DNA from: Alphaproteobacteria bacterium
GTDB lineage: Bacteria; Pseudomonadota; Alphaproteobacteria; Acetobacterales; Acetobacteraceae
Direction: 5' to 3'
NCBI GenBank assembly: GCA_016869715.1
Contig: VGDM01000002.1
Span: 1 to 64,000, forward strand
DNA length: 64,000 bases
A program made the translations under genes and the position numbers. Positions 1 to 64,000 of the stretch are shown here, one piece after another. A model generated the notes under the pieces. That model saw nothing but the letters and a program-made list of their open reading frames with translations, did no database searches and was not told where the DNA came from. The stretch's first letter is position 1; every line of letters begins with the position of its first letter.

Positions 1-1336
1 GCCGGCCAGCGAACTTCTGGCTCATCTTCACTCTCCTTGGGGTTACGATGAGACAGAAATCCTCCGTTACTCAAATCGCCAATTTGGTCCCATAGGCGCT
101 GACGCCGGACAACAGGGTTTGTGCGCACTCCGGGCCGTTAAGCGGGGGTTGCTTCCGATAGCGTCTTGGATTTTCTGTTGCGGGCTGGAGGCATTGACTC
201 CGCGCGCGGTTCCTTCCGCGATGTCCGGGTTCAGCGTGGCAATGCGACGGTCGCGCGCTTCGATCTTTATCGCTTCCTGCTGGAAGGGCGCATGCCGGAT
301 ATAAGCTTGCAGGAAGGTGATACCATTGTGGTGGATCGCCAGCGACCGTTGATCGGCGCGGATGGGGCCGTGCGCAATAATTTTCTGTCCGAAAGCCCGC
401 AGCTTGGCCCCATGCGCGGCCAGGGTTTGATCAATTTTGCGCGGCCCTTGCCTGCGGCCACCAGTGCCGTGGCGCGCGGCGTGCGCAACACACAACCCTT
501 TTCCCGTTATGTGACGATAGCGGAGCTTTCGCGGCAGAACTTGCAGGATCAGGACACAGTGACCTTTGTCGCGGATGTCGCCTTGCGCACCGTGCGCATT
601 ACCATCGAAGGCAGCCGGCTTTATCCTTCAGTATTGGTGGCATATCGGGATTTTTCCCTGTACCAGATTCCTGATCATGTCGCGGTTGGCCCTTCGCTTG
701 CGGATACTCAGCGGTTTTCCTATTGCGCCCTCGGCTTGCCTTGCAACAGAAGCGTTCCATTGATGACGTGCTGGACCGGCTGGAGCAGCAGCTGTCCTTC
801 TCCCCCGCCATGACGCCAGGTACTGCGGCGGCGCGTTCAGCTAAGGCCAATATGGTGTTGTCCTATATCAGCCGCGCACCCCGCAGCCAGCCTGAAGGGC
901 GGTGGGTCGTGGTGAATGAGGACGGAACCTGCGCTCTGGTGCGGCTTGAGGATGGCGATACCATCGTCATTCCTGAAAGATCGCGAACCGTGATAGTGCA
1001 GGGTGAGGTTGCCATGCCGCGCGCAGTGCTTTAGCGGCAAGGCATAACTATTGAGCAATACTTGAACGAGGCGGTGGGCTGACGGCGCGCGGTGCCCGTT
1101 CGACCTTGATGATGCGTCGTCCCAGTGGTCAGGTGCAGCTTGACTCCTGGCAGCCACCGCAGCCGGGGGATGAGTTGATTGCCTTGCCTTATCTGGACCC
1201 AAAATTTTTTAACACCAGCCAGGAAGTCATCACTGCTTTGTTCCAGGTTGCCCTTGCGGCGCGCGTGATCAAGGATTGGTGGCGCGCCGCGATCAGCAAC
1301 CCAGCTGGTCAGCCAAATCCTCAAAGCTTGTTGTGA
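1..1336 (+). pseudogene. Polysaccharide export (Wza/KpsD-like, SLBB-domain) protein remnant, 5'-truncated by window edge
   Basis: Fragments in shifting frames read VRTPGR*AGVASDSVLDFLLRAGGIDSARGSFRDVRV..., ISLQEGDTIVV, VIPERSRTVIVQGEVAMPRAVL*, GLTARGARSTLMMRR, PGDELIALPYLDPKFFNTSQEVITALFQVALAARVI; stops at about 139 and 1032 plus frameshifts. Confidence 0.72.
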
Positions 1337-2018
1337 TCGAGCCCCAATCCTGTTCCGCCTTCAGATCAGTCGCCTGATCCGCGCCATGTTCATTGGGGCG
1401 GAGCACAAAAGCGGTGGCCAGACCGCATTTGCGCGCTGCAGCCAAATCCCCGTTATGCGCGGCAACCAGCGCCACTTGCGCGGGCCTCAGTCCCAGAATT
1501 TCGCAGGTGCGCAGATAGGCTTCGGGTTGCGGCTTATAGGCTTGCGCAGCCTCGGCCCCCAGGATCGCATCCCACGGCATGCCGGCGCGCTTTGCCATAT
1601 TCGCGAGTAGCAAAATATTGCCATTCGACAACGGGGCGATGAAGTGTTTTGCCTTGAGGCGGGTCAGGCCTGGAACGGTATCCGGCCAGGGGTTCAGCCG
1701 ATGCCAGGCGCGATTGAACCAATCGAGTTCCTCCTCACTGACACCGTTGGTGGCAACGCCAAAATCCTTAAGTACACCATCAAGGTTTTCCCGATGCAGC
1801 ACATCCAGCCGCGTGAAGGGGCGACGGCCGCTGCGCACTTCCTCCATCGCTGGTTGGTAGCGTTTTCGCCAGGCATCGGCGAAGCGATGCGGGTCTATAT
1901 TGCCCTGCCCATGACGTGCTAAGAATATGCGTGCATCGCGGGCAATACCATTCCGCCAATCCACCACTGTTCCGAAAACATCGAAGACCAGTGCCTTCAC
2001 GTCGGGGAGCGCGCTCAT
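1293..2018 (-). CDS. Haloacid dehalogenase type II / HAD-superfamily hydrolase
   Basis: ORF MSALPDVKALVFDVFGTVVDWRNG... with HAD motif DVFGT and LSNGN; start trimmed to MSAL. Confidence 0.85.
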   Translation of the reverse strand: MSALPDVKALVFDVFGTVVDWRNGIARDARIFLARHGQGNIDPHRFADAWRKRYQPAMEEVRSGRRPFTRLDVLHRENLDGVLKDFGVATNGVSEEELDWFNRAWHRLNPWPDTVPGLTRLKAKHFIAPLSNGNILLLANMAKRAGMPWDAILGAEAAQAYKPQPEAYLRTCEILGLRPAQVALVAAHNGDLAAARKCGLATAFVLRPNEHGADQATDLKAEQDWGSITTSFEDLADQLGC

Positions 2019-2893
2019 GCTGTCGTATCCTTTTCGGGCTGTGCCCATTGCTTTTCAAAATCCCAAACTTCCGGGAAACCCATGAGCTCGGTCATTTTCT
2101 TGAAACCATAGGATTCACCAAGTGCCAGACTGTTGCCAGCGGTCTTCAAATGCGCATACGCGCATTCCAGCGCGGCAGCAGCGGCAAGGAAACCAATGGC
2201 GGGATAGATTGCCATGGCATAGCCAATTTCCTGCAAGCGCGCGGCGGGCAGAATGGGCGTGCGCCCACCTTCCACCATATTCGCGAGCAAGGGCTTTGAG
2301 ATTGCCTTGCCGATGGCGCACATTTCGTCTTCGCTTTCCGGGCTTTCGATGAAGACAATATCGGCACCCGCATCGCCATACATGCGCCCGCGCCGAATGG
2401 CCTCCTCAAGGCCGAGTGTGGTGCGGGAATCCGTGCGCGCCACAATCAGGAAATTCGGATCGCGCCGCGCTTCGGCGGCGACCTTGATTTTCAGCACCAT
2501 CTCCTCGGCGGGGATCACGCGGCGGCCAAGTGTATGGCCGCACTTCTTTGGCATTTCCTGATCTTCAAGCTGAATGCCGGTCATGCCGGCGGCTTCATAG
2601 CCAAGCGCGGTGTGGCGCACATTCAGCAATCCACCATAGCCCGTATCGGCATCCGCGACCAACGGAGTTTTGCACCCACGCGCCATGGTGCCCATGCGCG
2701 CCACCATATCGGCATAAGTCGCAATGCCTGCATCCGCGACACCAAGGGCCGAGGCAACGGCGCCAAAGCCCGTGCCATAAATGCAATCAAACCCCATGCC
2801 ATCGGCAATCTTAGCCGAAATCATGTCAAAAACACCTGGGGCAAGGATGAAGCGCTTCTCAACCAGCGCCTTGCGAAGAGATGGATTGGCCAT
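2015..2893 (-). CDS. Isocitrate lyase/PEP mutase-family protein (carboxyvinyl-carboxyphosphonate phosphorylmutase / 2,3-dimethylmalate lyase-like)
   Basis: Motifs APGVFDMISAKIADGMGFDCIYGTG, VADADTGYGG, IQLEDQEMPKKCGHTLGRRVIP. Confidence 0.88.
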   Translation of the reverse strand: MANPSLRKALVEKRFILAPGVFDMISAKIADGMGFDCIYGTGFGAVASALGVADAGIATYADMVARMGTMARGCKTPLVADADTGYGGLLNVRHTALGYEAAGMTGIQLEDQEMPKKCGHTLGRRVIPAEEMVLKIKVAAEARRDPNFLIVARTDSRTTLGLEEAIRRGRMYGDAGADIVFIESPESEDEMCAIGKAISKPLLANMVEGGRTPILPAARLQEIGYAMAIYPAIGFLAAAAALECAYAHLKTAGNSLALGESYGFKKMTELMGFPEVWDFEKQWAQPEKDTTA

Positions 2894-2910
2894 GGGGTTT
2901 TCCTATCTGT

Positions 2911-3879
2911 TTATTGTGGGCGTATATGCCCTGCAGCACTCGCCGCGGCCCAAATACGATCATCGCGTTGCATGGCGTCGAGCAACGCGGCAGAGGGGCG
3001 GATATCGGCTTCAACACCAAGCGCCAAAAGCCTTTGCTTGAAGGGTTCATCGGCGAAAACAGCAAAGATCGTGCGATAGATGCGATCCACCAGGGCAGGC
3101 GCCACGCGCGGCGGCCCCAGCATCGCAACCCAGCCGGACAAATTAAAATCACGCACGCCCTGTTCGGCGGGTGTGGGTGCATCCGGGAAGAAGGGCGAAC
3201 GCGTGCCGGTTGAGGTCGCCAGCACACGCACACGCCCGGTTTGCATATGCGGCATGGCGCTGACGGTACTGGTCCAGCCACTCGGCAAGTGCCCGGCGAC
3301 AATGTCATTCATCAAAGGCCCACCGCTGCGATAGGCGATATCGGGCATCTCCACCCCCGCGCGCCGTGCCATTTCCTGCCCGATGAATGAGGACAGCGCC
3401 TCGGTTGAACCTGTACCCACCTTGCCAGGATTTGCCTTGGCATAGGCGAGCATGGAAGTGAGCGAATCAAAAGGCTGATTGGCGCCGGCGACCAGCACCA
3501 TGGTATTGCGTGTCAGCATCGCAATCGGCGTGAAATCGCGGATCGTATCATATGGCATGCTGGGCAGATGGTATCTGTTCATGATGTGGGTTGAAACAAC
3601 CACGAGCAAGGTATGACCATCGGGTTCCGCGCGCGCCACCACTTCGGAACCGATCACGCCCGCGGCACCAGCACGGTTTTCGACAATGAAGGGTTGCGGC
3701 AGCGTATTGCGCAACGCCTCGCCAATCGCGCGCACCAGAATATCTGTCCCCCCACTGGCGGCATAAGGCACCACCACGCGTATGGGCTTGGTGGGCCAGG
3801 CGATGTCTTGCGCTTGCGCCAGCCCTGGCAGGATGGTTGCAGCCAGGGCGCCGAAAAGCGCGCGTCTTTCGATTTTCAT
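2911..3879 (-). CDS. Tripartite tricarboxylate transporter substrate-binding protein (Bug/TctC family)
   Basis: Signal peptide then WPTKPIRVVVPYAASGGTDILVRAIGEAL...FIVENRAGAAGVIGSEVVARAEPDGHTLL. Confidence 0.9.
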   Translation of the reverse strand: MKIERRALFGALAATILPGLAQAQDIAWPTKPIRVVVPYAASGGTDILVRAIGEALRNTLPQPFIVENRAGAAGVIGSEVVARAEPDGHTLLVVVSTHIMNRYHLPSMPYDTIRDFTPIAMLTRNTMVLVAGANQPFDSLTSMLAYAKANPGKVGTGSTEALSSFIGQEMARRAGVEMPDIAYRSGGPLMNDIVAGHLPSGWTSTVSAMPHMQTGRVRVLATSTGTRSPFFPDAPTPAEQGVRDFNLSGWVAMLGPPRVAPALVDRIYRTIFAVFADEPFKQRLLALGVEADIRPSAALLDAMQRDDRIWAAASAAGHIRPQ

Positions 3880-3890
3880 TTACGTCCTTC

Positions 3891-4877
3891 TCAATCCACA
3901 CGCGCGCCGGTGGCGCGGACAATCGGCACCCATTTATCAAGCTCGGCCGCGATAAAGGCGCGCGTTGCCTCCGGCGTTATGCCATCCGGGATGGTATTGC
4001 CAAGCTGGATTAGTCGATCCCGTACTTCCGGCTTACGCAGTACGATGGCGATTTGCTCATACAGGAATTGCCGGATCGGCACCGGTGTGCCGAGTGTGGC
4101 GGACCACGGTGTCCAGGTTGTGGCTTGAAAGGCGGGCAGACCCGCTTCGGCGGCGGTGGGTACATCCGGCGCCATGGGTGAGCGTGCAGGCGTGCCAATC
4201 ACAATACCATTCACCGTACCGTTCTTGATATGCTCAGCCAGAAAGGAAATGGTGTCCAATTGGAAACTGATACGCCCCGCCATCAAATCCTGAAAAGCCG
4301 CAGCTGATCCGCGATAAGGCACATGGGTCGCAGGCACGCCGAGCAGATGCAGAAGCAAGGCTGATGAAATGTGGCCGGTCGAGCCATTGCCGGAAGACCC
4401 ATACAGCACATTCCCGCCACCGGCTGCGACCGCGGCACGAAACTCCGCAAGCGTGCGCACATTCATGGATGGGTGGGTCGCCAAAACAATCGGGGAATGG
4501 CTGGAGATGGTGACGTGATCAACGCCCGTCAGTGGATGAATGCGCAAGCGATCGCCATAAAGCGCTACATTCAAGGTATGCGATCCAAGCGCGCCAACCA
4601 GCAAGGTATAACCATCCGGTGCCGTTTGCGCGATGGTTTCAAAGGCTACAGTGCCGCCGCCCGAAGGCCGGTTTTCCACTACGAATTGCTGGCCCAATTG
4701 CTGCGATAATGCAGTTGAAATCAGCCTGGCATTGATATCGGCATTGCCGCCGGCAGCGAAGGCGACAATCACGCGTACCGGCCTGTTTGGATAATCAGTG
4801 CCCGGTGCCTTGGGTTGCGCCAAAGCTGGTAGCGCCAACAGCGAAGCCAAAGCCGCGATCAGAAAACCCTTTTTCAT
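3891..4877 (-). CDS. Tripartite tricarboxylate transporter substrate-binding protein (Bug/TctC family)
   Basis: YPNRPVRVIVAFAAGGNADINARLISTALSQQLGQQFVVENRPSGGGTVAFETIAQTAPDGYTLL. Confidence 0.9.
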   Translation of the reverse strand: MKKGFLIAALASLLALPALAQPKAPGTDYPNRPVRVIVAFAAGGNADINARLISTALSQQLGQQFVVENRPSGGGTVAFETIAQTAPDGYTLLVGALGSHTLNVALYGDRLRIHPLTGVDHVTISSHSPIVLATHPSMNVRTLAEFRAAVAAGGGNVLYGSSGNGSTGHISSALLLHLLGVPATHVPYRGSAAAFQDLMAGRISFQLDTISFLAEHIKNGTVNGIVIGTPARSPMAPDVPTAAEAGLPAFQATTWTPWSATLGTPVPIRQFLYEQIAIVLRKPEVRDRLIQLGNTIPDGITPEATRAFIAAELDKWVPIVRATGARVD

Positions 4878-4895
4878 CCCTGCCTCTCTGCTTTT

Positions 4896-5804
4896 TCAAC
4901 CAATCGCATGTTCCAGCACACCAACGCGTTCCACTTCCAAGCGCAATTTATCGCCTCGCTTTAAATAGCGTGGCGGGTTTCGGAAATGCCCAACGCCGGC
5001 TGGCGTGCCGGTCGCGATCACATCGCCTGGTTCTAGTGTCATGTAGCGCGAGAGAAAGGCAATCAGTGCCGAGACGGAAAAGATTAGATCGCGCGTATTG
5101 CCGTGTTGCACCTCTTCGCCATTCAGCCAGCATTTCACGTCCAGCATCCAGGGCTCGCCCACTTCTTCCGGCGTCACAATCCAAGGGCCTATTGGGCAAA
5201 AGCCATCCATGCCCTTGGCGAAGGATGTCATGGCGAGTGGTACGTCAAACTGAAAATCGCGTGCGGTGACATCATTCAGCACAGTGTAGCCCGCGACACG
5301 ATCCAGGGCGACACCCTCCGGGACGTCCCGCGCGGACTTCCCGATCACCACACCAAGTTCCACTTCCCAATCAGGCTTTTCTACATCCCGCGGGATTTTC
5401 ACCACTGCCCCGGGCCCAACCACTGAGCTTGCGGGCTTCATGAAAATGCGCGGCATTTCAAGCTTGGGGCCGCCGACTTCCTTGGCGTGATCACTATAAT
5501 TGCGCCCAACGCCCAGGATCTTGCCGGGCTTCAGCGGCGCCAGGATCTTGGCCCCCGCCAGCGGTTGCCGCAGCGCGGTATTTTCTGCCCGCGCGGCAAA
5601 GGCAAGCGCGCGGCCAGCGGCAGTCATCGCTGCTTCGTCGCCAAGGAGTGCCACCATATCGGCGGGGATCACCTCCGCGCTGCGATTAGCCTCACCGGCG
5701 GTGCGCATTGCGGCGGATAGGGCGGGGCGCAGTGCCACCAGGCTGTCACCAACCACGCCTGCCAGGGCAGGGCCATGGGCGCCCCGAAAGGTAACCAGCT
5801 TCAT
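4896..5804 (-). CDS. Fumarylacetoacetate hydrolase family protein
   Basis: KILGVGRNYSDHAKEVGG...DWEVELGVVIGKSARDV...MTLEPGDVIATGTPAGVG. Confidence 0.92.
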   Translation of the reverse strand: MKLVTFRGAHGPALAGVVGDSLVALRPALSAAMRTAGEANRSAEVIPADMVALLGDEAAMTAAGRALAFAARAENTALRQPLAGAKILAPLKPGKILGVGRNYSDHAKEVGGPKLEMPRIFMKPASSVVGPGAVVKIPRDVEKPDWEVELGVVIGKSARDVPEGVALDRVAGYTVLNDVTARDFQFDVPLAMTSFAKGMDGFCPIGPWIVTPEEVGEPWMLDVKCWLNGEEVQHGNTRDLIFSVSALIAFLSRYMTLEPGDVIATGTPAGVGHFRNPPRYLKRGDKLRLEVERVGVLEHAIG

Positions 5805-6682
5805 GCCGCCTGCGCCGCGTAATCGAGTGTCGCCATAACCTGCACGCGCAGAATATAGCGATCCTCACTGGGCAAATAATCCGCCACCGCATTATGCATG
5901 GTGCCGATATTGTCCCAGATCAGCACATCACCTTCTGACCATTCATGCGTATAGAGGTATTTTTCCTGCGCCTGATGGCGGAACAAATAATCCAGCAGCG
6001 CATCGGATTCGGCGCGGTCCATATCCTTCACATGCATCGCGTAGCCGCAATTACAGTAAAGCACGGGCCGCTCGGTGATCGGGTGAATACGCATAATCGG
6101 TTGCTCAACCGGCGGCTTTTTCGCGCGCTGTTCGGGCGTGAGTGGCCCGCGAATACTGCCCGGCCTCTGGCGCATCATGTCCCAGAATTTGCTGAAATCA
6201 TGAATGGCCACACGGCCTTCGATGCGCGCCTTCACCTCGGCCGGCAGATCGGCATAGGCAGCATGCATATTGCGGAATTGCGTTGCCCCCAACACCTTGC
6301 CATCGCGCCGTGGGACGCGTTTGGCGTGGAGCATGTTCGCCAGCGCGATTTCCTTGGAATAGGACATATCCGTATGCCAGCCCTGGCCGGCATCATTCAG
6401 CCCCAAAGGCTTGCCCGCCGCATCCTTCATATTGGACAGGATCATCACTTCCGGATGGCCAGGCGCATGGAACAGATTGGCGACATTCACTTCCAAATCG
6501 CCAAAGCGCTTGCCGAAGGCGGCCACTTGCGGCGCTTCCAGATCCTGCTTCGGGAAGCAAAGCACGCCATATTCGCCGAGCGCCCGCAAAAGCGTGCGGA
6601 AATCCTCGGGCGAGGCAGGCTCACGCAGGTCAATGCCTTCAACCCGGGCGCCGAGCCCAGCATTATTGAGGGTGATTTTCAT
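5801..6682 (-). CDS. TauD/TfdA-family 2-oxoglutarate-dependent dioxygenase
   Basis: WHTDMSY...FRNMHAAYADLP...YCNCGYAMHVKDM...HEWSEGDVLIWDNIGTMHNAVADY; HxD...H motif. Confidence 0.9.
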   Translation of the reverse strand: MKITLNNAGLGARVEGIDLREPASPEDFRTLLRALGEYGVLCFPKQDLEAPQVAAFGKRFGDLEVNVANLFHAPGHPEVMILSNMKDAAGKPLGLNDAGQGWHTDMSYSKEIALANMLHAKRVPRRDGKVLGATQFRNMHAAYADLPAEVKARIEGRVAIHDFSKFWDMMRQRPGSIRGPLTPEQRAKKPPVEQPIMRIHPITERPVLYCNCGYAMHVKDMDRAESDALLDYLFRHQAQEKYLYTHEWSEGDVLIWDNIGTMHNAVADYLPSEDRYILRVQVMATLDYAAQAA

Positions 6683-6777
6683 GCTGGCATCCTCCACAGG
6701 CGCCGAAATTGAGGCCCCGGCCCCGGTGCGTCAACCGGGCGCTTCCCTGGGGCTTAAGACTGCGTCAGGATCGCCTC

Positions 6778-8031
6778 ATGGAAACGCAACCCCCCAAGCC
6801 CGCCCCGGTGATTATCGGGGGAGGCATTGTTGGCCTATGCATCGCCTGGCATTTGGCGCGGCGCGGGCTGAAGCCGCTGGTGCTGGAAGCAGGCAAGGAA
6901 GGCGCGGCCTATACCGGCAATGCGGGCGCCATTAGCCATGGGTCGGTGGCGCCGCTTGCCATGCCGGGCGTGCTGGCGCAGGTGCCGAAAATGCTGATGG
7001 ACCCGGCCGGCGCTTTGCATATCCCCGCGCGCTATTGGCTGCGCGCCATGCCCTGGCTGCTACGCTTTGTCGCTTCCGCCCGGCGGGAGAAGGTCGAATC
7101 CGCCGCCGTGGCGCTTTCCGCGCTGCTGTTTTCCGCGCCTGATCGGCATCGCGAAATTCTTGCCGCGGAGGGGGCGAGCGACCTGATCCGTGAAGAAGGC
7201 CAGATGTATCTTTATCGGAATGAGGAACAGCTCGCGAAGGACACCGCTTCCCTCACGCTGCGCCAGAAGCATGGGCAGAAGGTGCAAAAGCTGGTCGGGC
7301 CAGCCTTGCGCGAATTGGAACCGCAAGTCTCCGAGGATTACCAGATTGGCCTTTATCTGCCTGATCACGGTTCCTGCGTGAATCCGGCGCGGCTGGCTGC
7401 CGTGGTGGCGAATGGCGTGCGCCGTATGGGCGGTGAGATTCGCAGCGTTGAAGTGCAGGCCATTCTGACCGAAGGCCAGCGCGTGATTGGCGTGCGCTGC
7501 GCGGGTGAGGATATTGCCGCGGATCAGATTGTGCTCGCCGCCGGGGCGTGGTCTGCGCGCTTGCTGGCACCGCTCGGGCTGAAGGTGCCGTTGGAAACCC
7601 AGCGCGGCTATCACGTGATGCTGCCGGATGCGGGGGTGCGTGTGGGGCGCGTGCTGTCGCCCGCCGATCGCAAGGTCTTCATCAGCCCGATGGAGGAAGG
7701 GCTGCGTGTGGCGGGTTCGGTGGAAATTGCGGGGCTTGATGCGCCGCCCACGGAAGCCCGCGCCATGCTGTTGCTGGGCGATCTGAAAAAGGTGTTCCCC
7801 AAGGCGCGCACGGAAGGCGGCAAGATCTGGATGGGGCATCGCCCCTGCCTGCCCGATAGCGTACCGGTGATGGGGCCTGTCAGCGCCTGGCAGGGCCTCT
7901 ATTGCGCCTTCGGTCATGGGCATTTGGGCCTGACGGGCTCAGCGCCCACCGGCGCGCTGATGGGCGCGCTGGTGGCCGGCGAGAAACCCAATTTCGATTT
8001 CACGCCCTTCGCGGCGGAACGTTTTGCTTAA
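6778..8031 (+). CDS. FAD-dependent oxidoreductase, D-amino-acid dehydrogenase (DadA)-like
   Basis: PVIIGGGIVGLCIAWHLARRGLKPLVLEAG...GHGHLGLTGSAPTG. Confidence 0.88.
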   Translation: METQPPKPAPVIIGGGIVGLCIAWHLARRGLKPLVLEAGKEGAAYTGNAGAISHGSVAPLAMPGVLAQVPKMLMDPAGALHIPARYWLRAMPWLLRFVASARREKVESAAVALSALLFSAPDRHREILAAEGASDLIREEGQMYLYRNEEQLAKDTASLTLRQKHGQKVQKLVGPALRELEPQVSEDYQIGLYLPDHGSCVNPARLAAVVANGVRRMGGEIRSVEVQAILTEGQRVIGVRCAGEDIAADQIVLAAGAWSARLLAPLGLKVPLETQRGYHVMLPDAGVRVGRVLSPADRKVFISPMEEGLRVAGSVEIAGLDAPPTEARAMLLLGDLKKVFPKARTEGGKIWMGHRPCLPDSVPVMGPVSAWQGLYCAFGHGHLGLTGSAPTGALMGALVAGEKPNFDFTPFAAERFA

Positions 8032-8041
8032 GGGGGATGAA

Positions 8042-8845
8042 ATGGGACAGGTGCAAGGCAAGGTCGCGCTGATCACGGGCGCTGCGGCAGGTATTGGCGC
8101 GGCGTGCGCGGAGGCTCTCGCCGCCGAAGGTGCCAAGGTGGTGCTGACCGATGTTGATGATACGCGCGGCGAGGCTTTGGCTGAAAAGCTCTGCGGCGCC
8201 GGGCATCACGCGCTTTATCTGCATCAGGATGTGACGGATGAAGCGCGTTGGGCCGAGGTGATCGCCGCCATTGAAGCGCAATTCGGCCGGCTTGATGTGC
8301 TCGTCTCCAATGCCGGTATCGCCATCATGTTGCCTTTGCTTGATATGTCCTTGGCCGAATGGCGGCGGCAGAATGCGGTGAATATTGATGGCGTGTTTCT
8401 GTCGGTGAAATACGCCATTCCCGCCATGCGCCGCGCCGGGGGCGGTTCCATCATCATGATGTCGTCCATCGCCGGCATTCGTGGGTCTGCCGGCTTGGCT
8501 GGTTATTCCGCGAGCAAGGGCGCGGTGCGGCTATTCTCAAAATCGGTCGCGCTGGAATGTGCTGGCGCGCGGGATGGGATTCGCTGCAATTCCGTCCATC
8601 CCGGCGTGATTGAAACCGATATTTGGCAGAAGATGCCGCAGGGCACTGGAGGTGGCCGCAATGCGCCGATTGATCCGCGCCAATTGGCCGCGAATATTGT
8701 GCCTTTGGGTGAGGCTGGCACGGCGGCGGATATCGCGGCTGGGGTTGTGTTCCTGGCTTCTGATGCATCGCGGCACATGACGGGTAGCGAATTGGTGATT
8801 GATGGCGGTTCAACCGCCGGCCGCGCCGGTACCATGCCGCGGTGA
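8042..8845 (+). CDS. SDR-family oxidoreductase
   Basis: ALITGAAAGIGAACAEALAAEG, NAGI, YSASKGA, VHPGVIETD. Confidence 0.92.
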   Translation: MGQVQGKVALITGAAAGIGAACAEALAAEGAKVVLTDVDDTRGEALAEKLCGAGHHALYLHQDVTDEARWAEVIAAIEAQFGRLDVLVSNAGIAIMLPLLDMSLAEWRRQNAVNIDGVFLSVKYAIPAMRRAGGGSIIMMSSIAGIRGSAGLAGYSASKGAVRLFSKSVALECAGARDGIRCNSVHPGVIETDIWQKMPQGTGGGRNAPIDPRQLAANIVPLGEAGTAADIAAGVVFLASDASRHMTGSELVIDGGSTAGRAGTMPR

Positions 8846-8861
8846 AGGATAGTGTATCAGC

Positions 8862-9635
8862 ATGAAGACCGCCCTTGTCACTGGCGCCGCGCGCGGCATC
8901 GGGCTTGCCGTCGCGAAGCGCTTCCTCGCCGAGGGCTGGAATGTCGCACTGCTGGATATCAATGCGGTGCAACTCCGCGAAACCATGGGAACGCTGGCCG
9001 AGCCCGCAAAAACGCTTGAGATCATCTGCGATGTCTCCGCCCCGCCCGCCATTGCGGCTGCGGTGCGTCAGGCGGCAGCGCATTTCGGGCGGTTGGATGC
9101 GCTGGTGAATAATGCCGGCATCGCGATTTTCAAACCCATTCTGGAAACCACACCGGAAGATTGGGCGCGCGTGCTGGCGGTGAACCTGACCGGCCCATTC
9201 CTCGCGGCACAGGCAGCGGCACCGATCATGGCCGAGGCTGGTGGTGGGGCGATGGTGAATATCACCTCCATCTCCGGCTTGCGCGCTTCAACGCTGCGGG
9301 TCGCCTATGGCACCAGCAAGGCCGGGCTTGCGCATTTGACGAAGCAGCAGGCGGTGGAATTTGCAAGCCTTGGCATACGCGTGAATGCGGTCGCCCCTGG
9401 CCCAGTGGATACGGCCATGGCGAAGGCCGTGCATACGCCGGAAATCCGCGCCGATTATCACGACCATTTGCCGCTCAATCGCTATGGGCTGGAAGCAGAG
9501 TTGGCAGAGGCAGTGTTTTTCCTATGCAGTGGCCGCGCGAGTTACCTGACCGGCCAGGTGATTGCCGTGGATGGCGGGTTTGACGCCACAGGTATCGGCC
9601 TGCCGACGCTCAGGGCGGAACGCAGGAACCTCTAA
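8862..9635 (+). CDS. SDR-family oxidoreductase
   Basis: ALVTGAARGIGLAVAKRFLAEG, NNAGIAI, YGTSKAG, VAPGPVDT. Confidence 0.92.
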   Translation: MKTALVTGAARGIGLAVAKRFLAEGWNVALLDINAVQLRETMGTLAEPAKTLEIICDVSAPPAIAAAVRQAAAHFGRLDALVNNAGIAIFKPILETTPEDWARVLAVNLTGPFLAAQAAAPIMAEAGGGAMVNITSISGLRASTLRVAYGTSKAGLAHLTKQQAVEFASLGIRVNAVAPGPVDTAMAKAVHTPEIRADYHDHLPLNRYGLEAELAEAVFFLCSGRASYLTGQVIAVDGGFDATGIGLPTLRAERRNL

Positions 9636-10771
9636 GCTGCCAGTCGCAAAATCTCCTCCAAATCCGCCGCCCCACGCACAGGCCGAGGATTGGTTGCAAT
9701 CGGCGCATCGCCAGTCCAGCGCGCGGCAAGGCCCGGGATTTCCGCCTCCGTAATGCCTTGCTGATGCAGCCGCGTCGGCAGGCCCAGCCCCACCACAAAA
9801 TCCTCAATCGCTGGGCCGGCTTCGGCACCGCCGAAAATCGCTGCGATATCCGCCTGCCGCGCTGCATTCACCGGCGCATTCCAGCGCATCACCGCATGTA
9901 GCATCAGGCAGGAAGTGATGCCATGCGGCACGCCGCGCGCCGCCCCCAGAATATAGCCAAGCCCATGGCTGGCACCGACCGCAACACCTGCCCAACCGCC
10001 CTGCACGGAAAGCCAGGCGGCTTGCTGGCAAAGGGCGCGTGCCCGCAAATCTCCGGCTGCCTGCGCCACACGCGGCAAGCCCTCGGCCAGCATCAGCATC
10101 GCCTGGCGCGATACCGCATCCGAAAACGGTGCTGGTTCCAGCGCGCACCAACGCTCTGCCGCGTGATCAAGGGCGCGAATGCCCGATGACAGGAAAAGCG
10201 CTGCCGGGGTTTCCAAAGTAGCGGCGGGATCTAGCAAAACAGCGCGCGGCACCATCCAGGGATCAAGCGCGCGATATTTCCGACCCTCACTCAAATCCGT
10301 ATAGCCGGCATGGGGCGCGAATTCGGCGGCGGAAAGCGTGGTCGGCACCGCGACCAAACGCGGCTGAGGTGCGGCTCCATCCCAAGCGCCCGGCGATGCG
10401 GCACGAGACACCGCCGCTTCAATCAGTGCCGCGCGATCCGTAATGCCGCGCCAGACGGCAAGGCAGGCGACCTTCGCGCCATCAATCACCGAACCGCCAC
10501 CCAGCGCCACCACCAATTCGGCGCGACTTTCGCGCAGCAGCCCGGCCAGCGCCAGTACATCCTCAACCGGGCTATGCGCACGCATCGCGGCGGTCTCCGC
10601 GACCAGCCGCGCGCCAAGCGCTTCACGCACACTTGCGGCAATGCGGCTTTTCACCAGTGAACGCGTGGTAACCAGCGCAATGCGAGCCGCGCTGCCAACC
10701 TCGCCGGGCAGTAATTCCGAGACCGAAATATCATGATAAACCCGCGCCTGGGCCGGCCATTGATGCAGCAT
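9632..10771 (-). CDS. Iron-containing alcohol dehydrogenase family (maleylacetate reductase-like)
   Basis: VVALGGGSVIDGAKVA, VAVPTTLSAAEFAPHAGYTD, SHGLGYILGAARGVPHG; start trimmed to MLHQW. Confidence 0.85.
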   Translation of the reverse strand: MLHQWPAQARVYHDISVSELLPGEVGSAARIALVTTRSLVKSRIAASVREALGARLVAETAAMRAHSPVEDVLALAGLLRESRAELVVALGGGSVIDGAKVACLAVWRGITDRAALIEAAVSRAASPGAWDGAAPQPRLVAVPTTLSAAEFAPHAGYTDLSEGRKYRALDPWMVPRAVLLDPAATLETPAALFLSSGIRALDHAAERWCALEPAPFSDAVSRQAMLMLAEGLPRVAQAAGDLRARALCQQAAWLSVQGGWAGVAVGASHGLGYILGAARGVPHGITSCLMLHAVMRWNAPVNAARQADIAAIFGGAEAGPAIEDFVVGLGLPTRLHQQGITEAEIPGLAARWTGDAPIATNPRPVRGAADLEEILRLAA

Positions 10772-10775
10772 CGCG

Positions 10776-11564
10776 TCAGCCCTTGCCGCCCGCGAAAAAG
10801 CGCGTGAAATCTGGCTTGCGCTTTTCCTGAAACGCCGCGACCGCTTCCGCCGCTTCCGGCCCGCGCAGCAGCGCACCGAAGGCCGCGAATTCCACCTGCA
10901 TGTGTTCTGCGATGCGCGCGGCATCGGCGCGCCTCAGCAGTGCCTTGGTTTGCGCCATGGCCGCTGGCGGCTTGGCCGCCAAGGCGCGCGCCTTGCCTTC
11001 CGCATGCGCCAGCAATGCGCCTGCCGGCACCACGGCATTGATGATGCCGGCACGCAAAGCGACGTCCGGCGCAAAGGCATCCCCCAACATCAGTAATTCA
11101 TTGGCAAGCAATGGCCCGCCGCGCATGGGCGCCAGCAGGGATGAACCACCTTCCGGGCAAAGCCCCAAATCCACGAAAGGCATGCGGAAGATGGCGTTAT
11201 CCCCGGCATAAACCAGGTCACAATGCAAAAGCAGTGTCGTGCCAATGCCAATCGCATAACCTGCCACCGCCGCCACTACAGGCTTCGGGCATTCGCCAAG
11301 TGCCGCCAGCATTTCCCGCGCGGGGGAGGGGACTTCCACCTGCTGTTCACCACGTACCCGAAAATCCACGACATCATTGCCAGAGGTGAAACAGGCATCG
11401 CCGCCCGTGATCAGAATGGCGCGAATGGCGGGCGTGGCCGCAGCCTCCCGCAGCGCTGCCGCCATCGCGTTATACATCGCGCGTGTGAGCGCGTTTTTCT
11501 TCTCCGGCCGGTTCAGGCGAATGATGCGCAGCCCCGCATCATCGGCGATCTCGATTTCGGACAT
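10776..11564 (-). CDS. Enoyl-CoA hydratase/isomerase family protein
   Basis: RLNRPEKKNALTRAMYNAM...CFTSGNDVVDF...VVAAVAGYAIGIGTTLLLHCDLVYA. Confidence 0.92.
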   Translation of the reverse strand: MSEIEIADDAGLRIIRLNRPEKKNALTRAMYNAMAAALREAAATPAIRAILITGGDACFTSGNDVVDFRVRGEQQVEVPSPAREMLAALGECPKPVVAAVAGYAIGIGTTLLLHCDLVYAGDNAIFRMPFVDLGLCPEGGSSLLAPMRGGPLLANELLMLGDAFAPDVALRAGIINAVVPAGALLAHAEGKARALAAKPPAAMAQTKALLRRADAARIAEHMQVEFAAFGALLRGPEAAEAVAAFQEKRKPDFTRFFAGGKG

Positions 11565-11641
11565 TTGGCGTTCCTCAAACAGAAATGGGCGGGGTGGTGG
11601 CGGCGATCCCTTCTGGGATCATGCCGGCTTCAGCAAGTGCG

Positions 11642-12412
11642 TCAAATCGCCGTATAGCCGCCATCCACCGCCCAAGACACGCCCGTCACAAAGCTTGCTT
11701 TCGGGCTGCACAGCCATACCACCGCTTCGGCGATCTCATTTGCCTGGCCCATGCGTACCATGGGCACGCGCGCCAGAATGCGCTCACCGCGCCGGCGCAT
11801 CGTCTGCTCGGTCATTGGTGTTTCGATATAGCCCGGGCAAACCGCATTGACGCGGATGTTATCCTCGGCATGGTCAGCGGCGGCTGTCTTCGTGAGGCCC
11901 ACCACACCATGCTTTGCCGCAACATAGGCAGAGGAACTAGCCGATCCGATCAACCCAAGGATCGAAGCCGTATTGATGATGACGCCGCCCAAAGCCTGCA
12001 CGCGCATTTGTGCCACTTCATGGCGCAGGCATAGCCAAACGCCAGTCAGATTCACCTCAATCAAGCGGCGCCATGCTTCGGGCGCGACATCCGCGATTTT
12101 CTGCGCCCCGGCATTCACCTGATACGGGGCAATGCCAGCATTGTTGAAGGCGCAGTCAAGGCCACCAAAGGCATCCACCGTGGCGGCGATCATGGCTTTT
12201 ACTGCGTCATCATCCGTGACATCACAGGCAATGGCGAGCGCTTGCCCACCCATCGCCTCGATCTCGGTGACGGTGCGTTGCGCGGCTTCCTCCAGGATAT
12301 CCGCCACCGCGACCCGCGCACCCTCGCGCGCAAAAGCGAGCGCGGTCGCGCGCCCTATGCCAGAGGCGCCGCCAGTCACAAGCGCGCTCTTGCCCACCAG
12401 ATCGCGTGTCAT
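11642..12412 (-). CDS. SDR-family oxidoreductase
   Basis: SALVTGGASGIGRATALAFAREG, NNAGIAPYQ, YVAAKHGVVGLTK. Confidence 0.92.
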   Translation of the reverse strand: MTRDLVGKSALVTGGASGIGRATALAFAREGARVAVADILEEAAQRTVTEIEAMGGQALAIACDVTDDDAVKAMIAATVDAFGGLDCAFNNAGIAPYQVNAGAQKIADVAPEAWRRLIEVNLTGVWLCLRHEVAQMRVQALGGVIINTASILGLIGSASSSAYVAAKHGVVGLTKTAAADHAEDNIRVNAVCPGYIETPMTEQTMRRRGERILARVPMVRMGQANEIAEAVVWLCSPKASFVTGVSWAVDGGYTAI

Positions 12413-12622
12413 TTTTCAGCCTTTCTTGTCTTGCGCCTGCGCTGATCTGTATTGTCCCGCTGGAAAGCGCGGTGCGGCTTCGTGAAAGGTCAGCGGTATG
12501 AAGCTGGCGGGCGAATATGTGGTCATGGTGGCCTCCTGCCCTACAATGCTCACCCACCGCGCGGGTATCGGCAAGCCCGCCTTCCCATGCCATAAAGCAC
12601 CCGAAAACAAAGGGGAGAGACC

Positions 12623-13372
12623 ATGTCCAGAAAAACCATGCTGATCACCGGCGCGGGGCGCGGCATTGGCGCGGCCACAGCGCGCATGGCCGCCACCCGT
12701 GGCTATGATTTATGCCTGACCTATCAGCAGGATCGCGCGAGCGCCGAAGCGGTGCAGCGTGATTGCGAAGCGGCGGGGGCAAAAGTGCTGCTGCTGCAAG
12801 GCTCGGTCGAGGATGAGGCGCATGCGATCGCCGCCTTTGACGCCGTCATGCAACATTTCGGGCGGATTGATGTGCTGGTGAATAATGCTGGTGGCACCGG
12901 ACCGCGCGGGCGGCTGGAGAGCATTACCCATGCCGGCTGGGCCAATACCATGGGCGCCAATGTCACCGGTCTTGCCATGTTCTGCCGCGAAGCGGTGAAG
13001 CGCATGTCGACCAAGCATGGCGCAAAGGGCGGTGCGATTGTGAATGTCTCCTCCCGCGCCTCAGAACTCGGCAGCGCCGGCGAATATGTCCATTACGCGG
13101 CGAGCAAGGCGGCGGTGGATACGCTCACCATCGGGCTCGCGCGCGAAGTGGCGCAGGAAGGCATGCGGGTGAATGCGGTCAATCCCGGCCTGATTGAAAC
13201 GGAAATCCATGCCCGTGGCGGGGCGCCGGATCGGCTTGCGCGGCTTGGCCCGCTGGTGCCGATGGGCCGGCCGGGTAAGCCCGAGGAGGTGGCGGAATGC
13301 ATCCTGTTCCTTGCCTCAGACGCGGCTTCCTATGTGACGGCGGCCTGCCTGCAGGTGGGTGGCGGGCGCTGA
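12623..13372 (+). CDS. SDR-family oxidoreductase
   Basis: MLITGAGRGIGAATARMAATRGYDLCLTYQQD, NNAGGTG, YAASKAAVDTLT. Confidence 0.92.
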   Translation: MSRKTMLITGAGRGIGAATARMAATRGYDLCLTYQQDRASAEAVQRDCEAAGAKVLLLQGSVEDEAHAIAAFDAVMQHFGRIDVLVNNAGGTGPRGRLESITHAGWANTMGANVTGLAMFCREAVKRMSTKHGAKGGAIVNVSSRASELGSAGEYVHYAASKAAVDTLTIGLAREVAQEGMRVNAVNPGLIETEIHARGGAPDRLARLGPLVPMGRPGKPEEVAECILFLASDAASYVTAACLQVGGGR

Positions 13373-13415
13373 TCACATCATTTTTTAACCGAAAGCGCGT
13401 AAACCGGGCCTTGTC

Positions 13416-14517
13416 ATGACCGCAAGACGCTTCGACGCACTGGTGATTGGTGGTGGGCTCGCGGGCTCCGCAATTGCCTAGGGCCTCGGGGCGAAGGACT
13501 ATCGGTTGCGCTGCTGGATGAGGGTGACGCTGCCTATCGCGCCAGCCGCGGAATTTTCGGCCTGGTCTGGGAGCAATCCAAGGGGCTCGGCGTGCCCTGG
13601 TATCGGCGCTGGACACGGCAATCGGCAGAAACCTGGGCCGCTTTGGCGGATGATCTGGCGAAGCAGACCGGTCTTTCGCTTGGTCTGTCTCAGCCGGACG
13701 GGCTGCATTTGTGTCTTTCCGATTAAGAAATGAAAGACCGTGAAACCCGCCTGGGACAGATGAAGCGCGAAGCGGGCAACTATGGCTTTGACTATCGCAT
13801 GCTGGATGCGCGGGAAGCGCGTGAGATGCTGCCCGGCTTTGGCCCCGCCGTGGTGGGGGCTTCTTTCACGCCCTATGATGGGCATGTCAGCCTGCTGGCG
13901 CTTCGTCGCAGCCTACATTACGGTTTCAACGCGCTTGGCGGGGTTTATCTGCCCAATGTGAAGATCACCGGCATCGCAACGGCACCGCGCATTTCCTGCT
14001 GGAGTGCTACCTTGGCATCATTTAGGCGGAACGTACGGTGCTGGCGGCTGGCCTTGGCAATGCGGCGCTTGGCACGCATTTCGGGCTGAAGGCGCCGGTC
14101 CGCCCGCAGCGCGGCCAGGTGCTGGTGACGGAGAGAACGCGCGCAGCCCTGCCCATGCCGACCACCACCATTCGCCAAACCGGAGAGGCCAGCATCATGT
14201 TGGGCGATAGCGTGGAGGAAGTGGGGTTTGACACACGCCAGTCTCAGCGGGTGATGGCGGAAATTGCCCATCGCGCGGCGCTCTGTTTTCCCTGGATTGG
14301 CAAGCTGAATGTGCTGCGCACCTGGTCTGCGCTTCGCGTCATGTCGCCCGATGGGCTGCCCATTTATGAGCAATCCGAAACCCTGCCCGGCGCCTTCACG
14401 GCGAATTGCCATTCCGGCGTCACACTCGCCGCCGCGCATGGCAAGCGGCTGGCACCCATGATTTCGCGCGGAGAACTTGACCCCTTCCTGGCGCCATTCT
14501 CGGCAAAGCGCTTTTGA
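13416..14517 (+). pseudogene. FAD-dependent amine/opine oxidase subunit (OoxB/HcnC-like), degraded
   Basis: MTARRFDALVIGGGLAGSAIA* then frameshift to GLSVALLDEGDAAYRASRGIFGLVWEQSKG...; in-frame stops at 13479, 13724, 14023; C-terminal part intact to 14517. Confidence 0.85.
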
Positions 14518-14813
14518 TGTTTCGCACGCGCCACGATCATCGGCCGGAGATGGTGCAGGTTTTTGTCGAAGGCCGCGCCCTGATGGTGCCGGAAGGCAGC
14601 AGCGCCGCCGCTGCCATGCTGATTGCAGGCCTGCCGGCCATGCGTGAAACGCCGGTCTCGGGCAGCCCGCGCTTGCCCTGGTGCATGATGGGCGCTTGCT
14701 TCGATTGCCTGGCCGAAATTGACGGTGTCGCGAACCGGCAAGCCTGTATGGTTCCGGTCGCTGCCGGCAGGTGCATCGCCCGCCAGCATGGCGCGCGGGA
14801 GGTGCCGCGATGA
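14517..14813 (+). CDS. (2Fe-2S)-binding protein, small subunit of opine oxidase/HcnA/SoxA-like dehydrogenase
   Basis: VQVFVEGRALMVPEGSSAAAAMLIAG...RLPWCMMGACFDCLAEIDGVANRQACMVPV; Fer2_4-type cysteine pattern. Confidence 0.85.
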   Translation: MFRTRHDHRPEMVQVFVEGRALMVPEGSSAAAAMLIAGLPAMRETPVSGSPRLPWCMMGACFDCLAEIDGVANRQACMVPVAAGRCIARQHGAREVPR

Positions 14814-16158
14814 ACCTTGTGCCCGTCAAGACAAGCCCAGCGCCAAGCAAGTTTGATCTCGCCATCATTGGTGCGGGGCCGGCTGGCATGGCGGCCGCGA
14901 TCACTGCACGGGAATGCGAGCTTTCTGTCCTGGTGGTTCATGAAAATGCGGCACCTGGCGGGCAGGTTTCGGCGCTGCTGAATTGGCCGGTGCCGATCCT
15001 GCCTTGGCGCGTGACATGGCGCCGGGGCTTGATCTGATCGCGCGGTTTCGGGCGCTGGATATCACCTATCGCCCTGGCGCCACGCTTTGGATGCTGGATC
15101 CCGATACTGGTACGCTTTCGGTTTCGCGTTTGGGTGAAAGTGTAGATTTCGTCGCAGAGCGTATTCTGCTCGCGACCGGGGCGCAGGAAAGACCCGTGCC
15201 CATTCCGGGCTGGACGCTGCCTGGGGTGATGTCTGCCGGGGCAGCGCAGATTGCGCTGAAGACCGCTGGCATGGTGCCATCGGGCAGGGTAGTGCTGGCA
15301 GGGCAGGGGCCGCTGATGTGGCTGCTCGCCAATCAATTGATCCGCGCGGGTGTGCTGCCGGTGCTCGTCGAAACGCGCACTCAGCCCATTCTGCGCACGG
15401 CTTTGATACAGGACGGGATTTTCAGCGGCTTTGTGCAGCTTGCCAAAGGCATTGGGCTGATCCTGAAGGCGCGTCAGTCCGGCATGCGGGTAATTACGGG
15501 GGTAAAGCATTTGCGCGCGGAAGGCAGCCCGCGGGTGCAGGGGCTGCGCTTTCAAGGCGGCTATGAAGCCTGCGATACGCTGCTGCTGCATGAAGGGGTC
15601 ATCCCCTCCACGCATATTTCCATGGCGATTTGCTTGGAACATGGTTGGGATCCACAACAGCTTTGTTGGCGCCCCAAGCTTGATGTCTTCGACGCGTCTT
15701 CCCATTCGCGGATTGCGGCGGCAGGTGATGGTGCGGTGATTGGCGGCTGGGAAGCCGCTGTGGCGGTGGGGCAATTGGCCGCGTTGGATGCGGGGCTTCG
15801 GCTTGGGCGCATTGCGCGCGCGGATCGGGATGCCCGCGCGGAAGTGAGTGCGGCGGCGTTGTTGCAAGCCCGTGCGCTCCGCCCCTTTTTGGACGCGCTT
15901 TACGCACCATGACAGGAAATCCTGGCGCCGCCTGAGGAATCCACCATCATCTGCCGGTGTGAGGAAGTGACGGCGGGGTCTTTGCGCTGGGCGGCGGCGA
16001 TTGGCGCAAACGGCCCCAATCAGGCCAAGGCCTATTTGCGCTGCGGCATGGGCCCCTGCCAGGGGCGGCTTTGCGGCCCGACTGTGGCGGCGGTGATCGC
16101 GGAGACGCGGAGTGTGCCGGTGGAAGAAGTCGGGCATTTCCGCCCCCGCGCGCTCTAA
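14810..16158 (+). pseudogene. FAD/NAD(P)-binding subunit with C-terminal BFD-like [2Fe-2S] domain (OoxA/HcnB-like), degraded
   Basis: FDLAIIGAGPAGMAAAITARE...GGQ then frameshift near 15000 to LARDMAPGLDLIARF...; in-frame TGA at 15910; downstream IICRCEEVTAGSLRWA...RCGMGPCQGRLCG. Confidence 0.85.
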
Positions 16159-16213
16159 AAGCCGATCACAGTCAATGAGTTGGCCGGTCCGCCACAAGGG
16201 GCGGATCGGCTTT
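16159..16213 (+). terminator. Terminator-like nested hairpin
   Basis: AAAGCCGATC ... GATCGGCTTT arms with inner TCCGCC/GGCGGA, right after the 16158 stop; weak T tail. Confidence 0.4.
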
Positions 16214-16269
16214 CCTGACGCTAGCTTAGCAAATTGCGTGCCGGCCTGCGAAAGCGCTAACAAAACATC

Positions 16270-17751
16270 ATGAATAATTAAAAGCGACTCGCGCGCCGTG
16301 TTCTCGTGCTGGGTGCTGCCTCGGCGGGGCTTTCGGCAAGCCTGCCGCCACGCTCAAGCGCGGCTTCGCGCATGGCGCAGGAAAACCTTGCGCGCCGGCT
16401 GGACGTTCTCGCCGAAGATGGGCTTGATCCGCGCCATTATGATCTGCCGGGTAGTGCGCTGATGTCGCGCGCCGAAGCGGCCTTGCGGGATTTGGTACTG
16501 GGCCGTGTGGCGGCGTTGCCAGGGCGCGTGGTTATCCGGCGCGATGCAGCGCGGGCCGATTTCCCTGCCTGACGCGACAGGCTTTATGCCAGTGCCGATC
16601 CGGCGAGTGTGCTGGATCAGGCCGCAGCACTCCATCCCGATGCGACGTCGATCAAGGCGGAACTCGCGCGGCTGCGTGCCATTGCGACGCGCGGTGGTTG
16701 GGCGGCCATTGAAGGCAATCTTGCCAGCACCTTGTAACCGGGCAGCCATAATGTGGCGCGGGTGCCGCAGCTGCGTGCGCGGCTGGCGGTGACGGACGCT
16801 GAAGTGCAGCGCGGCACAGTGGATGAAAACGCCAGCTACGATGCGCGGCTGCAAGCGGCGGTTCGGCGCTTTCAGGTCGCAGAAGGGCTGGAAGCCGGTG
16901 GCCGCATCGGGCGCCTTAACTGGGCTGCCTTGAATACGCCGGTCCAAACCAAGATCGGCCGGTTTTGCACGGCGCTTGATTTGCGCCGCGGCCTGGCTGC
17001 CCCGCCCGATCGGAGCATTGAGGTGAATATCCCACATTTCCGCCTGAAACTCAATGATGCCGGGCGCGTGGTGCAGGATATGGCCGTGGTGGTGGGCCGG
17101 GTGGATCGGCAAACCCCCACGCTCGACGTCAGGCTGGTCGCCGTGCAAGTCAACCCATCCTGGGGTGTGCCGGATCGCAATGCGTGGGAGGATTTGCTGC
17201 AGCGCCTCCACCGCGACCCCGTTCACATGCAGGCCATGGGTTATCGGCTTTATCAGAGGATTGATGGCGAGCTTACGCAAGTTGACGCGACCACGGTGGA
17301 TTTCAGCGCCTATTCCAAGGATCGCTTCCCGTTCATCATCCGCCAGGACCCCTGTGAGGTGAATGCGCTTGGGCGGATCAAATTCGTGATGCCGAACCGC
17401 GATGATATTTTCATGCATGACACGCCAAATCGGCATTTGTTCCGCCGCCCGGACCGCGCCTTTTCATCGGGCTGCATTCGGCTTGAACGGCCGATGGAGT
17501 TGCTGGCGGAAGCCTTCAGTGGCATGCCGACCTGGAACCAGGTACGCTTTGATCGCGTCCTGGAAGGCGGCGCGACGCAGGGCGTTTCACTCGCGCGGGC
17601 AATCCCGGCGCGCCTTCATTATGACACGGTGATAGTTGAAGCAGGCATCGTGGTTATGCGCCGAGATATTTACGGGCTTGATGCCGCCTATCTCCGCGTG
17701 CTGGATGCAGCGCGCAGCGATAGGCTGGCGGAGGCTTCGCACCGGCAGTGA
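16270..17751 (+). pseudogene. L,D-transpeptidase (YcbB/LdtD-like) with three in-frame stops in the N-terminal half
   Basis: MNN*KRLARRVLVLGAAS..., stops at 16279, 16570, 16735; downstream intact IEVNIPHFRLKL...VNPSWGVP...FVMPNRDDIFMHDTPNRHLFRRPDRAFSSGCIRLE catalytic region. Confidence 0.82.
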
Positions 17752-17773
17752 CTCTGTAAGGCGGGGTTCGGAT

Positions 17774-21173
<3,400 letters not shown>

Positions 21174-21236
21174 GCCTTCCCTTATTTCAAAGACAGATGG
21201 CGTGATCCGGGAAACTGGGTCACGCTGTTTTGCGGA

Positions 21237-21280
21237 GCATTTTCAACCCAAGTGGCAACACTTGGCAGCTCGGAAAATGC
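21237..21280 (+). repeat. 44-bp nested-hairpin repeat, copy A
   Basis: GCATTTTCAACCCAAGTGGCAACACTTGGCAGCTCGGAAAATGC. Confidence 0.9.
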
Positions 21281-21295
21281 GACCGGCGGGAGTTG

Positions 21296-21339
21296 GCATT
21301 TTCAAGCCAAGTGGCAATACTTCGCGACCCGGAAAATGC
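21296..21339 (+). repeat. 44-bp nested-hairpin repeat, copy B
   Basis: GCATTTTCAAGCCAAGTGGCAATACTTCGCGACCCGGAAAATGC. Confidence 0.9.
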
Positions 21340-21355
21340 GACCAAACGGAAGTTG

Positions 21356-21399
21356 GCATTTTCAAGCCAAGTGGCAACACTTGGCAGCTCGGAAAATGC
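21356..21399 (+). repeat. 44-bp nested-hairpin repeat, copy C
   Basis: GCATTTTCAAGCCAAGTGGCAACACTTGGCAGCTCGGAAAATGC. Confidence 0.92.
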
Positions 21400-21493
21400 G
21401 ACCAGACAGAGATTCAGAAAGATAGCCGTGAACCAACAGGCACGGAAATCGCACCGGCGTCAGCAGCCGTCCGCATCACGACACCAGCAATCC

Positions 21494-21835
21494 TCAATCC
21501 ACAATGAACAGCTTCGCCCCGATATTGGTGCGCGACATATGCGGCTCCGCCCCATCCGCTACCTGATAGGACATGCCAGGCTTCAGCACAAAGACGCGCC
21601 CATCGGCCAAGGTGGTTTCCAATTCGCCTCCAAGCACCAGCAGCACATGCCCCTTTTGGCACCAATGATCCGCGACATAGCCAGGTGAATATTCCACCAT
21701 GCGCACGCGAATTGGGTTTTTCGCCGGGCCGACACGGCGCGTGCGCCACAGCGCTTCACCGGTCACACCCGCATGGCGCGTCGGTTCCACCTGCGCCCAA
21801 TCAGTCGTATCGAAAGCATTGGCAGCCATCTGCAT
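21494..21835 (-). CDS. DHCW-motif cupin fold protein
   Basis: YSPGYVADHWCQKGHVLLVLGGELETTLADGRVFVLKPGMSYQV. Confidence 0.8.
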   Translation of the reverse strand: MQMAANAFDTTDWAQVEPTRHAGVTGEALWRTRRVGPAKNPIRVRMVEYSPGYVADHWCQKGHVLLVLGGELETTLADGRVFVLKPGMSYQVADGAEPHMSRTNIGAKLFIVD

Positions 21836-21848
21836 GCATCAAGAACCC

Positions 21849-22439
21849 TTACGCATGGCCGGCGGCGGAAGAAAGCCAGGCCGGATGCACCTTCAGTTTC
21901 CCAAGCGCGGCATGCCAGGCGGTGCTGGCGTCCTGATGGAATAGCAGCGCCTCATCTGCCGGCACACTCAGCCAGGAATTGCGCTGGATTTCCTCTTCCA
22001 ATTGCCCTGGCGCCCAACCGGCATAGCCAAGCGCCAGCAAGCCCTGGCGCGGCCCCCCGCCGCTGGCAATCGCGCTCAAGATGTCCACGCTGGCCGTGAG
22101 CGCGAGTCCAGTGCTGAACCCAAGGCTGCCATCTGCCGACCAATCATCCGTATGCAGCACAAAACCGCGGCCAGCTTCCACCGGCCCGCCGGACACCAGC
22201 CGGATCTGGCGCTGGGAAGGCACGGTTTTCAGGCCAAGCTGTTTCAGCAATTTGTCGAACGGTAGGCCTTCAATCGGGCGGTTCACCATCAGCCCCATCG
22301 CGCCGTCAGCCGAATGGTTGCACAGGCACACCACGCTTTGCGCAAAGCGCGGGTCTTCCATGCCCGGCATAGCAATCAGCAAATGCCCGGTCAGATAATC
22401 GCCAGCCTTGGCGGCGGCCGCTTTGCCCTTTCTGGCCAT
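21849..22439 (-). CDS. YqgE/AlgH family protein
   Basis: YLTGHLLIAMPGMEDPRFAQSVVCLCNHSADGAMGLMVNRPIEG. Confidence 0.92.
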   Translation of the reverse strand: MARKGKAAAAKAGDYLTGHLLIAMPGMEDPRFAQSVVCLCNHSADGAMGLMVNRPIEGLPFDKLLKQLGLKTVPSQRQIRLVSGGPVEAGRGFVLHTDDWSADGSLGFSTGLALTASVDILSAIASGGGPRQGLLALGYAGWAPGQLEEEIQRNSWLSVPADEALLFHQDASTAWHAALGKLKVHPAWLSSAAGHA

Positions 22440-22583
22440 GGGAAAGATGTGGTGCTGCCCGCGCGCCCCTGCAAGCCTTGTTTTTCGGGGCTTGACCGAG
22501 GGATCATTCGGGCGCATCGCGCTTCTCAGAAAAATGCCAAGCTTTAACGCAACCCCAGTAACCCTGAGTTTAGATGAGGTCCC

Positions 22584-23366
22584 TTGCTCGCGCTTCGTGT
22601 CATTCCCTGCCTGGATGTGATGGATGGTCGCGTCGTTAAGGGCGTGAAATTCGTGGCATTGCGCGACGCCGGGGACCCGGTGGAACAGGCGCGCAATTAT
22701 GACCGCGAAGGCGCGGATGAGATCACCTTCCTTGACATCACCGCCTCGGCCGAAAACCACGATACGATCCTGGATGTGGTCTCCCGCACGGCAGCTGAGG
22801 TCTTCATCCCGCTGACCGTGGGCGGCGGGGTGCGGAGCGTGAATGATGCGCGCCGGCTTTTATTGGCGGGCGCTGATAAGGTTTCGATCAATTCGGCGGC
22901 GGTTTCGGACCCTGATCTGGTGCGCCGCGCGGCCGAGGTTTTCGGCAGCCAGGCCATTGTTATCGCGATTGATGCGCGTCGGCGCGATGTAGGCGGCGGG
23001 TTTGAGGTGTACACCCATGGCGGGCGGCGCGGCACTGGCATGGATGCCATTGCCTGGGCCAGGCAGGTGGAAACGCTGGGCGCGGGGGAAATCCTGCTGA
23101 CCTCCATGGATCGAGATGGCACCAAGCAGGGCTTTGATCTTGAACTGACCGCCGCCGTGCGTGCCGCCACGCGCCTGCCGATTGTGGCATCCGGCGGCGT
23201 TGGGGAATTGCGCCACTTCGTAGAAGGCGCGAAAGCAGGCGCCACCGGTCTGCTCGCGGCCAGTGTTTTCCATTACGGGGTGTTCCGGATTGCGGAGGCC
23301 AAGGCCGCACTTGCTGCCGCTGGTTTGCCCATCCGCCCAGTTAAAAATGTGCAGGAAGCCGCGTAA
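22584..23366 (+). CDS. hisF: Imidazole glycerol phosphate synthase subunit HisF
   Basis: [54 protein letters not shown]. Confidence 0.96.
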
Positions 23367-23942
23367 ATGGCCAAGGCAACAAAGCCCGGCGAGGCAAAGC
23401 GCGCCAAGGCGAAACCAGCCGAGAAGTTAATGAAAAAGCTCAGCGTCATAGAGAAAATTGCCAAGAAGAAAGCGGCACTGCCATTACCGGGCGGGCTGAA
23501 GGCGAAGCGTGCAAAATTGCCCAAGCGCATTCGCAAGGTGGAAGCGCGCGTGCTGGAACCGCTCAGCATTTCGTCCGCTGGTGTTGATGCCATGATCCTG
23601 GATCGGCTGTGGGAAACGGTGGAACAGCGCCGCCTTGCGGGCGATGTCACCACATCCCATTCGGCACGGCTCATGGCGCGCGGCACCGCCAAGGTCGCCC
23701 AAAAATTCGGCGAAGAAGCGGTGGAGTGCGTGATCGAGGCGACCATCGGCAATCGCGCCGCCACGGTGCTCGAATCAGCCGATGTGCTCTACCACCTGAT
23801 GGTGATCTGGGTGGATGCAGGCATCCGGCCAGACGAAGTCTGGGCCGAATTGGCCCGCAGGCAAGGCATTAGCGGCATTGCCGAAAAGGCAGCGCGACCC
23901 CAGGGCATTATCCGCGCTGCCGGCACCACCAAACTGCCTTAG
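23367..23942 (+). CDS. hisE: Phosphoribosyl-ATP pyrophosphatase HisE with Lys/Ala-rich N-terminal extension
   Basis: [48 protein letters not shown] preceded by ~70 residues rich in K/A. Confidence 0.92.
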
Positions 23943-23951
23943 GGTTTAGAG

Positions 23952-24050
23952 GAGATCACGTTCAGAAGGAAAATCTGAACGTGTGAAGATACTCGAAAAA
24001 CAACGAGGTAGAGCGGGTGGCGTGAACACATGTGAACGCAACACGCTCTA
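23952..24050. repeat. ~100-bp two-hairpin intergenic element, copy 1
   Basis: CACGTTCAGA-aggaaaa-TCTGAACGTG hairpin plus AGAGCGGGTGGCGTGAACACATGTGAACGCAACACGCTCT; matches the reverse complement of 61134..61236. Confidence 0.88.
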
Positions 24051-25220
24051 GGCAGCGCGGAGATGCCCAGGGTTGAACAGGCCGCCAGGGTCCAAGGCTT
24101 CCTTCACCCGCGCGCTGATCCTGGCGAGTGGCGCTGGCTCCGCAGGCAAGACCGGTACGGCAAGGCGTAGCGATTCCGGTGCGCGAAACAGCATGGCCGC
24201 CCCGGCCTCGGCCCCTGCCGCCGCGCTGATGGCGGCGTGATTGGCTGTGCTGGGCGTAGCCGCGACCCAGACCAGTCCACCGCCCCAATCCAGCAGGACA
24301 CGACCACCAATCGCGCTTGCCGCGGCGGCGACGCGCGGCCCGGCAGAAGGGCGCACCGATACGCGCCAGATCGCTTCATTCGGCATGGCCTGTAGCGGTT
24401 CCACTTCACGCATACTGCGCCAGAACGCGCGGCTTTCACCATCGTCCATCACGCGTTGCGCGCCAAAATTATCCAGCAAGTCGCGCAGCTTTTGCATGCG
24501 ATAGGCGACGGAGGCTGCGAAATCCTCAAGCCGCAGCGCCGCGACTGCATGATTCTGGCCAGGTAGCGCCGCTGCTGCGGAGACACCGAAGGGACTGCCG
24601 AGCCCAGCGGAAAGCGCGGCTGCGGTACTGGCAAGATCAGGCGCTTCAATCAGGAGCGTCGCACTGGTTTCAGGTGCAGGCAACACCTTGAGCGTGACTT
24701 CCGTGATGACGCCAAGCGTGCCGTAAGACCCAGATAAAAGCTTGCACAAATCAAGCCCCGTCACGTTCTTGAGCACGCGCCCGCCAGAACGAATGGCCTC
24801 ACCCGCGCCATTGATAAAGCGCAGCCCCATCACATGATCGCGTGTGGCACCCCAGGCGATACGTCGCGGCCCAGAGAGATTGGCAGCCACCACGCCACCA
24901 ATGCTCGGCAAGGCTGAGGTGGCGAATACGCCGTTCAAATAGGGCGCTTCGGCAATAAGCTGCTGGCCTTTCTCTGCGACGGTCGCCTCAATTTCAGCGA
25001 GTGGCGTGCCCGCGCGCGCGCTGATAATCAGCTCCGCTGGACGATAGAGCGTAACCCCCGTTAGCGCCCGCGTGGAGAGGCTGCGCGCGGCCTGCACGGG
25101 GCGCAGCATTCCGCGCTTTGAACCCTGCCCTTCAATGGCCAGCGGCTCACGCGCAGCACGTGCAGCCTGTACCGCGGCGATGATGCCGGCCTCATCGGCT
25201 GGCGTGATCAGGGTGCTCAT
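24048..25220 (-). CDS. glcE: Glycolate oxidase FAD-binding subunit GlcE
   Basis: LSTRALTGVTLYRPAELIISARAGTPLAEIEATVAEKGQQL...FINGAGEAIRSGGRVLKNVTGLDLCKLLSGSYGTLGVITEVTLKVLP. Confidence 0.9.
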   Translation of the reverse strand: MSTLITPADEAGIIAAVQAARAAREPLAIEGQGSKRGMLRPVQAARSLSTRALTGVTLYRPAELIISARAGTPLAEIEATVAEKGQQLIAEAPYLNGVFATSALPSIGGVVAANLSGPRRIAWGATRDHVMGLRFINGAGEAIRSGGRVLKNVTGLDLCKLLSGSYGTLGVITEVTLKVLPAPETSATLLIEAPDLASTAAALSAGLGSPFGVSAAAALPGQNHAVAALRLEDFAASVAYRMQKLRDLLDNFGAQRVMDDGESRAFWRSMREVEPLQAMPNEAIWRVSVRPSAGPRVAAAASAIGGRVLLDWGGGLVWVAATPSTANHAAISAAAGAEAGAAMLFRAPESLRLAVPVLPAEPAPLARISARVKEALDPGGLFNPGHLRAA

Positions 25221-26665
25221 TCGGGGGCGATCGCCGGCTGAAGCGCGCCCTCGAGCGGGAATACCTTGGCCGGGTTGAGCAACCAGGCGGGATCGAAGGC
25301 TGACTTGATGGCGCGCTGCTGCGTCAGTTCATGTTCTGCGAATTGCACATTCATGAGATCACGCTTTTCCACGCCAACGCCATGCTCGCCCGTCAGGCAG
25401 CCGCCGACTTCGACGCAAAGCTTCAGGATATCGGCGCCAAAGGCCTCCGCGCGGCGGAAACCATCAACGTCATTCGCATCAAACATGATCAGCGGATGCA
25501 GATTGCCATCGCCGGCATGGAACACATTCGCAACCTTCAAGCCGTATTGTTTGCTCATTTCGCCAATGCGCTTCAACACATGCGGTAATTCGCTGGTCGG
25601 GATGGTGCCGTCCATACACAAATAATCCGGGCTGATGCGCCCTACCGCGCCAAAGGCACCCTTGCGACCCTTCCAGATGGCCAGGCTTTGTTCCACCGTT
25701 TCCGCAACCTTCAGGCTGATCGCATCAAACCGCGCACAAATATCCTTTATCCGTGCCAGCAGCGCATCCTGTTCCGCGATGCTGCCTTCCACTTCAATGA
25801 TCAGCATGGCTTCCGCATCCAAGGGATAGCCGGCGTGGGCAAAGGCCTCACAAGCATGGATGCAGGGCTTGTCCATGAATTCCAACGCCACTGGGATGAT
25901 GCCGCTGCCGATAATGGCATCCACCGCAGCGCCCGCGATTTCAATCGAATTAAAGGCGGCAAGCATGGCACGCGCGCCTTCGGCGCTCCGCAGGATGCGC
26001 ACTGTCACTTCTGTGACAATGCCCAATTGACCTTCACTGCCGGTAATTAGCCCAAGCCAATCATAGCCTGCCGCATCCAGATGGGTGCCGCCAATCTCCA
26101 AAACTTCGCCTTCAATGGTGACGAATTTCACGCCGAGCAGATTATTCGCCGTCACGCCATATTTCAGGCAATGCGCGCCGCCGGAATTCATCATCACATT
26201 GCCACCGATCATGCAGGCAAGCTGCGATGATGGATCGGGTGCGTAGAAAAACCCTTCACCCTCGACCGCCTTGGTGATGCCGATATTCGTGACCCCAGCA
26301 CCGACAACTGCGTAGCGATCCGCGTAATTGATCTCATGAATCGCATTGAGCCTCGTGAGACCAACCACTACCGCATCGGCCAAGGGCAGCGCCCCGCCGG
26401 AAAGGCTGGTCCCCGCCCCGCGCGGCACCACGCGAATGCCTTGTTCATGGCAATAGCGCAGCACAGCCGCGACCTGGTCGGTCGAGGAAGGCAAAACCAC
26501 CCCAAGCGGTATCTGCCGATAGGCGGCCAGGCCATCGGTTTCATAGGGCTTGAGACGGATACCTTCGGCGATCACGCCATCACTGGGCACCAAGGCTTGA
26601 AGCGCGGCGACGATTTCCGCACGGCGGGCAAGAATGTCAGGCTTTGGGGCGGGCAGGGGGATCAT
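25217..26665 (-). CDS. glcD: Glycolate oxidase subunit GlcD (FAD-linked oxidase)
   Basis: VVPRGAGTSLSGGALPLADAVVVGLTRLNAI...GGNVMMNSGGAHCLKYGVTANNLLGVKFV...HAGDGNLHPLIMFD...GEHGVGVEKRDLM. Confidence 0.93.
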   Translation of the reverse strand: MIPLPAPKPDILARRAEIVAALQALVPSDGVIAEGIRLKPYETDGLAAYRQIPLGVVLPSSTDQVAAVLRYCHEQGIRVVPRGAGTSLSGGALPLADAVVVGLTRLNAIHEINYADRYAVVGAGVTNIGITKAVEGEGFFYAPDPSSQLACMIGGNVMMNSGGAHCLKYGVTANNLLGVKFVTIEGEVLEIGGTHLDAAGYDWLGLITGSEGQLGIVTEVTVRILRSAEGARAMLAAFNSIEIAGAAVDAIIGSGIIPVALEFMDKPCIHACEAFAHAGYPLDAEAMLIIEVEGSIAEQDALLARIKDICARFDAISLKVAETVEQSLAIWKGRKGAFGAVGRISPDYLCMDGTIPTSELPHVLKRIGEMSKQYGLKVANVFHAGDGNLHPLIMFDANDVDGFRRAEAFGADILKLCVEVGGCLTGEHGVGVEKRDLMNVQFAEHELTQQRAIKSAFDPAWLLNPAKVFPLEGALQPAIAPE

Positions 26666-26774
26666 TGCGGCTTCCTTTGCTGACCGGAAGATGTGCATAA
26701 GGGAGCAACAGGGCAAGGGCTAAGGCCGCACCGGCCGGGCAAACCCGCCTTCATCGGCGCCGCGGATTGGAGCA

Positions 26775-28112
26775 ATGAGCATGAACCAGAGCCAGGGCAC
26801 CAAAGCGCCGCTTCGCATCGTGGTGGTCGGCGGCGGGGCGGCGGGGCTGGAACTCGTAACCCGGCTCGGCCACCGCTATGCTAGGAGCGGTGAGGCCGAG
26901 GTCACGCTTGTGGAACGCGCCCGCACGCATCTGTGGAAGCCGCTGCTGCATGCGGTGGCGGCCGGCAGCCTCGATCGGGACCGGCATGAACTGCATTACC
27001 TTCGCCAGGCCCATAATCACCACTTCACCTATCGCTTCGGGCCAATGACCGGTCTTGATCGGGAAGCGCGCGAAGTCCTGGTTGGCGCCACGATTGATGA
27101 TGAAGGCCGCCAGGTCACGCCACCAAGCCGCGTGCCCTATGATACGCTGGTAATCTGCATCGGCAGTGTGACCAATGATTTCGGCACGCCTGGGGCAGCG
27201 GAACACGCCGTGCCGCTGGAAAATGTTGCGCAAGCAAGCCGTTTTCATCGCCGCTTGGTCAATGCTTGCCTGCGCGCTAATAGCCAACCCGAACCGGTGC
27301 GCGCGGGCCAGCTTCATGTTGCCATTATCGGTGCGGGCGCCACCGGCACGGAATTGGCCGCTGAACTGCACCGCACCTTGCGCGCCGTAGTCGCCTATGG
27401 CTTGGACAAGATTGACCCGGCGCGCGATGTCCGCATCCGGCTGATTGAAGCGGCGCCGCGCATCCTGCCCGCCTTGCCCGAGCGTATTTCCGCCGCCACG
27501 GTAAAACTACTTGAAGATTTGGGCGTTGAAGTTCTGGTTGGGCGACGCGTTGCAGAAGTGCGCGCCGATGGCGTTGTGCTTGCCGATGGCGCGGTGATCC
27601 CAGGCGAGCTTGTGGTCTGGGCCGCCGGCGTGAAAGGCCCAGCCGTGCTCCGCAGTATTGGTGGGCTTGAAACCACGGCGACAGATCAGTTGGTCGTATT
27701 GCCTACCCTGCAAACCACACGCGACCCGGACATATTTGCACTTGGCGATTGCGCCGCCTGCCCGCGCCCCGATGGCAAGGGCAATTTGCCACCGCGCGCC
27801 CAGGCCGCGCATCAGCAGGCAACGCATCTTTTCCGCCAGATTGACCGCAAAATCCGTGGGCTGGAAGTTGAGGCCTTTGCCTATCGCGATTTCGGTTCGC
27901 TGGTCTCGCTTGGGAAATACTCAACCCTGGGCAGCCTGATGGGCTTTTTGGTTGGGCGCAGCATGTTCATTGAGGGCTATTTTGCGCGGATGATGTATCG
28001 GTCCTTGTACAAGATGCACCAGACCGCGCTGCATGGGCATGCGCCGGTGCTGTGGAAGACACTGGTTGGGCTGATTGCGGATAGGGGACAGTCTCAGGTG
28101 AAGCTGCATTGA
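26775..28112 (+). CDS. ndh: Type II NADH dehydrogenase (NAD(P)/FAD-dependent oxidoreductase)
   Basis: RIVVVGGGAAGLELVTRLGHRY...HVAIIGAGATGTELAAELHRTL...FALGDCAACPRPDGKGNLPPRAQAAHQQA. Confidence 0.9.
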   Translation: MSMNQSQGTKAPLRIVVVGGGAAGLELVTRLGHRYARSGEAEVTLVERARTHLWKPLLHAVAAGSLDRDRHELHYLRQAHNHHFTYRFGPMTGLDREAREVLVGATIDDEGRQVTPPSRVPYDTLVICIGSVTNDFGTPGAAEHAVPLENVAQASRFHRRLVNACLRANSQPEPVRAGQLHVAIIGAGATGTELAAELHRTLRAVVAYGLDKIDPARDVRIRLIEAAPRILPALPERISAATVKLLEDLGVEVLVGRRVAEVRADGVVLADGAVIPGELVVWAAGVKGPAVLRSIGGLETTATDQLVVLPTLQTTRDPDIFALGDCAACPRPDGKGNLPPRAQAAHQQATHLFRQIDRKIRGLEVEAFAYRDFGSLVSLGKYSTLGSLMGFLVGRSMFIEGYFARMMYRSLYKMHQTALHGHAPVLWKTLVGLIADRGQSQVKLH

Positions 28113-28214
28113 GGTGATGCGGCGTGACCTGCTCTTACTCCAGACACGAAATGGGGGCCAAAGCCCCTGCTCGCAACGCACAGCGCTCCCCCGCAGGCCG
28201 AAGCCTGCGCAATC

Positions 28215-28340
28215 TCAGCCCTGGCGGGCTTTCAGGCGCGGATTCTTCTTGTTGATCACATAAACCCGACCGCGGCGGCGCACCACAACGCAGTTCTTGT
28301 CGCGGGTCTTGGCAGTCTTCAGCGAGTTACGAATTTTCAT
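28215..28340 (-). CDS. rpmJ: 50S ribosomal protein L36 (YkgO-type), 41 aa, absent from supplied ORF track
   Basis: Reverse-strand translation [41 protein letters not shown]. Confidence 0.95.
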
Positions 28341-28406
28341 TGGTCTAACCTTTTGAAGGCCAGGCTTCTAAGCGGAGCAGGGGGCCAAGTCAACCCATTG
28401 CGGTCC

Positions 28407-29624
28407 CTATTCAGCGGCGCGGCGTTCCTCATCCATGATGCGCAGAAACCCGTCGCGGGTCTGGGGCAGCTTGCTGCCCATGATTTGTTCGGCCACCTGC
28501 GTCCGCAGCACCTGCGCCGTGCCGCCGGCAATGGCGAACATGCGGGCATCGCGCAAATAGCGCTCCATCGGGTTGTCGCGCGAATAACCAGCCGCACCCC
28601 AGACCTGCAAAGCCTGGTTGGTCACGCGAATTGCCATCTCGCCGGCCAATACCTTGGCTTGCGCGGCGGCAAGCCGATCCGGAAAGCCGTTCGGCCCCGC
28701 GCTTTTTGCCGCTCGCCACACCAAGGCCCGGGCCGCCTGCACCTCAATCGACATATCCGCCAACATCCAGGCAAGGCCCTGAAATTCGCCAATCGGCCGG
28801 CCGAATTGGCGGCGGGTCTGCGCACGCTCCAACGCATGTTCATAAGCCCCGGCGGCTAGCCCAAGCGCCACTGTCGCCGCCCCCACGCGCTGGCCATTAT
28901 AGGCATCAATCAGCCGGCCAAAACCCCGCGCCCAGCCGCCGGGTGGGCGCAGCACCATGCTATCGGTCACTTCCAGCCCGGCGATTTCTGTCTCGGCTTC
29001 GGGCATCCCACAAAGACCGAGGGAGGGGATGCGCTTAAAGCTGATCCCAGGCGGCGGGCCGTCGCCCTGGCGGACCACCAGAAAGCCGCCAATCCCCTGA
29101 TCGCGCCCATCTTCAATCACGCGCGCGAAGATCAAATGCAGTCGGGAAACCCCGCCGCCCGTGATCCAGGTCTTGCGGCCATTGATCAGCCATGTATCGC
29201 CATGGCGCACCGCGCGCGTGGTCATTTCGGTCGCAGCCGAACCGGCTTCCGGTTCCGTGATCAGAATGGCGGGCTTGTCGCCGGCCAGCACCAGATCGGC
29301 AGCGATACGCTTTTGCGCGTGTGTCCCATAGGCCATGATGGCGCTAATGGCACCCATATTGGCTTCGACAGCAATGCGGCCACAAACCGCGCAGGCCTTG
29401 GAAAATTCCTCAATCACCAGGGCAGCGTCGAAATAATCGCTCCCTACCCCGCCCCATTCGCGCGGCACTGTCAGGCCCGTGAAGCCGGCCTCTGCCATGC
29501 GCCGCACCATGGGCCAGGGATAGGCGCCGGAGCGATCGGTCTCGGCGGCTTGGACTGCCGCTTCGCGCGCCAATTCCCGCGCCCGGTCGCGCAGCCTCGC
29601 CTGGTCTAGGGTCAAGCCATCCAT
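28407..29624 (-). CDS. Acyl-CoA dehydrogenase family protein
   Basis: ITEPEAGSAATEMTTRAVRHGDTWLINGRKTWITGGG...GFGRLIDAYNGQRVGAATVALGLAAGAYEHAL...QVWGAAGYSRDNPMERYLRDARMFAIAGGTAQV. Confidence 0.92.
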   Translation of the reverse strand: MDGLTLDQARLRDRARELAREAAVQAAETDRSGAYPWPMVRRMAEAGFTGLTVPREWGGVGSDYFDAALVIEEFSKACAVCGRIAVEANMGAISAIMAYGTHAQKRIAADLVLAGDKPAILITEPEAGSAATEMTTRAVRHGDTWLINGRKTWITGGGVSRLHLIFARVIEDGRDQGIGGFLVVRQGDGPPPGISFKRIPSLGLCGMPEAETEIAGLEVTDSMVLRPPGGWARGFGRLIDAYNGQRVGAATVALGLAAGAYEHALERAQTRRQFGRPIGEFQGLAWMLADMSIEVQAARALVWRAAKSAGPNGFPDRLAAAQAKVLAGEMAIRVTNQALQVWGAAGYSRDNPMERYLRDARMFAIAGGTAQVLRTQVAEQIMGSKLPQTRDGFLRIMDEERRAAE

Positions 29625-29628
29625 GATG

Positions 29629-30399
29629 TCAGCCTTTATATAAACGTGCTTCAATTGCCGCCGCCGCAGCGCGATCCAGTTTGAGCGCCTTGGCGAATTG
29701 ATCAAGCCAGGCGCGCTCGGCGGCGGCGATTTCTCCTGCACCAACCACGGCGGCGGCGTAAAGCTGAGCGGCCAGCATGGGGTCACTCGCCAATTTCGCG
29801 AGTGCGTCGGGCGCCAGCGGCTTGTCGAAATCGGCCAGCAACTTGTCGCGCGCGGCGGGGCTGAGGCCCGCGCCATCCAATTGCGCGGTGATGCGCCTGC
29901 GTTCTTCGGCAGCAATGGCGCCATCGGCCTTGGCGGCCGCGATCATGGCGCGCAGCATGAGCAACGCCTCGGCTGTCTCCGCGCTGGATTCCTCTTCGGG
30001 CGCGGCGGCGACAGGCGCCCAATCGTCGGCGGCGGGTTTGGTGGCCCCAGGCGCATTCCCCCCGGAGCTGGCGCTGGCGGGCGCAGCCTTCAACCCGCCC
30101 TGGCCGGGAGCCTTTTTGACTGGCGCTGTGCCGGTTGGGGCTTGGCGCGACGGCCCGGCCCAATCGAAACCGCCGCTACCCTTGCTGGGGGAGGATGTTG
30201 GTCGAGGCGCTGGCGCCGCGCTCTGGCTCTGGCGAAGTGCTTCAATCGCCATGCCAGCCAGCCCCGCCAAGGCCCGCCCAAGCTGCGCATTGCCGACGGG
30301 GGGACGCCGTGTGCCGAAGCCGGCAGGGCTGCGCCGCCGAGGCGCCGCATCTCCACGCAATACCGCTCCTATGAGCTGCCCAAGATCGAACCCGGCCAT
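29629..30399 (-). CDS. DUF533 / TerB-like domain protein
   Basis: MAGFDLGQLIGAVLRG... plus C-terminal LMLRAMIAAAKADGAIAAEERRRITAQLDGAGLS. Confidence 0.72.
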   Translation of the reverse strand: MAGFDLGQLIGAVLRGDAAPRRRSPAGFGTRRPPVGNAQLGRALAGLAGMAIEALRQSQSAAPAPRPTSSPSKGSGGFDWAGPSRQAPTGTAPVKKAPGQGGLKAAPASASSGGNAPGATKPAADDWAPVAAAPEEESSAETAEALLMLRAMIAAAKADGAIAAEERRRITAQLDGAGLSPAARDKLLADFDKPLAPDALAKLASDPMLAAQLYAAAVVGAGEIAAAERAWLDQFAKALKLDRAAAAAIEARLYKG

Positions 30400-30424
30400 G
30401 CGAAGCCCTCCCTGAAAAGCAGCA

Positions 30425-31342
30425 TTACAAATCCCGCATCACCGCGGCAATCGCGGGTGCAAGGGCGCGAAACTCCTCAGCCCTTGGACTGCGGGCACGC
30501 CACGCCAAACCAATGCGACGGCTCATGCCATTCTCGAGCAGTCGCGTCACCAGCCCGGTCCCCGCAAGCACGCCGCCCGCCACCGCTAGGCGCGGCAGCA
30601 GCGTAATCCCAAGCCCGCTCGCGGTCATTTGCACAAGTGTGTGGAGCGAGGTTGCGGAAAACTCATCCGCCGCCAAAGCCCCCGAAAGCCCGCAGGCGGA
30701 AAGCGCATGATCGCGCAGGCAATGGCCATCCTGCAGCAGCAAAAGTTTCTCATCCATGAGCACCTTTGGCGCAATGCTGGTGCGCGCGGCCAAAGGGTGA
30801 TCTTTCGGGCAGGTTAGCAGAAACGGGTCTTCGGCGATGCTGAGTGTCTCCGCAGCCCCGCAATCGCAGGGGAGTGCCAGGAGCAGCAGATCAAGCCGGC
30901 CGGATTCCAAACCCTCCACCAGCCTTTCGGTCAAATCCTCGCGCAGCCAAGGACGCAGCCGCGGAAAATCGGCGCGCAGTCTGGGCATGAGGCGGGGCAG
31001 CAGAAAGGGGCTGATGGTGGGGATTACGCCGAGGCGGATCGGTCCCGAAAGTGGCTCCCGCGCGGCGGTCGCGGTCTCCACACAGGTATTGAGCGCTGCC
31101 AATGCAACGCGCGCGCGCTGGATCAGTTCCGCCCCAAGCGGCGTGAAAACGGGTTTCTTGGCGCCGGTCCGTTCCAGAATCGCGGCGTCCAATTGGCGTT
31201 CGAGTGCGATCATGCCCGCCGAGAGCGTGGATTGCGTGACGCCGCAGGCCGAAGCCGCACGGCCAAAATGCTCATACTCGGCGAGTGCCACCAGATAGCG
31301 AAGTTGTTGTGGCGTGGGCAGCGCGATCATCGAATAATCCAA
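30425..31342 (-). CDS. LysR-family regulator, OxyR-like
   Basis: TPQQLRYLVALAEYEHFGRAASACGVTQSTLSAGMIALERQL; OxyR-type redox pair in LLLLQDGHCLRDHALSACGL. Confidence 0.88.
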   Translation of the reverse strand: MDYSMIALPTPQQLRYLVALAEYEHFGRAASACGVTQSTLSAGMIALERQLDAAILERTGAKKPVFTPLGAELIQRARVALAALNTCVETATAAREPLSGPIRLGVIPTISPFLLPRLMPRLRADFPRLRPWLREDLTERLVEGLESGRLDLLLLALPCDCGAAETLSIAEDPFLLTCPKDHPLAARTSIAPKVLMDEKLLLLQDGHCLRDHALSACGLSGALAADEFSATSLHTLVQMTASGLGITLLPRLAVAGGVLAGTGLVTRLLENGMSRRIGLAWRARSPRAEEFRALAPAIAAVMRDL

Positions 31343-31406
31343 TTATATTTTGGCGGCATCGCCGCACGGATATTTGATATGTCCCGCCTGCTGATCGCTT
31401 CAACCC

Positions 31407-32648
31407 TCAATACCGCCCTGGATCATAGGGCTTGGGGTCAATGAAGGGCGCTTCGCCCATCATGATCTCCGCGACCAGCCGCCCGGTCGTCGGGCCCAGC
31501 GTAAAGCCCTGATGCGCGTGGCCGAAGGCGCACCAGGCGCTGTCTTGGCCGGGCAGGGGGCCAATGATCGGCAGCATATCGGGCGTGCAGGGCCTGACCC
31601 CCATCCAGGGATCGTCTTCCACCGCCTCCGCCAAAGGCAAAAGTTTGCGGGCGAGTGGTTCAGCGCGCGCCAATTGCATCGGGGTTTTAGGTGCATCATC
31701 GGGCGCGAATTCAGCGCCCGTCGTCAGCCTGACACCCGCGCGCATCGGCACCAGCACAAAGCCGCTATCTGCATCCAGAAAACAGTGATTGAGCACGGCA
31801 TTGCCCTGCATGCGGTAATGGCGGTGATAGCCGCGCTTGCCGAAAAGCGGCGGCGCATAGCCGAAGCGGCGCGTGAGTTTTGCTGAAGCGGAGCCAAGCG
31901 CTACGACAACCTGTTCCGCCTCCCGCGCGCCATTCGTGCTTTGCACGCGCCAGCCCGCGCCATGGCGTTCCAGGCTCATAGCATCGCCGCGCAGGATTTG
32001 CCCGCCGACTTCGGTGAAGCGCTTGGCATAGAATAGCGTGAGTGCCTGCGGGTCACTCACCGAAAGCGGATCGGTCCAATGAATGGCACCAAGGCGCTTG
32101 ACCAGCAAATGGGGTTCAGCCGCCGCAAGCCCCGCTTGATCGAGCAGCGTGTAATTCACGCCCTGTTCGCGCCTCAGTGTCTCCGCTTCCGCGATGGCGG
32201 CGTTCAAGGCTGTTTGGTTGTTGTAAAGCCGCATCCAGCCAATTGGGCGGAGCAGCGCTTCGGCCTCGGTCCCGCGCGTGAGGGCCACATGTTCATCAAT
32301 GCAGGTCACGATCAGCCGCGCATAGGCTTCCGCAATGGGCCGATAGCGTGATGGCGCCGAATGCCACCAATATTTGAACAAGGGCGCGGCAAGATTAAGC
32401 AGCGCGGATGGATGATAGGAAGCATCCACCGATTGGTTCTGCGCCATGCGCCAAAGTGTTGCGATATCGCGCGGGAAGGGGTGCGGATAGACGGCTTCGC
32501 GCTGGATCAAGCCCGCATTGCCAAAGGATGCGCCTTCGCCAGGCGGCGCGCGGTCCAGCAACACCACCTGCGCGCCACGGCGTTGCAAATGCAGTGCGAT
32601 GGAAACGCCGACCATGCCGGCGCCCAGCACGATCACGGATCGTGACAT
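31407..32648 (-). CDS. FAD-dependent oxidoreductase, D-amino-acid dehydrogenase (DadA)-like
   Basis: VIVLGAGMVGVSIALHLQRRGAQVVLLDRAPPGEGASFGNAGLIQ...GHAHQGFTLGPTTGRLVAE. Confidence 0.9.
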   Translation of the reverse strand: MSRSVIVLGAGMVGVSIALHLQRRGAQVVLLDRAPPGEGASFGNAGLIQREAVYPHPFPRDIATLWRMAQNQSVDASYHPSALLNLAAPLFKYWWHSAPSRYRPIAEAYARLIVTCIDEHVALTRGTEAEALLRPIGWMRLYNNQTALNAAIAEAETLRREQGVNYTLLDQAGLAAAEPHLLVKRLGAIHWTDPLSVSDPQALTLFYAKRFTEVGGQILRGDAMSLERHGAGWRVQSTNGAREAEQVVVALGSASAKLTRRFGYAPPLFGKRGYHRHYRMQGNAVLNHCFLDADSGFVLVPMRAGVRLTTGAEFAPDDAPKTPMQLARAEPLARKLLPLAEAVEDDPWMGVRPCTPDMLPIIGPLPGQDSAWCAFGHAHQGFTLGPTTGRLVAEIMMGEAPFIDPKPYDPGRY

Positions 32649-32687
32649 ATTGCTTCTTCTTGTCTCACGCGCCCAGGCCTATGAGTG

Positions 32688-33056
32688 TCAAACGTCCTTG
32701 GTCTCAAACTCCGCCGGACCGGTGATTTCGATCAATTCCAGATCTTCCGAATGCGCAACTTCACGATGCTTCACCAAGGGCGGCTGATAGCAGCTATCGC
32801 CGGCGCGGAATTCCTTTACGCCGATATCCTCATATTCAAAGCGCACCCAGCCCTTCAGCACAAAGAACATCTGAAACTTCAGATTATGCGTATGCCATTG
32901 CCCAGTGGCATGGGCGCCGGGGATGGCGCGAATGACATGCGCACCAAAGGCGCCGTCGGTGGCGCCCTTGATGCCAAGATCACGATATTCAAAAAACGGA
33001 CGCAGGCCGCGGACGAATGCCGAACCTTCGGCATGGCTGGTGGTTGTGGTGGTCAT
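32688..33056 (-). CDS. Cupin domain protein
   Basis: HTHNLKFQMFFVLKGWVRFEYEDIGVKEFRAGDSCYQPPLVKH. Confidence 0.8.
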   Translation of the reverse strand: MTTTTTSHAEGSAFVRGLRPFFEYRDLGIKGATDGAFGAHVIRAIPGAHATGQWHTHNLKFQMFFVLKGWVRFEYEDIGVKEFRAGDSCYQPPLVKHREVAHSEDLELIEITGPAEFETKDV

Positions 33057-33069
33057 GGCATGTGATCCT

Positions 33070-33696
33070 TCAAGCAAGCGGCAGCGCCACATGGCGCGTA
33101 AAGCCGGGACGTGTCAGCAGCGTATCATAATAGCGGCGCAGATTGGGCAGGTTCGGGCGTTCGATTGGCATCACATGCCAGCGATGCACCCAGCAGCCGA
33201 GTGTCAGGTCGGCAAGCGTCAGGGCATCGCCACATAAAAAGCGCTGCCCTTCGAGTTTCTTTTCAATAATGCCCCAAAGCCGTCCTGCATCTTCCCGCGC
33301 CTTGGCCTCCGCCTTCCAGTCGCGTTCCGGTTCCGGCAGGCGCACATGGGTGAAGAATATCGTCACCATGGGCGTGGTCAGATGCCCCAGCGACCAATCC
33401 ATCCAGGTTTCCACGGCGGCCCTTTGGCGCGCATCACGCGGGTAAATCGGGCCATCCGGCGCTTTGGTGTTACATAGGTACCGGCAAATCGTGTTGCTTT
33501 CCCACAGCGCCCAGCCATCTTCTTCCTGTAGGGTCGGCACCAGGCCCATCGGGTTCATGGCGCGGTATTCCGGTTCCTTGGTGCGGCCAAAGGCGCCGCC
33601 GGCATCTACCCTTTCATAGGAAAGACCGAGCTCTTCCATCAGCCATAGCACCTTCATCACATTGCTGGAACTAGTCCGGCCCCAAAGCTTGCGCAT
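33070..33696 (-). CDS. Glutathione S-transferase family protein
   Basis: MRKLWGRTSSSNVMKVLWLMEELGLSYERVDAGG...NPMGLVPTLQEEDGWALWESNTICRYLCN. Confidence 0.9.
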   Translation of the reverse strand: MRKLWGRTSSSNVMKVLWLMEELGLSYERVDAGGAFGRTKEPEYRAMNPMGLVPTLQEEDGWALWESNTICRYLCNTKAPDGPIYPRDARQRAAVETWMDWSLGHLTTPMVTIFFTHVRLPEPERDWKAEAKAREDAGRLWGIIEKKLEGQRFLCGDALTLADLTLGCWVHRWHVMPIERPNLPNLRRYYDTLLTRPGFTRHVALPLA

Positions 33697-33786
33697 GGCT
33701 TTTCTCCCCTACCTGTGAACAGCCTAAAGCCCTCAGCGAAACGGGTCCAGTTGCAAGCGCCGCCGTGGCGCGCAATCTCTATCCCC

Positions 33787-34263
33787 ATGAAGCGCGCCCT
33801 GATCATCCTGGCCCTGGCCGCCGCCGCACCGCTTTTGGCCCAGGCCAGTGAGACCTGGCTCGGGCTGGCGCCCTGCGAGCTGTGTCTCTGGCAGCGCCTT
33901 CCCTATTGGGCGGCGGCGGTTCTGGCAGTGCTGGCGCTAGTGCTGCCGCGCCAAACCGCGATGCTACTTGGCCTGGCCGGGCTTGCGGCCATCGCCTCGG
34001 GCCTGCTGGGCGGGTTTCATCTTGGGGTGGAGCAAGGCTTCTGGCCCTCGCCGCTTGCCGGCTGCAAGGCCGTAACTTCAGGCGGCGCCATGAGCATTGA
34101 GGACATGCTGAAAAACCTCGCCCCCATCCCGAACAAGCCCTGTGATGCGCCGGCTTTTCTGATCCCTGGCCTTCCCATTTCAATGGCGGCAACGAATATG
34201 GTGTATGGAATGGGCCTTGGGGCGCTTGCGCTCCGCCTCGCCCGGCAAGGAGCCAGAGCATGA
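33787..34263 (+). CDS. dsbB: Disulfide bond formation protein B
   Basis: LGLAPCELCLWQRLPYW (CxxC) ... CKAVTSGGAMSIEDMLKNLAPIPNKPCDAP. Confidence 0.85.
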   Translation: MKRALIILALAAAAPLLAQASETWLGLAPCELCLWQRLPYWAAAVLAVLALVLPRQTAMLLGLAGLAAIASGLLGGFHLGVEQGFWPSPLAGCKAVTSGGAMSIEDMLKNLAPIPNKPCDAPAFLIPGLPISMAATNMVYGMGLGALALRLARQGARA

Positions 34264-34814
34264 CGCAGAAAACCGCTGAATACCGACTGCCCGGTGACCC
34301 CACGGCGCAGGAGCTGGTGGAACGCGCCATCCGCGTGGATCATGCCGGCGAATATGGCGCCAAGCGCATTTATGAGGGCCAATTGGCCGTTCTGGGCCGC
34401 ACGAAATACGGCCCGGTGATCGAACACATGAAGGCGCAGGAACAGGTGCATCTGGACACGTTTTCCCGCCTGATTGGCGAACGCCGCGTGCGCCCGACCG
34501 CGCTGTTGCCCTTCTGGCATGTCGCCGGCTTCGCGCTGGGTGCCGCGACGGCGTTGCTTGGCCATCGCGGCGCCATGGCTTGCACGGTTGCTGTTGAAGA
34601 AGCGATTGATGAGCATTACCGCGCCCAGGAAGACATTCTCGGCGATGATGAGGCACCGCTTCGCGCCGATATCGCGCGCTTTCGTGCCGAGGAGCTGGAA
34701 CATCGCGACACGGGACTAGAACATGAAGCAGAACAGGCGCCGGCCTATCGGCTGCTGAGCGCCGCAATCAAGACCGGCTGCAAGATCGCCATCAAAATCA
34801 GTGAGCGCGTGTGA
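34260..34814 (+). CDS. coq7: Demethoxyubiquinone hydroxylase family protein Coq7
   Basis: VERAIRVDHAGEYGAKRIYEGQLAVL...VAGFALGAATALLGHRGAMACTVAVEEAIDEHY. Confidence 0.93.
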   Translation: MTQKTAEYRLPGDPTAQELVERAIRVDHAGEYGAKRIYEGQLAVLGRTKYGPVIEHMKAQEQVHLDTFSRLIGERRVRPTALLPFWHVAGFALGAATALLGHRGAMACTVAVEEAIDEHYRAQEDILGDDEAPLRADIARFRAEELEHRDTGLEHEAEQAPAYRLLSAAIKTGCKIAIKISERV

Positions 34815-35581
34815 TGCGCGGCGCCGCATGCGCCTTGCTCCGTGCCGCGGCGGTGCTGGGCTGCGCACAACAAACGCTGCCGCCGGAAGCTCAGCCGGTG
34901 ACCCAAGCGCCCGTCCAGGATGTGACGATCACGCCGCTTTATCCCAATAGCATGCCCGGACCGCCCGGACCTGGCGGTGTTGCTGTAGCACCGGCCCAAC
35001 CATCGGAGAGAACTCAGGCAGTCGCGGCACGCCTGCCCCTGCGTGTCGGCCCTTGGGTGCGTGCTGTCGGCCCACCCGATGAAGGCGCCATTGCGCGAAA
35101 GGGGCTGAGCCAGCTTTTCGTCCGCTATACCCTGCCCGGCCAATTCACCTAGGCCACGGTGGCGGTGAATGATCACGGGGTGGAAGTGCCCGATGGCTTC
35201 GCCTCGGCCGCCGTCGCCACCGGCTATGAAGCTAGCAAGGCCAGCGTGCGCACCAGCGCGCCGGGCGGTGTCGCGCTGATGCGCCTGGTCTGGATTCCGG
35301 ATGCACCTTCGCAACGCTGCGTGACCGGCCGCGTGATCCTGCAAGGCCAGGGCACGCTGCATGTCGCATGCTCCACTGGCGTTGCGAGGCAGGAATTGCG
35401 CGTGCACGTGACGGCGGCTTTTCGCCCCGGCGATTCCGGGCGGCTGTTCGAATTGGAAGGCGAAGTGGCGCGGCTGATTGCCGAGGTAACGCGCGCTGCC
35501 GCCGGGCTTCAGCCGAACCTGGGCCAGCGGTCGGATGGGCGCGTTGTTATTCCAAGGTTCGGTGCTGAGGCGGTGTTCTAG
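34811..35581 (+). pseudogene. Uncharacterised exported protein interrupted by an amber codon
   Basis: MRGAACALLRAAAVLGCAQQ...VRYTLPGQFT*ATVAVNDHGVEVPDGFASAAVATGYE...; TAG at 35150-35152, same frame open on both sides. Confidence 0.75.
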
Positions 35582-35589
35582 CGGGGGCT

Positions 35590-36594
35590 CTAGCCGGCCA
35601 TCCCCTGCACCCGCCGCATCAGCCTCCGGAAATTGCCGGACCAGAGCAAATCAATCTCCCGCGCGCCATAGCCGCGGCGGCGCAATTTGGCGGTCAGATT
35701 CGCTGTCTCGCTGGCATTGGCCCAGCCGGGAATGCCGCCGCCGCCATCGAAATCCGATGACAGGCCAACATGATCAAGCCCAATCCGCCTGACCGCGTAA
35801 TCCACATGATCCACCATATCTGCGACCGTGGCCGGGGATTTCCCATCCGCGCCCGGCGGGCGAAGAAAGGCATCCAGTGCCGTGATCTGCACGAGGCCGC
35901 CCTTTGCCCGCAGCATATCCAACTGCTCATCATCCAGATTGCGCGGATGATCGCATAGCGCGCGGCAGCAGGAATGCGTCGCCACAATCGGCGCGCGGGA
36001 AAGCTCGGCTGTCTGCATCATAGAAGATTTCGCGGCGTGAGAGACATCAATGATCAGGCCAATGCGGTTCATCTCGGCAAGCGCCTGCCGGCCAAGATCA
36101 GAAAGCCCGCCATGTTGCGCCGTGCCATCGCCAAGCGCGGGCTTGGGCCGCGCGGCGTCGGCCAGATCATTATGCCCATCATGCGTCAGCGTAAGATAAA
36201 TCGCGCCGAGATTGCGCCAGAGTTTCAGCCGCGCCAAATCGCGGCCCATGGCATTGCCGTTTTCAACCGCGCTCAGCACTGCCAAGGCACCGGCCTGATG
36301 CGCTGCTTCCAATTGATCCGCGGTGGCGCAGAAGTGCCGCGCAACACCATCGGCGCGTGTGCGGATATGGCGGAGCATTGCCTCGACCCGGTCGGCGGCG
36401 GCCTGATGGCCAGCGGCATCGCGCGGGCCTTGCGGCGTATAGGCGATGAAGACAATCGCCTTCAGCCCGCCGCGCTGCATTTTCGGGAAATCAACGCAGC
36501 GATCGGTTTCCTGCGTGGCATCGGGTGGGTCGGGCCACCTGATATCCACATGGGTATCAAGCGTCAGCGTCGCCGCGTGGATCGCCTCGCTCAT
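35590..36594 (-). CDS. Membrane dipeptidase (renal dipeptidase, peptidase M19)
   Basis: TLTHDGHNDLADA...MNRIGLIIDVSHAAKSSMMQTAELSRAPIVATHSCCRALCDHPRN...HVGLSSDFDGG. Confidence 0.92.
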   Translation of the reverse strand: MSEAIHAATLTLDTHVDIRWPDPPDATQETDRCVDFPKMQRGGLKAIVFIAYTPQGPRDAAGHQAAADRVEAMLRHIRTRADGVARHFCATADQLEAAHQAGALAVLSAVENGNAMGRDLARLKLWRNLGAIYLTLTHDGHNDLADAARPKPALGDGTAQHGGLSDLGRQALAEMNRIGLIIDVSHAAKSSMMQTAELSRAPIVATHSCCRALCDHPRNLDDEQLDMLRAKGGLVQITALDAFLRPPGADGKSPATVADMVDHVDYAVRRIGLDHVGLSSDFDGGGGIPGWANASETANLTAKLRRRGYGAREIDLLWSGNFRRLMRRVQGMAG

Positions 36595-37628
36595 GCCGCA
36601 TCTCCCCAGGCTTTCAGGAAGCCTTCCAATAAATCGCCGATCACATCTACATTATAGCCGCCTTCTTGGGTGATGGCGGTGGGCAGCTTGAGCCCCCCAA
36701 TCATTGCGCCGGCGTGGGCAAAGCCAGAGGCTGTCACTTTCAGCGCGGCAAGCGGTTCATGTTCCGACGCATCAAAGCCAAGCGGCAGCACAAGCGCATC
36801 TGTCTTATGGTCGCGGATCGCGACCATGGCGTAGCGAATGGCGTCCAGCCAACCCTTATCCCCTGTGCCGATGGCCAGCGGCATATTCATATTGCGCCCA
36901 TCGCCGGCGCCGGCACCGCGTTCGCGCGTGCGGCCCACAAACCAGGGGTAATAGCGATCAGGATCGCCATGGATGGAAATGGTCAATACATCGCCGCGTT
37001 CCCAGAAAATACCCTGGGTGCCATTGCCGTGATGACTATCAATATCCAGCACGGCAACGCGCTTTGCGCCCGCATCAATTAATGCCTGTGCCGCGAGCGC
37101 GGCGTTATTCACATAGCAATGCCCACCAGCGCGCGCTGCATAGGCGTGATGGCCAGGCGGGCGACAAAGCGCATAGGCACTCCGCCCCGCAGCCGCTTCC
37201 CGCGCGGCGGCCAAGGCGCAAGCGGCGGCGCCTTGAATCGCTTGCCAGGTGCCGGGACCGATTGGGCAGGCGGCATCGGCCATATACCAACCCGCGCGCG
37301 CAACAATGCTATCCGAAGAAGCCGCACCCTGCGCCAGCATCTCGGGCGAGGGGTGCATATTCGCAACCACCTCGGGTCCCGCATCGGCAAGCGCTGCCCA
37401 ATCCCGCGCGGCTTCTGCGAGAAAACTCAGGTAATCCGCGCTATGGACGGCGTGCAACGGGGCAACCGGCACGGCTTCCGGCGCGCTTGGGGCGAGCCCA
37501 AGGCGATGCAGCGCCGCTTCCAGCGCTGCCGCGCGGGCGGGGATTTCGAAATTCGCGCGCGTGCGCCCGCGAATCAAAAAGAACGCCGGTTGATGCCCGG
37601 CATGGTCCGGATAGGCGAAGGTTTTCAT
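36591..37628 (-). CDS. Histone deacetylase-family / acetylpolyamine amidohydrolase
   Basis: YALCRPPGHHAYAARAGGHCYVNNAALAAQALIDAGAKRVAVLDIDSHHGNGTQGIFWERGDVLTISIHGDP. Confidence 0.92.
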   Translation of the reverse strand: MKTFAYPDHAGHQPAFFLIRGRTRANFEIPARAAALEAALHRLGLAPSAPEAVPVAPLHAVHSADYLSFLAEAARDWAALADAGPEVVANMHPSPEMLAQGAASSDSIVARAGWYMADAACPIGPGTWQAIQGAAACALAAAREAAAGRSAYALCRPPGHHAYAARAGGHCYVNNAALAAQALIDAGAKRVAVLDIDSHHGNGTQGIFWERGDVLTISIHGDPDRYYPWFVGRTRERGAGAGDGRNMNMPLAIGTGDKGWLDAIRYAMVAIRDHKTDALVLPLGFDASEHEPLAALKVTASGFAHAGAMIGGLKLPTAITQEGGYNVDVIGDLLEGFLKAWGDAA

Positions 37629-37731
37629 GCGGTAAAGGCTAACCAGTTTTGCCCTGTCTGCGAAGCCGCCGCGCTTGCTGGCCCTGGCTGGGCTGGCTAG
37701 CGTCTTGCCGTTGTCGCGGAAGGACTGAAAC

Positions 37732-39027
37732 TTGACCCAACCCCTGGACCCCGGCGCGCGGCGCGCCATTCTGGCAGCGGTGGATGAACTGCAGGCAGAA
37801 AGCATCGCTATGCTCTCACGCCTCGTGCGCTGCCCGTCAACGCTTGGGAATGAGGCCTCGGCGCTCAATGAAATGGCGCGGATTTATGAGGGGCTTGGCC
37901 TGGCGCCTCAGCGCATTCCAACCGTGCCGGCGGCGCTTGAAGGCCATCCCGCTTTTTCCCCGCCGCTGATTTCCTATGAGGGGCGCGACAATGTTGTCGT
38001 GGTTTTCACGCCGCGCGACGCCAAGGGGAAAAGCCTGACCCTGCAAGGCCATGTGGATGTGGTGCCGGAAGGTGCCGCAGATATGTGGGAAACGCCGCCC
38101 TATGAGCCCAGTATTCGCGATGGCCGCATGTATGGCCGTGGCGCGGGCGATATGAAGGCGGGCATTGTATCCTACGTCACCGCCTTTCGCGCCTTGAAGA
38201 GCGCTGGCTTGCAGCCGGCGGCACAGGTGCAGATGCATTCCGTGATTGAAGAAGAATGCACCGGCAATGGTGCATTGGCGGCCATGTTGGCGCTGCCGCC
38301 GACTGATGCGGTAATCATCCCCGAACCAGGCCCTGGCCTGCCCGCGATGTATAGCGCGGAAGTCGGTGTGGTTTGGGCTTGGGTCACGGTGTCCGGCCGC
38401 CCCGCCCATGTGCGCGATATGCAGGCCGGGCTGAATGCCATTGAAGCGGCTAGCACCATCGCGGGCTATTTCAAGCGCTATGAAGCGGAAATGAACGGCG
38501 CCGAGAATATCCATGCATCCTTCCATGGCGTGAACCATCCGGTGAATATAAACCTTGGCACGATTGAAGGCGGCGAATGGAATTCTTCCGTGCCCACACG
38601 CGCGCGGATTGGGCTGCGTGTCGGTGTCATGATGGGCAATAGCGCCGCCGCGGTGAAGGCCGATATCGAAAACCTGGTCGCGGCGGCGGGCGCCGATGAA
38701 AAGCTGCGCGGCGCCAAGATCAAGCTGGAATTTAAGGGCTTCATGGCCGAACCCTGCGTCTTTGACATGCAAGCGCCGATTGTATGCTTGGCGAAGCGGC
38801 ACTTCACCCATGTCTCTGGCGGTGCCTTGCGCGATTATCCTTCCGCAGGGCTGACCGATGGCCGGCATTTCGTGCTGCATCAGGGCGTGGCAGTCGCGTG
38901 TTTCGGCCCGGATGCCGAGAATATTCACGGCATTGATGAAAGTGTTGGCCTGCAATCCATGCATGACATTACCCGCACCATCGCCCTCACCATGGCCGAA
39001 TGGTGTGGGGTGGAGAAAGCATCATGA
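37732..39027 (+). CDS. ArgE/DapE-family deacylase (M20)
   Basis: LTLQGHVDVVPEG...GRGAGDMKAGIVSYVTAFRALKSAG...IEEECTGNGALAA; TTG start. Confidence 0.9.
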   Translation: MTQPLDPGARRAILAAVDELQAESIAMLSRLVRCPSTLGNEASALNEMARIYEGLGLAPQRIPTVPAALEGHPAFSPPLISYEGRDNVVVVFTPRDAKGKSLTLQGHVDVVPEGAADMWETPPYEPSIRDGRMYGRGAGDMKAGIVSYVTAFRALKSAGLQPAAQVQMHSVIEEECTGNGALAAMLALPPTDAVIIPEPGPGLPAMYSAEVGVVWAWVTVSGRPAHVRDMQAGLNAIEAASTIAGYFKRYEAEMNGAENIHASFHGVNHPVNINLGTIEGGEWNSSVPTRARIGLRVGVMMGNSAAAVKADIENLVAAAGADEKLRGAKIKLEFKGFMAEPCVFDMQAPIVCLAKRHFTHVSGGALRDYPSAGLTDGRHFVLHQGVAVACFGPDAENIHGIDESVGLQSMHDITRTIALTMAEWCGVEKAS

Positions 39028-40283
39028 CCACCAACCTGCCCCTTTCCGGCGCCCGGCTTTGGGATAGCCTGATGGAACTCGCCAAGATTGGCGGCACGCC
39101 CAAGGGCGGCTGCAATCGGCAAACGCTGACCGATCTTGATTCCGAAGGCCGCCATTTGCTGCGCCGTTGGGGGGAGGCAATTGGATGCACGCTTTCGGTG
39201 GATCGCCTCGGCAATATGGTGCTGCGCCGCGAAGGGCGTGATCCCACGCGCAAACCGGTCGCCATGGGCAGCCATTTGGATACGCAACCCACCGGCGGCA
39301 AGTTTGATGGCCCGCTTGGTGTGCTGGCCGGGCTTGAGGTGCTGCGCGCGCTGCATGAAGCCAGCATTGAAACCGAAGCGCCGCTGGTGCTGATCAATTG
39401 GACCAATGAGGAAGGGGCGCGTTTTTCGCCCCCCATGTTGGGCAGTGGTGCGGCGATGGGGATTTTCGCTGAGGCGGATGTGCTCGCCTTGCGTGATACT
39501 GACGGCAAGGCATTTGGCGAGGAACTCACGCGCATCGGCTGGCGTGGCGATGCCGATCCGGCAGCACTGACCGATCTTGCCGCCTATTTCGAATTGCATA
39601 TCGAACAGGGCGCGCTGCTGGAAAATGCCGGCAAGGATATTGGCGTGGTGACGCATGCCCTGGCGCAAGCCTGGTATGAGATCACAATCGAAGGCGCTGA
39701 ATCCCATGGCGGTTCCCCCATGGCCGGGCGGCGCGATGCCATGATGGCGTCGGCGCCGCTGATGGCAGCGATTGAGGAGATCGCGCTGCGTGCTGTCAGC
39801 CCATCCGGTGAACCTGGCCGCGCGACAGTTGGGCGCCTTACGGTCTATCCCGATAGCCGCAATATCGCGCCATCACGCATCTGGTTCAGCATTGATACGC
39901 GCCATGGTGATCCCGCGCTGCTCGCGCGCATGGGCGCGGAAATTCGCGCCAAGGCGGCGGCATTGGCGGCAGCGCGCGGTGTTACGATCACCATCACGGA
40001 TTTCTGGCAATCGCCTTTGACGCCGTTTGATACTGCGCTGGTCGGGCGTGTGCGTGATGCAGCGAAGCGCCTTGGCCTGCCGCATATGTATATGCCAACC
40101 GGCATCGGGCATGACGCGGTTTATGTCGCGCGGCGTGTGCCGGCGGCGATGATATTCTGCCCCTGCCACGGCGGCATCAGCCATAATGAGGCGGAAAGCA
40201 TCACGCACGCCTGGGCCGAAGCCGGCTTGCGCGTCTTGGCTGAAGCGGTGCTCGCCACCGCCAATATTGCAAAGGAAAAGTAA
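39024..40283 (+). CDS. M20-family Zn-dependent hydrolase (N-carbamoyl-L-amino acid hydrolase/allantoate amidohydrolase-like)
   Basis: PVAMGSHLDTQPTGGKFDGPLGVLAGLEVLRAL...INWTNEEGARFSPPMLGSG...FELHIEQGALLE. Confidence 0.92.
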   Translation: MTTNLPLSGARLWDSLMELAKIGGTPKGGCNRQTLTDLDSEGRHLLRRWGEAIGCTLSVDRLGNMVLRREGRDPTRKPVAMGSHLDTQPTGGKFDGPLGVLAGLEVLRALHEASIETEAPLVLINWTNEEGARFSPPMLGSGAAMGIFAEADVLALRDTDGKAFGEELTRIGWRGDADPAALTDLAAYFELHIEQGALLENAGKDIGVVTHALAQAWYEITIEGAESHGGSPMAGRRDAMMASAPLMAAIEEIALRAVSPSGEPGRATVGRLTVYPDSRNIAPSRIWFSIDTRHGDPALLARMGAEIRAKAAALAAARGVTITITDFWQSPLTPFDTALVGRVRDAAKRLGLPHMYMPTGIGHDAVYVARRVPAAMIFCPCHGGISHNEAESITHAWAEAGLRVLAEAVLATANIAKEK

Positions 40284-40284
40284 A

Positions 40285-41784
40285 ATGACCCGCATCGCCA
40301 TTGGCGGCTTTTTGCATGAAAGCCATTCTTTCGCGCCGCTGCCGACCGGCTGGCAGGAATTCGTGAAGCCAGGCGGCTTTCCGCCGCTGCAACGCCCCGC
40401 CGGATTGATTGAAGCCATGCGGCCAATCAGCGCGCCGATTGCCGGCGCCATCATGGTGGCGGAAGAAGCGAGCGTCGCACTCGCCCCCTTGGTCTGGTGC
40501 TTTGCCAATCCTGCCGGACCTGTGACGGCTGAAGCTTTCGAACGCATCGCTGGCCTGCTGATCGGCAGCCTATCGGATGCGCTGGAAGCCGGCCCGATTA
40601 ATGGTGTTTATCTTGATCTGCATGGCGCCATGGTCGCGGTTGGTTTCGATGATGCGGAAGCCGAAGTGCTGCGCCGCGTGCGTGCCGTGGTGGGGCCGGA
40701 TTTGCCCATCGCGGTCAGCCTTGATCCGCATGCGAATAAAACCGCTGAGATGGTCACCCTTTCCGATGTGCTGGTGCCGTTTCGCACCTATCCGCATGTG
40801 GATATGAAGCTGGCCGGCGCGCAGGCAACGCGGCTATTGCTCCGTATGATTAAGGAAAATCGCAAGCCAGCAAAGCTGTTTCGCGATTTGGATTTCTGGA
40901 CGCCCTTGCCTGGCCAATGCACCATGGTGGCGCCCATGGCCGATGTCATGGCTGAACGCGCGCGTCTGGGCGCCGCATCAGGTGTTTGGGAGTTGGGCTT
41001 CTGCTTTGGCTTTCCCTATGCGGATTTCCCCGGCTGCGGCATGGCGATTGCGGCTTATGCCGATACACTCGATCAAGCCGGCGCGGCGGCGGAAGCGCTC
41101 GCTGCTTTCATTGCCAGCAAGGAACCGGAATTCGCACTTGGTGTCGCAACCGCGGCAGAAGGTGTGGCACGCGCCATGGCGGGTGGCGGCAAGGGGCCGG
41201 TGGTGCTGGCCGACACGCAGGATAATCCGGGCGGTGGCGGCCATGGTGACACCACCGGTTTGCTCGCGGAATTGATCCGGCAAAATGCGCAAGGTGCCGT
41301 GCTGGCGCCGATGAATGACGCCGAAGCCGCTGCGGCTTGTCATGCAGCGGGGGAGGGCGCGCAGATCACGCTCGATCTTGGTGGCAAAAGCGATGGCGTG
41401 CCGTTGCGGGTGGAAGCTGTGGTTGAAAAACTCTCCGATGGGCGCTTTACGCTGAGCGGGCCGATGGGCAAGGGCAATCCTGGCGATCTTGGGCCTTCCG
41501 CGCTGATCCGTGTCGCACCTGGCGTGCGTGTGGTGGTGGTAAGCCGCAAGATGCAGGGCCATGATCAGGAATTGTTCCGCCAGGTCGGCGTGGAGCCGGC
41601 GGAACAGGCGATTATCGCCGTGAAATCCAGCGTGCATTTCCGCGCGCATTTCCAGCCGATTGCATCTGAGGTGATTGTGGTGACCGCGCCCGGCCCGGTG
41701 GTGGCGGACCCGGCGATTTTGCCCTTCACCAATCTGCGGCCAGGGCTGCGGCTGCGCCCCGGTGATAATCGCGCTTGGGGGTGA
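40285..41784 (+). CDS. M81-family metallopeptidase (MlrC-like)
   Basis: RIAIGGFLHESHSFAPLPTGWQEF...VYLDLHGAMVAVGFDDAEAEVLRRVRAVVGPDLPIAVSLDPHANKT...ADTQDNPGGGGHGDTTGLL. Confidence 0.92.
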   Translation: MTRIAIGGFLHESHSFAPLPTGWQEFVKPGGFPPLQRPAGLIEAMRPISAPIAGAIMVAEEASVALAPLVWCFANPAGPVTAEAFERIAGLLIGSLSDALEAGPINGVYLDLHGAMVAVGFDDAEAEVLRRVRAVVGPDLPIAVSLDPHANKTAEMVTLSDVLVPFRTYPHVDMKLAGAQATRLLLRMIKENRKPAKLFRDLDFWTPLPGQCTMVAPMADVMAERARLGAASGVWELGFCFGFPYADFPGCGMAIAAYADTLDQAGAAAEALAAFIASKEPEFALGVATAAEGVARAMAGGGKGPVVLADTQDNPGGGGHGDTTGLLAELIRQNAQGAVLAPMNDAEAAAACHAAGEGAQITLDLGGKSDGVPLRVEAVVEKLSDGRFTLSGPMGKGNPGDLGPSALIRVAPGVRVVVVSRKMQGHDQELFRQVGVEPAEQAIIAVKSSVHFRAHFQPIASEVIVVTAPGPVVADPAILPFTNLRPGLRLRPGDNRAWG

Positions 41785-41785
41785 T

Positions 41786-42709
41786 TCACGCGCCGCGCAG
41801 CAAGCCGCGCACTGCATCCGGCAAGGGCAGGGGCGCGACCGCGCCATAGCCCGTGGTGGAAAGTGCGGCGGCAGCATTGGCGTAGCGCGCGGCATCCAAC
41901 GGCGTATCGCCTGCCAGCAAGCGCGCGAGGAAATTGCCGGCAAAGCAATCCCCGGCACCGGTTGCATCCACGGCCACCACCTGATGGGCCGGGATGCGGT
42001 GGCGGTCCTCGCGCGTGGCGAGAATAGCACCCTCAGCCCCGCATTTCAGCACCACCAGGGGGGTGAGGCGCAGGTAGAAATCGCAAATTTCATCTGGCTT
42101 TTGCAGGCCGGTGAGTGCAATTGCGTCTTCCAAGGACGGCAGCGCGATATCGGCCACGGCCATCGCGGCATGGATCACGGCAGCGGCGCGTAACGCGGGC
42201 CAAAGCCGGAGGCGCAGATTGGTATCATAGGAAATCCGTACCCCGGCTCCGCGGGCGATTTCCATGGCGTGGAAGGCAGCATCGCAGGCGCTGGTCGAAA
42301 TCGCCTGGCTAATGCCGGACAGATGCAGGTATTTCGCGCCGCGAATGGCGGCTTTCGGCACATCTTCTGGGCGGTAGAGCGAAGCTGCGCTGCAGGTCCG
42401 ATAAAAGCTGAAATGATGGCCGCACGCATCATGTGTCACGAAGTAAATCCCCGTCGGCGCAGCAGGGTTGCGGATGACATGTGCGGTATCAACGCCCTCT
42501 TGCGCCCAAAGCTGCATGAAGCTTTCGCCGGGCCCATCCTGGCCAAGCGCGGTGAGCATCCCAACCGAAGCCCCAGCACGCGCGGCGGCGATGGCGGCGT
42601 TGGAGGTATCTCCGCCATGGCCTTCCAAATAAAGGCGCCTACCATCTGCGCCCGGCTTTTGGGCGTTGAATTCCAGCATGGGTTCGCCAAGGCAAAGAAT
42701 ATCAGCCAT
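41786..42709 (-). CDS. PfkB-family sugar kinase (2-dehydro-3-deoxygluconokinase-like)
   Basis: ILCLGEPMLEFNAQ...GGDTSNAAIAAARAGASVGMLTALGQDGPGE...VDATGAGDCFAGNFLARLL. Confidence 0.9.
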   Translation of the reverse strand: MADILCLGEPMLEFNAQKPGADGRRLYLEGHGGDTSNAAIAAARAGASVGMLTALGQDGPGESFMQLWAQEGVDTAHVIRNPAAPTGIYFVTHDACGHHFSFYRTCSAASLYRPEDVPKAAIRGAKYLHLSGISQAISTSACDAAFHAMEIARGAGVRISYDTNLRLRLWPALRAAAVIHAAMAVADIALPSLEDAIALTGLQKPDEICDFYLRLTPLVVLKCGAEGAILATREDRHRIPAHQVVAVDATGAGDCFAGNFLARLLAGDTPLDAARYANAAAALSTTGYGAVAPLPLPDAVRGLLRGA

Positions 42710-42774
42710 GCCCCATGCTTGACCGATGCAGGGGAGGATTTCAAGCAGCGCGCAAGACAGACTATAGAACCGTG

Positions 42775-44439
42775 ATGATCCGCCTGACTGAATTGCGCTT
42801 GCCGCTGAACCACCCGGAAGATGCCTTGCGCGCTGCCGTGTTGGCGCGGCTAGGTATTGCCGATGCGGCGCTGCGCGCGATGCAGGTGTTTCGTCGCGGC
42901 TATGATGCACGCAAGCCCCAGGCCATCATGCTTGTCTATACGCTGGATTGCGACGTGGTGGATGAAGCTGAGGTGCTATCGCGCCATGCGGGGGATCAGC
43001 GCATCATGCGCGCGCCGGATACGGCCTATCGCCTCGTCGCTCGTGCGCCGGGGGAGATGCGTCGGCCCGTTGTGGTGGGTACCGGGCCTTGCGGCTTTAT
43101 GGCGGCGCTCTTGTTGGCGCAGATGGGATTCCGCCCACTGATTTTGGAACGCGGCAAATTGGTGCGCGAACGCACCAAGGATACCTGGGGCCTGTGGCGC
43201 CGCGGCGTGCTCAACCCAGAAAGCAATGTGCAATTCGGCGAAGGCGGGGCAGGGACCTTTTCCGACGGCAAGCTCTATAGCCAGATCCGCGACCCGCGCC
43301 ATTATGGGCGTAAGGTAATGGCGGAATTCGTGAAGGCCGGCGCGCCTGAGGAGATTCTCTATGTCTCCAAGCCGCATATCGGGACGTTTCGTCTGGTTTC
43401 CATGGTGGAACATATCCGCGCGGAGATCGAAGCGCTGGGCGGTGAATACCGCTTCGGTGCGCGGGTGAATGATCTGATCATCGAAACCGAAGCCGATGGC
43501 ACGCGCCGCCTGCGTGGCCTGCTGCTGGCGGATGGCGAGTTGATCGAAGCCGATCACGCCATCCTGGCGCTTGGCCATAGCGCGCGGGACAGTTTTGCGA
43601 TGTTGCACGCGCGCGGTGTTTCCATGCAGGCCAAGCCCTTTTCGATTGGCGTGCGCATCGAACACCCGCAAGGCATGATTGACCGCGCGCGCTTTGGCCC
43701 CAATACCGGTAATCCACTGCTGGGTGCTGCTGATTACAAGCTGGTGCATCACGCCAAGAATGGCCGCACAGTCTATAGTTTTTGCATGTGCCCGGGTGGG
43801 ACCGTGGTCGCCGCCACCAGCGAGACTGGGCGCGTGGTGACTAATGGCATGAGCCAATATTCGCGCGCCGAACGCAATGCCAATGCCGGTATGGTGGTGG
43901 GCATTTCGCCAGAAGATTATCCGGGTGGTGTGCTGGCTGGCATCGCCTATCAACGGCATTGGGAAAGTGCCGCTTTTGCGGCGGGTGGCGACGATTACCG
44001 CGCGCCCGCGCAGCTTGTGGGTGATTTCCTGGCGGGGCGCCCAAGCACAACGCTGGGTGATGTGCTGCCAAGCTATAAGCCTGGTGTCACGCCAACCGAC
44101 CTTTCGCTCTGCCTGCCGGATTTTGCGGTGGCCGCGATGCGTGAAGCGCTGCTCGCCTTCGATCAGCAATTGCCTGGCTTCGCACGGCCTGACGCGGTGA
44201 TGACCGGCGTTGAAACCCGCACCAGCAGCCCCATTCGCCTCCCGCGCGGATTTGACTTTCAAAGCGTGAATACGGCAGGGCTTTTCCCGGCGGGGGAGGG
44301 CGCTGGCTATGCCGGCGGCATCCTGAGTGCCGGCGTGGATGGCATTCGCGTGGCTGAGGCTTTGGCGCTGACCATGACTGGCCAGCCCATCCCGCGTGAC
44401 ATGAGCCGGGGTGCGGAATCCTCCATGACGTATGGCTGA
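42775..44439 (+). CDS. FAD-dependent dehydrogenase (COG2509-like)
   Basis: MIRLTELRLPLNHPEDALRAAVLARLGI...PVVVGTGPCGFMAALLLAQMGFRPLILERGK...NPESNVQFGEGGAGTFSDGKLYSQI. Confidence 0.88.
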   Translation: MIRLTELRLPLNHPEDALRAAVLARLGIADAALRAMQVFRRGYDARKPQAIMLVYTLDCDVVDEAEVLSRHAGDQRIMRAPDTAYRLVARAPGEMRRPVVVGTGPCGFMAALLLAQMGFRPLILERGKLVRERTKDTWGLWRRGVLNPESNVQFGEGGAGTFSDGKLYSQIRDPRHYGRKVMAEFVKAGAPEEILYVSKPHIGTFRLVSMVEHIRAEIEALGGEYRFGARVNDLIIETEADGTRRLRGLLLADGELIEADHAILALGHSARDSFAMLHARGVSMQAKPFSIGVRIEHPQGMIDRARFGPNTGNPLLGAADYKLVHHAKNGRTVYSFCMCPGGTVVAATSETGRVVTNGMSQYSRAERNANAGMVVGISPEDYPGGVLAGIAYQRHWESAAFAAGGDDYRAPAQLVGDFLAGRPSTTLGDVLPSYKPGVTPTDLSLCLPDFAVAAMREALLAFDQQLPGFARPDAVMTGVETRTSSPIRLPRGFDFQSVNTAGLFPAGEGAGYAGGILSAGVDGIRVAEALALTMTGQPIPRDMSRGAESSMTYG

Positions 44440-44500
44440 CTTGCGGTAATGCGTAAGGCTTGCAAGGCTTCCTTATCTGCAAGGAACAGGAGGAAACATC

Positions 44501-45253
44501 ATGCGCGTAGCAAACAAGGTGGCCCTGATCACGGGTGCTGCATCCGGCATGGGCGCTGCGACCGCGCGATTAGTGGCGCGCGAAGGTGCCAAGGTGGTGG
44601 TGGCCGATATGATGGAAGCCGAAGGCCGCGCCGTTGTGGCCGAGATCACCAAGGCCGGCGGTTCCGCCAGCTACATCAACCTTGATGTGGCCGATGAAGC
44701 GCAATGGGAAGCCGCCATTGCCGCCGTGCTGGCTGCGCATGGCAGGCTTGATGTATTGGTGAATAATGCCGGCATATCCGGCAGCAATACCAATAATCTT
44801 TACGACACGACGCTGTGGGATCGCATCATGGCGGTGAATGCGCGCGGCGTATTTCTTGGCGTGAAGCATGGTGTTGCCGCCATGCGGCAATCAGGTGGCG
44901 GGTCCATCATCAACCTATCCTCGATCTCGGGCGTGGTTGGGCAGGATCGCATTCACTGCGCCTATAATGCCTCAAAGGCAGCAGTGCGCTTGCTGACGAA
45001 ATCCATCGCCGTGCAGGAAGGCGCTTCCGGTATTCGCCTGAACACGGTGCATCCCGGCCTCATGCCACCCATGCGCACCAGTGGCGCGACGGCCGATCCC
45101 GTGTTTCGTGCGAAAATGCTGGGCCATGTGCCCATGGGCCGCACCGGTGAGGTGGATGAAGTGGCTTACGCCATCCTGTTCCTGGCATCGGATGAATCAT
45201 CCTATATGACCGGATCAGAAATGCATGTGGATGGCGGGTATCTCGCTTCCTAA
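44501..45253 (+). CDS. SDR-family oxidoreductase
   Basis: VALITGAASGMGAATARLVAREGAKVVVADMM, NNAGISG, YNASKAAVRLLTKS. Confidence 0.93.
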   Translation: MRVANKVALITGAASGMGAATARLVAREGAKVVVADMMEAEGRAVVAEITKAGGSASYINLDVADEAQWEAAIAAVLAAHGRLDVLVNNAGISGSNTNNLYDTTLWDRIMAVNARGVFLGVKHGVAAMRQSGGGSIINLSSISGVVGQDRIHCAYNASKAAVRLLTKSIAVQEGASGIRLNTVHPGLMPPMRTSGATADPVFRAKMLGHVPMGRTGEVDEVAYAILFLASDESSYMTGSEMHVDGGYLAS

Positions 45254-45258
45254 GGCGC

Positions 45259-46131
45259 CTATGCGGAGGCCGCGTTTGATGCGGCTTCCGCCAAGGCGAC
45301 AATGCGTTCCATATTGGGCACCAGATCCATGGCGATGAAGGTGCCATCAATATAGGCGAGGTTTTCGCCCTTCGCCGATGCCTCCTGAAAAGCCGCGATA
45401 TAGCGCCTGGCTTGCGCAACCTCATCGGCGCTTGGGGTGAAGGCGTCATTCACCGGGGCGATCTGGTCCGGGTGAAACACCACCTTGCCGCTGAAGCCCA
45501 AGTCGCGCGCCGCTTCGGCATCCTGCCGCGTGGCGGAAACATCGCGCAGATCAGCAAGATAAGGCGCATCCAAAGCCTGCGCGCCCACGGCGCCCGCAGC
45601 TGCCACCAGCATTTGGCGCGGAAATTCCAGAACACGCGGCGTGATGCGCCCGCCTGTTCGCATGGTGTAATCGCCAGGCCCAAGAAAAAACGCGGCCAGA
45701 CGCGGCGATGCATCGGCGATTTGCAGCGCATTCAAAATGCCGCGTGGCGTTTCAAGCGTGGCAATCACGGCAATATCCCGCCCAGGCGCGGCGGCGTCCA
45801 AGGCAGCAGCAAGCTTCTGCAAATCCTCCGCATGCTCCACCTTTGGCAGCATCACCGCATCAAGCTGCGCCCAGGGCAGCGCTGCCATATCGGCTCTGAA
45901 ATCTGCCGAGCCAATGGCATTCAGCCGCACCGCTTTCTCACGTCGGCCAAAGGAAAGTTCAGTGACGGCGCGCGCCACTACCGCGCGCGCTTCTGCCTTG
46001 CGCGCCGGCGGTACGGCATCTTCCAAATCAAAAATCAGGCTATCCGCGGCAAGCCCCACCGCCTTGGCAAGCCGTTCTGGCCGATGCCCTGGCGTGATCA
46101 TCACCGAACGACGCATGCGCCAGGAAGGCAT
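45259..46131 (-). CDS. CoA ester lyase (HpcH/HpaI aldolase / CitE-like)
   Basis: SVMITPGHRPERLAKAVGLAADSLIFDLEDAVPPARKAEAR...VMLPKVEHAEDLQKL. Confidence 0.9.
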   Translation of the reverse strand: MPSWRMRRSVMITPGHRPERLAKAVGLAADSLIFDLEDAVPPARKAEARAVVARAVTELSFGRREKAVRLNAIGSADFRADMAALPWAQLDAVMLPKVEHAEDLQKLAAALDAAAPGRDIAVIATLETPRGILNALQIADASPRLAAFFLGPGDYTMRTGGRITPRVLEFPRQMLVAAAGAVGAQALDAPYLADLRDVSATRQDAEAARDLGFSGKVVFHPDQIAPVNDAFTPSADEVAQARRYIAAFQEASAKGENLAYIDGTFIAMDLVPNMERIVALAEAASNAASA

Positions 46132-46146
46132 GATGCGCTGCCTGCC

Positions 46147-47364
46147 TCAGATGACTTGCGCTTTGGTCAGGCGATCAATTTCCGCATCGGCAAGGCCGAG
46201 CCATTGGCGATAAACCTCATTATTATGTTCGCCCATGCTGGGGCCAAGCCAGCGCACTTCGCCCGGCGTGTCTGACAACCGTGGCACCAGATTGGGGATT
46301 GCCAATTCGCCAACGCGCGGGTCCTTCATCATCAGGATATTGTCGCGCGCCTTATATTGGGGGTCCTTGAAAATCTCATCAATCGCATAGACCGGACCGC
46401 AAGGAACCTGCGCCTTTTCGCACAAGGCAAGCAATTCATCGCGCGTGAATTGGCTGGTCCAATTGCCGACATAGGCATCCACTTCCGCGCGCGCGGCTTC
46501 GCGTTGGCGGATCTTGCCCCATTTGCCGTCTTCTGCGAATTCCGGCACGCCCATCGCTTCTGCAAGCCGCGCGAAAATCTTGTCCGACGTGCAGGCAATC
46601 GCGATCCAGCGGCCATCCTTGGTGGGGTAATGGCTATGCGGCACAACATTCACCGTGCCCGGCCCCATGCGTTCGCGGATATAGCCATTCAACTGATAGG
46701 ATGGGGCCAATTCATCAAGAATGCGGAAGATCGGCTCATAAAGGCCAATATCCACCATCTGCCCCTTGCCGGTTTTGCGCCGCGCTTCCATGGCCAGCAA
46801 GGCACCCATCGCGCCATACATGCCGGCCAGATAATCCGGAATGGTCGCCGAACCGGGCGTGACGGGCGGGCGATCCGGATAGCCCGCAAGATAGGAAAGC
46901 CCACCAAAGGCATTGCCAATGCGCCCAAAGCCAGGCCGCCCGCTATAGGGTCCGGTTTGCCCATAGCCTGAAATACGTATCATGATCAGGCGCGGATTGA
47001 CTTCCTGCATCACATCCCAGCCGAGGCCCCATTTTTCCATGGTGCCGGGCTGAAAATTCTCAACCAGGATATCGGCCTCCGCGCACATGCGCTTCAGCAG
47101 CGCAGCACCTTCAGGCTTGCGCAAATCGAGTGTTGCGGATTTCTTGTTCCGGCATTCGGAAAGCCAAGGCAGCGTCTCACCGCATTCCGTGACCGAGCCG
47201 AATTTGCGCAAGGGGTCGCCCACAATCGGCAATTCAAGCTTGATGACCTCGGCGCCGAATTCGGCAAGCTGCGTGGAACAAAAAGGCCCCGCCAGAAAGC
47301 TTGAAACATCAATCACGCGAACACCATCAAGTGGCTGAACGCGCTGTGAGGCAGTGTCATTCAT
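46147..47364 (-). CDS. CaiB/BaiF family III CoA transferase
   Basis: PLDGVRVIDVSSFLAGPFCSTQLAEFGAEVIKLELPIVGDPLRKFG...NKKSATLDLRKPEGAALLKRMCAEADILVENFQPGTMEKWGLG. Confidence 0.95.
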   Translation of the reverse strand: MNDTASQRVQPLDGVRVIDVSSFLAGPFCSTQLAEFGAEVIKLELPIVGDPLRKFGSVTECGETLPWLSECRNKKSATLDLRKPEGAALLKRMCAEADILVENFQPGTMEKWGLGWDVMQEVNPRLIMIRISGYGQTGPYSGRPGFGRIGNAFGGLSYLAGYPDRPPVTPGSATIPDYLAGMYGAMGALLAMEARRKTGKGQMVDIGLYEPIFRILDELAPSYQLNGYIRERMGPGTVNVVPHSHYPTKDGRWIAIACTSDKIFARLAEAMGVPEFAEDGKWGKIRQREAARAEVDAYVGNWTSQFTRDELLALCEKAQVPCGPVYAIDEIFKDPQYKARDNILMMKDPRVGELAIPNLVPRLSDTPGEVRWLGPSMGEHNNEVYRQWLGLADAEIDRLTKAQVI

Positions 47365-47422
47365 GGCGGATTTCCCCTTGTGTTGGGGCATTTTGCGGTG
47401 GAAGATTTCCCCCGGTCAAGAT

Positions 47423-47436
47423 GGTCTTGCAAGACC
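47423..47436. promoter_or_regulatory. 14-bp perfect palindrome between divergent CaiB and TctC genes, candidate operator
   Basis: GGTCTTGCAAGACC is self-complementary and lies between the starts at 47364 (-) and 47457 (+). Confidence 0.45.
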
Positions 47437-47456
47437 GAAGCATAAGGAAACGCCAC

Positions 47457-48419
47457 ATGATCCAACGCCGCGCCATGCTCGCCGCGCCCTTCATCCTGCC
47501 AGGCTTTGCGCAAGCGCAAGGCACCTGGCCGCAACGCCCGGTACGTGTGATTGTGCCCTTCGCTGCCGGGGGCGGAACTGATCTGACCGCGCGTGCGGTG
47601 ATGGAAACTATCGGCACCAGGCTCAATCGCCCTGTGGTGGTGGAAAATCGCCCCGGTGCTGATGGTGCGATTGGCACGGAAGCCGTGGCGCGCAGCGCGC
47701 CAGATGGGCATACGCTGATTTCGCTGAACCCAACGCATCTGATCCTGCGCCACACCAAGCCTGATCTGCCCTATGACCCAACTGGCGATTTGACGCCTGT
47801 GGCTGTCTCGGCCCTTTACGCCTTTGTTCTGCTGGCAAGCAGCGAAGCGCCGTTTCGCGATATTCCCGGCCTGATCGCTGCCGCCAAGGCAAGGCCCGGT
47901 GCGATTGCACATGCGACCGCTGATGTTGCTTCCGCCGTGGTGGCCGCGCAATTCACCCGCACGGCGGGCATTGAATTGAATGAAATTCGCTATTCCGGTG
48001 GCGGTGCCTCCACGCGTGATCTGATGGGCGGGCATTTGCCACTCGCCTGGGTCAGCACTGCCACTGCCTTGCCGCTGATGCAAAGTGATCGCGTGCGCAT
48101 CATTGCGGTGACTTCGCCGCGCCCATCCGTGCATTTGCCGCAAGTGCCAAGCCTTGCGAGCTTCGGTTTAGGTGCCGCGAGCTATGAGGGCTGGTTCGCC
48201 ATTTGGGCGCCGGCGCGCACGCCCGAAGACGTGCTGCAAAGGATCAATGCCGAAGCCCGCGCCGCGCAGGATATTGAAGCTGTCCAGGCGCGACTACGCA
48301 ATCTGGCGGTCGACCCCGCGCCGCTCGATCTTGCGGCAGTGCGCGCCCTGATCAAAGAAGATGAGGCACGCTGGCAGCGCGCCGCAGATCAAGGTTTTCT
48401 GCGTCGCGCTGCGGGGTAG
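47457..48419 (+). CDS. Tripartite tricarboxylate transporter substrate-binding protein (Bug/TctC family)
   Basis: WPQRPVRVIVPFAAGGGTDLTARAVMETIGTRLNRPVVVENRPGADGAIGTEAVARSAPDGHTLI. Confidence 0.92.
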   Translation: MIQRRAMLAAPFILPGFAQAQGTWPQRPVRVIVPFAAGGGTDLTARAVMETIGTRLNRPVVVENRPGADGAIGTEAVARSAPDGHTLISLNPTHLILRHTKPDLPYDPTGDLTPVAVSALYAFVLLASSEAPFRDIPGLIAAAKARPGAIAHATADVASAVVAAQFTRTAGIELNEIRYSGGGASTRDLMGGHLPLAWVSTATALPLMQSDRVRIIAVTSPRPSVHLPQVPSLASFGLGAASYEGWFAIWAPARTPEDVLQRINAEARAAQDIEAVQARLRNLAVDPAPLDLAAVRALIKEDEARWQRAADQGFLRRAAG

Positions 48420-48421
48420 GA

Positions 48422-48465
48422 ACATTTTCAAGCCAAGTGGAAGCACTTGGCGGCTCGGAAAATGC
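48422..48465 (+). repeat. 44-bp nested-hairpin repeat, copy D
   Basis: ACATTTTCAAGCCAAGTGGAAGCACTTGGCGGCTCGGAAAATGC. Confidence 0.9.
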
Positions 48466-48475
48466 AACCAAAAAA

Positions 48476-50026
48476 TTACTCCGCCGCGCGGCCCATGAAG
48501 CTGCCTTCCGGCAGTGCTGGCGCGCGCGGTGCCTCACACCCCGTATCGCAGCAACGGCCGGGCTGTTTTGAGACGCGCTTGCCCTCATCCAGAATGCCGC
48601 GATCCAGCAGGCGTTCAACAAGCGCTGAGCGCTCCTCAACCGGGTAATTGCGCCAAATCTCGCGCTTCATCGCCTCGGGGCTACCGCCACCATGGAGCGA
48701 TATCACCGAATACCAGCCGCCCTGGTTGGATGCGGTCAAATCTTCCATGAAGCGCGCGACTTCCAGGCGCTTTTCAGCCGGCACATCCGCGCGCCCCGCC
48801 AGTACGGCGGCAAGGGATGCGGCGGTTTCCGGATTATGATCCTCATCCGGGCCAGGCAGTGCCACGATCAAACCGCCCGAGACATAATGCGCAAGCCGAT
48901 GCATGTCATAAATCTGTGTAGCCAGCAGCAATTTACCGATATTGCTGAAGACAGAATCTGGCATCATGGCGCCTGATTTGGCGCGCGTGCCATAGACACT
49001 GGCAGCAACACCACAGGCGAAGAAGCCTTCCACAATCTTGATCAGATCCACCATGGCGTCACGGATATGGCCATGGCGGTCGGTGTCCAGGCCGTTCGCT
49101 TCAATCATTAAAGCCCCTGCACCGATCAGCAAATCACCAAAGCCAGCCCGCGCGGCAATGCAGGAATGGCGATGATGCGTGGCATAGCTTGTGGTGGTGT
49201 AGCCGGCTTGCACATGCTCACCCGCCATGAAGACGCGGTCCCAGGGCACAAAAACATCATCAAACACCACAACGCCGGTGGCTTGGCCGTATTTGGCGCT
49301 GAATTTCGCGGCGGCTTCGCCAGGGCGCCCGGCGGGGCGCGCGACAATCATCACGCCGGGCGCATCAGCGGGCACGGCGCAATGCAGCGCGAAATCGGCG
49401 TCCTCGGCGGTCATGGTGCGGCAGGCCATGACCAGGAATTCATGAACATAAGGCGCGCCGGTCACAATCGCCTTGGTGCCGCGAATGATGATGCCATCCG
49501 CGCGGCGTTCCTTGATATGCACATGCACATCGCGATTGGCCTGCTGGCCCGGGCGCGCGGAACGATCACCCTTGGCATCCGTCATCGCGATACCAAGCGT
49601 CAGGTCCCGCGCCTGCACATCATCCAGATAGGCCAGGAAGCGCTGATGGCGTTCCCCGCCATGCACAGCATCGGCAAGCTTGGTGCCCTGGTGCAGCGCA
49701 TTCAGCGCATCATGCGCCAGATAGCGTTGCGCGCAGCCGGATTCACGGCAGACCAGACGCACCGCTTCCAACTTGGCCAGCAGATCATCCCGGCTGCCAT
49801 TCACATGCAGCATGCGATTGGCAAGCCGCCCGCTCGCTTCCTGCGTCGCCGTCATCAGCCCGGCATATTCTGTGCGGTGGGCGAAATCATACGTCACACC
49901 AATCGCATTGATGCCGGCTGCGAGCAGGGGTTCATCTGCGACACTCGCCACCTGGCGTCCATTCACAAAAACACGCGGCTTCAGCGCCCGGAGCGAATCC
50001 CGATAATCAGCGGCAGTCATTAGCAT
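48476..50026 (-). CDS. HpaB/4-hydroxyphenylacetate 3-hydroxylase N-domain family protein (flavin monooxygenase or 4-hydroxybutyryl-CoA dehydratase-like)
   Basis: PRVFVNGRQVASVADEPLLAAGINAIGVTYDF...DGIIIRGTKAIVTGAPYVHEFLVM...VFDDVFVPWDRVFMAGEH...ATHHRHSCIAARAGFGDLLIGAGALMIEANG. Confidence 0.82.
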   Translation of the reverse strand: MLMTAADYRDSLRALKPRVFVNGRQVASVADEPLLAAGINAIGVTYDFAHRTEYAGLMTATQEASGRLANRMLHVNGSRDDLLAKLEAVRLVCRESGCAQRYLAHDALNALHQGTKLADAVHGGERHQRFLAYLDDVQARDLTLGIAMTDAKGDRSARPGQQANRDVHVHIKERRADGIIIRGTKAIVTGAPYVHEFLVMACRTMTAEDADFALHCAVPADAPGVMIVARPAGRPGEAAAKFSAKYGQATGVVVFDDVFVPWDRVFMAGEHVQAGYTTTSYATHHRHSCIAARAGFGDLLIGAGALMIEANGLDTDRHGHIRDAMVDLIKIVEGFFACGVAASVYGTRAKSGAMMPDSVFSNIGKLLLATQIYDMHRLAHYVSGGLIVALPGPDEDHNPETAASLAAVLAGRADVPAEKRLEVARFMEDLTASNQGGWYSVISLHGGGSPEAMKREIWRNYPVEERSALVERLLDRGILDEGKRVSKQPGRCCDTGCEAPRAPALPEGSFMGRAAE

Positions 50027-50059
50027 GGCAGGGCTTCCCAAACTCAATTGACGAATTAA

Positions 50060-50074
50060 TCTAACACTGTTAGA
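50060..50074. promoter_or_regulatory. 15-bp perfect inverted repeat, candidate TetR operator
   Basis: TCTAACA-C-TGTTAGA between the divergent HpaB-type gene (start ~50026, -) and TetR gene (start 50078/50087, +). Confidence 0.6.
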
Positions 50075-50077
50075 AAT

Positions 50078-50644
50078 GTGCAGTCAATGACTCGCCCAGA
50101 CAAAAAAGCCGCCAAGCGCGACCATATTCTTGCCGCCGCCAAGGCGCTTTTCGCCGAAGCAGGGCTTGAGGGTGCCAGCCTGCGCGCCATCGCCGCGCGC
50201 GCGGGCTATACGCCGGCGGCGCTCTATTTCCATTTTCCTTCGCGTGAAGCGATTTATGCCGAAGTGCTGCGCGATAGCCTGGTGCGCCTGAAGGCAGCGG
50301 TTGCGGCAGGCGCGGCGCAGGCTGGGTTTCGCGGTGCGGCACTCGCCTTGTTTGATTTCTATGCTGCGCATCCGCAGGAATTGGCGCTGGGGTTTTACCT
50401 GGGCGGCGGCGGGCTGGCGCCGCGCGGGCTGGGGCAGCAGCTTGATCCCGGCTTGAACGCCGCGCTGCTGGCAGCATTGGCGCCCATGCGCGTGCCTCGC
50501 GGACAGGAAGCGGCGACAGAAGCCTTCGCGCTTGCGGTTGGTTTGCTGGTCATGTCGGAAACGCGCCGTATCCGGCTATTTGGGCTTTCCGCGCGCGCGC
50601 TCATGGAAAGCCACCTGGCGCGCCTGCCCATCAGCCCGGCTTGA
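50078..50644 (+). CDS. TetR/AcrR family transcriptional regulator
   Basis: RDHILAAAKALFAEAGLEGASLRAIAARAGYTPAALYFHFPSREAIYAEVL. Confidence 0.93.
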   Translation: MQSMTRPDKKAAKRDHILAAAKALFAEAGLEGASLRAIAARAGYTPAALYFHFPSREAIYAEVLRDSLVRLKAAVAAGAAQAGFRGAALALFDFYAAHPQELALGFYLGGGGLAPRGLGQQLDPGLNAALLAALAPMRVPRGQEAATEAFALAVGLLVMSETRRIRLFGLSARALMESHLARLPISPA

Positions 50645-50703
50645 ATGGATTGCCGCGCCCACCCCGGCGCGCGATGCTGCAGCACGGGAAAAGGAATACG
50701 CCG

Positions 50704-52053
50704 ATGAAGCAAATGACGCTGGTTGCCTTTCTGCAGGCGCAGAATTGTTCAAACTATGTGGGGTCCTGGCGCCATCCTGCGACGATGCAGGATTATCTGC
50801 GGCCTGAATATTACCAGCGCATCGCCCGCACGCTTGAAGCCGGCTGCCTTCATATGGCGTTTTTCGATGACCGCCTCGCCATGCCCGATATTCTTGGCCA
50901 TGACCATGCGGAAGCGGTGCGGAATGGCATTCGCGTGGTCAAGCTTGATCTGATTTCGATCCTGACAGCGATGGGGCTTGCCACGTCAAAGCTTGGCCTC
51001 GGCGGGACCTATTCCACTACCTATTACGAACCCTTCCATGTGGCGCGGGTTTTCGCGACGCTTGATCACATGCTGGGTGGGCGTGCTGCCTGGAATGTGG
51101 TGACGTCACTGAATGACAGTGAAGCGCATAACATGGGTGCGGATGATCATCTGGAACATGATCTGCGCTATGATCGTGCTGATGAGTTCATGGAAATTGT
51201 GCTGTCGCATTGGGATTCCTGGGGCGATGACGCCATCATCCAGGACCGCGAGAGCGGCGTCTTCGCCGATGCCGCCAAGGTGCGCCGCCTGGATCACAAA
51301 GGCCAATGGTTCAAAAGCCGTGGTCCCTTCACCGTGCCGCGTACGCCACAGGGTCGGCCCGTTCTGATCCAGGCCGGCCAAAGCGGTCGCGGTAAGAATT
51401 TTGCGGCGCGCTGGGGTGATTTGGTTTTCGTAATCTATCCGAATATGCAAGTCGCCAAGCTCGGCTATAGCGGTTTCAAGGAGCAGGTCGCGGCATCCGG
51501 CCGAGACCCTGCCACGGTATGCATCTGCCCCGCCGTTTATTGCATTGTGGGTGAGACCGAAGCGGCAGCGCAGGAAAAGCGTGCACTGATTGATGGCCTG
51601 GCCAAGCCGCTTGATGGGCTTTCGCTGCTGTCTGAGGCGTTGAATTATGATTTCGCGTCAAAAGGCTTGGATGACGCCTTCACCGATGATGAATTGGCCG
51701 GCATCAAGGGGCTGCAAGCGCTGCGAGATCGCGTGGTGGCGGCCAGCGGCAGACGCAACCCGACCTTGCGCGACTTTGTTGACATCACCGGGCGCGGCAC
51801 CATCCGCGAATTCCCCGTATTTTGCGGCACACCCAAGCGTGTGGCGGATGAAATGCAGGCCTGGGTGGAAGGGGGCGCCTGCGATGGCTTTGTGCTGGGC
51901 GCCACGCACATGCCCGGCACTTATGAGGAATTTGTGCGCTTCGTCGTGCCAGAATTGCAGCGCCGTGGTGTCTTTCGCAAGGAATTCGCGGGCACGACGT
52001 TACGGGAAAATCTCGGCCTGCCGCGCGCGGCGCCTTTCGATTGGCAAAGATGA
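50704..52053 (+). CDS. LLM-class flavin-dependent monooxygenase (NtaA/SnaA/DszA family)
   Basis: ARTLEAGCLHMAFFDDRLAMPD...KLGLGGTYSTTYYEPFHVARVFATLDHMLGGRAAWNVVTSLNDSEAHNMG...VLIQAGQSGRGKNFAARWGDLVFV. Confidence 0.93.
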   Translation: MKQMTLVAFLQAQNCSNYVGSWRHPATMQDYLRPEYYQRIARTLEAGCLHMAFFDDRLAMPDILGHDHAEAVRNGIRVVKLDLISILTAMGLATSKLGLGGTYSTTYYEPFHVARVFATLDHMLGGRAAWNVVTSLNDSEAHNMGADDHLEHDLRYDRADEFMEIVLSHWDSWGDDAIIQDRESGVFADAAKVRRLDHKGQWFKSRGPFTVPRTPQGRPVLIQAGQSGRGKNFAARWGDLVFVIYPNMQVAKLGYSGFKEQVAASGRDPATVCICPAVYCIVGETEAAAQEKRALIDGLAKPLDGLSLLSEALNYDFASKGLDDAFTDDELAGIKGLQALRDRVVAASGRRNPTLRDFVDITGRGTIREFPVFCGTPKRVADEMQAWVEGGACDGFVLGATHMPGTYEEFVRFVVPELQRRGVFRKEFAGTTLRENLGLPRAAPFDWQR

Positions 52054-52097
52054 GTATTTTCAAGCCAAGTGAAATCACTTGGCGACTCCGAAAATAC
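52054..52097 (+). repeat. 44-bp nested-hairpin repeat, copy E, with compensatory stem change
   Basis: GTATTTTCAAGCCAAGTGAAATCACTTGGCGACTCCGAAAATAC; begins at the base after the upstream TGA. Confidence 0.88.
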
Positions 52098-52109
52098 GAT
52101 TAAATGAAG

Positions 52110-52883
52110 TCAGATCCCAAGCACATGCTTCATGCCGTAAAGCGCGGGCGCGCGCCCATGCACCCAAAGTGCTGCGCGCACCGCCCCAGTGGCATAAACA
52201 CGGCGATCGAAACTTCTGTGTGTCAGGCTGATATGTTCTGAAGCGGCGGCGAAAAGCAGCGTGTGTTCACCCACGACCTGCCCGCCGCGCATGGCCGAGA
52301 AGCCGATGGTGCCGGTACCACGCGGGCCGCAATGGCCATCGCGCCCGCGTTCAATGCCCGCTTCTTCCATGGTGGTGCTGCGCCCGGCGGCCACCGCACG
52401 GCCCAAAGCCACTGCGGTGCCGGATGGCGCATCCACCTTTTGGCGGTGATGTATCTCGACAATCTCGGCATCATACTGCGCGCCAGGCAGGGCGGCGGCC
52501 ATGCGTTCAGCGATGGCGAGGAACAGATTGACGCCGGACGCGAAATTCGCGGCATAGACAATCGGCGCGCGCTTGCCGGCTTCAGCCACGGCTGCCTCCG
52601 CTGCCGCTGAAAGACCGGAACTGCCGAGAATAAAACCCTTGCCGCAGGAAGCGGCGGCAGCAGCATGGGCGGTCGCGGACTCGGCATGGGTGAAATCAAT
52701 CACCACATCGGAAACCGCGAAAAGTGCCGCAATATCGGGAAAGCTTTGCAAGCCGGCAGGGGCAGGCTTGCCGCCCGCGCGCAAGGTGCCGCCCACACAT
52801 ACCGCGCCGGCGGCGGCGACCTCTTCAATCAACAACCGGCCCATGCGCCCGGCCATGCCGGCGATACCAATGCGAATGCTCAT
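52110..52883 (-). CDS. dapB: 4-hydroxy-tetrahydrodipicolinate reductase
   Basis: IRIGIAGMAGRMGRLLIEEVAAAG...DVVIDFTHAESATAHAAAAA...EIVEIHHRQKVDAPSGTAVALG. Confidence 0.96.
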   Translation of the reverse strand: MSIRIGIAGMAGRMGRLLIEEVAAAGAVCVGGTLRAGGKPAPAGLQSFPDIAALFAVSDVVIDFTHAESATAHAAAAASCGKGFILGSSGLSAAAEAAVAEAGKRAPIVYAANFASGVNLFLAIAERMAAALPGAQYDAEIVEIHHRQKVDAPSGTAVALGRAVAAGRSTTMEEAGIERGRDGHCGPRGTGTIGFSAMRGGQVVGEHTLLFAAASEHISLTHRSFDRRVYATGAVRAALWVHGRAPALYGMKHVLGI

Positions 52884-52940
52884 GGCGGTTCTCCCGTGAT
52901 TGCAAATATTGTTTGACCCAAGCCTTATCGCTCTTGCTCG

Positions 52941-53873
52941 TCAATCCGCCCGCGGATGCGCCTTACGCCAGGTCTCCAGCAGCGCCGCCGCATCCACCGC
53001 CGTGTAGCGCTGCGTGGTCGAAAGGCTGGCATGGCCGAGCAATTCCTGAATCGCGCGCAAATCAGCCCCGCCGCCCAGCAAATGCGTGGCGAAGGAATGG
53101 CGGAGCGCATGTGGGCTTGCATGTTCCGGCAGCCCGGCGAGCTTACGGAAATCACGCAGCCTTTTTTGTGCCACCGCCGGATCAAGCCGCGCCCCGCGCG
53201 CGCCGATGAATAGCGGCTCATCCACAGTACCCACGCCGCGTTCCGCCAGATATGCCGCCATGGCATCGCGGATCACCGGCAGGATCGGCACCAGCCTTTC
53301 CTTATTGCCCTTACCGAGAACCTTGAGCGCTGCGTCTGATCCCGGTTGCGGCGCATCCCCAAGATTGAGCGCCAATACCTCGCCAAGTCTTAACCCCGCG
53401 CCATAAAGCAGCGTGAACAAGGCGCGGTCGCGGGCGGCTTGCAGGCGCGGGTTTTCATGCCGGCCCAGCGCATAAACATCAGCGACATCTTCGGCGGCGG
53501 CGCGCGCTTCCTTTTCACTCAAGGCGCGCGGCAAGGGCTGCTTGGCACGCGGCGCGCGCAGCCCCGCGAGCGCCACCGGCGCCATGCCCTGATGGCGTTG
53601 CAAATAACGCAAAAACCCGCGAATGGCGGCAAGCTTTCGGGCGCGGGTTGCGGCGCTGTCACCTTCCATTGCGCGGGCAGATAGAAAGGCGCGCAAATCA
53701 GCGGGCCGCAGCACGCCAAGCGCAGCCAGGTCAGGCTCCGCGCCCAAATGCCCGGTCAGGAAGGCAAGGAATTGCGCTACATCGCGGCCATAGGCTTCGA
53801 CGCTATGTGCACTCGCGCGGCGTTCACGGGCGAACCAGCTAAGCCAGGTGGCAGCGGCCTCAGAACCCCCCAT
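52941..53873 (-). CDS. xerC: Tyrosine recombinase XerC
   Basis: LLYGAGLRLGEVLALNLGD...KGNKERLVPILP...SPHALRHSFATHLLGGGADLRAIQELLGHASLSTTQRYTAVD. Confidence 0.93.
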   Translation of the reverse strand: MGGSEAAATWLSWFARERRASAHSVEAYGRDVAQFLAFLTGHLGAEPDLAALGVLRPADLRAFLSARAMEGDSAATRARKLAAIRGFLRYLQRHQGMAPVALAGLRAPRAKQPLPRALSEKEARAAAEDVADVYALGRHENPRLQAARDRALFTLLYGAGLRLGEVLALNLGDAPQPGSDAALKVLGKGNKERLVPILPVIRDAMAAYLAERGVGTVDEPLFIGARGARLDPAVAQKRLRDFRKLAGLPEHASPHALRHSFATHLLGGGADLRAIQELLGHASLSTTQRYTAVDAAALLETWRKAHPRAD

Positions 53874-53874
53874 A

Positions 53875-54585
53875 TCAACGCGCTATCGCCGCCGCCACGG
53901 CGCGGCCTAGAAACACCAAGGGTTCCGTGCCATGGCGCGCCGGCAGCGCATGCGCATCCCGCGCGCCCAGCGCCAGCAGCATCAAGGGCTGCTGCGCCAC
54001 CACCACGCGCACCAACGCATCGCGCGCAATCAACCCGCCCGCTTCGCCGTGGAGCGTATCGGCATCTTCGGGCTTGTCGCGCACCAGCACATCGCGCCCA
54101 CGCCCGAGCAATTTTTCCACCATGCCGCGCGTCAAGGGGCGCTGTTCCGGGCGCATCCAAAGCTGGCCGGGATTATCCGGCGGTTCCACACAAAGCGTGC
54201 AGCTTTCAAGCCCCAGCAGATTGGGCCATTCCTGCGCCACCGTCTCAGGCGCATTGTCTGACCGCATCAGCGCCAGCACCGCCAAGCGCACACGCGACAC
54301 CAGGCCAAGCCCCGCGCGTTCCGCATCCAAGGCCGTGCGCAATTCCGCATCCAGCGCATTCGCGCGTTCGCGTTCTGCGGCCAGCATCGCCGCCATGTGA
54401 TCCGTCAGCCCATCACCATGCACGCGCCGTGGCGGCGCCAGCGCGCGGTAAAGTTCTGGCCTTTCTGCCAGAAACCCCGAATGGGCGCGCAGGAATGCTT
54501 CCACCTCCTCAGCCGAGGGCCCGTTCGGGGCCTTCCCGTCTGAGGAAGGGTCGCTCACAGGATGCTTTGTCCGGTCTTTTTCCAA
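53875..54585 (-). CDS. DUF484 family protein
   Basis: [59 protein letters not shown]; next to xerC. Confidence 0.82.
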
Positions 54586-55211
54586 TCAGCCAGAAACGCT
54601 TCCAGCCCCTTGTCGGTCAAAGGATGCTTCAGCAATTGGCGGATCACGGCGGGCGGCAGGGTCGCGACATGGGCGCCCAGCTTGGCACTTTCCACCAGAT
54701 GAATCGGATGGCGGATGGAAGCGACCAGAACCTCGGTACGAAGGGTGGGGTAATTGCGGTATATCTGCACAATGTCCGCAATCAGCCGCATGCCATCGGT
54801 CGCGATATCATCAAGCCGCCCGACAAAGGGGGAGATGAAGGCGGCACCTGCCTTGGCCGCCAGCAGCGCCTGGGCGGCAGAAAAGCAGAGCGTGACATTC
54901 ACCAGGGCGCCCTCAGCCGCCAGTGTGCGGCAGGCGATCAGCCCGGCTTCCGTGAGCGGCACCTTGACCGCGACATTGGGCGCAATGGCGCGCAAAAAGC
55001 GCCCTTCGGCTAGCATGCCGGTAGCGTCTGTCGCGGTGACCTCGGCGCTGACCGGGCCCGGCGTGATGGCGCAGATTTCCGCAATCACCTGCTTCATGTC
55101 GCGGCCGGATTTGGCGATGAGTGAGGGGTTGGTCGTGACCCCATCCACCATGCACAATTCGGCCAGCGCACGGATTTCAGCGACTTCGGCAGTATCAACA
55201 AAGAATTTCAT
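54555..55211 (-). CDS. Transaldolase / fructose-6-phosphate aldolase-like
   Basis: [58 protein letters not shown]. Confidence 0.94.
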
Positions 55212-55314
55212 GAATTCCAATCCTGCGTGGCGAAAGAAAAAGCTTGGGTGGGCAAAGGCGCTGGTCTTTCCCAAGCGCATGCCTTTCCACCTCGAATGTC
55301 GTAGATCATAGCCC

Positions 55315-57537
55315 ATGCCGGCCCCTTCGCGAAAGCAGTCCCTTTTGCCTGAGACAATTTCTTCAAGCCCCGTCAGGCGCTTGCGGGTGCTGCTGCCGCT
55401 GCCTCTGGCCGATGCCTATGATTACCGGGCGTTTGAGGATGTGCCGCCGCCCGGCAGTTTCGTTGCCGTGCCGCTGGGTGGGCGGCAGGTGATTGGCGTG
55501 GTCTGGGATGAGGCATCCGAGTCGCAGCTGCCGGAGCATCGGCTGCGCCCCATCGCTGCCATGCTGGAAGCGCCACCCATGCCGGAAAAGCTGCGCCGCT
55601 TCGTTGATTGGGTCGCGGCCTATACGCTTTCGCCGCGCGGCGCGGTGCTGCGCATGGCGATGAGCGTGCCTGCCGCTCTGGAAGCGCCGCACCACCGCGC
55701 CGGCTGGTGCCGCGCCGATCCGCTGCCGGAAGCCGCGCGCCTGACACCTGCACGCCAGCGCGTGCTGGCCGCCTTGCCAGCGCATGAGGTGCGCGCGTCG
55801 GATGATTTGGCCCGCGAAGCGGCCGTTGCACACGCCGTGCTGCGCGGCATGGCCGATGCGGGCTTGCTGGTCCCTGGCCTGCTGCCGCCGCTTGAGGATT
55901 TCCGCCCGCCTGATCTTGCCCGCCCCGGCCCCGTGCTGGATCCCGACCAGGCCGAGGCAGCGGCATTGTTGCGTTCGGCTGTGGCACGGGAGGCCTACAG
56001 CACCACGCTGCTTTCCGGCGTGACCGGTTCCGGCAAGACCGAGGTCTATTTCGAAGCCATCGCCGCCGCGCTGCAGGCCGGGCGGCAGGCTTTGGTGCTG
56101 CTGCCGGAAATAGCACTTTCCGCGCAATGGCTGGACCGTTTCCGGGCGCGCTTCAGCACCGACCCGGCGCTGTGGCATTCAGAACTTTCGCCGCGCACCC
56201 GGCGCATCACCTGGCGCGCGGTGGCGGAAGGCCGCGCCCCCGTGCTGGTGGGGGCGCGTTCGGCGCTGTTTCTGCCCTTTCCCGATCTCGGCTTGATCGT
56301 GGTGGATGAGGAACACGAAACCGCCTTCAAGCAGGAAGATGGTGTCATCTATCACGCGCGCGATATGGCGGTGGTGCGGGCGCGCCTGTCTGATGCGGCT
56401 TGTGTGCTCGTAAGTGCGACACCCTCGCTTGAAACGCTGACCAATGCGCGCGCCGGGCGTTACGGTGAATGCCATCTGGCCGCGCGCCATGGCGGCGCGG
56501 TTATGCCGGAAATTGGCCTAATAGACCTCAGGCGCGAAACCCCGCCACGCGGGCGCTTCCTGAGCCCTGCTTTGGTCGCGGCGGTGGGCGAGACCCTCAA
56601 GCGCGGCGAACAGGCCATGCTATTCTTGAACCGGCGCGGCTATGCGCCGCTGACGCTCTGTCGCGCCTGTGGCCATCGGCTGCGCTGCCCTAATTGCACC
56701 GCCTGGCTGGTAGAACACCGAGCCGCGCGACGGCTGCAATGCCACCATTGCGGCCATGTGGAAGCGCCGCCAAGCCATTGCCCAAGCTGTGCCGCGCCGC
56801 ATAGCACGGTGCCGATTGGTCCCGGCGTGGAGCGCGTTTTGGAAGAAGCTGCAACGCTATTCCCGGAGGCGCGGCGCCTGGTAATGGCATCCGACACGCT
56901 GCCCGGCCCGGCAGCAGCGGCGGCTGCGGCAGAGGCGATTGAAAAGCGCGAGGTGGATCTGATCATTGGCACGCAGATTGTCGCCAAGGGCTGGCATTTT
57001 CCCTATCTCACGCTGGTTGGCGTGGTAGATGCTGATCTTGGTCTCGCCGGGGGCGATTTGCGCGCGGCGGAGCGCACCGTGCAGCTTCTCCATCAGGTGG
57101 CGGGCCGTGCCGGGCGGGCGGAACATCCGGGGCGCGTTTTGCTGCAAAGCTTCTCGCCGGATCATCCGGTGATGCAGGCTTTGGTTTCCGGCGAATATGA
57201 AGCCTTCATGGCCGCCGAGGCCGAGGCGCGGCGGCCTGGCTCCTGGCCGCCCTTTGGCCGCCTGGCGGCCTTGATCGTAAGTTCCCCCGATGAAAAGGCA
57301 GCAGATCGCGTCGCGCGGGATTTGGGTCGCGCCGCACCGGCAGGGCAGTGGGTGGAGGTGCTGGGGCCCGCGCCCGCGCCGCTTGCCTTATTGCGGGGGC
57401 GACATCGGCGTCGGCTATTGCTCAAGGCGCGGCGCGACATTGGCGTGCAGCGGCTTTTAGACGAATGGCTGGCGAAGGTGGATGTGCCCGGCAATGTGCG
57501 GGTACAGGTGGATGTGGATCCGGTGGGGTTTTTGTAA
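55315..57537 (+). CDS. priA: Primosomal protein N' (PriA helicase)
   Basis: [22 protein letters not shown]...[30 protein letters not shown]...[20 protein letters not shown]...[17 protein letters not shown]...[14 protein letters not shown]. Confidence 0.96.
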
Positions 57538-57564
57538 TTCGAGGGGGGCGTTATGCCCCAGCCT

Positions 57565-57981
57565 TTAATCGTCCCGATGCACCCGCTCCATGCGTTCATG
57601 GCGTTCCTGCGCCTCGATCGTCATGGTGGCGATGGGCCGCGCTTCCAGCCGGCGAAGCGAAATCGGCTCCCCGCTTTCTTCGCAATAGCCATAGGTGCCG
57701 TATTCAATCCGGTCCAAGGCCTGGTCAATCTTGTTGATCAGCTTCCGTGCTCGGTCCCTAGTGCGCAACTCAAGCGCGCGGTCGGTTTCGACAGACGCGC
57801 GATCCGCGATGTCAGCCTCCGCTATGCCACCTTCCGAAAGGGAGGAGAGTGTCTCACCGGCTTCGCGCACCAAATCCTGGCGCCATCTCAAAAGTTTTTG
57901 TCTGAAATACGCAACTTGCAGCGCATTCATGAACCCCTCGGCATCCGAGGGACGGTAATCGGGCGGCAATGTGACTAACAT
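57565..57981 (-). CDS. dksA: DksA/TraR-family RNA polymerase-binding protein
   Basis: FRQKLLRWRQDLVREAGETLSSL...DRIEYGTYGYCEESGEPISLRRLEARPIATMTIEAQERHER. Confidence 0.9.
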   Translation of the reverse strand: MLVTLPPDYRPSDAEGFMNALQVAYFRQKLLRWRQDLVREAGETLSSLSEGGIAEADIADRASVETDRALELRTRDRARKLINKIDQALDRIEYGTYGYCEESGEPISLRRLEARPIATMTIEAQERHERMERVHRDD

Positions 57982-58123
57982 ATTATTTTCTTCCTCCGCC
58001 TTGCACTTGCCCCAAGTTGGTGCCTTGCTGAAACCTGCCTCGGGCACTTAAAAAAGCTTCTACACCGTGTTGTCACAGGGCGCCAAGGGGCGAAGTGTGA
58101 CAAATGCCTGAAAAAAGTCGATT

Positions 58124-58513
58124 TCAGCTTTCAATGCCGCGCCGGGCCAATCCCAACCTGGCCCTCAGTGCGATGGCCTCAACCGCCTCAGCCAGGCCCG
58201 GATCGGCGGGCTTTATGCCCTCGGTCAGCCGGGCCAATTCCTGCGATCGGGCGGGACCGGCGCGGACTTCCAGCGATTACAATTGCAGTGCATTCAATTC
58301 GCGCAGCATATCCTCTCCGCGGTGAAAGGCGCGGGCATTCCGCTCCTCGGCCGGGGCCGATTCTTGAACGGCCAGAAGCCCAAGGGCGGTTGCCGCCGAA
58401 ACGCAGGTACTGGCATTGGCTCCGCGCGATTCTTCGGCCCCGCCCCCCACACGAAAGCCGCCCGAGGTGCCACGCGTTGACCGCGTCCCCGGCGCATTGG
58501 CGCCGCCCGTCAC
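58124..58513 (-). pseudogene. fliX: Flagellar assembly regulator FliX, interrupted by in-frame TAA
   Basis: MTGGANAPGTRSTRGTSGGFRVG...ALGLLAVQE...RGEDMLRELNALQL*SLEVRAGPARSQELARLTEGIKPADPGLAEAVEAIALRARLGLARRGIES*; dksA-fliX-flgI context. Confidence 0.72.
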
Positions 58514-58574
58514 GCCCCGAATAACGACTATCTGACCTCCTTCTCCCGCCCTGTCCCGGCAGGCTCAGCCGGGA

Positions 58575-58592
58575 CCCGGCAGGTTTTGCCGC
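58575..58592. promoter_or_regulatory. FlbD ftr-like palindrome (CGGCA...TGCCG) upstream of sigma-54 site
   Basis: CCCGGCAGGTTTTGCCG in the fliX-flgI divergent region; resemblance to Caulobacter ftr elements is inferred. Confidence 0.4.
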
Positions 58593-58620
58593 GGCGACTC
58601 GGCGAAGACGCCGCGAAAAC

Positions 58621-58636
58621 CTGGCACGGGCCTTGC
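58621..58636 (+). promoter_or_regulatory. Sigma-54 (RpoN) -24/-12 promoter for flgI
   Basis: C-TGGCACG-GGCC-TTGC: exact TGGCACG-N4-TTGC spacing, about 50-110 nt 5' of the flgI start. Confidence 0.8.
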
Positions 58637-58689
58637 CCTAAAACCAGTAGACCGCCGCCCGCGATCGGGGCGGATACCGAAGACAGAAT

Positions 58690-59810
58690 TTGACTCGTGT
58701 AGCGCAAGCGCTCGCAAAAATCCTTACCGCCATGGTTTTGGCGGCGTGTTTTTTGCGCCGCCCGCCGCAGCCCAAATCGGCATCAAGGATATAGTGGATA
58801 TGGAGGGTGTGCGCTACAACCAATTGGTCGGTTACGGCTTGGTCATTGGCCTGAATGGCACCGGGGATCGCCTGAGAAGCGCGGTCTTTACCCGCCAATC
58901 CCTGGTCGGAATGTTGGAACGCCTCGGCCTCAATACGCGCGATTTCGAACGCCAATTGGATACCAAGAATATCGCCGCCGTGGTGGTGACGGCGAATTTG
59001 CCCGCCTTCGCCAAGCCCGGCAGCCGGATTGATGTGGGGGTTTCTGCTCTGGGTGATGGGACAAACCTGACCGGTGGCACCTTGTTGGTGACCCCTTTGC
59101 CTGGCGCTGATGGTGCGGTTTACACTGTTGCGCCGGGCGCCTTGGCAACTGGCGCGATTGCGGCGCGTGGTGATACTGATTCCGTCATGTGCGGTATACC
59201 GACCGCCGGGCGTGTTTCCAATGGCGCGATTGTGGAACGCGAGGTGTCCTTCACGCTGGCCAATCGGGACCGCGTGCGGCTTTCGCTGCGCAATCCTGAT
59301 TTGACCACAGCGCGGCGCATCGCCACCGCCATCAATAATTCGGCGCGGTGGAAAGTCGTGACCGCAACCGATCCGCGCACCGTCTCCGTTGTACTCAATG
59401 GCCGCGATCCGGTATCGTTTCTGACACATATCGAAAGACTGCGGATTGAACCCGACCAGATCGCCCGCGTGGTGATTGATGAAGCGACGGGGACGATTGT
59501 GATGGGCGATGCGGTGCGGGTTTCCACCGTGGCCATTGCGCAGAGCAATTTAACCAGTCCTGCAACCGAAACCCCGCCTTTAAGCCAGCCCAATGCCTTT
59601 GCGCAAGGGAAGACCCAGGTCGTACCGCGCACCGGCATTGAAATTGAAGACCAATCAGATCGCCGGCCAGGCATTCTAACGCAAAATGTTACGCTACAGG
59701 AATTGGTACGTAGTCTGAACAGCCTGGGTGTTGGTCCGCACGAGCTGATTTCCATCCTGCAAGCCATCAAGGCCGCCGGCGCCTTCCAGGCTGATCTGAA
59801 GCTTCGTTGA
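58690..59810 (+). pseudogene. flgI: Flagellar P-ring protein FlgI; mature-protein frame intact (58746..59810), signal-peptide frame shifted at a T6 tract
   Basis: IGIKDIVDMEGVRYNQLVGYGLVIGLNGTGDRL...NGAIVEREVSF...NVTLQELVRSLNSLGVGPHELISILQAIKAAGAFQADL; upstream LTRVAQALAKILTAMVLAACFL lies in another frame. Confidence 0.85.
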
Positions 59811-60160
59811 TGATGGATGCCACCAATCTTGTCGCCCCGCAGAAGCGCGCTGTGCGCCCGCCTAAGGCAGGCGGCTTGTCTGAAGCTGCCATGCGCAAAT
59901 CCGCAAAGGATTTCGAAGCCTAGGCTTTGGGATTTTTGCTGCAACCGATCTTCGCCACCGTGGACATGTCCAAATCCTCCTTCGGAGGCGGCGCGGCCGA
60001 GGCGCAATGGCGCCCGATGCTGGTTGAGGCCTTCGCGGCATCGGCCGTGCGGGCCGGCGGTGTTGGCATTGCCGATTCTGTCTATCGCGACTTGCTCCGC
60101 CAAAACGGAGCTCTGAAGCCCAATATGGGAGAGGCCCAACCATGTTGGATGCGTTGTTGA
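59810..60160 (+). pseudogene. flgJ: Rod-binding protein (FlgJ N-terminal-type) interrupted by amber
   Basis: MMDATNLVAPQKRAVRPPKAGGLSEAAMRKSAKDFEA*ALGFLLQPIFATVDMSKSSFGGGAAEAQWRPMLVEAFAASAVRAGGVGIADSVYRDLL; TAG at 59921 where Gln is expected. Confidence 0.85.
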
Positions 60161-60477
60161 TCGCTGGCAAAAGGCTGGCTGATGCCCTGCGTGCGGAAAA
60201 TGAAGCGCTGGCGAAGCTTGATCTTTCGCGCGCTGCCAAGCTTGCGGAGCGCAAGATCGCGGCGACCGATGCCTTCGCCCAGGCCTATGCCGCACAGGCC
60301 AAGCACGGTGCCCGCCCTGATGGCGCGATGCGTGAAGAAGCACAGATGCTGACCCATCAATTGGAAGATTTGGGAAGCGAGAAGCGTAAGCTGCTGGAAC
60401 GGGCGATTTCGCTGCAGTCACGCGTGATTGAAACCATCGCGACAGCCGCGCTGCCGCGCGTGGCCAATCCTGGCTAG
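60142..60477 (+). CDS. Small coiled-coil protein, possible FlgN-type flagellar chaperone
   Basis: ORF overlaps the 3' end of flgJ; Leu/Ala/Glu-rich helical LIAGKRLADALRAENEALAKLDLSRAAKLAERKIAATDAF. Confidence 0.5.
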   Translation: MLDALLIAGKRLADALRAENEALAKLDLSRAAKLAERKIAATDAFAQAYAAQAKHGARPDGAMREEAQMLTHQLEDLGSEKRKLLERAISLQSRVIETIATAALPRVANPG

Positions 60478-60540
60478 GGGCCGCGGGGCTATCAGACCCC
60501 GCCGCGCCAGACGCCGGCCTTGGCGGTCGCGGTGGGCGCC

Positions 60541-60574
60541 AAAAAAAGCTACGCCCGGCAATTGCTGCCGGGCG
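60541..60574 (-). terminator. Rho-independent terminator for the RidA gene
   Basis: On - strand: CGCCCGGCA-GCAAT-TGCCGGGCG stem-loop followed by TAGCTTTTTTT. Confidence 0.8.
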
Positions 60575-60628
60575 CTTGCTTTATGACAAGGCTCGGCGTT
60601 GCGCGCCGGCGCCTTTCTGCTTGCCGCT

Positions 60629-60979
60629 TCAGCGGCAGGCCGTGACCATGATTTCTACCAAATGGCGCGGATCGGCCATATTGGCTTCGACGCAAGCGCG
60701 CGCCGGGGCGCCGCCGGCTGGCAGCCAGGCGGTCCAAAGTTCATTCATCGCGCCGCGATCACGAATATCTTTCAGCCAAATCTGGGCTGAGAGCATGCGT
60801 GTCTTGTCGGTGCCATTGGCTTCCAGCGCGGCATCAATCTTGGCTAGCACTTCCGCCGTTTGGCCCTTGATGTCCTTGGATAGGTCATCGGCGGTGAGGC
60901 CCGCGAGAAACACGAAATTATGATATTCGACTGAGGAAGAAAGGATCTGGTTTGATCCCTGACGATTGATTTTGCTCAT
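60629..60979 (-). CDS. RidA/YjgF-family protein
   Basis: VEYHNFVFLAGLTADDLSKDIKGQTAEVLAKIDAALEANGTDKTRMLSAQIWLKDIRDRGAMNELW. Confidence 0.92.
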   Translation of the reverse strand: MSKINRQGSNQILSSSVEYHNFVFLAGLTADDLSKDIKGQTAEVLAKIDAALEANGTDKTRMLSAQIWLKDIRDRGAMNELWTAWLPAGGAPARACVEANMADPRHLVEIMVTACR

Positions 60980-61133
60980 TTCCGGCCTTTCAGAAGGGTT
61001 GGACAGCGCCAGGCGCTGGAGCGATTACTAGAACACAATGCGTTTGGTGCGAAATGGCCCCTTAGCGGTGCTTCCAGCTCATTCATCTTCGCCCATTTAG
61101 CCGCATCAATCAGAACGGGATCGGCTGGTCTTG

Positions 61134-61236
61134 AGAGCGTGTTGCGTTCACATATGTTCACACAACCCGCTCTACGTGTTGTTTTGCGAGCATCCTCACG
61201 CGTTCAGATGTTCCATCTGAACGCGATATATTCTAG
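61134..61236. repeat. ~100-bp two-hairpin intergenic element, copy 2 (inverted relative to copy 1)
   Basis: AGAGCGTGTTGCGTTCACATATGTTCACACAACCCGCTCT...CGCGTTCAGATGTTCCATCTGAACGCG. Confidence 0.88.
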
Positions 61237-63062
61237 CGCTGGCGGGCGGGCAGGGAAGGTGCTTCGCCCAGCATAGCAATGACTTCCTGGGTCGACATGA
61301 AGCGCGGGAATTCGCCCTGCACCAATTGGTCAAGGCTTGGCGCGGGCAAGCCAAGCCGAGAGGCATAAATCCAGGAATAGGCCAGCACGCGTTGCACATG
61401 GCTGCGGGTTTCATCAAACGGAATCGCTTCGATAAACAGCAGCGCATCGCCGCGATGCCGCACAGCCGGCAGCCATTTCGCGAGATTGCCTGGCCCGGCA
61501 TTATAGGCAGCCAGTAGGCGGATCAGGTCACCGCCCACGGCTTCACTCCGCGCCAGATAATGCAGATAACGCTGCCCCAATTCCAAGGACAGGCCAGGAT
61601 TATGCAAGCGCTGCGCGCCATCGCCCGCGAAGGATGGGTCATTGGCAAGATAGGCGGCGGTGGTTGGCATCACTTGCAGGATCCCGCGCGCCCCGGCCGG
61701 CGATACCGCCGCCGAGTCAAAATTCGATTCCTGACGCGCCAGGGCATAGAGCAAGGCGGGTTCCACACGAAAACCCTGGGCAGGTGTCAAACGCGGTAGA
61801 GGAAAGCGCGCCAAATCGCGTGGGCGGCGATCGGCGGCTTGCGCCAATTCAGCGAGCTGCGCCGAAAGATGCGTGAGACCCGCCTGGGAAGCGACTGCCA
61901 GCATGGACCGCAATAGCGGCAGATTGCTGCGCGCCAAGGGCCATAGGGCGCGCAATTCCGCCTCTGCCCGCGCGGTCTGGCCGATTTGCAGCAAAGCGAG
62001 CGCCCGCCAGCCGCCGGCGGTTTCCATCAGCGCCGCCATACCTTCCCCGCCACCCGCTTCCGCGTGCCAGGCGAAGCCGGGGGTCAGGCCAAGGGCGCGG
62101 CGGGCCATTAGCCCGTAAAAGGTGCGCGGTTCCTGCGCCGCCTGCAAAAGCCAGGGCACATGCATCCCAGGATGGCGGGCGCGAATGGCGGCGCGGCTCG
62201 CCCAATAGGCAGCAGCGGCGCGATTGGCCGGCGATGCCGCAGGGGCACGGGCCGCGACTTCAAGATAAGGCAGCGCCACATCGAAATGCCCAAGCCCCCA
62301 GGCGGCTAGCCCGGCAGTAAAGGCCGCCCGCCCCGTGGGCTCGACGCGGCTGCGTGTCGCTTCCGAGGCAAGTTCGAAGGCGCGTTCATCTTGCCCGCGC
62401 CGGAACAGGATCAGGGCGAAATCAGCCCGGAGCGCGGCGGCGTAAGGCGGGGTCATGCCGCGGCTCGCTTCCATTTGCCGAAGGGCGGCCTCAAGATTGC
62501 CATCGCGCACCAGATCGCGCAGCGCGCGGTCCAGCGCGGGGTTGCGCACAAAACCCTGTTCTGGGGCTTCGCGTTCTTCCGGAGCCATCCCGGCGTCTTC
62601 GGACAGGCTGTCCAGGGAAGGGGCGGTGGGAAGGGCAGTGCCGCGCGGCGCGATTCGGCGGAGAAGGGCGTGGATCGCCGGCGCATCGGGGTGGTCAGCA
62701 AAGCGCTCCAGCCAATCGCGCAAGGCGTCCTGAGCCGGCTTTGGCGCGGCCGGGTTCAGCCAGCGATCGGCGAGGATATGGCCTTCAAGCCGGCGGTCCG
62801 AAAGCTGCGCTGTCGCGCGTTCCGCCGCAGCTGAATCCTTTGAGGCTTGCAAAGCAAATACGCCTCGCAGCCCAGCTGCATCGGTGGCCGATAAAGGCAG
62901 GCTTACGCTGGCCGAAGCTCGCAATGCGGGCGTGGGCAAGGCTGCGGTCTGAGTCGCCCTTTGCGCCACGGCCGGAACGAAGGTTCCGAACCACAAGGGC
63001 GCCAGCACCAGCGCCATCAAATGCAGGGTGCCGCTTCGGGCCATGGGGGGGATCGCGCGCAT
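61233..63062 (-). CDS. Soluble lytic murein transglycosylase (SLT domain)
   Basis: VEPALLYALARQESNFDSAAVSPAGARGILQVMPTTAAYLA...LLAAYNAGPGNLAKWLPAVR. Confidence 0.93.
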   Translation of the reverse strand: MRAIPPMARSGTLHLMALVLAPLWFGTFVPAVAQRATQTAALPTPALRASASVSLPLSATDAAGLRGVFALQASKDSAAAERATAQLSDRRLEGHILADRWLNPAAPKPAQDALRDWLERFADHPDAPAIHALLRRIAPRGTALPTAPSLDSLSEDAGMAPEEREAPEQGFVRNPALDRALRDLVRDGNLEAALRQMEASRGMTPPYAAALRADFALILFRRGQDERAFELASEATRSRVEPTGRAAFTAGLAAWGLGHFDVALPYLEVAARAPAASPANRAAAAYWASRAAIRARHPGMHVPWLLQAAQEPRTFYGLMARRALGLTPGFAWHAEAGGGEGMAALMETAGGWRALALLQIGQTARAEAELRALWPLARSNLPLLRSMLAVASQAGLTHLSAQLAELAQAADRRPRDLARFPLPRLTPAQGFRVEPALLYALARQESNFDSAAVSPAGARGILQVMPTTAAYLANDPSFAGDGAQRLHNPGLSLELGQRYLHYLARSEAVGGDLIRLLAAYNAGPGNLAKWLPAVRHRGDALLFIEAIPFDETRSHVQRVLAYSWIYASRLGLPAPSLDQLVQGEFPRFMSTQEVIAMLGEAPSLPARQR

Positions 63063-63197
63063 GGCTACGCGCTTTTAGACGGGAAATGGTTAAAAATTCA
63101 ATTACGGGGCGAGTTCCGGGCCGAAACCAAGCGCGCCTCCCCAGGTGACAGGTGCCAGATGGGGGGGTAAATCATCCCCACCAGCAAGGAGACATCC

Positions 63198-63680
63198 ATG
63201 ACGATCAAGGTTGGCGACAGCATCCCCGCAATGAAGGTCATGCAGGGCACCCCAGATGGCCCAAAGGAGCTTGATACGGCGGAATTCTTTAAGGGCCGCA
63301 CGGTGGTCCTGTTCGGCGTGCCGGGCGCCTTCACGCCGACCTGCTCGGCCAAGCATTTGCCGAGTTTCGTGGAACAAGCCGCGGCGCTGAAGGCCAAGGG
63401 CGTGCATACCATCGCCTGCATGGCGGTGAATGACGCCTTTGTGATGGGCGCCTGGGCCAAGGATCAGGGCATTACGGATCAGGTGACGATGATTGCCGAT
63501 GGCTCGGCCGCCTTTACCAAGGTGATGGGCCTGGAATTCGACCTGACGGCGCGCGGCCTTGGCATGCGCTGCCAGCGCTTTGCCCTGGTGGCGAAGGACG
63601 GCAAGGTGACGCATGTGGCTGTCGAAGCCCCGGGCGCCTTTGAAGTGAGCAAGGCCGAAGCGGTTTTGGCCGCGCTTTGA
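63198..63680 (+). CDS. Peroxiredoxin (Prx5/AhpE-type)
   Basis: VVLFGVPGAFTPTCSAKHLPSFVEQAAALKAKGVHTIACMAVNDAFVMGAWAKDQG. Confidence 0.94.
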   Translation: MTIKVGDSIPAMKVMQGTPDGPKELDTAEFFKGRTVVLFGVPGAFTPTCSAKHLPSFVEQAAALKAKGVHTIACMAVNDAFVMGAWAKDQGITDQVTMIADGSAAFTKVMGLEFDLTARGLGMRCQRFALVAKDGKVTHVAVEAPGAFEVSKAEAVLAAL

Positions 63681-63736
63681 TCTGAATGCCCGACGCGCCC
63701 TGAGTGGGGCGGCTCGGCTGCCCCTTAAGGATTGCC

Positions 63737-64000
63737 ATGAGCATAACCCTATGGACTTGGAATACGCCCAATGGGCGAAAGATCAGTGTCGCGCTTGAAG
63801 AAATGGGCCTTGCGTATTCGGTTCGGCCGGTGAACATCAGCAAGGGCGAGCAATTCAACCCTGAATTTCTAGCCTTCAGCCCTAATAACCGCATCCCTGC
63901 GATTCAGGATCCGGATGGGCCGGATGGCAAGCCCACCACGGCGTTTGAAAGCGGCGCGATTTTGCTGTATTTGGCCGACAAAACGGGGCGTTTCCTGCCG
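63737..64000 (+). CDS. Glutathione S-transferase family protein, 3'-truncated by window edge
   Basis: MSITLWTWNTPNGRKISVALEEMGLAYSVRPVNISKGEQFNPEFLAFSPNNRIPAIQDPDG; open frame to window end. Confidence 0.88.
   Translation, partial: MSITLWTWNTPNGRKISVALEEMGLAYSVRPVNISKGEQFNPEFLAFSPNNRIPAIQDPDGPDGKPTTAFESGAILLYLADKTGRFLP

Follow-up and report, generated by a model that had tools for sequence, protein, structure and literature searches.

The closest described counterparts of the element analysed here appear to be alphaproteobacterial intergenic repeats. They include RIME1, the Rhizobium-specific intergenic mosaic element that Osteras et al. reportedly described in 1995 and that is said to have a similar size and two palindromes, as well as Bru-RS1/2 of Brucella, reportedly described by Halling and Bricker in 1994. 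Compared by description rather than letter by letter, these repeats and the present element are alike in being intergenic, in containing two palindromes and in measuring about 103-108 bp. The Bru-RS repeats are 103-105 bp long (PMC2267715), and RIMEs and related two-palindrome repeats of alphaproteobacteria are usually masked in sRNA screens as repeats of unknown function (PMC2573895, PMC2245857). This general kind has already been described, and the present element appears to fit it; what sets the present analysis apart is that insertion at TA, junctions with stop codons and a link to IS630 are argued from empty sites. No description of the present family, of its TA insertion or of its IS630 link was found in the literature searched.

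A second instructive system is the RUP element of Streptococcus pneumoniae, a non-coding repeat of roughly 107 bp that is mobilised by IS630-Spn1, targets TA, shares terminal similarity with an IS630-family insertion sequence and is enriched between convergent genes (PMC2229807, PMC3049150). The similar distribution of RUP, BOX and SPRITE in pneumococcus has been read as that of parasitic mobile elements, and BOX elements of S. pneumoniae also supply stop codons (PMC3049150). The present element resembles RUP in size, lack of coding capacity, TA target, IS630-like ends and enrichment in convergent gaps, with no sequence relation expected; it differs in having two internal hairpins and ends that recreate stop codons. 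The GTAG and CGTC REPs are likewise extragenic palindromic repeats, but they are single hairpins of 20-40 bp with a tetranucleotide tag (PMC3733652). CGTC REPs are mainly alphaproteobacterial, have no known transposase and are missing from the Acetobacteraceae (Di Nocera et al. 2013, PMC3733652). Identity with a CGTC REP was considered and rejected, as size and tag differ and these REPs are reported absent from the very family that carries the element.

The repeats described below are quite likely full and partial copies of a non-autonomous MITE that is moved in trans by an IS630-type transposase and inserts at TA dinucleotides and stop codons.

Hairpin copies in the window and across the genome

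The window (the whole stretch of 64,000 nucleotides that was analysed) contains the five 44-bp nested hairpins claimed by the earlier note, each at its claimed position and on the + strand. The hairpin is here called H1, and a second hairpin found in other copies H2. The features are as follows.

21237-21280, + strand: H1 hairpin copy A, which opens a three-unit tandem array (sequence; covariance-model hit of 63 bits)
21296-21339, + strand: H1 hairpin copy B (sequence; covariance-model hit of 62 bits)
21356-21399, + strand: H1 hairpin copy C (sequence; covariance-model hit of 76 bits)
21234-21411, + strand: tandem array of H1-plus-spacer units with a period of 59-60, between the monomeric idh gene (+) and the DHCW cupin gene (-)
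21412-21455, + strand: possible degenerate H2 remnant (tentative), with the CGTGAAC motif of other H2 copies and no significant stem
48417-48478, + strand: H1-only copy D (core 48422-48465), filling the tctC/hpaB-like gap between the tctC stop TAG (48417-48419) and the hpaB-like stop TTA (48476-48478)
52051-52112, + strand: H1-only copy E (core 52054-52097), filling the LLM monooxygenase/dapB gap between the LLM monooxygenase stop TGA (52051-52053) and the dapB stop TCA (52110-52112)

With up to three mismatches allowed, the inner stem pattern has six matches in the window against 0.69 expected, and none of 100 shuffles reaches six. The neighbouring genes are also those that had been named: idh encodes monomeric isocitrate dehydrogenase (TIGR00178), tctC a TctC receptor, and the LLM monooxygenase is of the NtaA/DmoA type. 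Their stop codons lie 63, 2 and 0 nt, respectively, from the first hairpin core. All three places are convergent gaps (idh/DHCW cupin, tctC/hpaB-like and LLM monooxygenase/dapB). The earlier note recognised no named family in these repeats, in agreement with which Rfam gives no match above the gathering score in the window, and none even at E<=1 around copy D. An intrinsic terminator was another candidate identity that failed: the element's own stems yield no terminator-like match, and the 3' flank, GACCAAACAA, has no T tract.

A blastn search with one copy matched 47 places in the genome of this Roseomonas-like bacterium. A genome-wide covariance model of the kind proposed in the earlier note, here built from 42 copies of this genome, then found 85 copies on both strands of the 3.55-Mb draft at E<1e-4 (these E-values are rough), with both stem covariation and a bias to gene 3' ends. 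Contamination of the draft is estimated at 5.08%, and a second strain may be the source of a few of the copies. Window positions 47402-49365, which hold the convergent tctC and hpaB-like genes, have an 88% identical second copy on contig C84 (positions 1-1963). An H1 element of its own occupies the corresponding place in this copy, which is either a paralogous segment or part of a contaminating second strain.

Structure, relatives and stem covariation of the complete element

Genome-wide copies show that the 44-bp unit was drawn too small: flanks and a spacer belong to the real unit as well, and about half of the copies also have a second hairpin. With a slash marking each terminus, the complete element reads TA/GAGC-(nested hairpin H1)-GCGAcCAAACAAnn-nTAGAGC-(hairpin H2)-GCTC/TA, so that H1 is the left part, about half, of a longer element that usually spans 101-102 bp between the flanking TAs and about 105 bp in all. 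Fresh expansions in other genomes have the form C-TA-GAGCATTTTCAAG-(inner stem)-CGRCTCGGAAAATGCG-spacer-nTAGAGC-(second palindrome)-GCTC-TA-G. As a single strand the element folds into two hairpins (z = -8). In the present genome 46 of the 85 copies have a correctly placed second stem, as compared with 5.6 in shuffled sequence, though a few of these are likely to be spurious. Apart from the internal hairpins, the terminal inverted repeat spans only about 4-7 bp, with ends GAGC...GCTC. TA is enriched at both ends of 176 copies examined in other genomes: it precedes GAGC in 64, and the other left flanks are mostly CG, TG or CA, one or two transitions away; where the right end could be scored (63 copies), the right flank is TA in 41 and the distance between the terminal dinucleotides is 101 or 102 in 57. 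The family therefore has the makings of a MITE, being short (101-102 bp), non-coding, present in 85 copies and bounded by inverted terminal repeats.

The copies that lack such a second stem, among them all those of the window, are H1-only, degenerate at the right, or arranged in an array. The H1 arrays have periods of 59-63 bp, corresponding to H1 plus spacer, and one elsewhere in the genome (contig C7, 93492-93737) consists of four H1 units with a 63-bp period and a second hairpin at its end. The full element is probably the source of both the H1-only copies and the tandem arrays, and the latter could have arisen by unequal exchange between the element's two TAGAGC motifs.

The element occurs in 16 of 200 genomes of the family and in 12 of 385 of the class, a patchy distribution. 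Among the matches listed, the exact H1 pattern is found mostly in Roseomonas metagenome assemblies, Falsiroseomonas, Siccirubricoccus, Roseococcus and Humitalea, and also in sphingomonads and one Rhizobium assembly. Megaplasmids of Sinorhizobium fredii and S. sojae carry full-length homologues at about 75% identity (for pNGR234b of S. fredii, 75% over 107/107 bases, E 8e-8). Homologues on plasmids of Methylobacterium, Novosphingobium and Sphingobium aligned only in part, but prove on inspection to have the same complete architecture.

The claim that the stems covary held up well. Compensatory changes affect 5 of the 16 pairs among the 42 copies of the present genome, and none of 500 shuffles equals this. 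The signal is far stronger between genera than within this genome: in 22 sequences from the present genome, other Acetobacteraceae, Sinorhizobium, Methylobacterium and sphingomonads, compensatory changes affect 11 of 16 pairs, including all 8 of the inner stem, with 41 cells against 8.8 after shuffling and a covariation score of 0.367 against 0.125, and on each of the five measures all 500 shuffles fall short. The inner stem reads CCAAGTG/CACTTGG in the present genome, CTGAGCG/CGCTCAG in genome G059, CCTTGCG/CGCAAGG in G195 and G141, and TCCGGCG/CGCCGGA in G063, while the outer TTTT/AAAA core hardly varies. This covariation shows that the palindrome is maintained. DNA palindromes can, however, be kept by template-switch repair or by the needs of a mobile element, and covariation alone therefore does not show an RNA function.

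Empty sites, stop codons and gene context

The element is polymorphic at orthologous sites, and the full H1+H2 form has been gained as one unit between convergent genes. The comparison drew on a genus set of 35 genomes; in about 19 of them, the matching parts of the stretch searched are 85-94% identical. Of the three window loci, the two that were compared with close relatives (copies D and E) both have orthologous empty sites there. Nine further loci were joined into one query against ten relatives; most of them gave split matches, and each of the seven that were then aligned likewise has an empty site in a relative. Copy D is absent from three relatives, which have GGGTTAGGCGCTACTCC or close variants in its place. 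Copy E has an empty counterpart in ten relatives, with the compared flanks 18-19 nt apart and the stop being TAA in nine and TGA in one. An eleventh relative, G218, has at the orthologue of this site an unrelated insert of about 374 nt between the same two stops; together with the hairpin of the present genome, this means that the convergent gap took up different DNA twice.

At four loci (L028, L113, L008 and L038) relatives lack the full unit as a single block; the L028 copy is shared with G219 and the L038 copy with G223. At a further locus, L122, only G215 is plainly empty, and two other relatives have a different short sequence. The gaps at empty convergent sites are of only a few bases, and insertion polymorphism with empty sites is, again, a property of MITEs. 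A clean TA duplication is seen at one locus only, L038, where G217 reads AGT-TA-AACTGCGG and the present genome AGT-TA-(GGAGC...GAAC)-TA-AACCGCGG; L113 and L008 are compatible with such a duplication. H1-only copies have inserted cleanly at stop codons at L029 and L035, as shown by CTGATCAGG in G222 versus CTGA(GC...GC)GATCA in the present genome. At the H1-only sites of copy E and L029, a TAA stop has become TGA/GC; at H1-only loci the junction reads T/GAGC, with no clear duplication.

Gene context was assigned with a simple home-made gene finder based on codon usage, which called 87% of the window coding. By this measure 79 of the 85 copies are intergenic. With arrays collapsed, the 67 occupied regions that have both neighbours divide into 26 convergent, 35 tandem and 6 divergent, as compared to 21, 110 and 27 among element-free background regions. 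The convergent excess (odds ratio 4.1, p=5e-5) bears out the suspected bias to gene 3' ends, convergent regions being enriched 4-fold. The further impression that all copies are + oriented and lie 3' of a + strand gene was a small-sample pattern: both strands are used genome-wide, and in tandem regions the element runs with the genes in 16 cases and against them in 19. The bias is thus towards gene ends and not towards one RNA strand.

The distance from the upstream stop to the hairpin core peaks at 0-2 nt (14 copies), at which stop codon and left terminus abut or overlap (TAG-GA/GC, TAG-A/GC, TGA/GC, TAA-A/GC). On the opposite side, distances to the facing stop are concentrated at 9-18 nt in H1-only copies and at 52-59 nt in full ones, which places that stop exactly where the element ends. 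A simple way to model these junctions starts from an element entering the TA of a TAA or TAG stop codon. Since the element begins with G, a TAG stop would be rebuilt; since its other end is the mirror image and ends with C, the facing gene would be repaired as well. With both stops restored, insertion into overlapping convergent stops (TTAA, CTAG) would be nearly neutral, and copies at such sites would survive with both genes intact. Purifying selection against insertions in genes and promoters may then account for the remaining 3'-end and convergent bias. The hairpins probably persist because they belong to the mobile DNA, or because the host tolerates hairpins in 3' UTRs, and not because each copy has a function for the host.

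The same bias, along with stem covariation, is what a functional RNA 3'-end element would display, whether a terminator, a processing signal or a stabilising hairpin selected at gene ends, and a palindrome could serve both convergent transcripts. This explanation is nonetheless unlikely. Orientation in tandem regions is random, the copies have no U-tract terminator, orthologous genes of close relatives do without the hairpin, the distribution is patchy, and template-switch repair can also yield covariation in a DNA palindrome. The case is a caution that stem covariation and a position at gene 3' ends are not proof of an RNA regulator.

IS630-type transposons and other candidate movers

The proposal that a MITE is moved in trans by an IS630-type transposase draws on the ends of IS630-family elements from the Acetobacteraceae. 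Six such elements of 1041-1052 bp (L191, L198, L353, L354, L355 and L365) were searched for terminal inverted repeats, assuming TA flanks and no motif, and the best TA-flanked pair began with GAGC or a one-base variant on both sides in all six. They are thus like the present element in TA flanks and terminal GAGC; they differ in being 1.04-1.05 kb long with a transposase gene, and the likeness, which covers the terminal 4-10 bases and at the right end little beyond GAGC, stops short of the hairpins. Several IS630-family transposons of the genus and family begin with GAGCRTTTTC, the left end of the element. One of them, L365 from the same genus, starts with GAGCATTTTCCGATCAG, and its first ten bases, GAGCATTTTC, are those of the MITE left end. 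With at most one mismatch, TA followed by GAGCATTTTCCGATCAG was found in 17 of 300 genomes of the family, and reversed-pattern controls in none. The end of an IS630 transposase gene adjoins five of the eight such sites examined, the transposases being 61-88% identical to that of L191. Two copies of one of the six elements diverge exactly between T[A/G] and GAGC.

An initial search of eight genomes found genes matching DDE_3 (the IS630 family) in seven, and 12 of 16 genomes of the genus have them; G059, which has many identical copies of the element, gave no DDE_3 transposase at E<=0.001. Shared termini and a TA target, as between RUP and its IS630 partner, are both found here. From these likenesses we infer that a transposase of the IS630/Tc1-mariner family would move the element in trans, cutting at TA. 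Together, the empty sites and the matching IS630 ends provide a concrete account of both movement and 3'-end position that invokes no host function. A much broader proposal can be made tentatively, and is itself rather doubtful: an alphaproteobacteria-wide MITE superfamily might have IS630-type ends tuned to regenerate stop codons on both strands at TA, allowing it to settle in overlapping convergent stops as safe sites and to seed bidirectional 3'-UTR hairpins, some perhaps adopted as 3'-end elements.

The same MITE design could instead be served by another mover that targets TA or CTAG, for example one of the IS427 group of IS5. The element ends often read CTAG in several genomes, IS5-type (DUF4096) transposases occur in G059, G063, G195 and G218, and G059 is the genome without DDE_3. 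The present genome and G219, on the other hand, gave no DUF4096 match, and the genus has IS630 copies with matching GAGC ends, so that an IS5-type mover seems improbable.

The earlier note had read the repeats as either a REP-type family or an RNA 3'-end element. Its interspersed hairpin family, covariation and 3'-end bias are retained, a strand-specific RNA role is disfavoured, and the REP part falls away. The imperfect palindrome, extragenic location, high copy number and arrays would all suit a REP-type family with a RAYT (Y1 tyrosine transposase) as its mover, but the search for a RAYT that the note had suggested returned no PF01797 match in the present genome or in ten element-bearing relatives, while control genomes did match. 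Nor is the element a GTAG-tagged repeat of 20-40 bp, having some 105 bp, two hairpins, inverted ends TAGAGC/GCTCTA and TA flanks, and a RAYT-driven origin is accordingly very improbable. Chance palindromes or ordinary look-alike terminators, which a small window sample by itself might have suggested, are refuted by the 85 high-scoring copies and by orthologous presence and absence.

Two further observations concern neighbouring mobile DNA. The only DDE_3 match in the present genome (L196; contig C65, 8533-8673) is a broken remnant of an IS630 transposase with an in-frame TGA and the left end CTA/GAGTCTGACG. At six loci of G059 (L054, L057, L061, L064, L065 and L070), another palindromic module, AGCGGATCGCCGGCGGGCGGACACGCCCGGTGGCGTGAATCCGCGCC, adjoins the element and shares a CTAGAGC junction with it, forming a mosaic of different palindromes in that genome.
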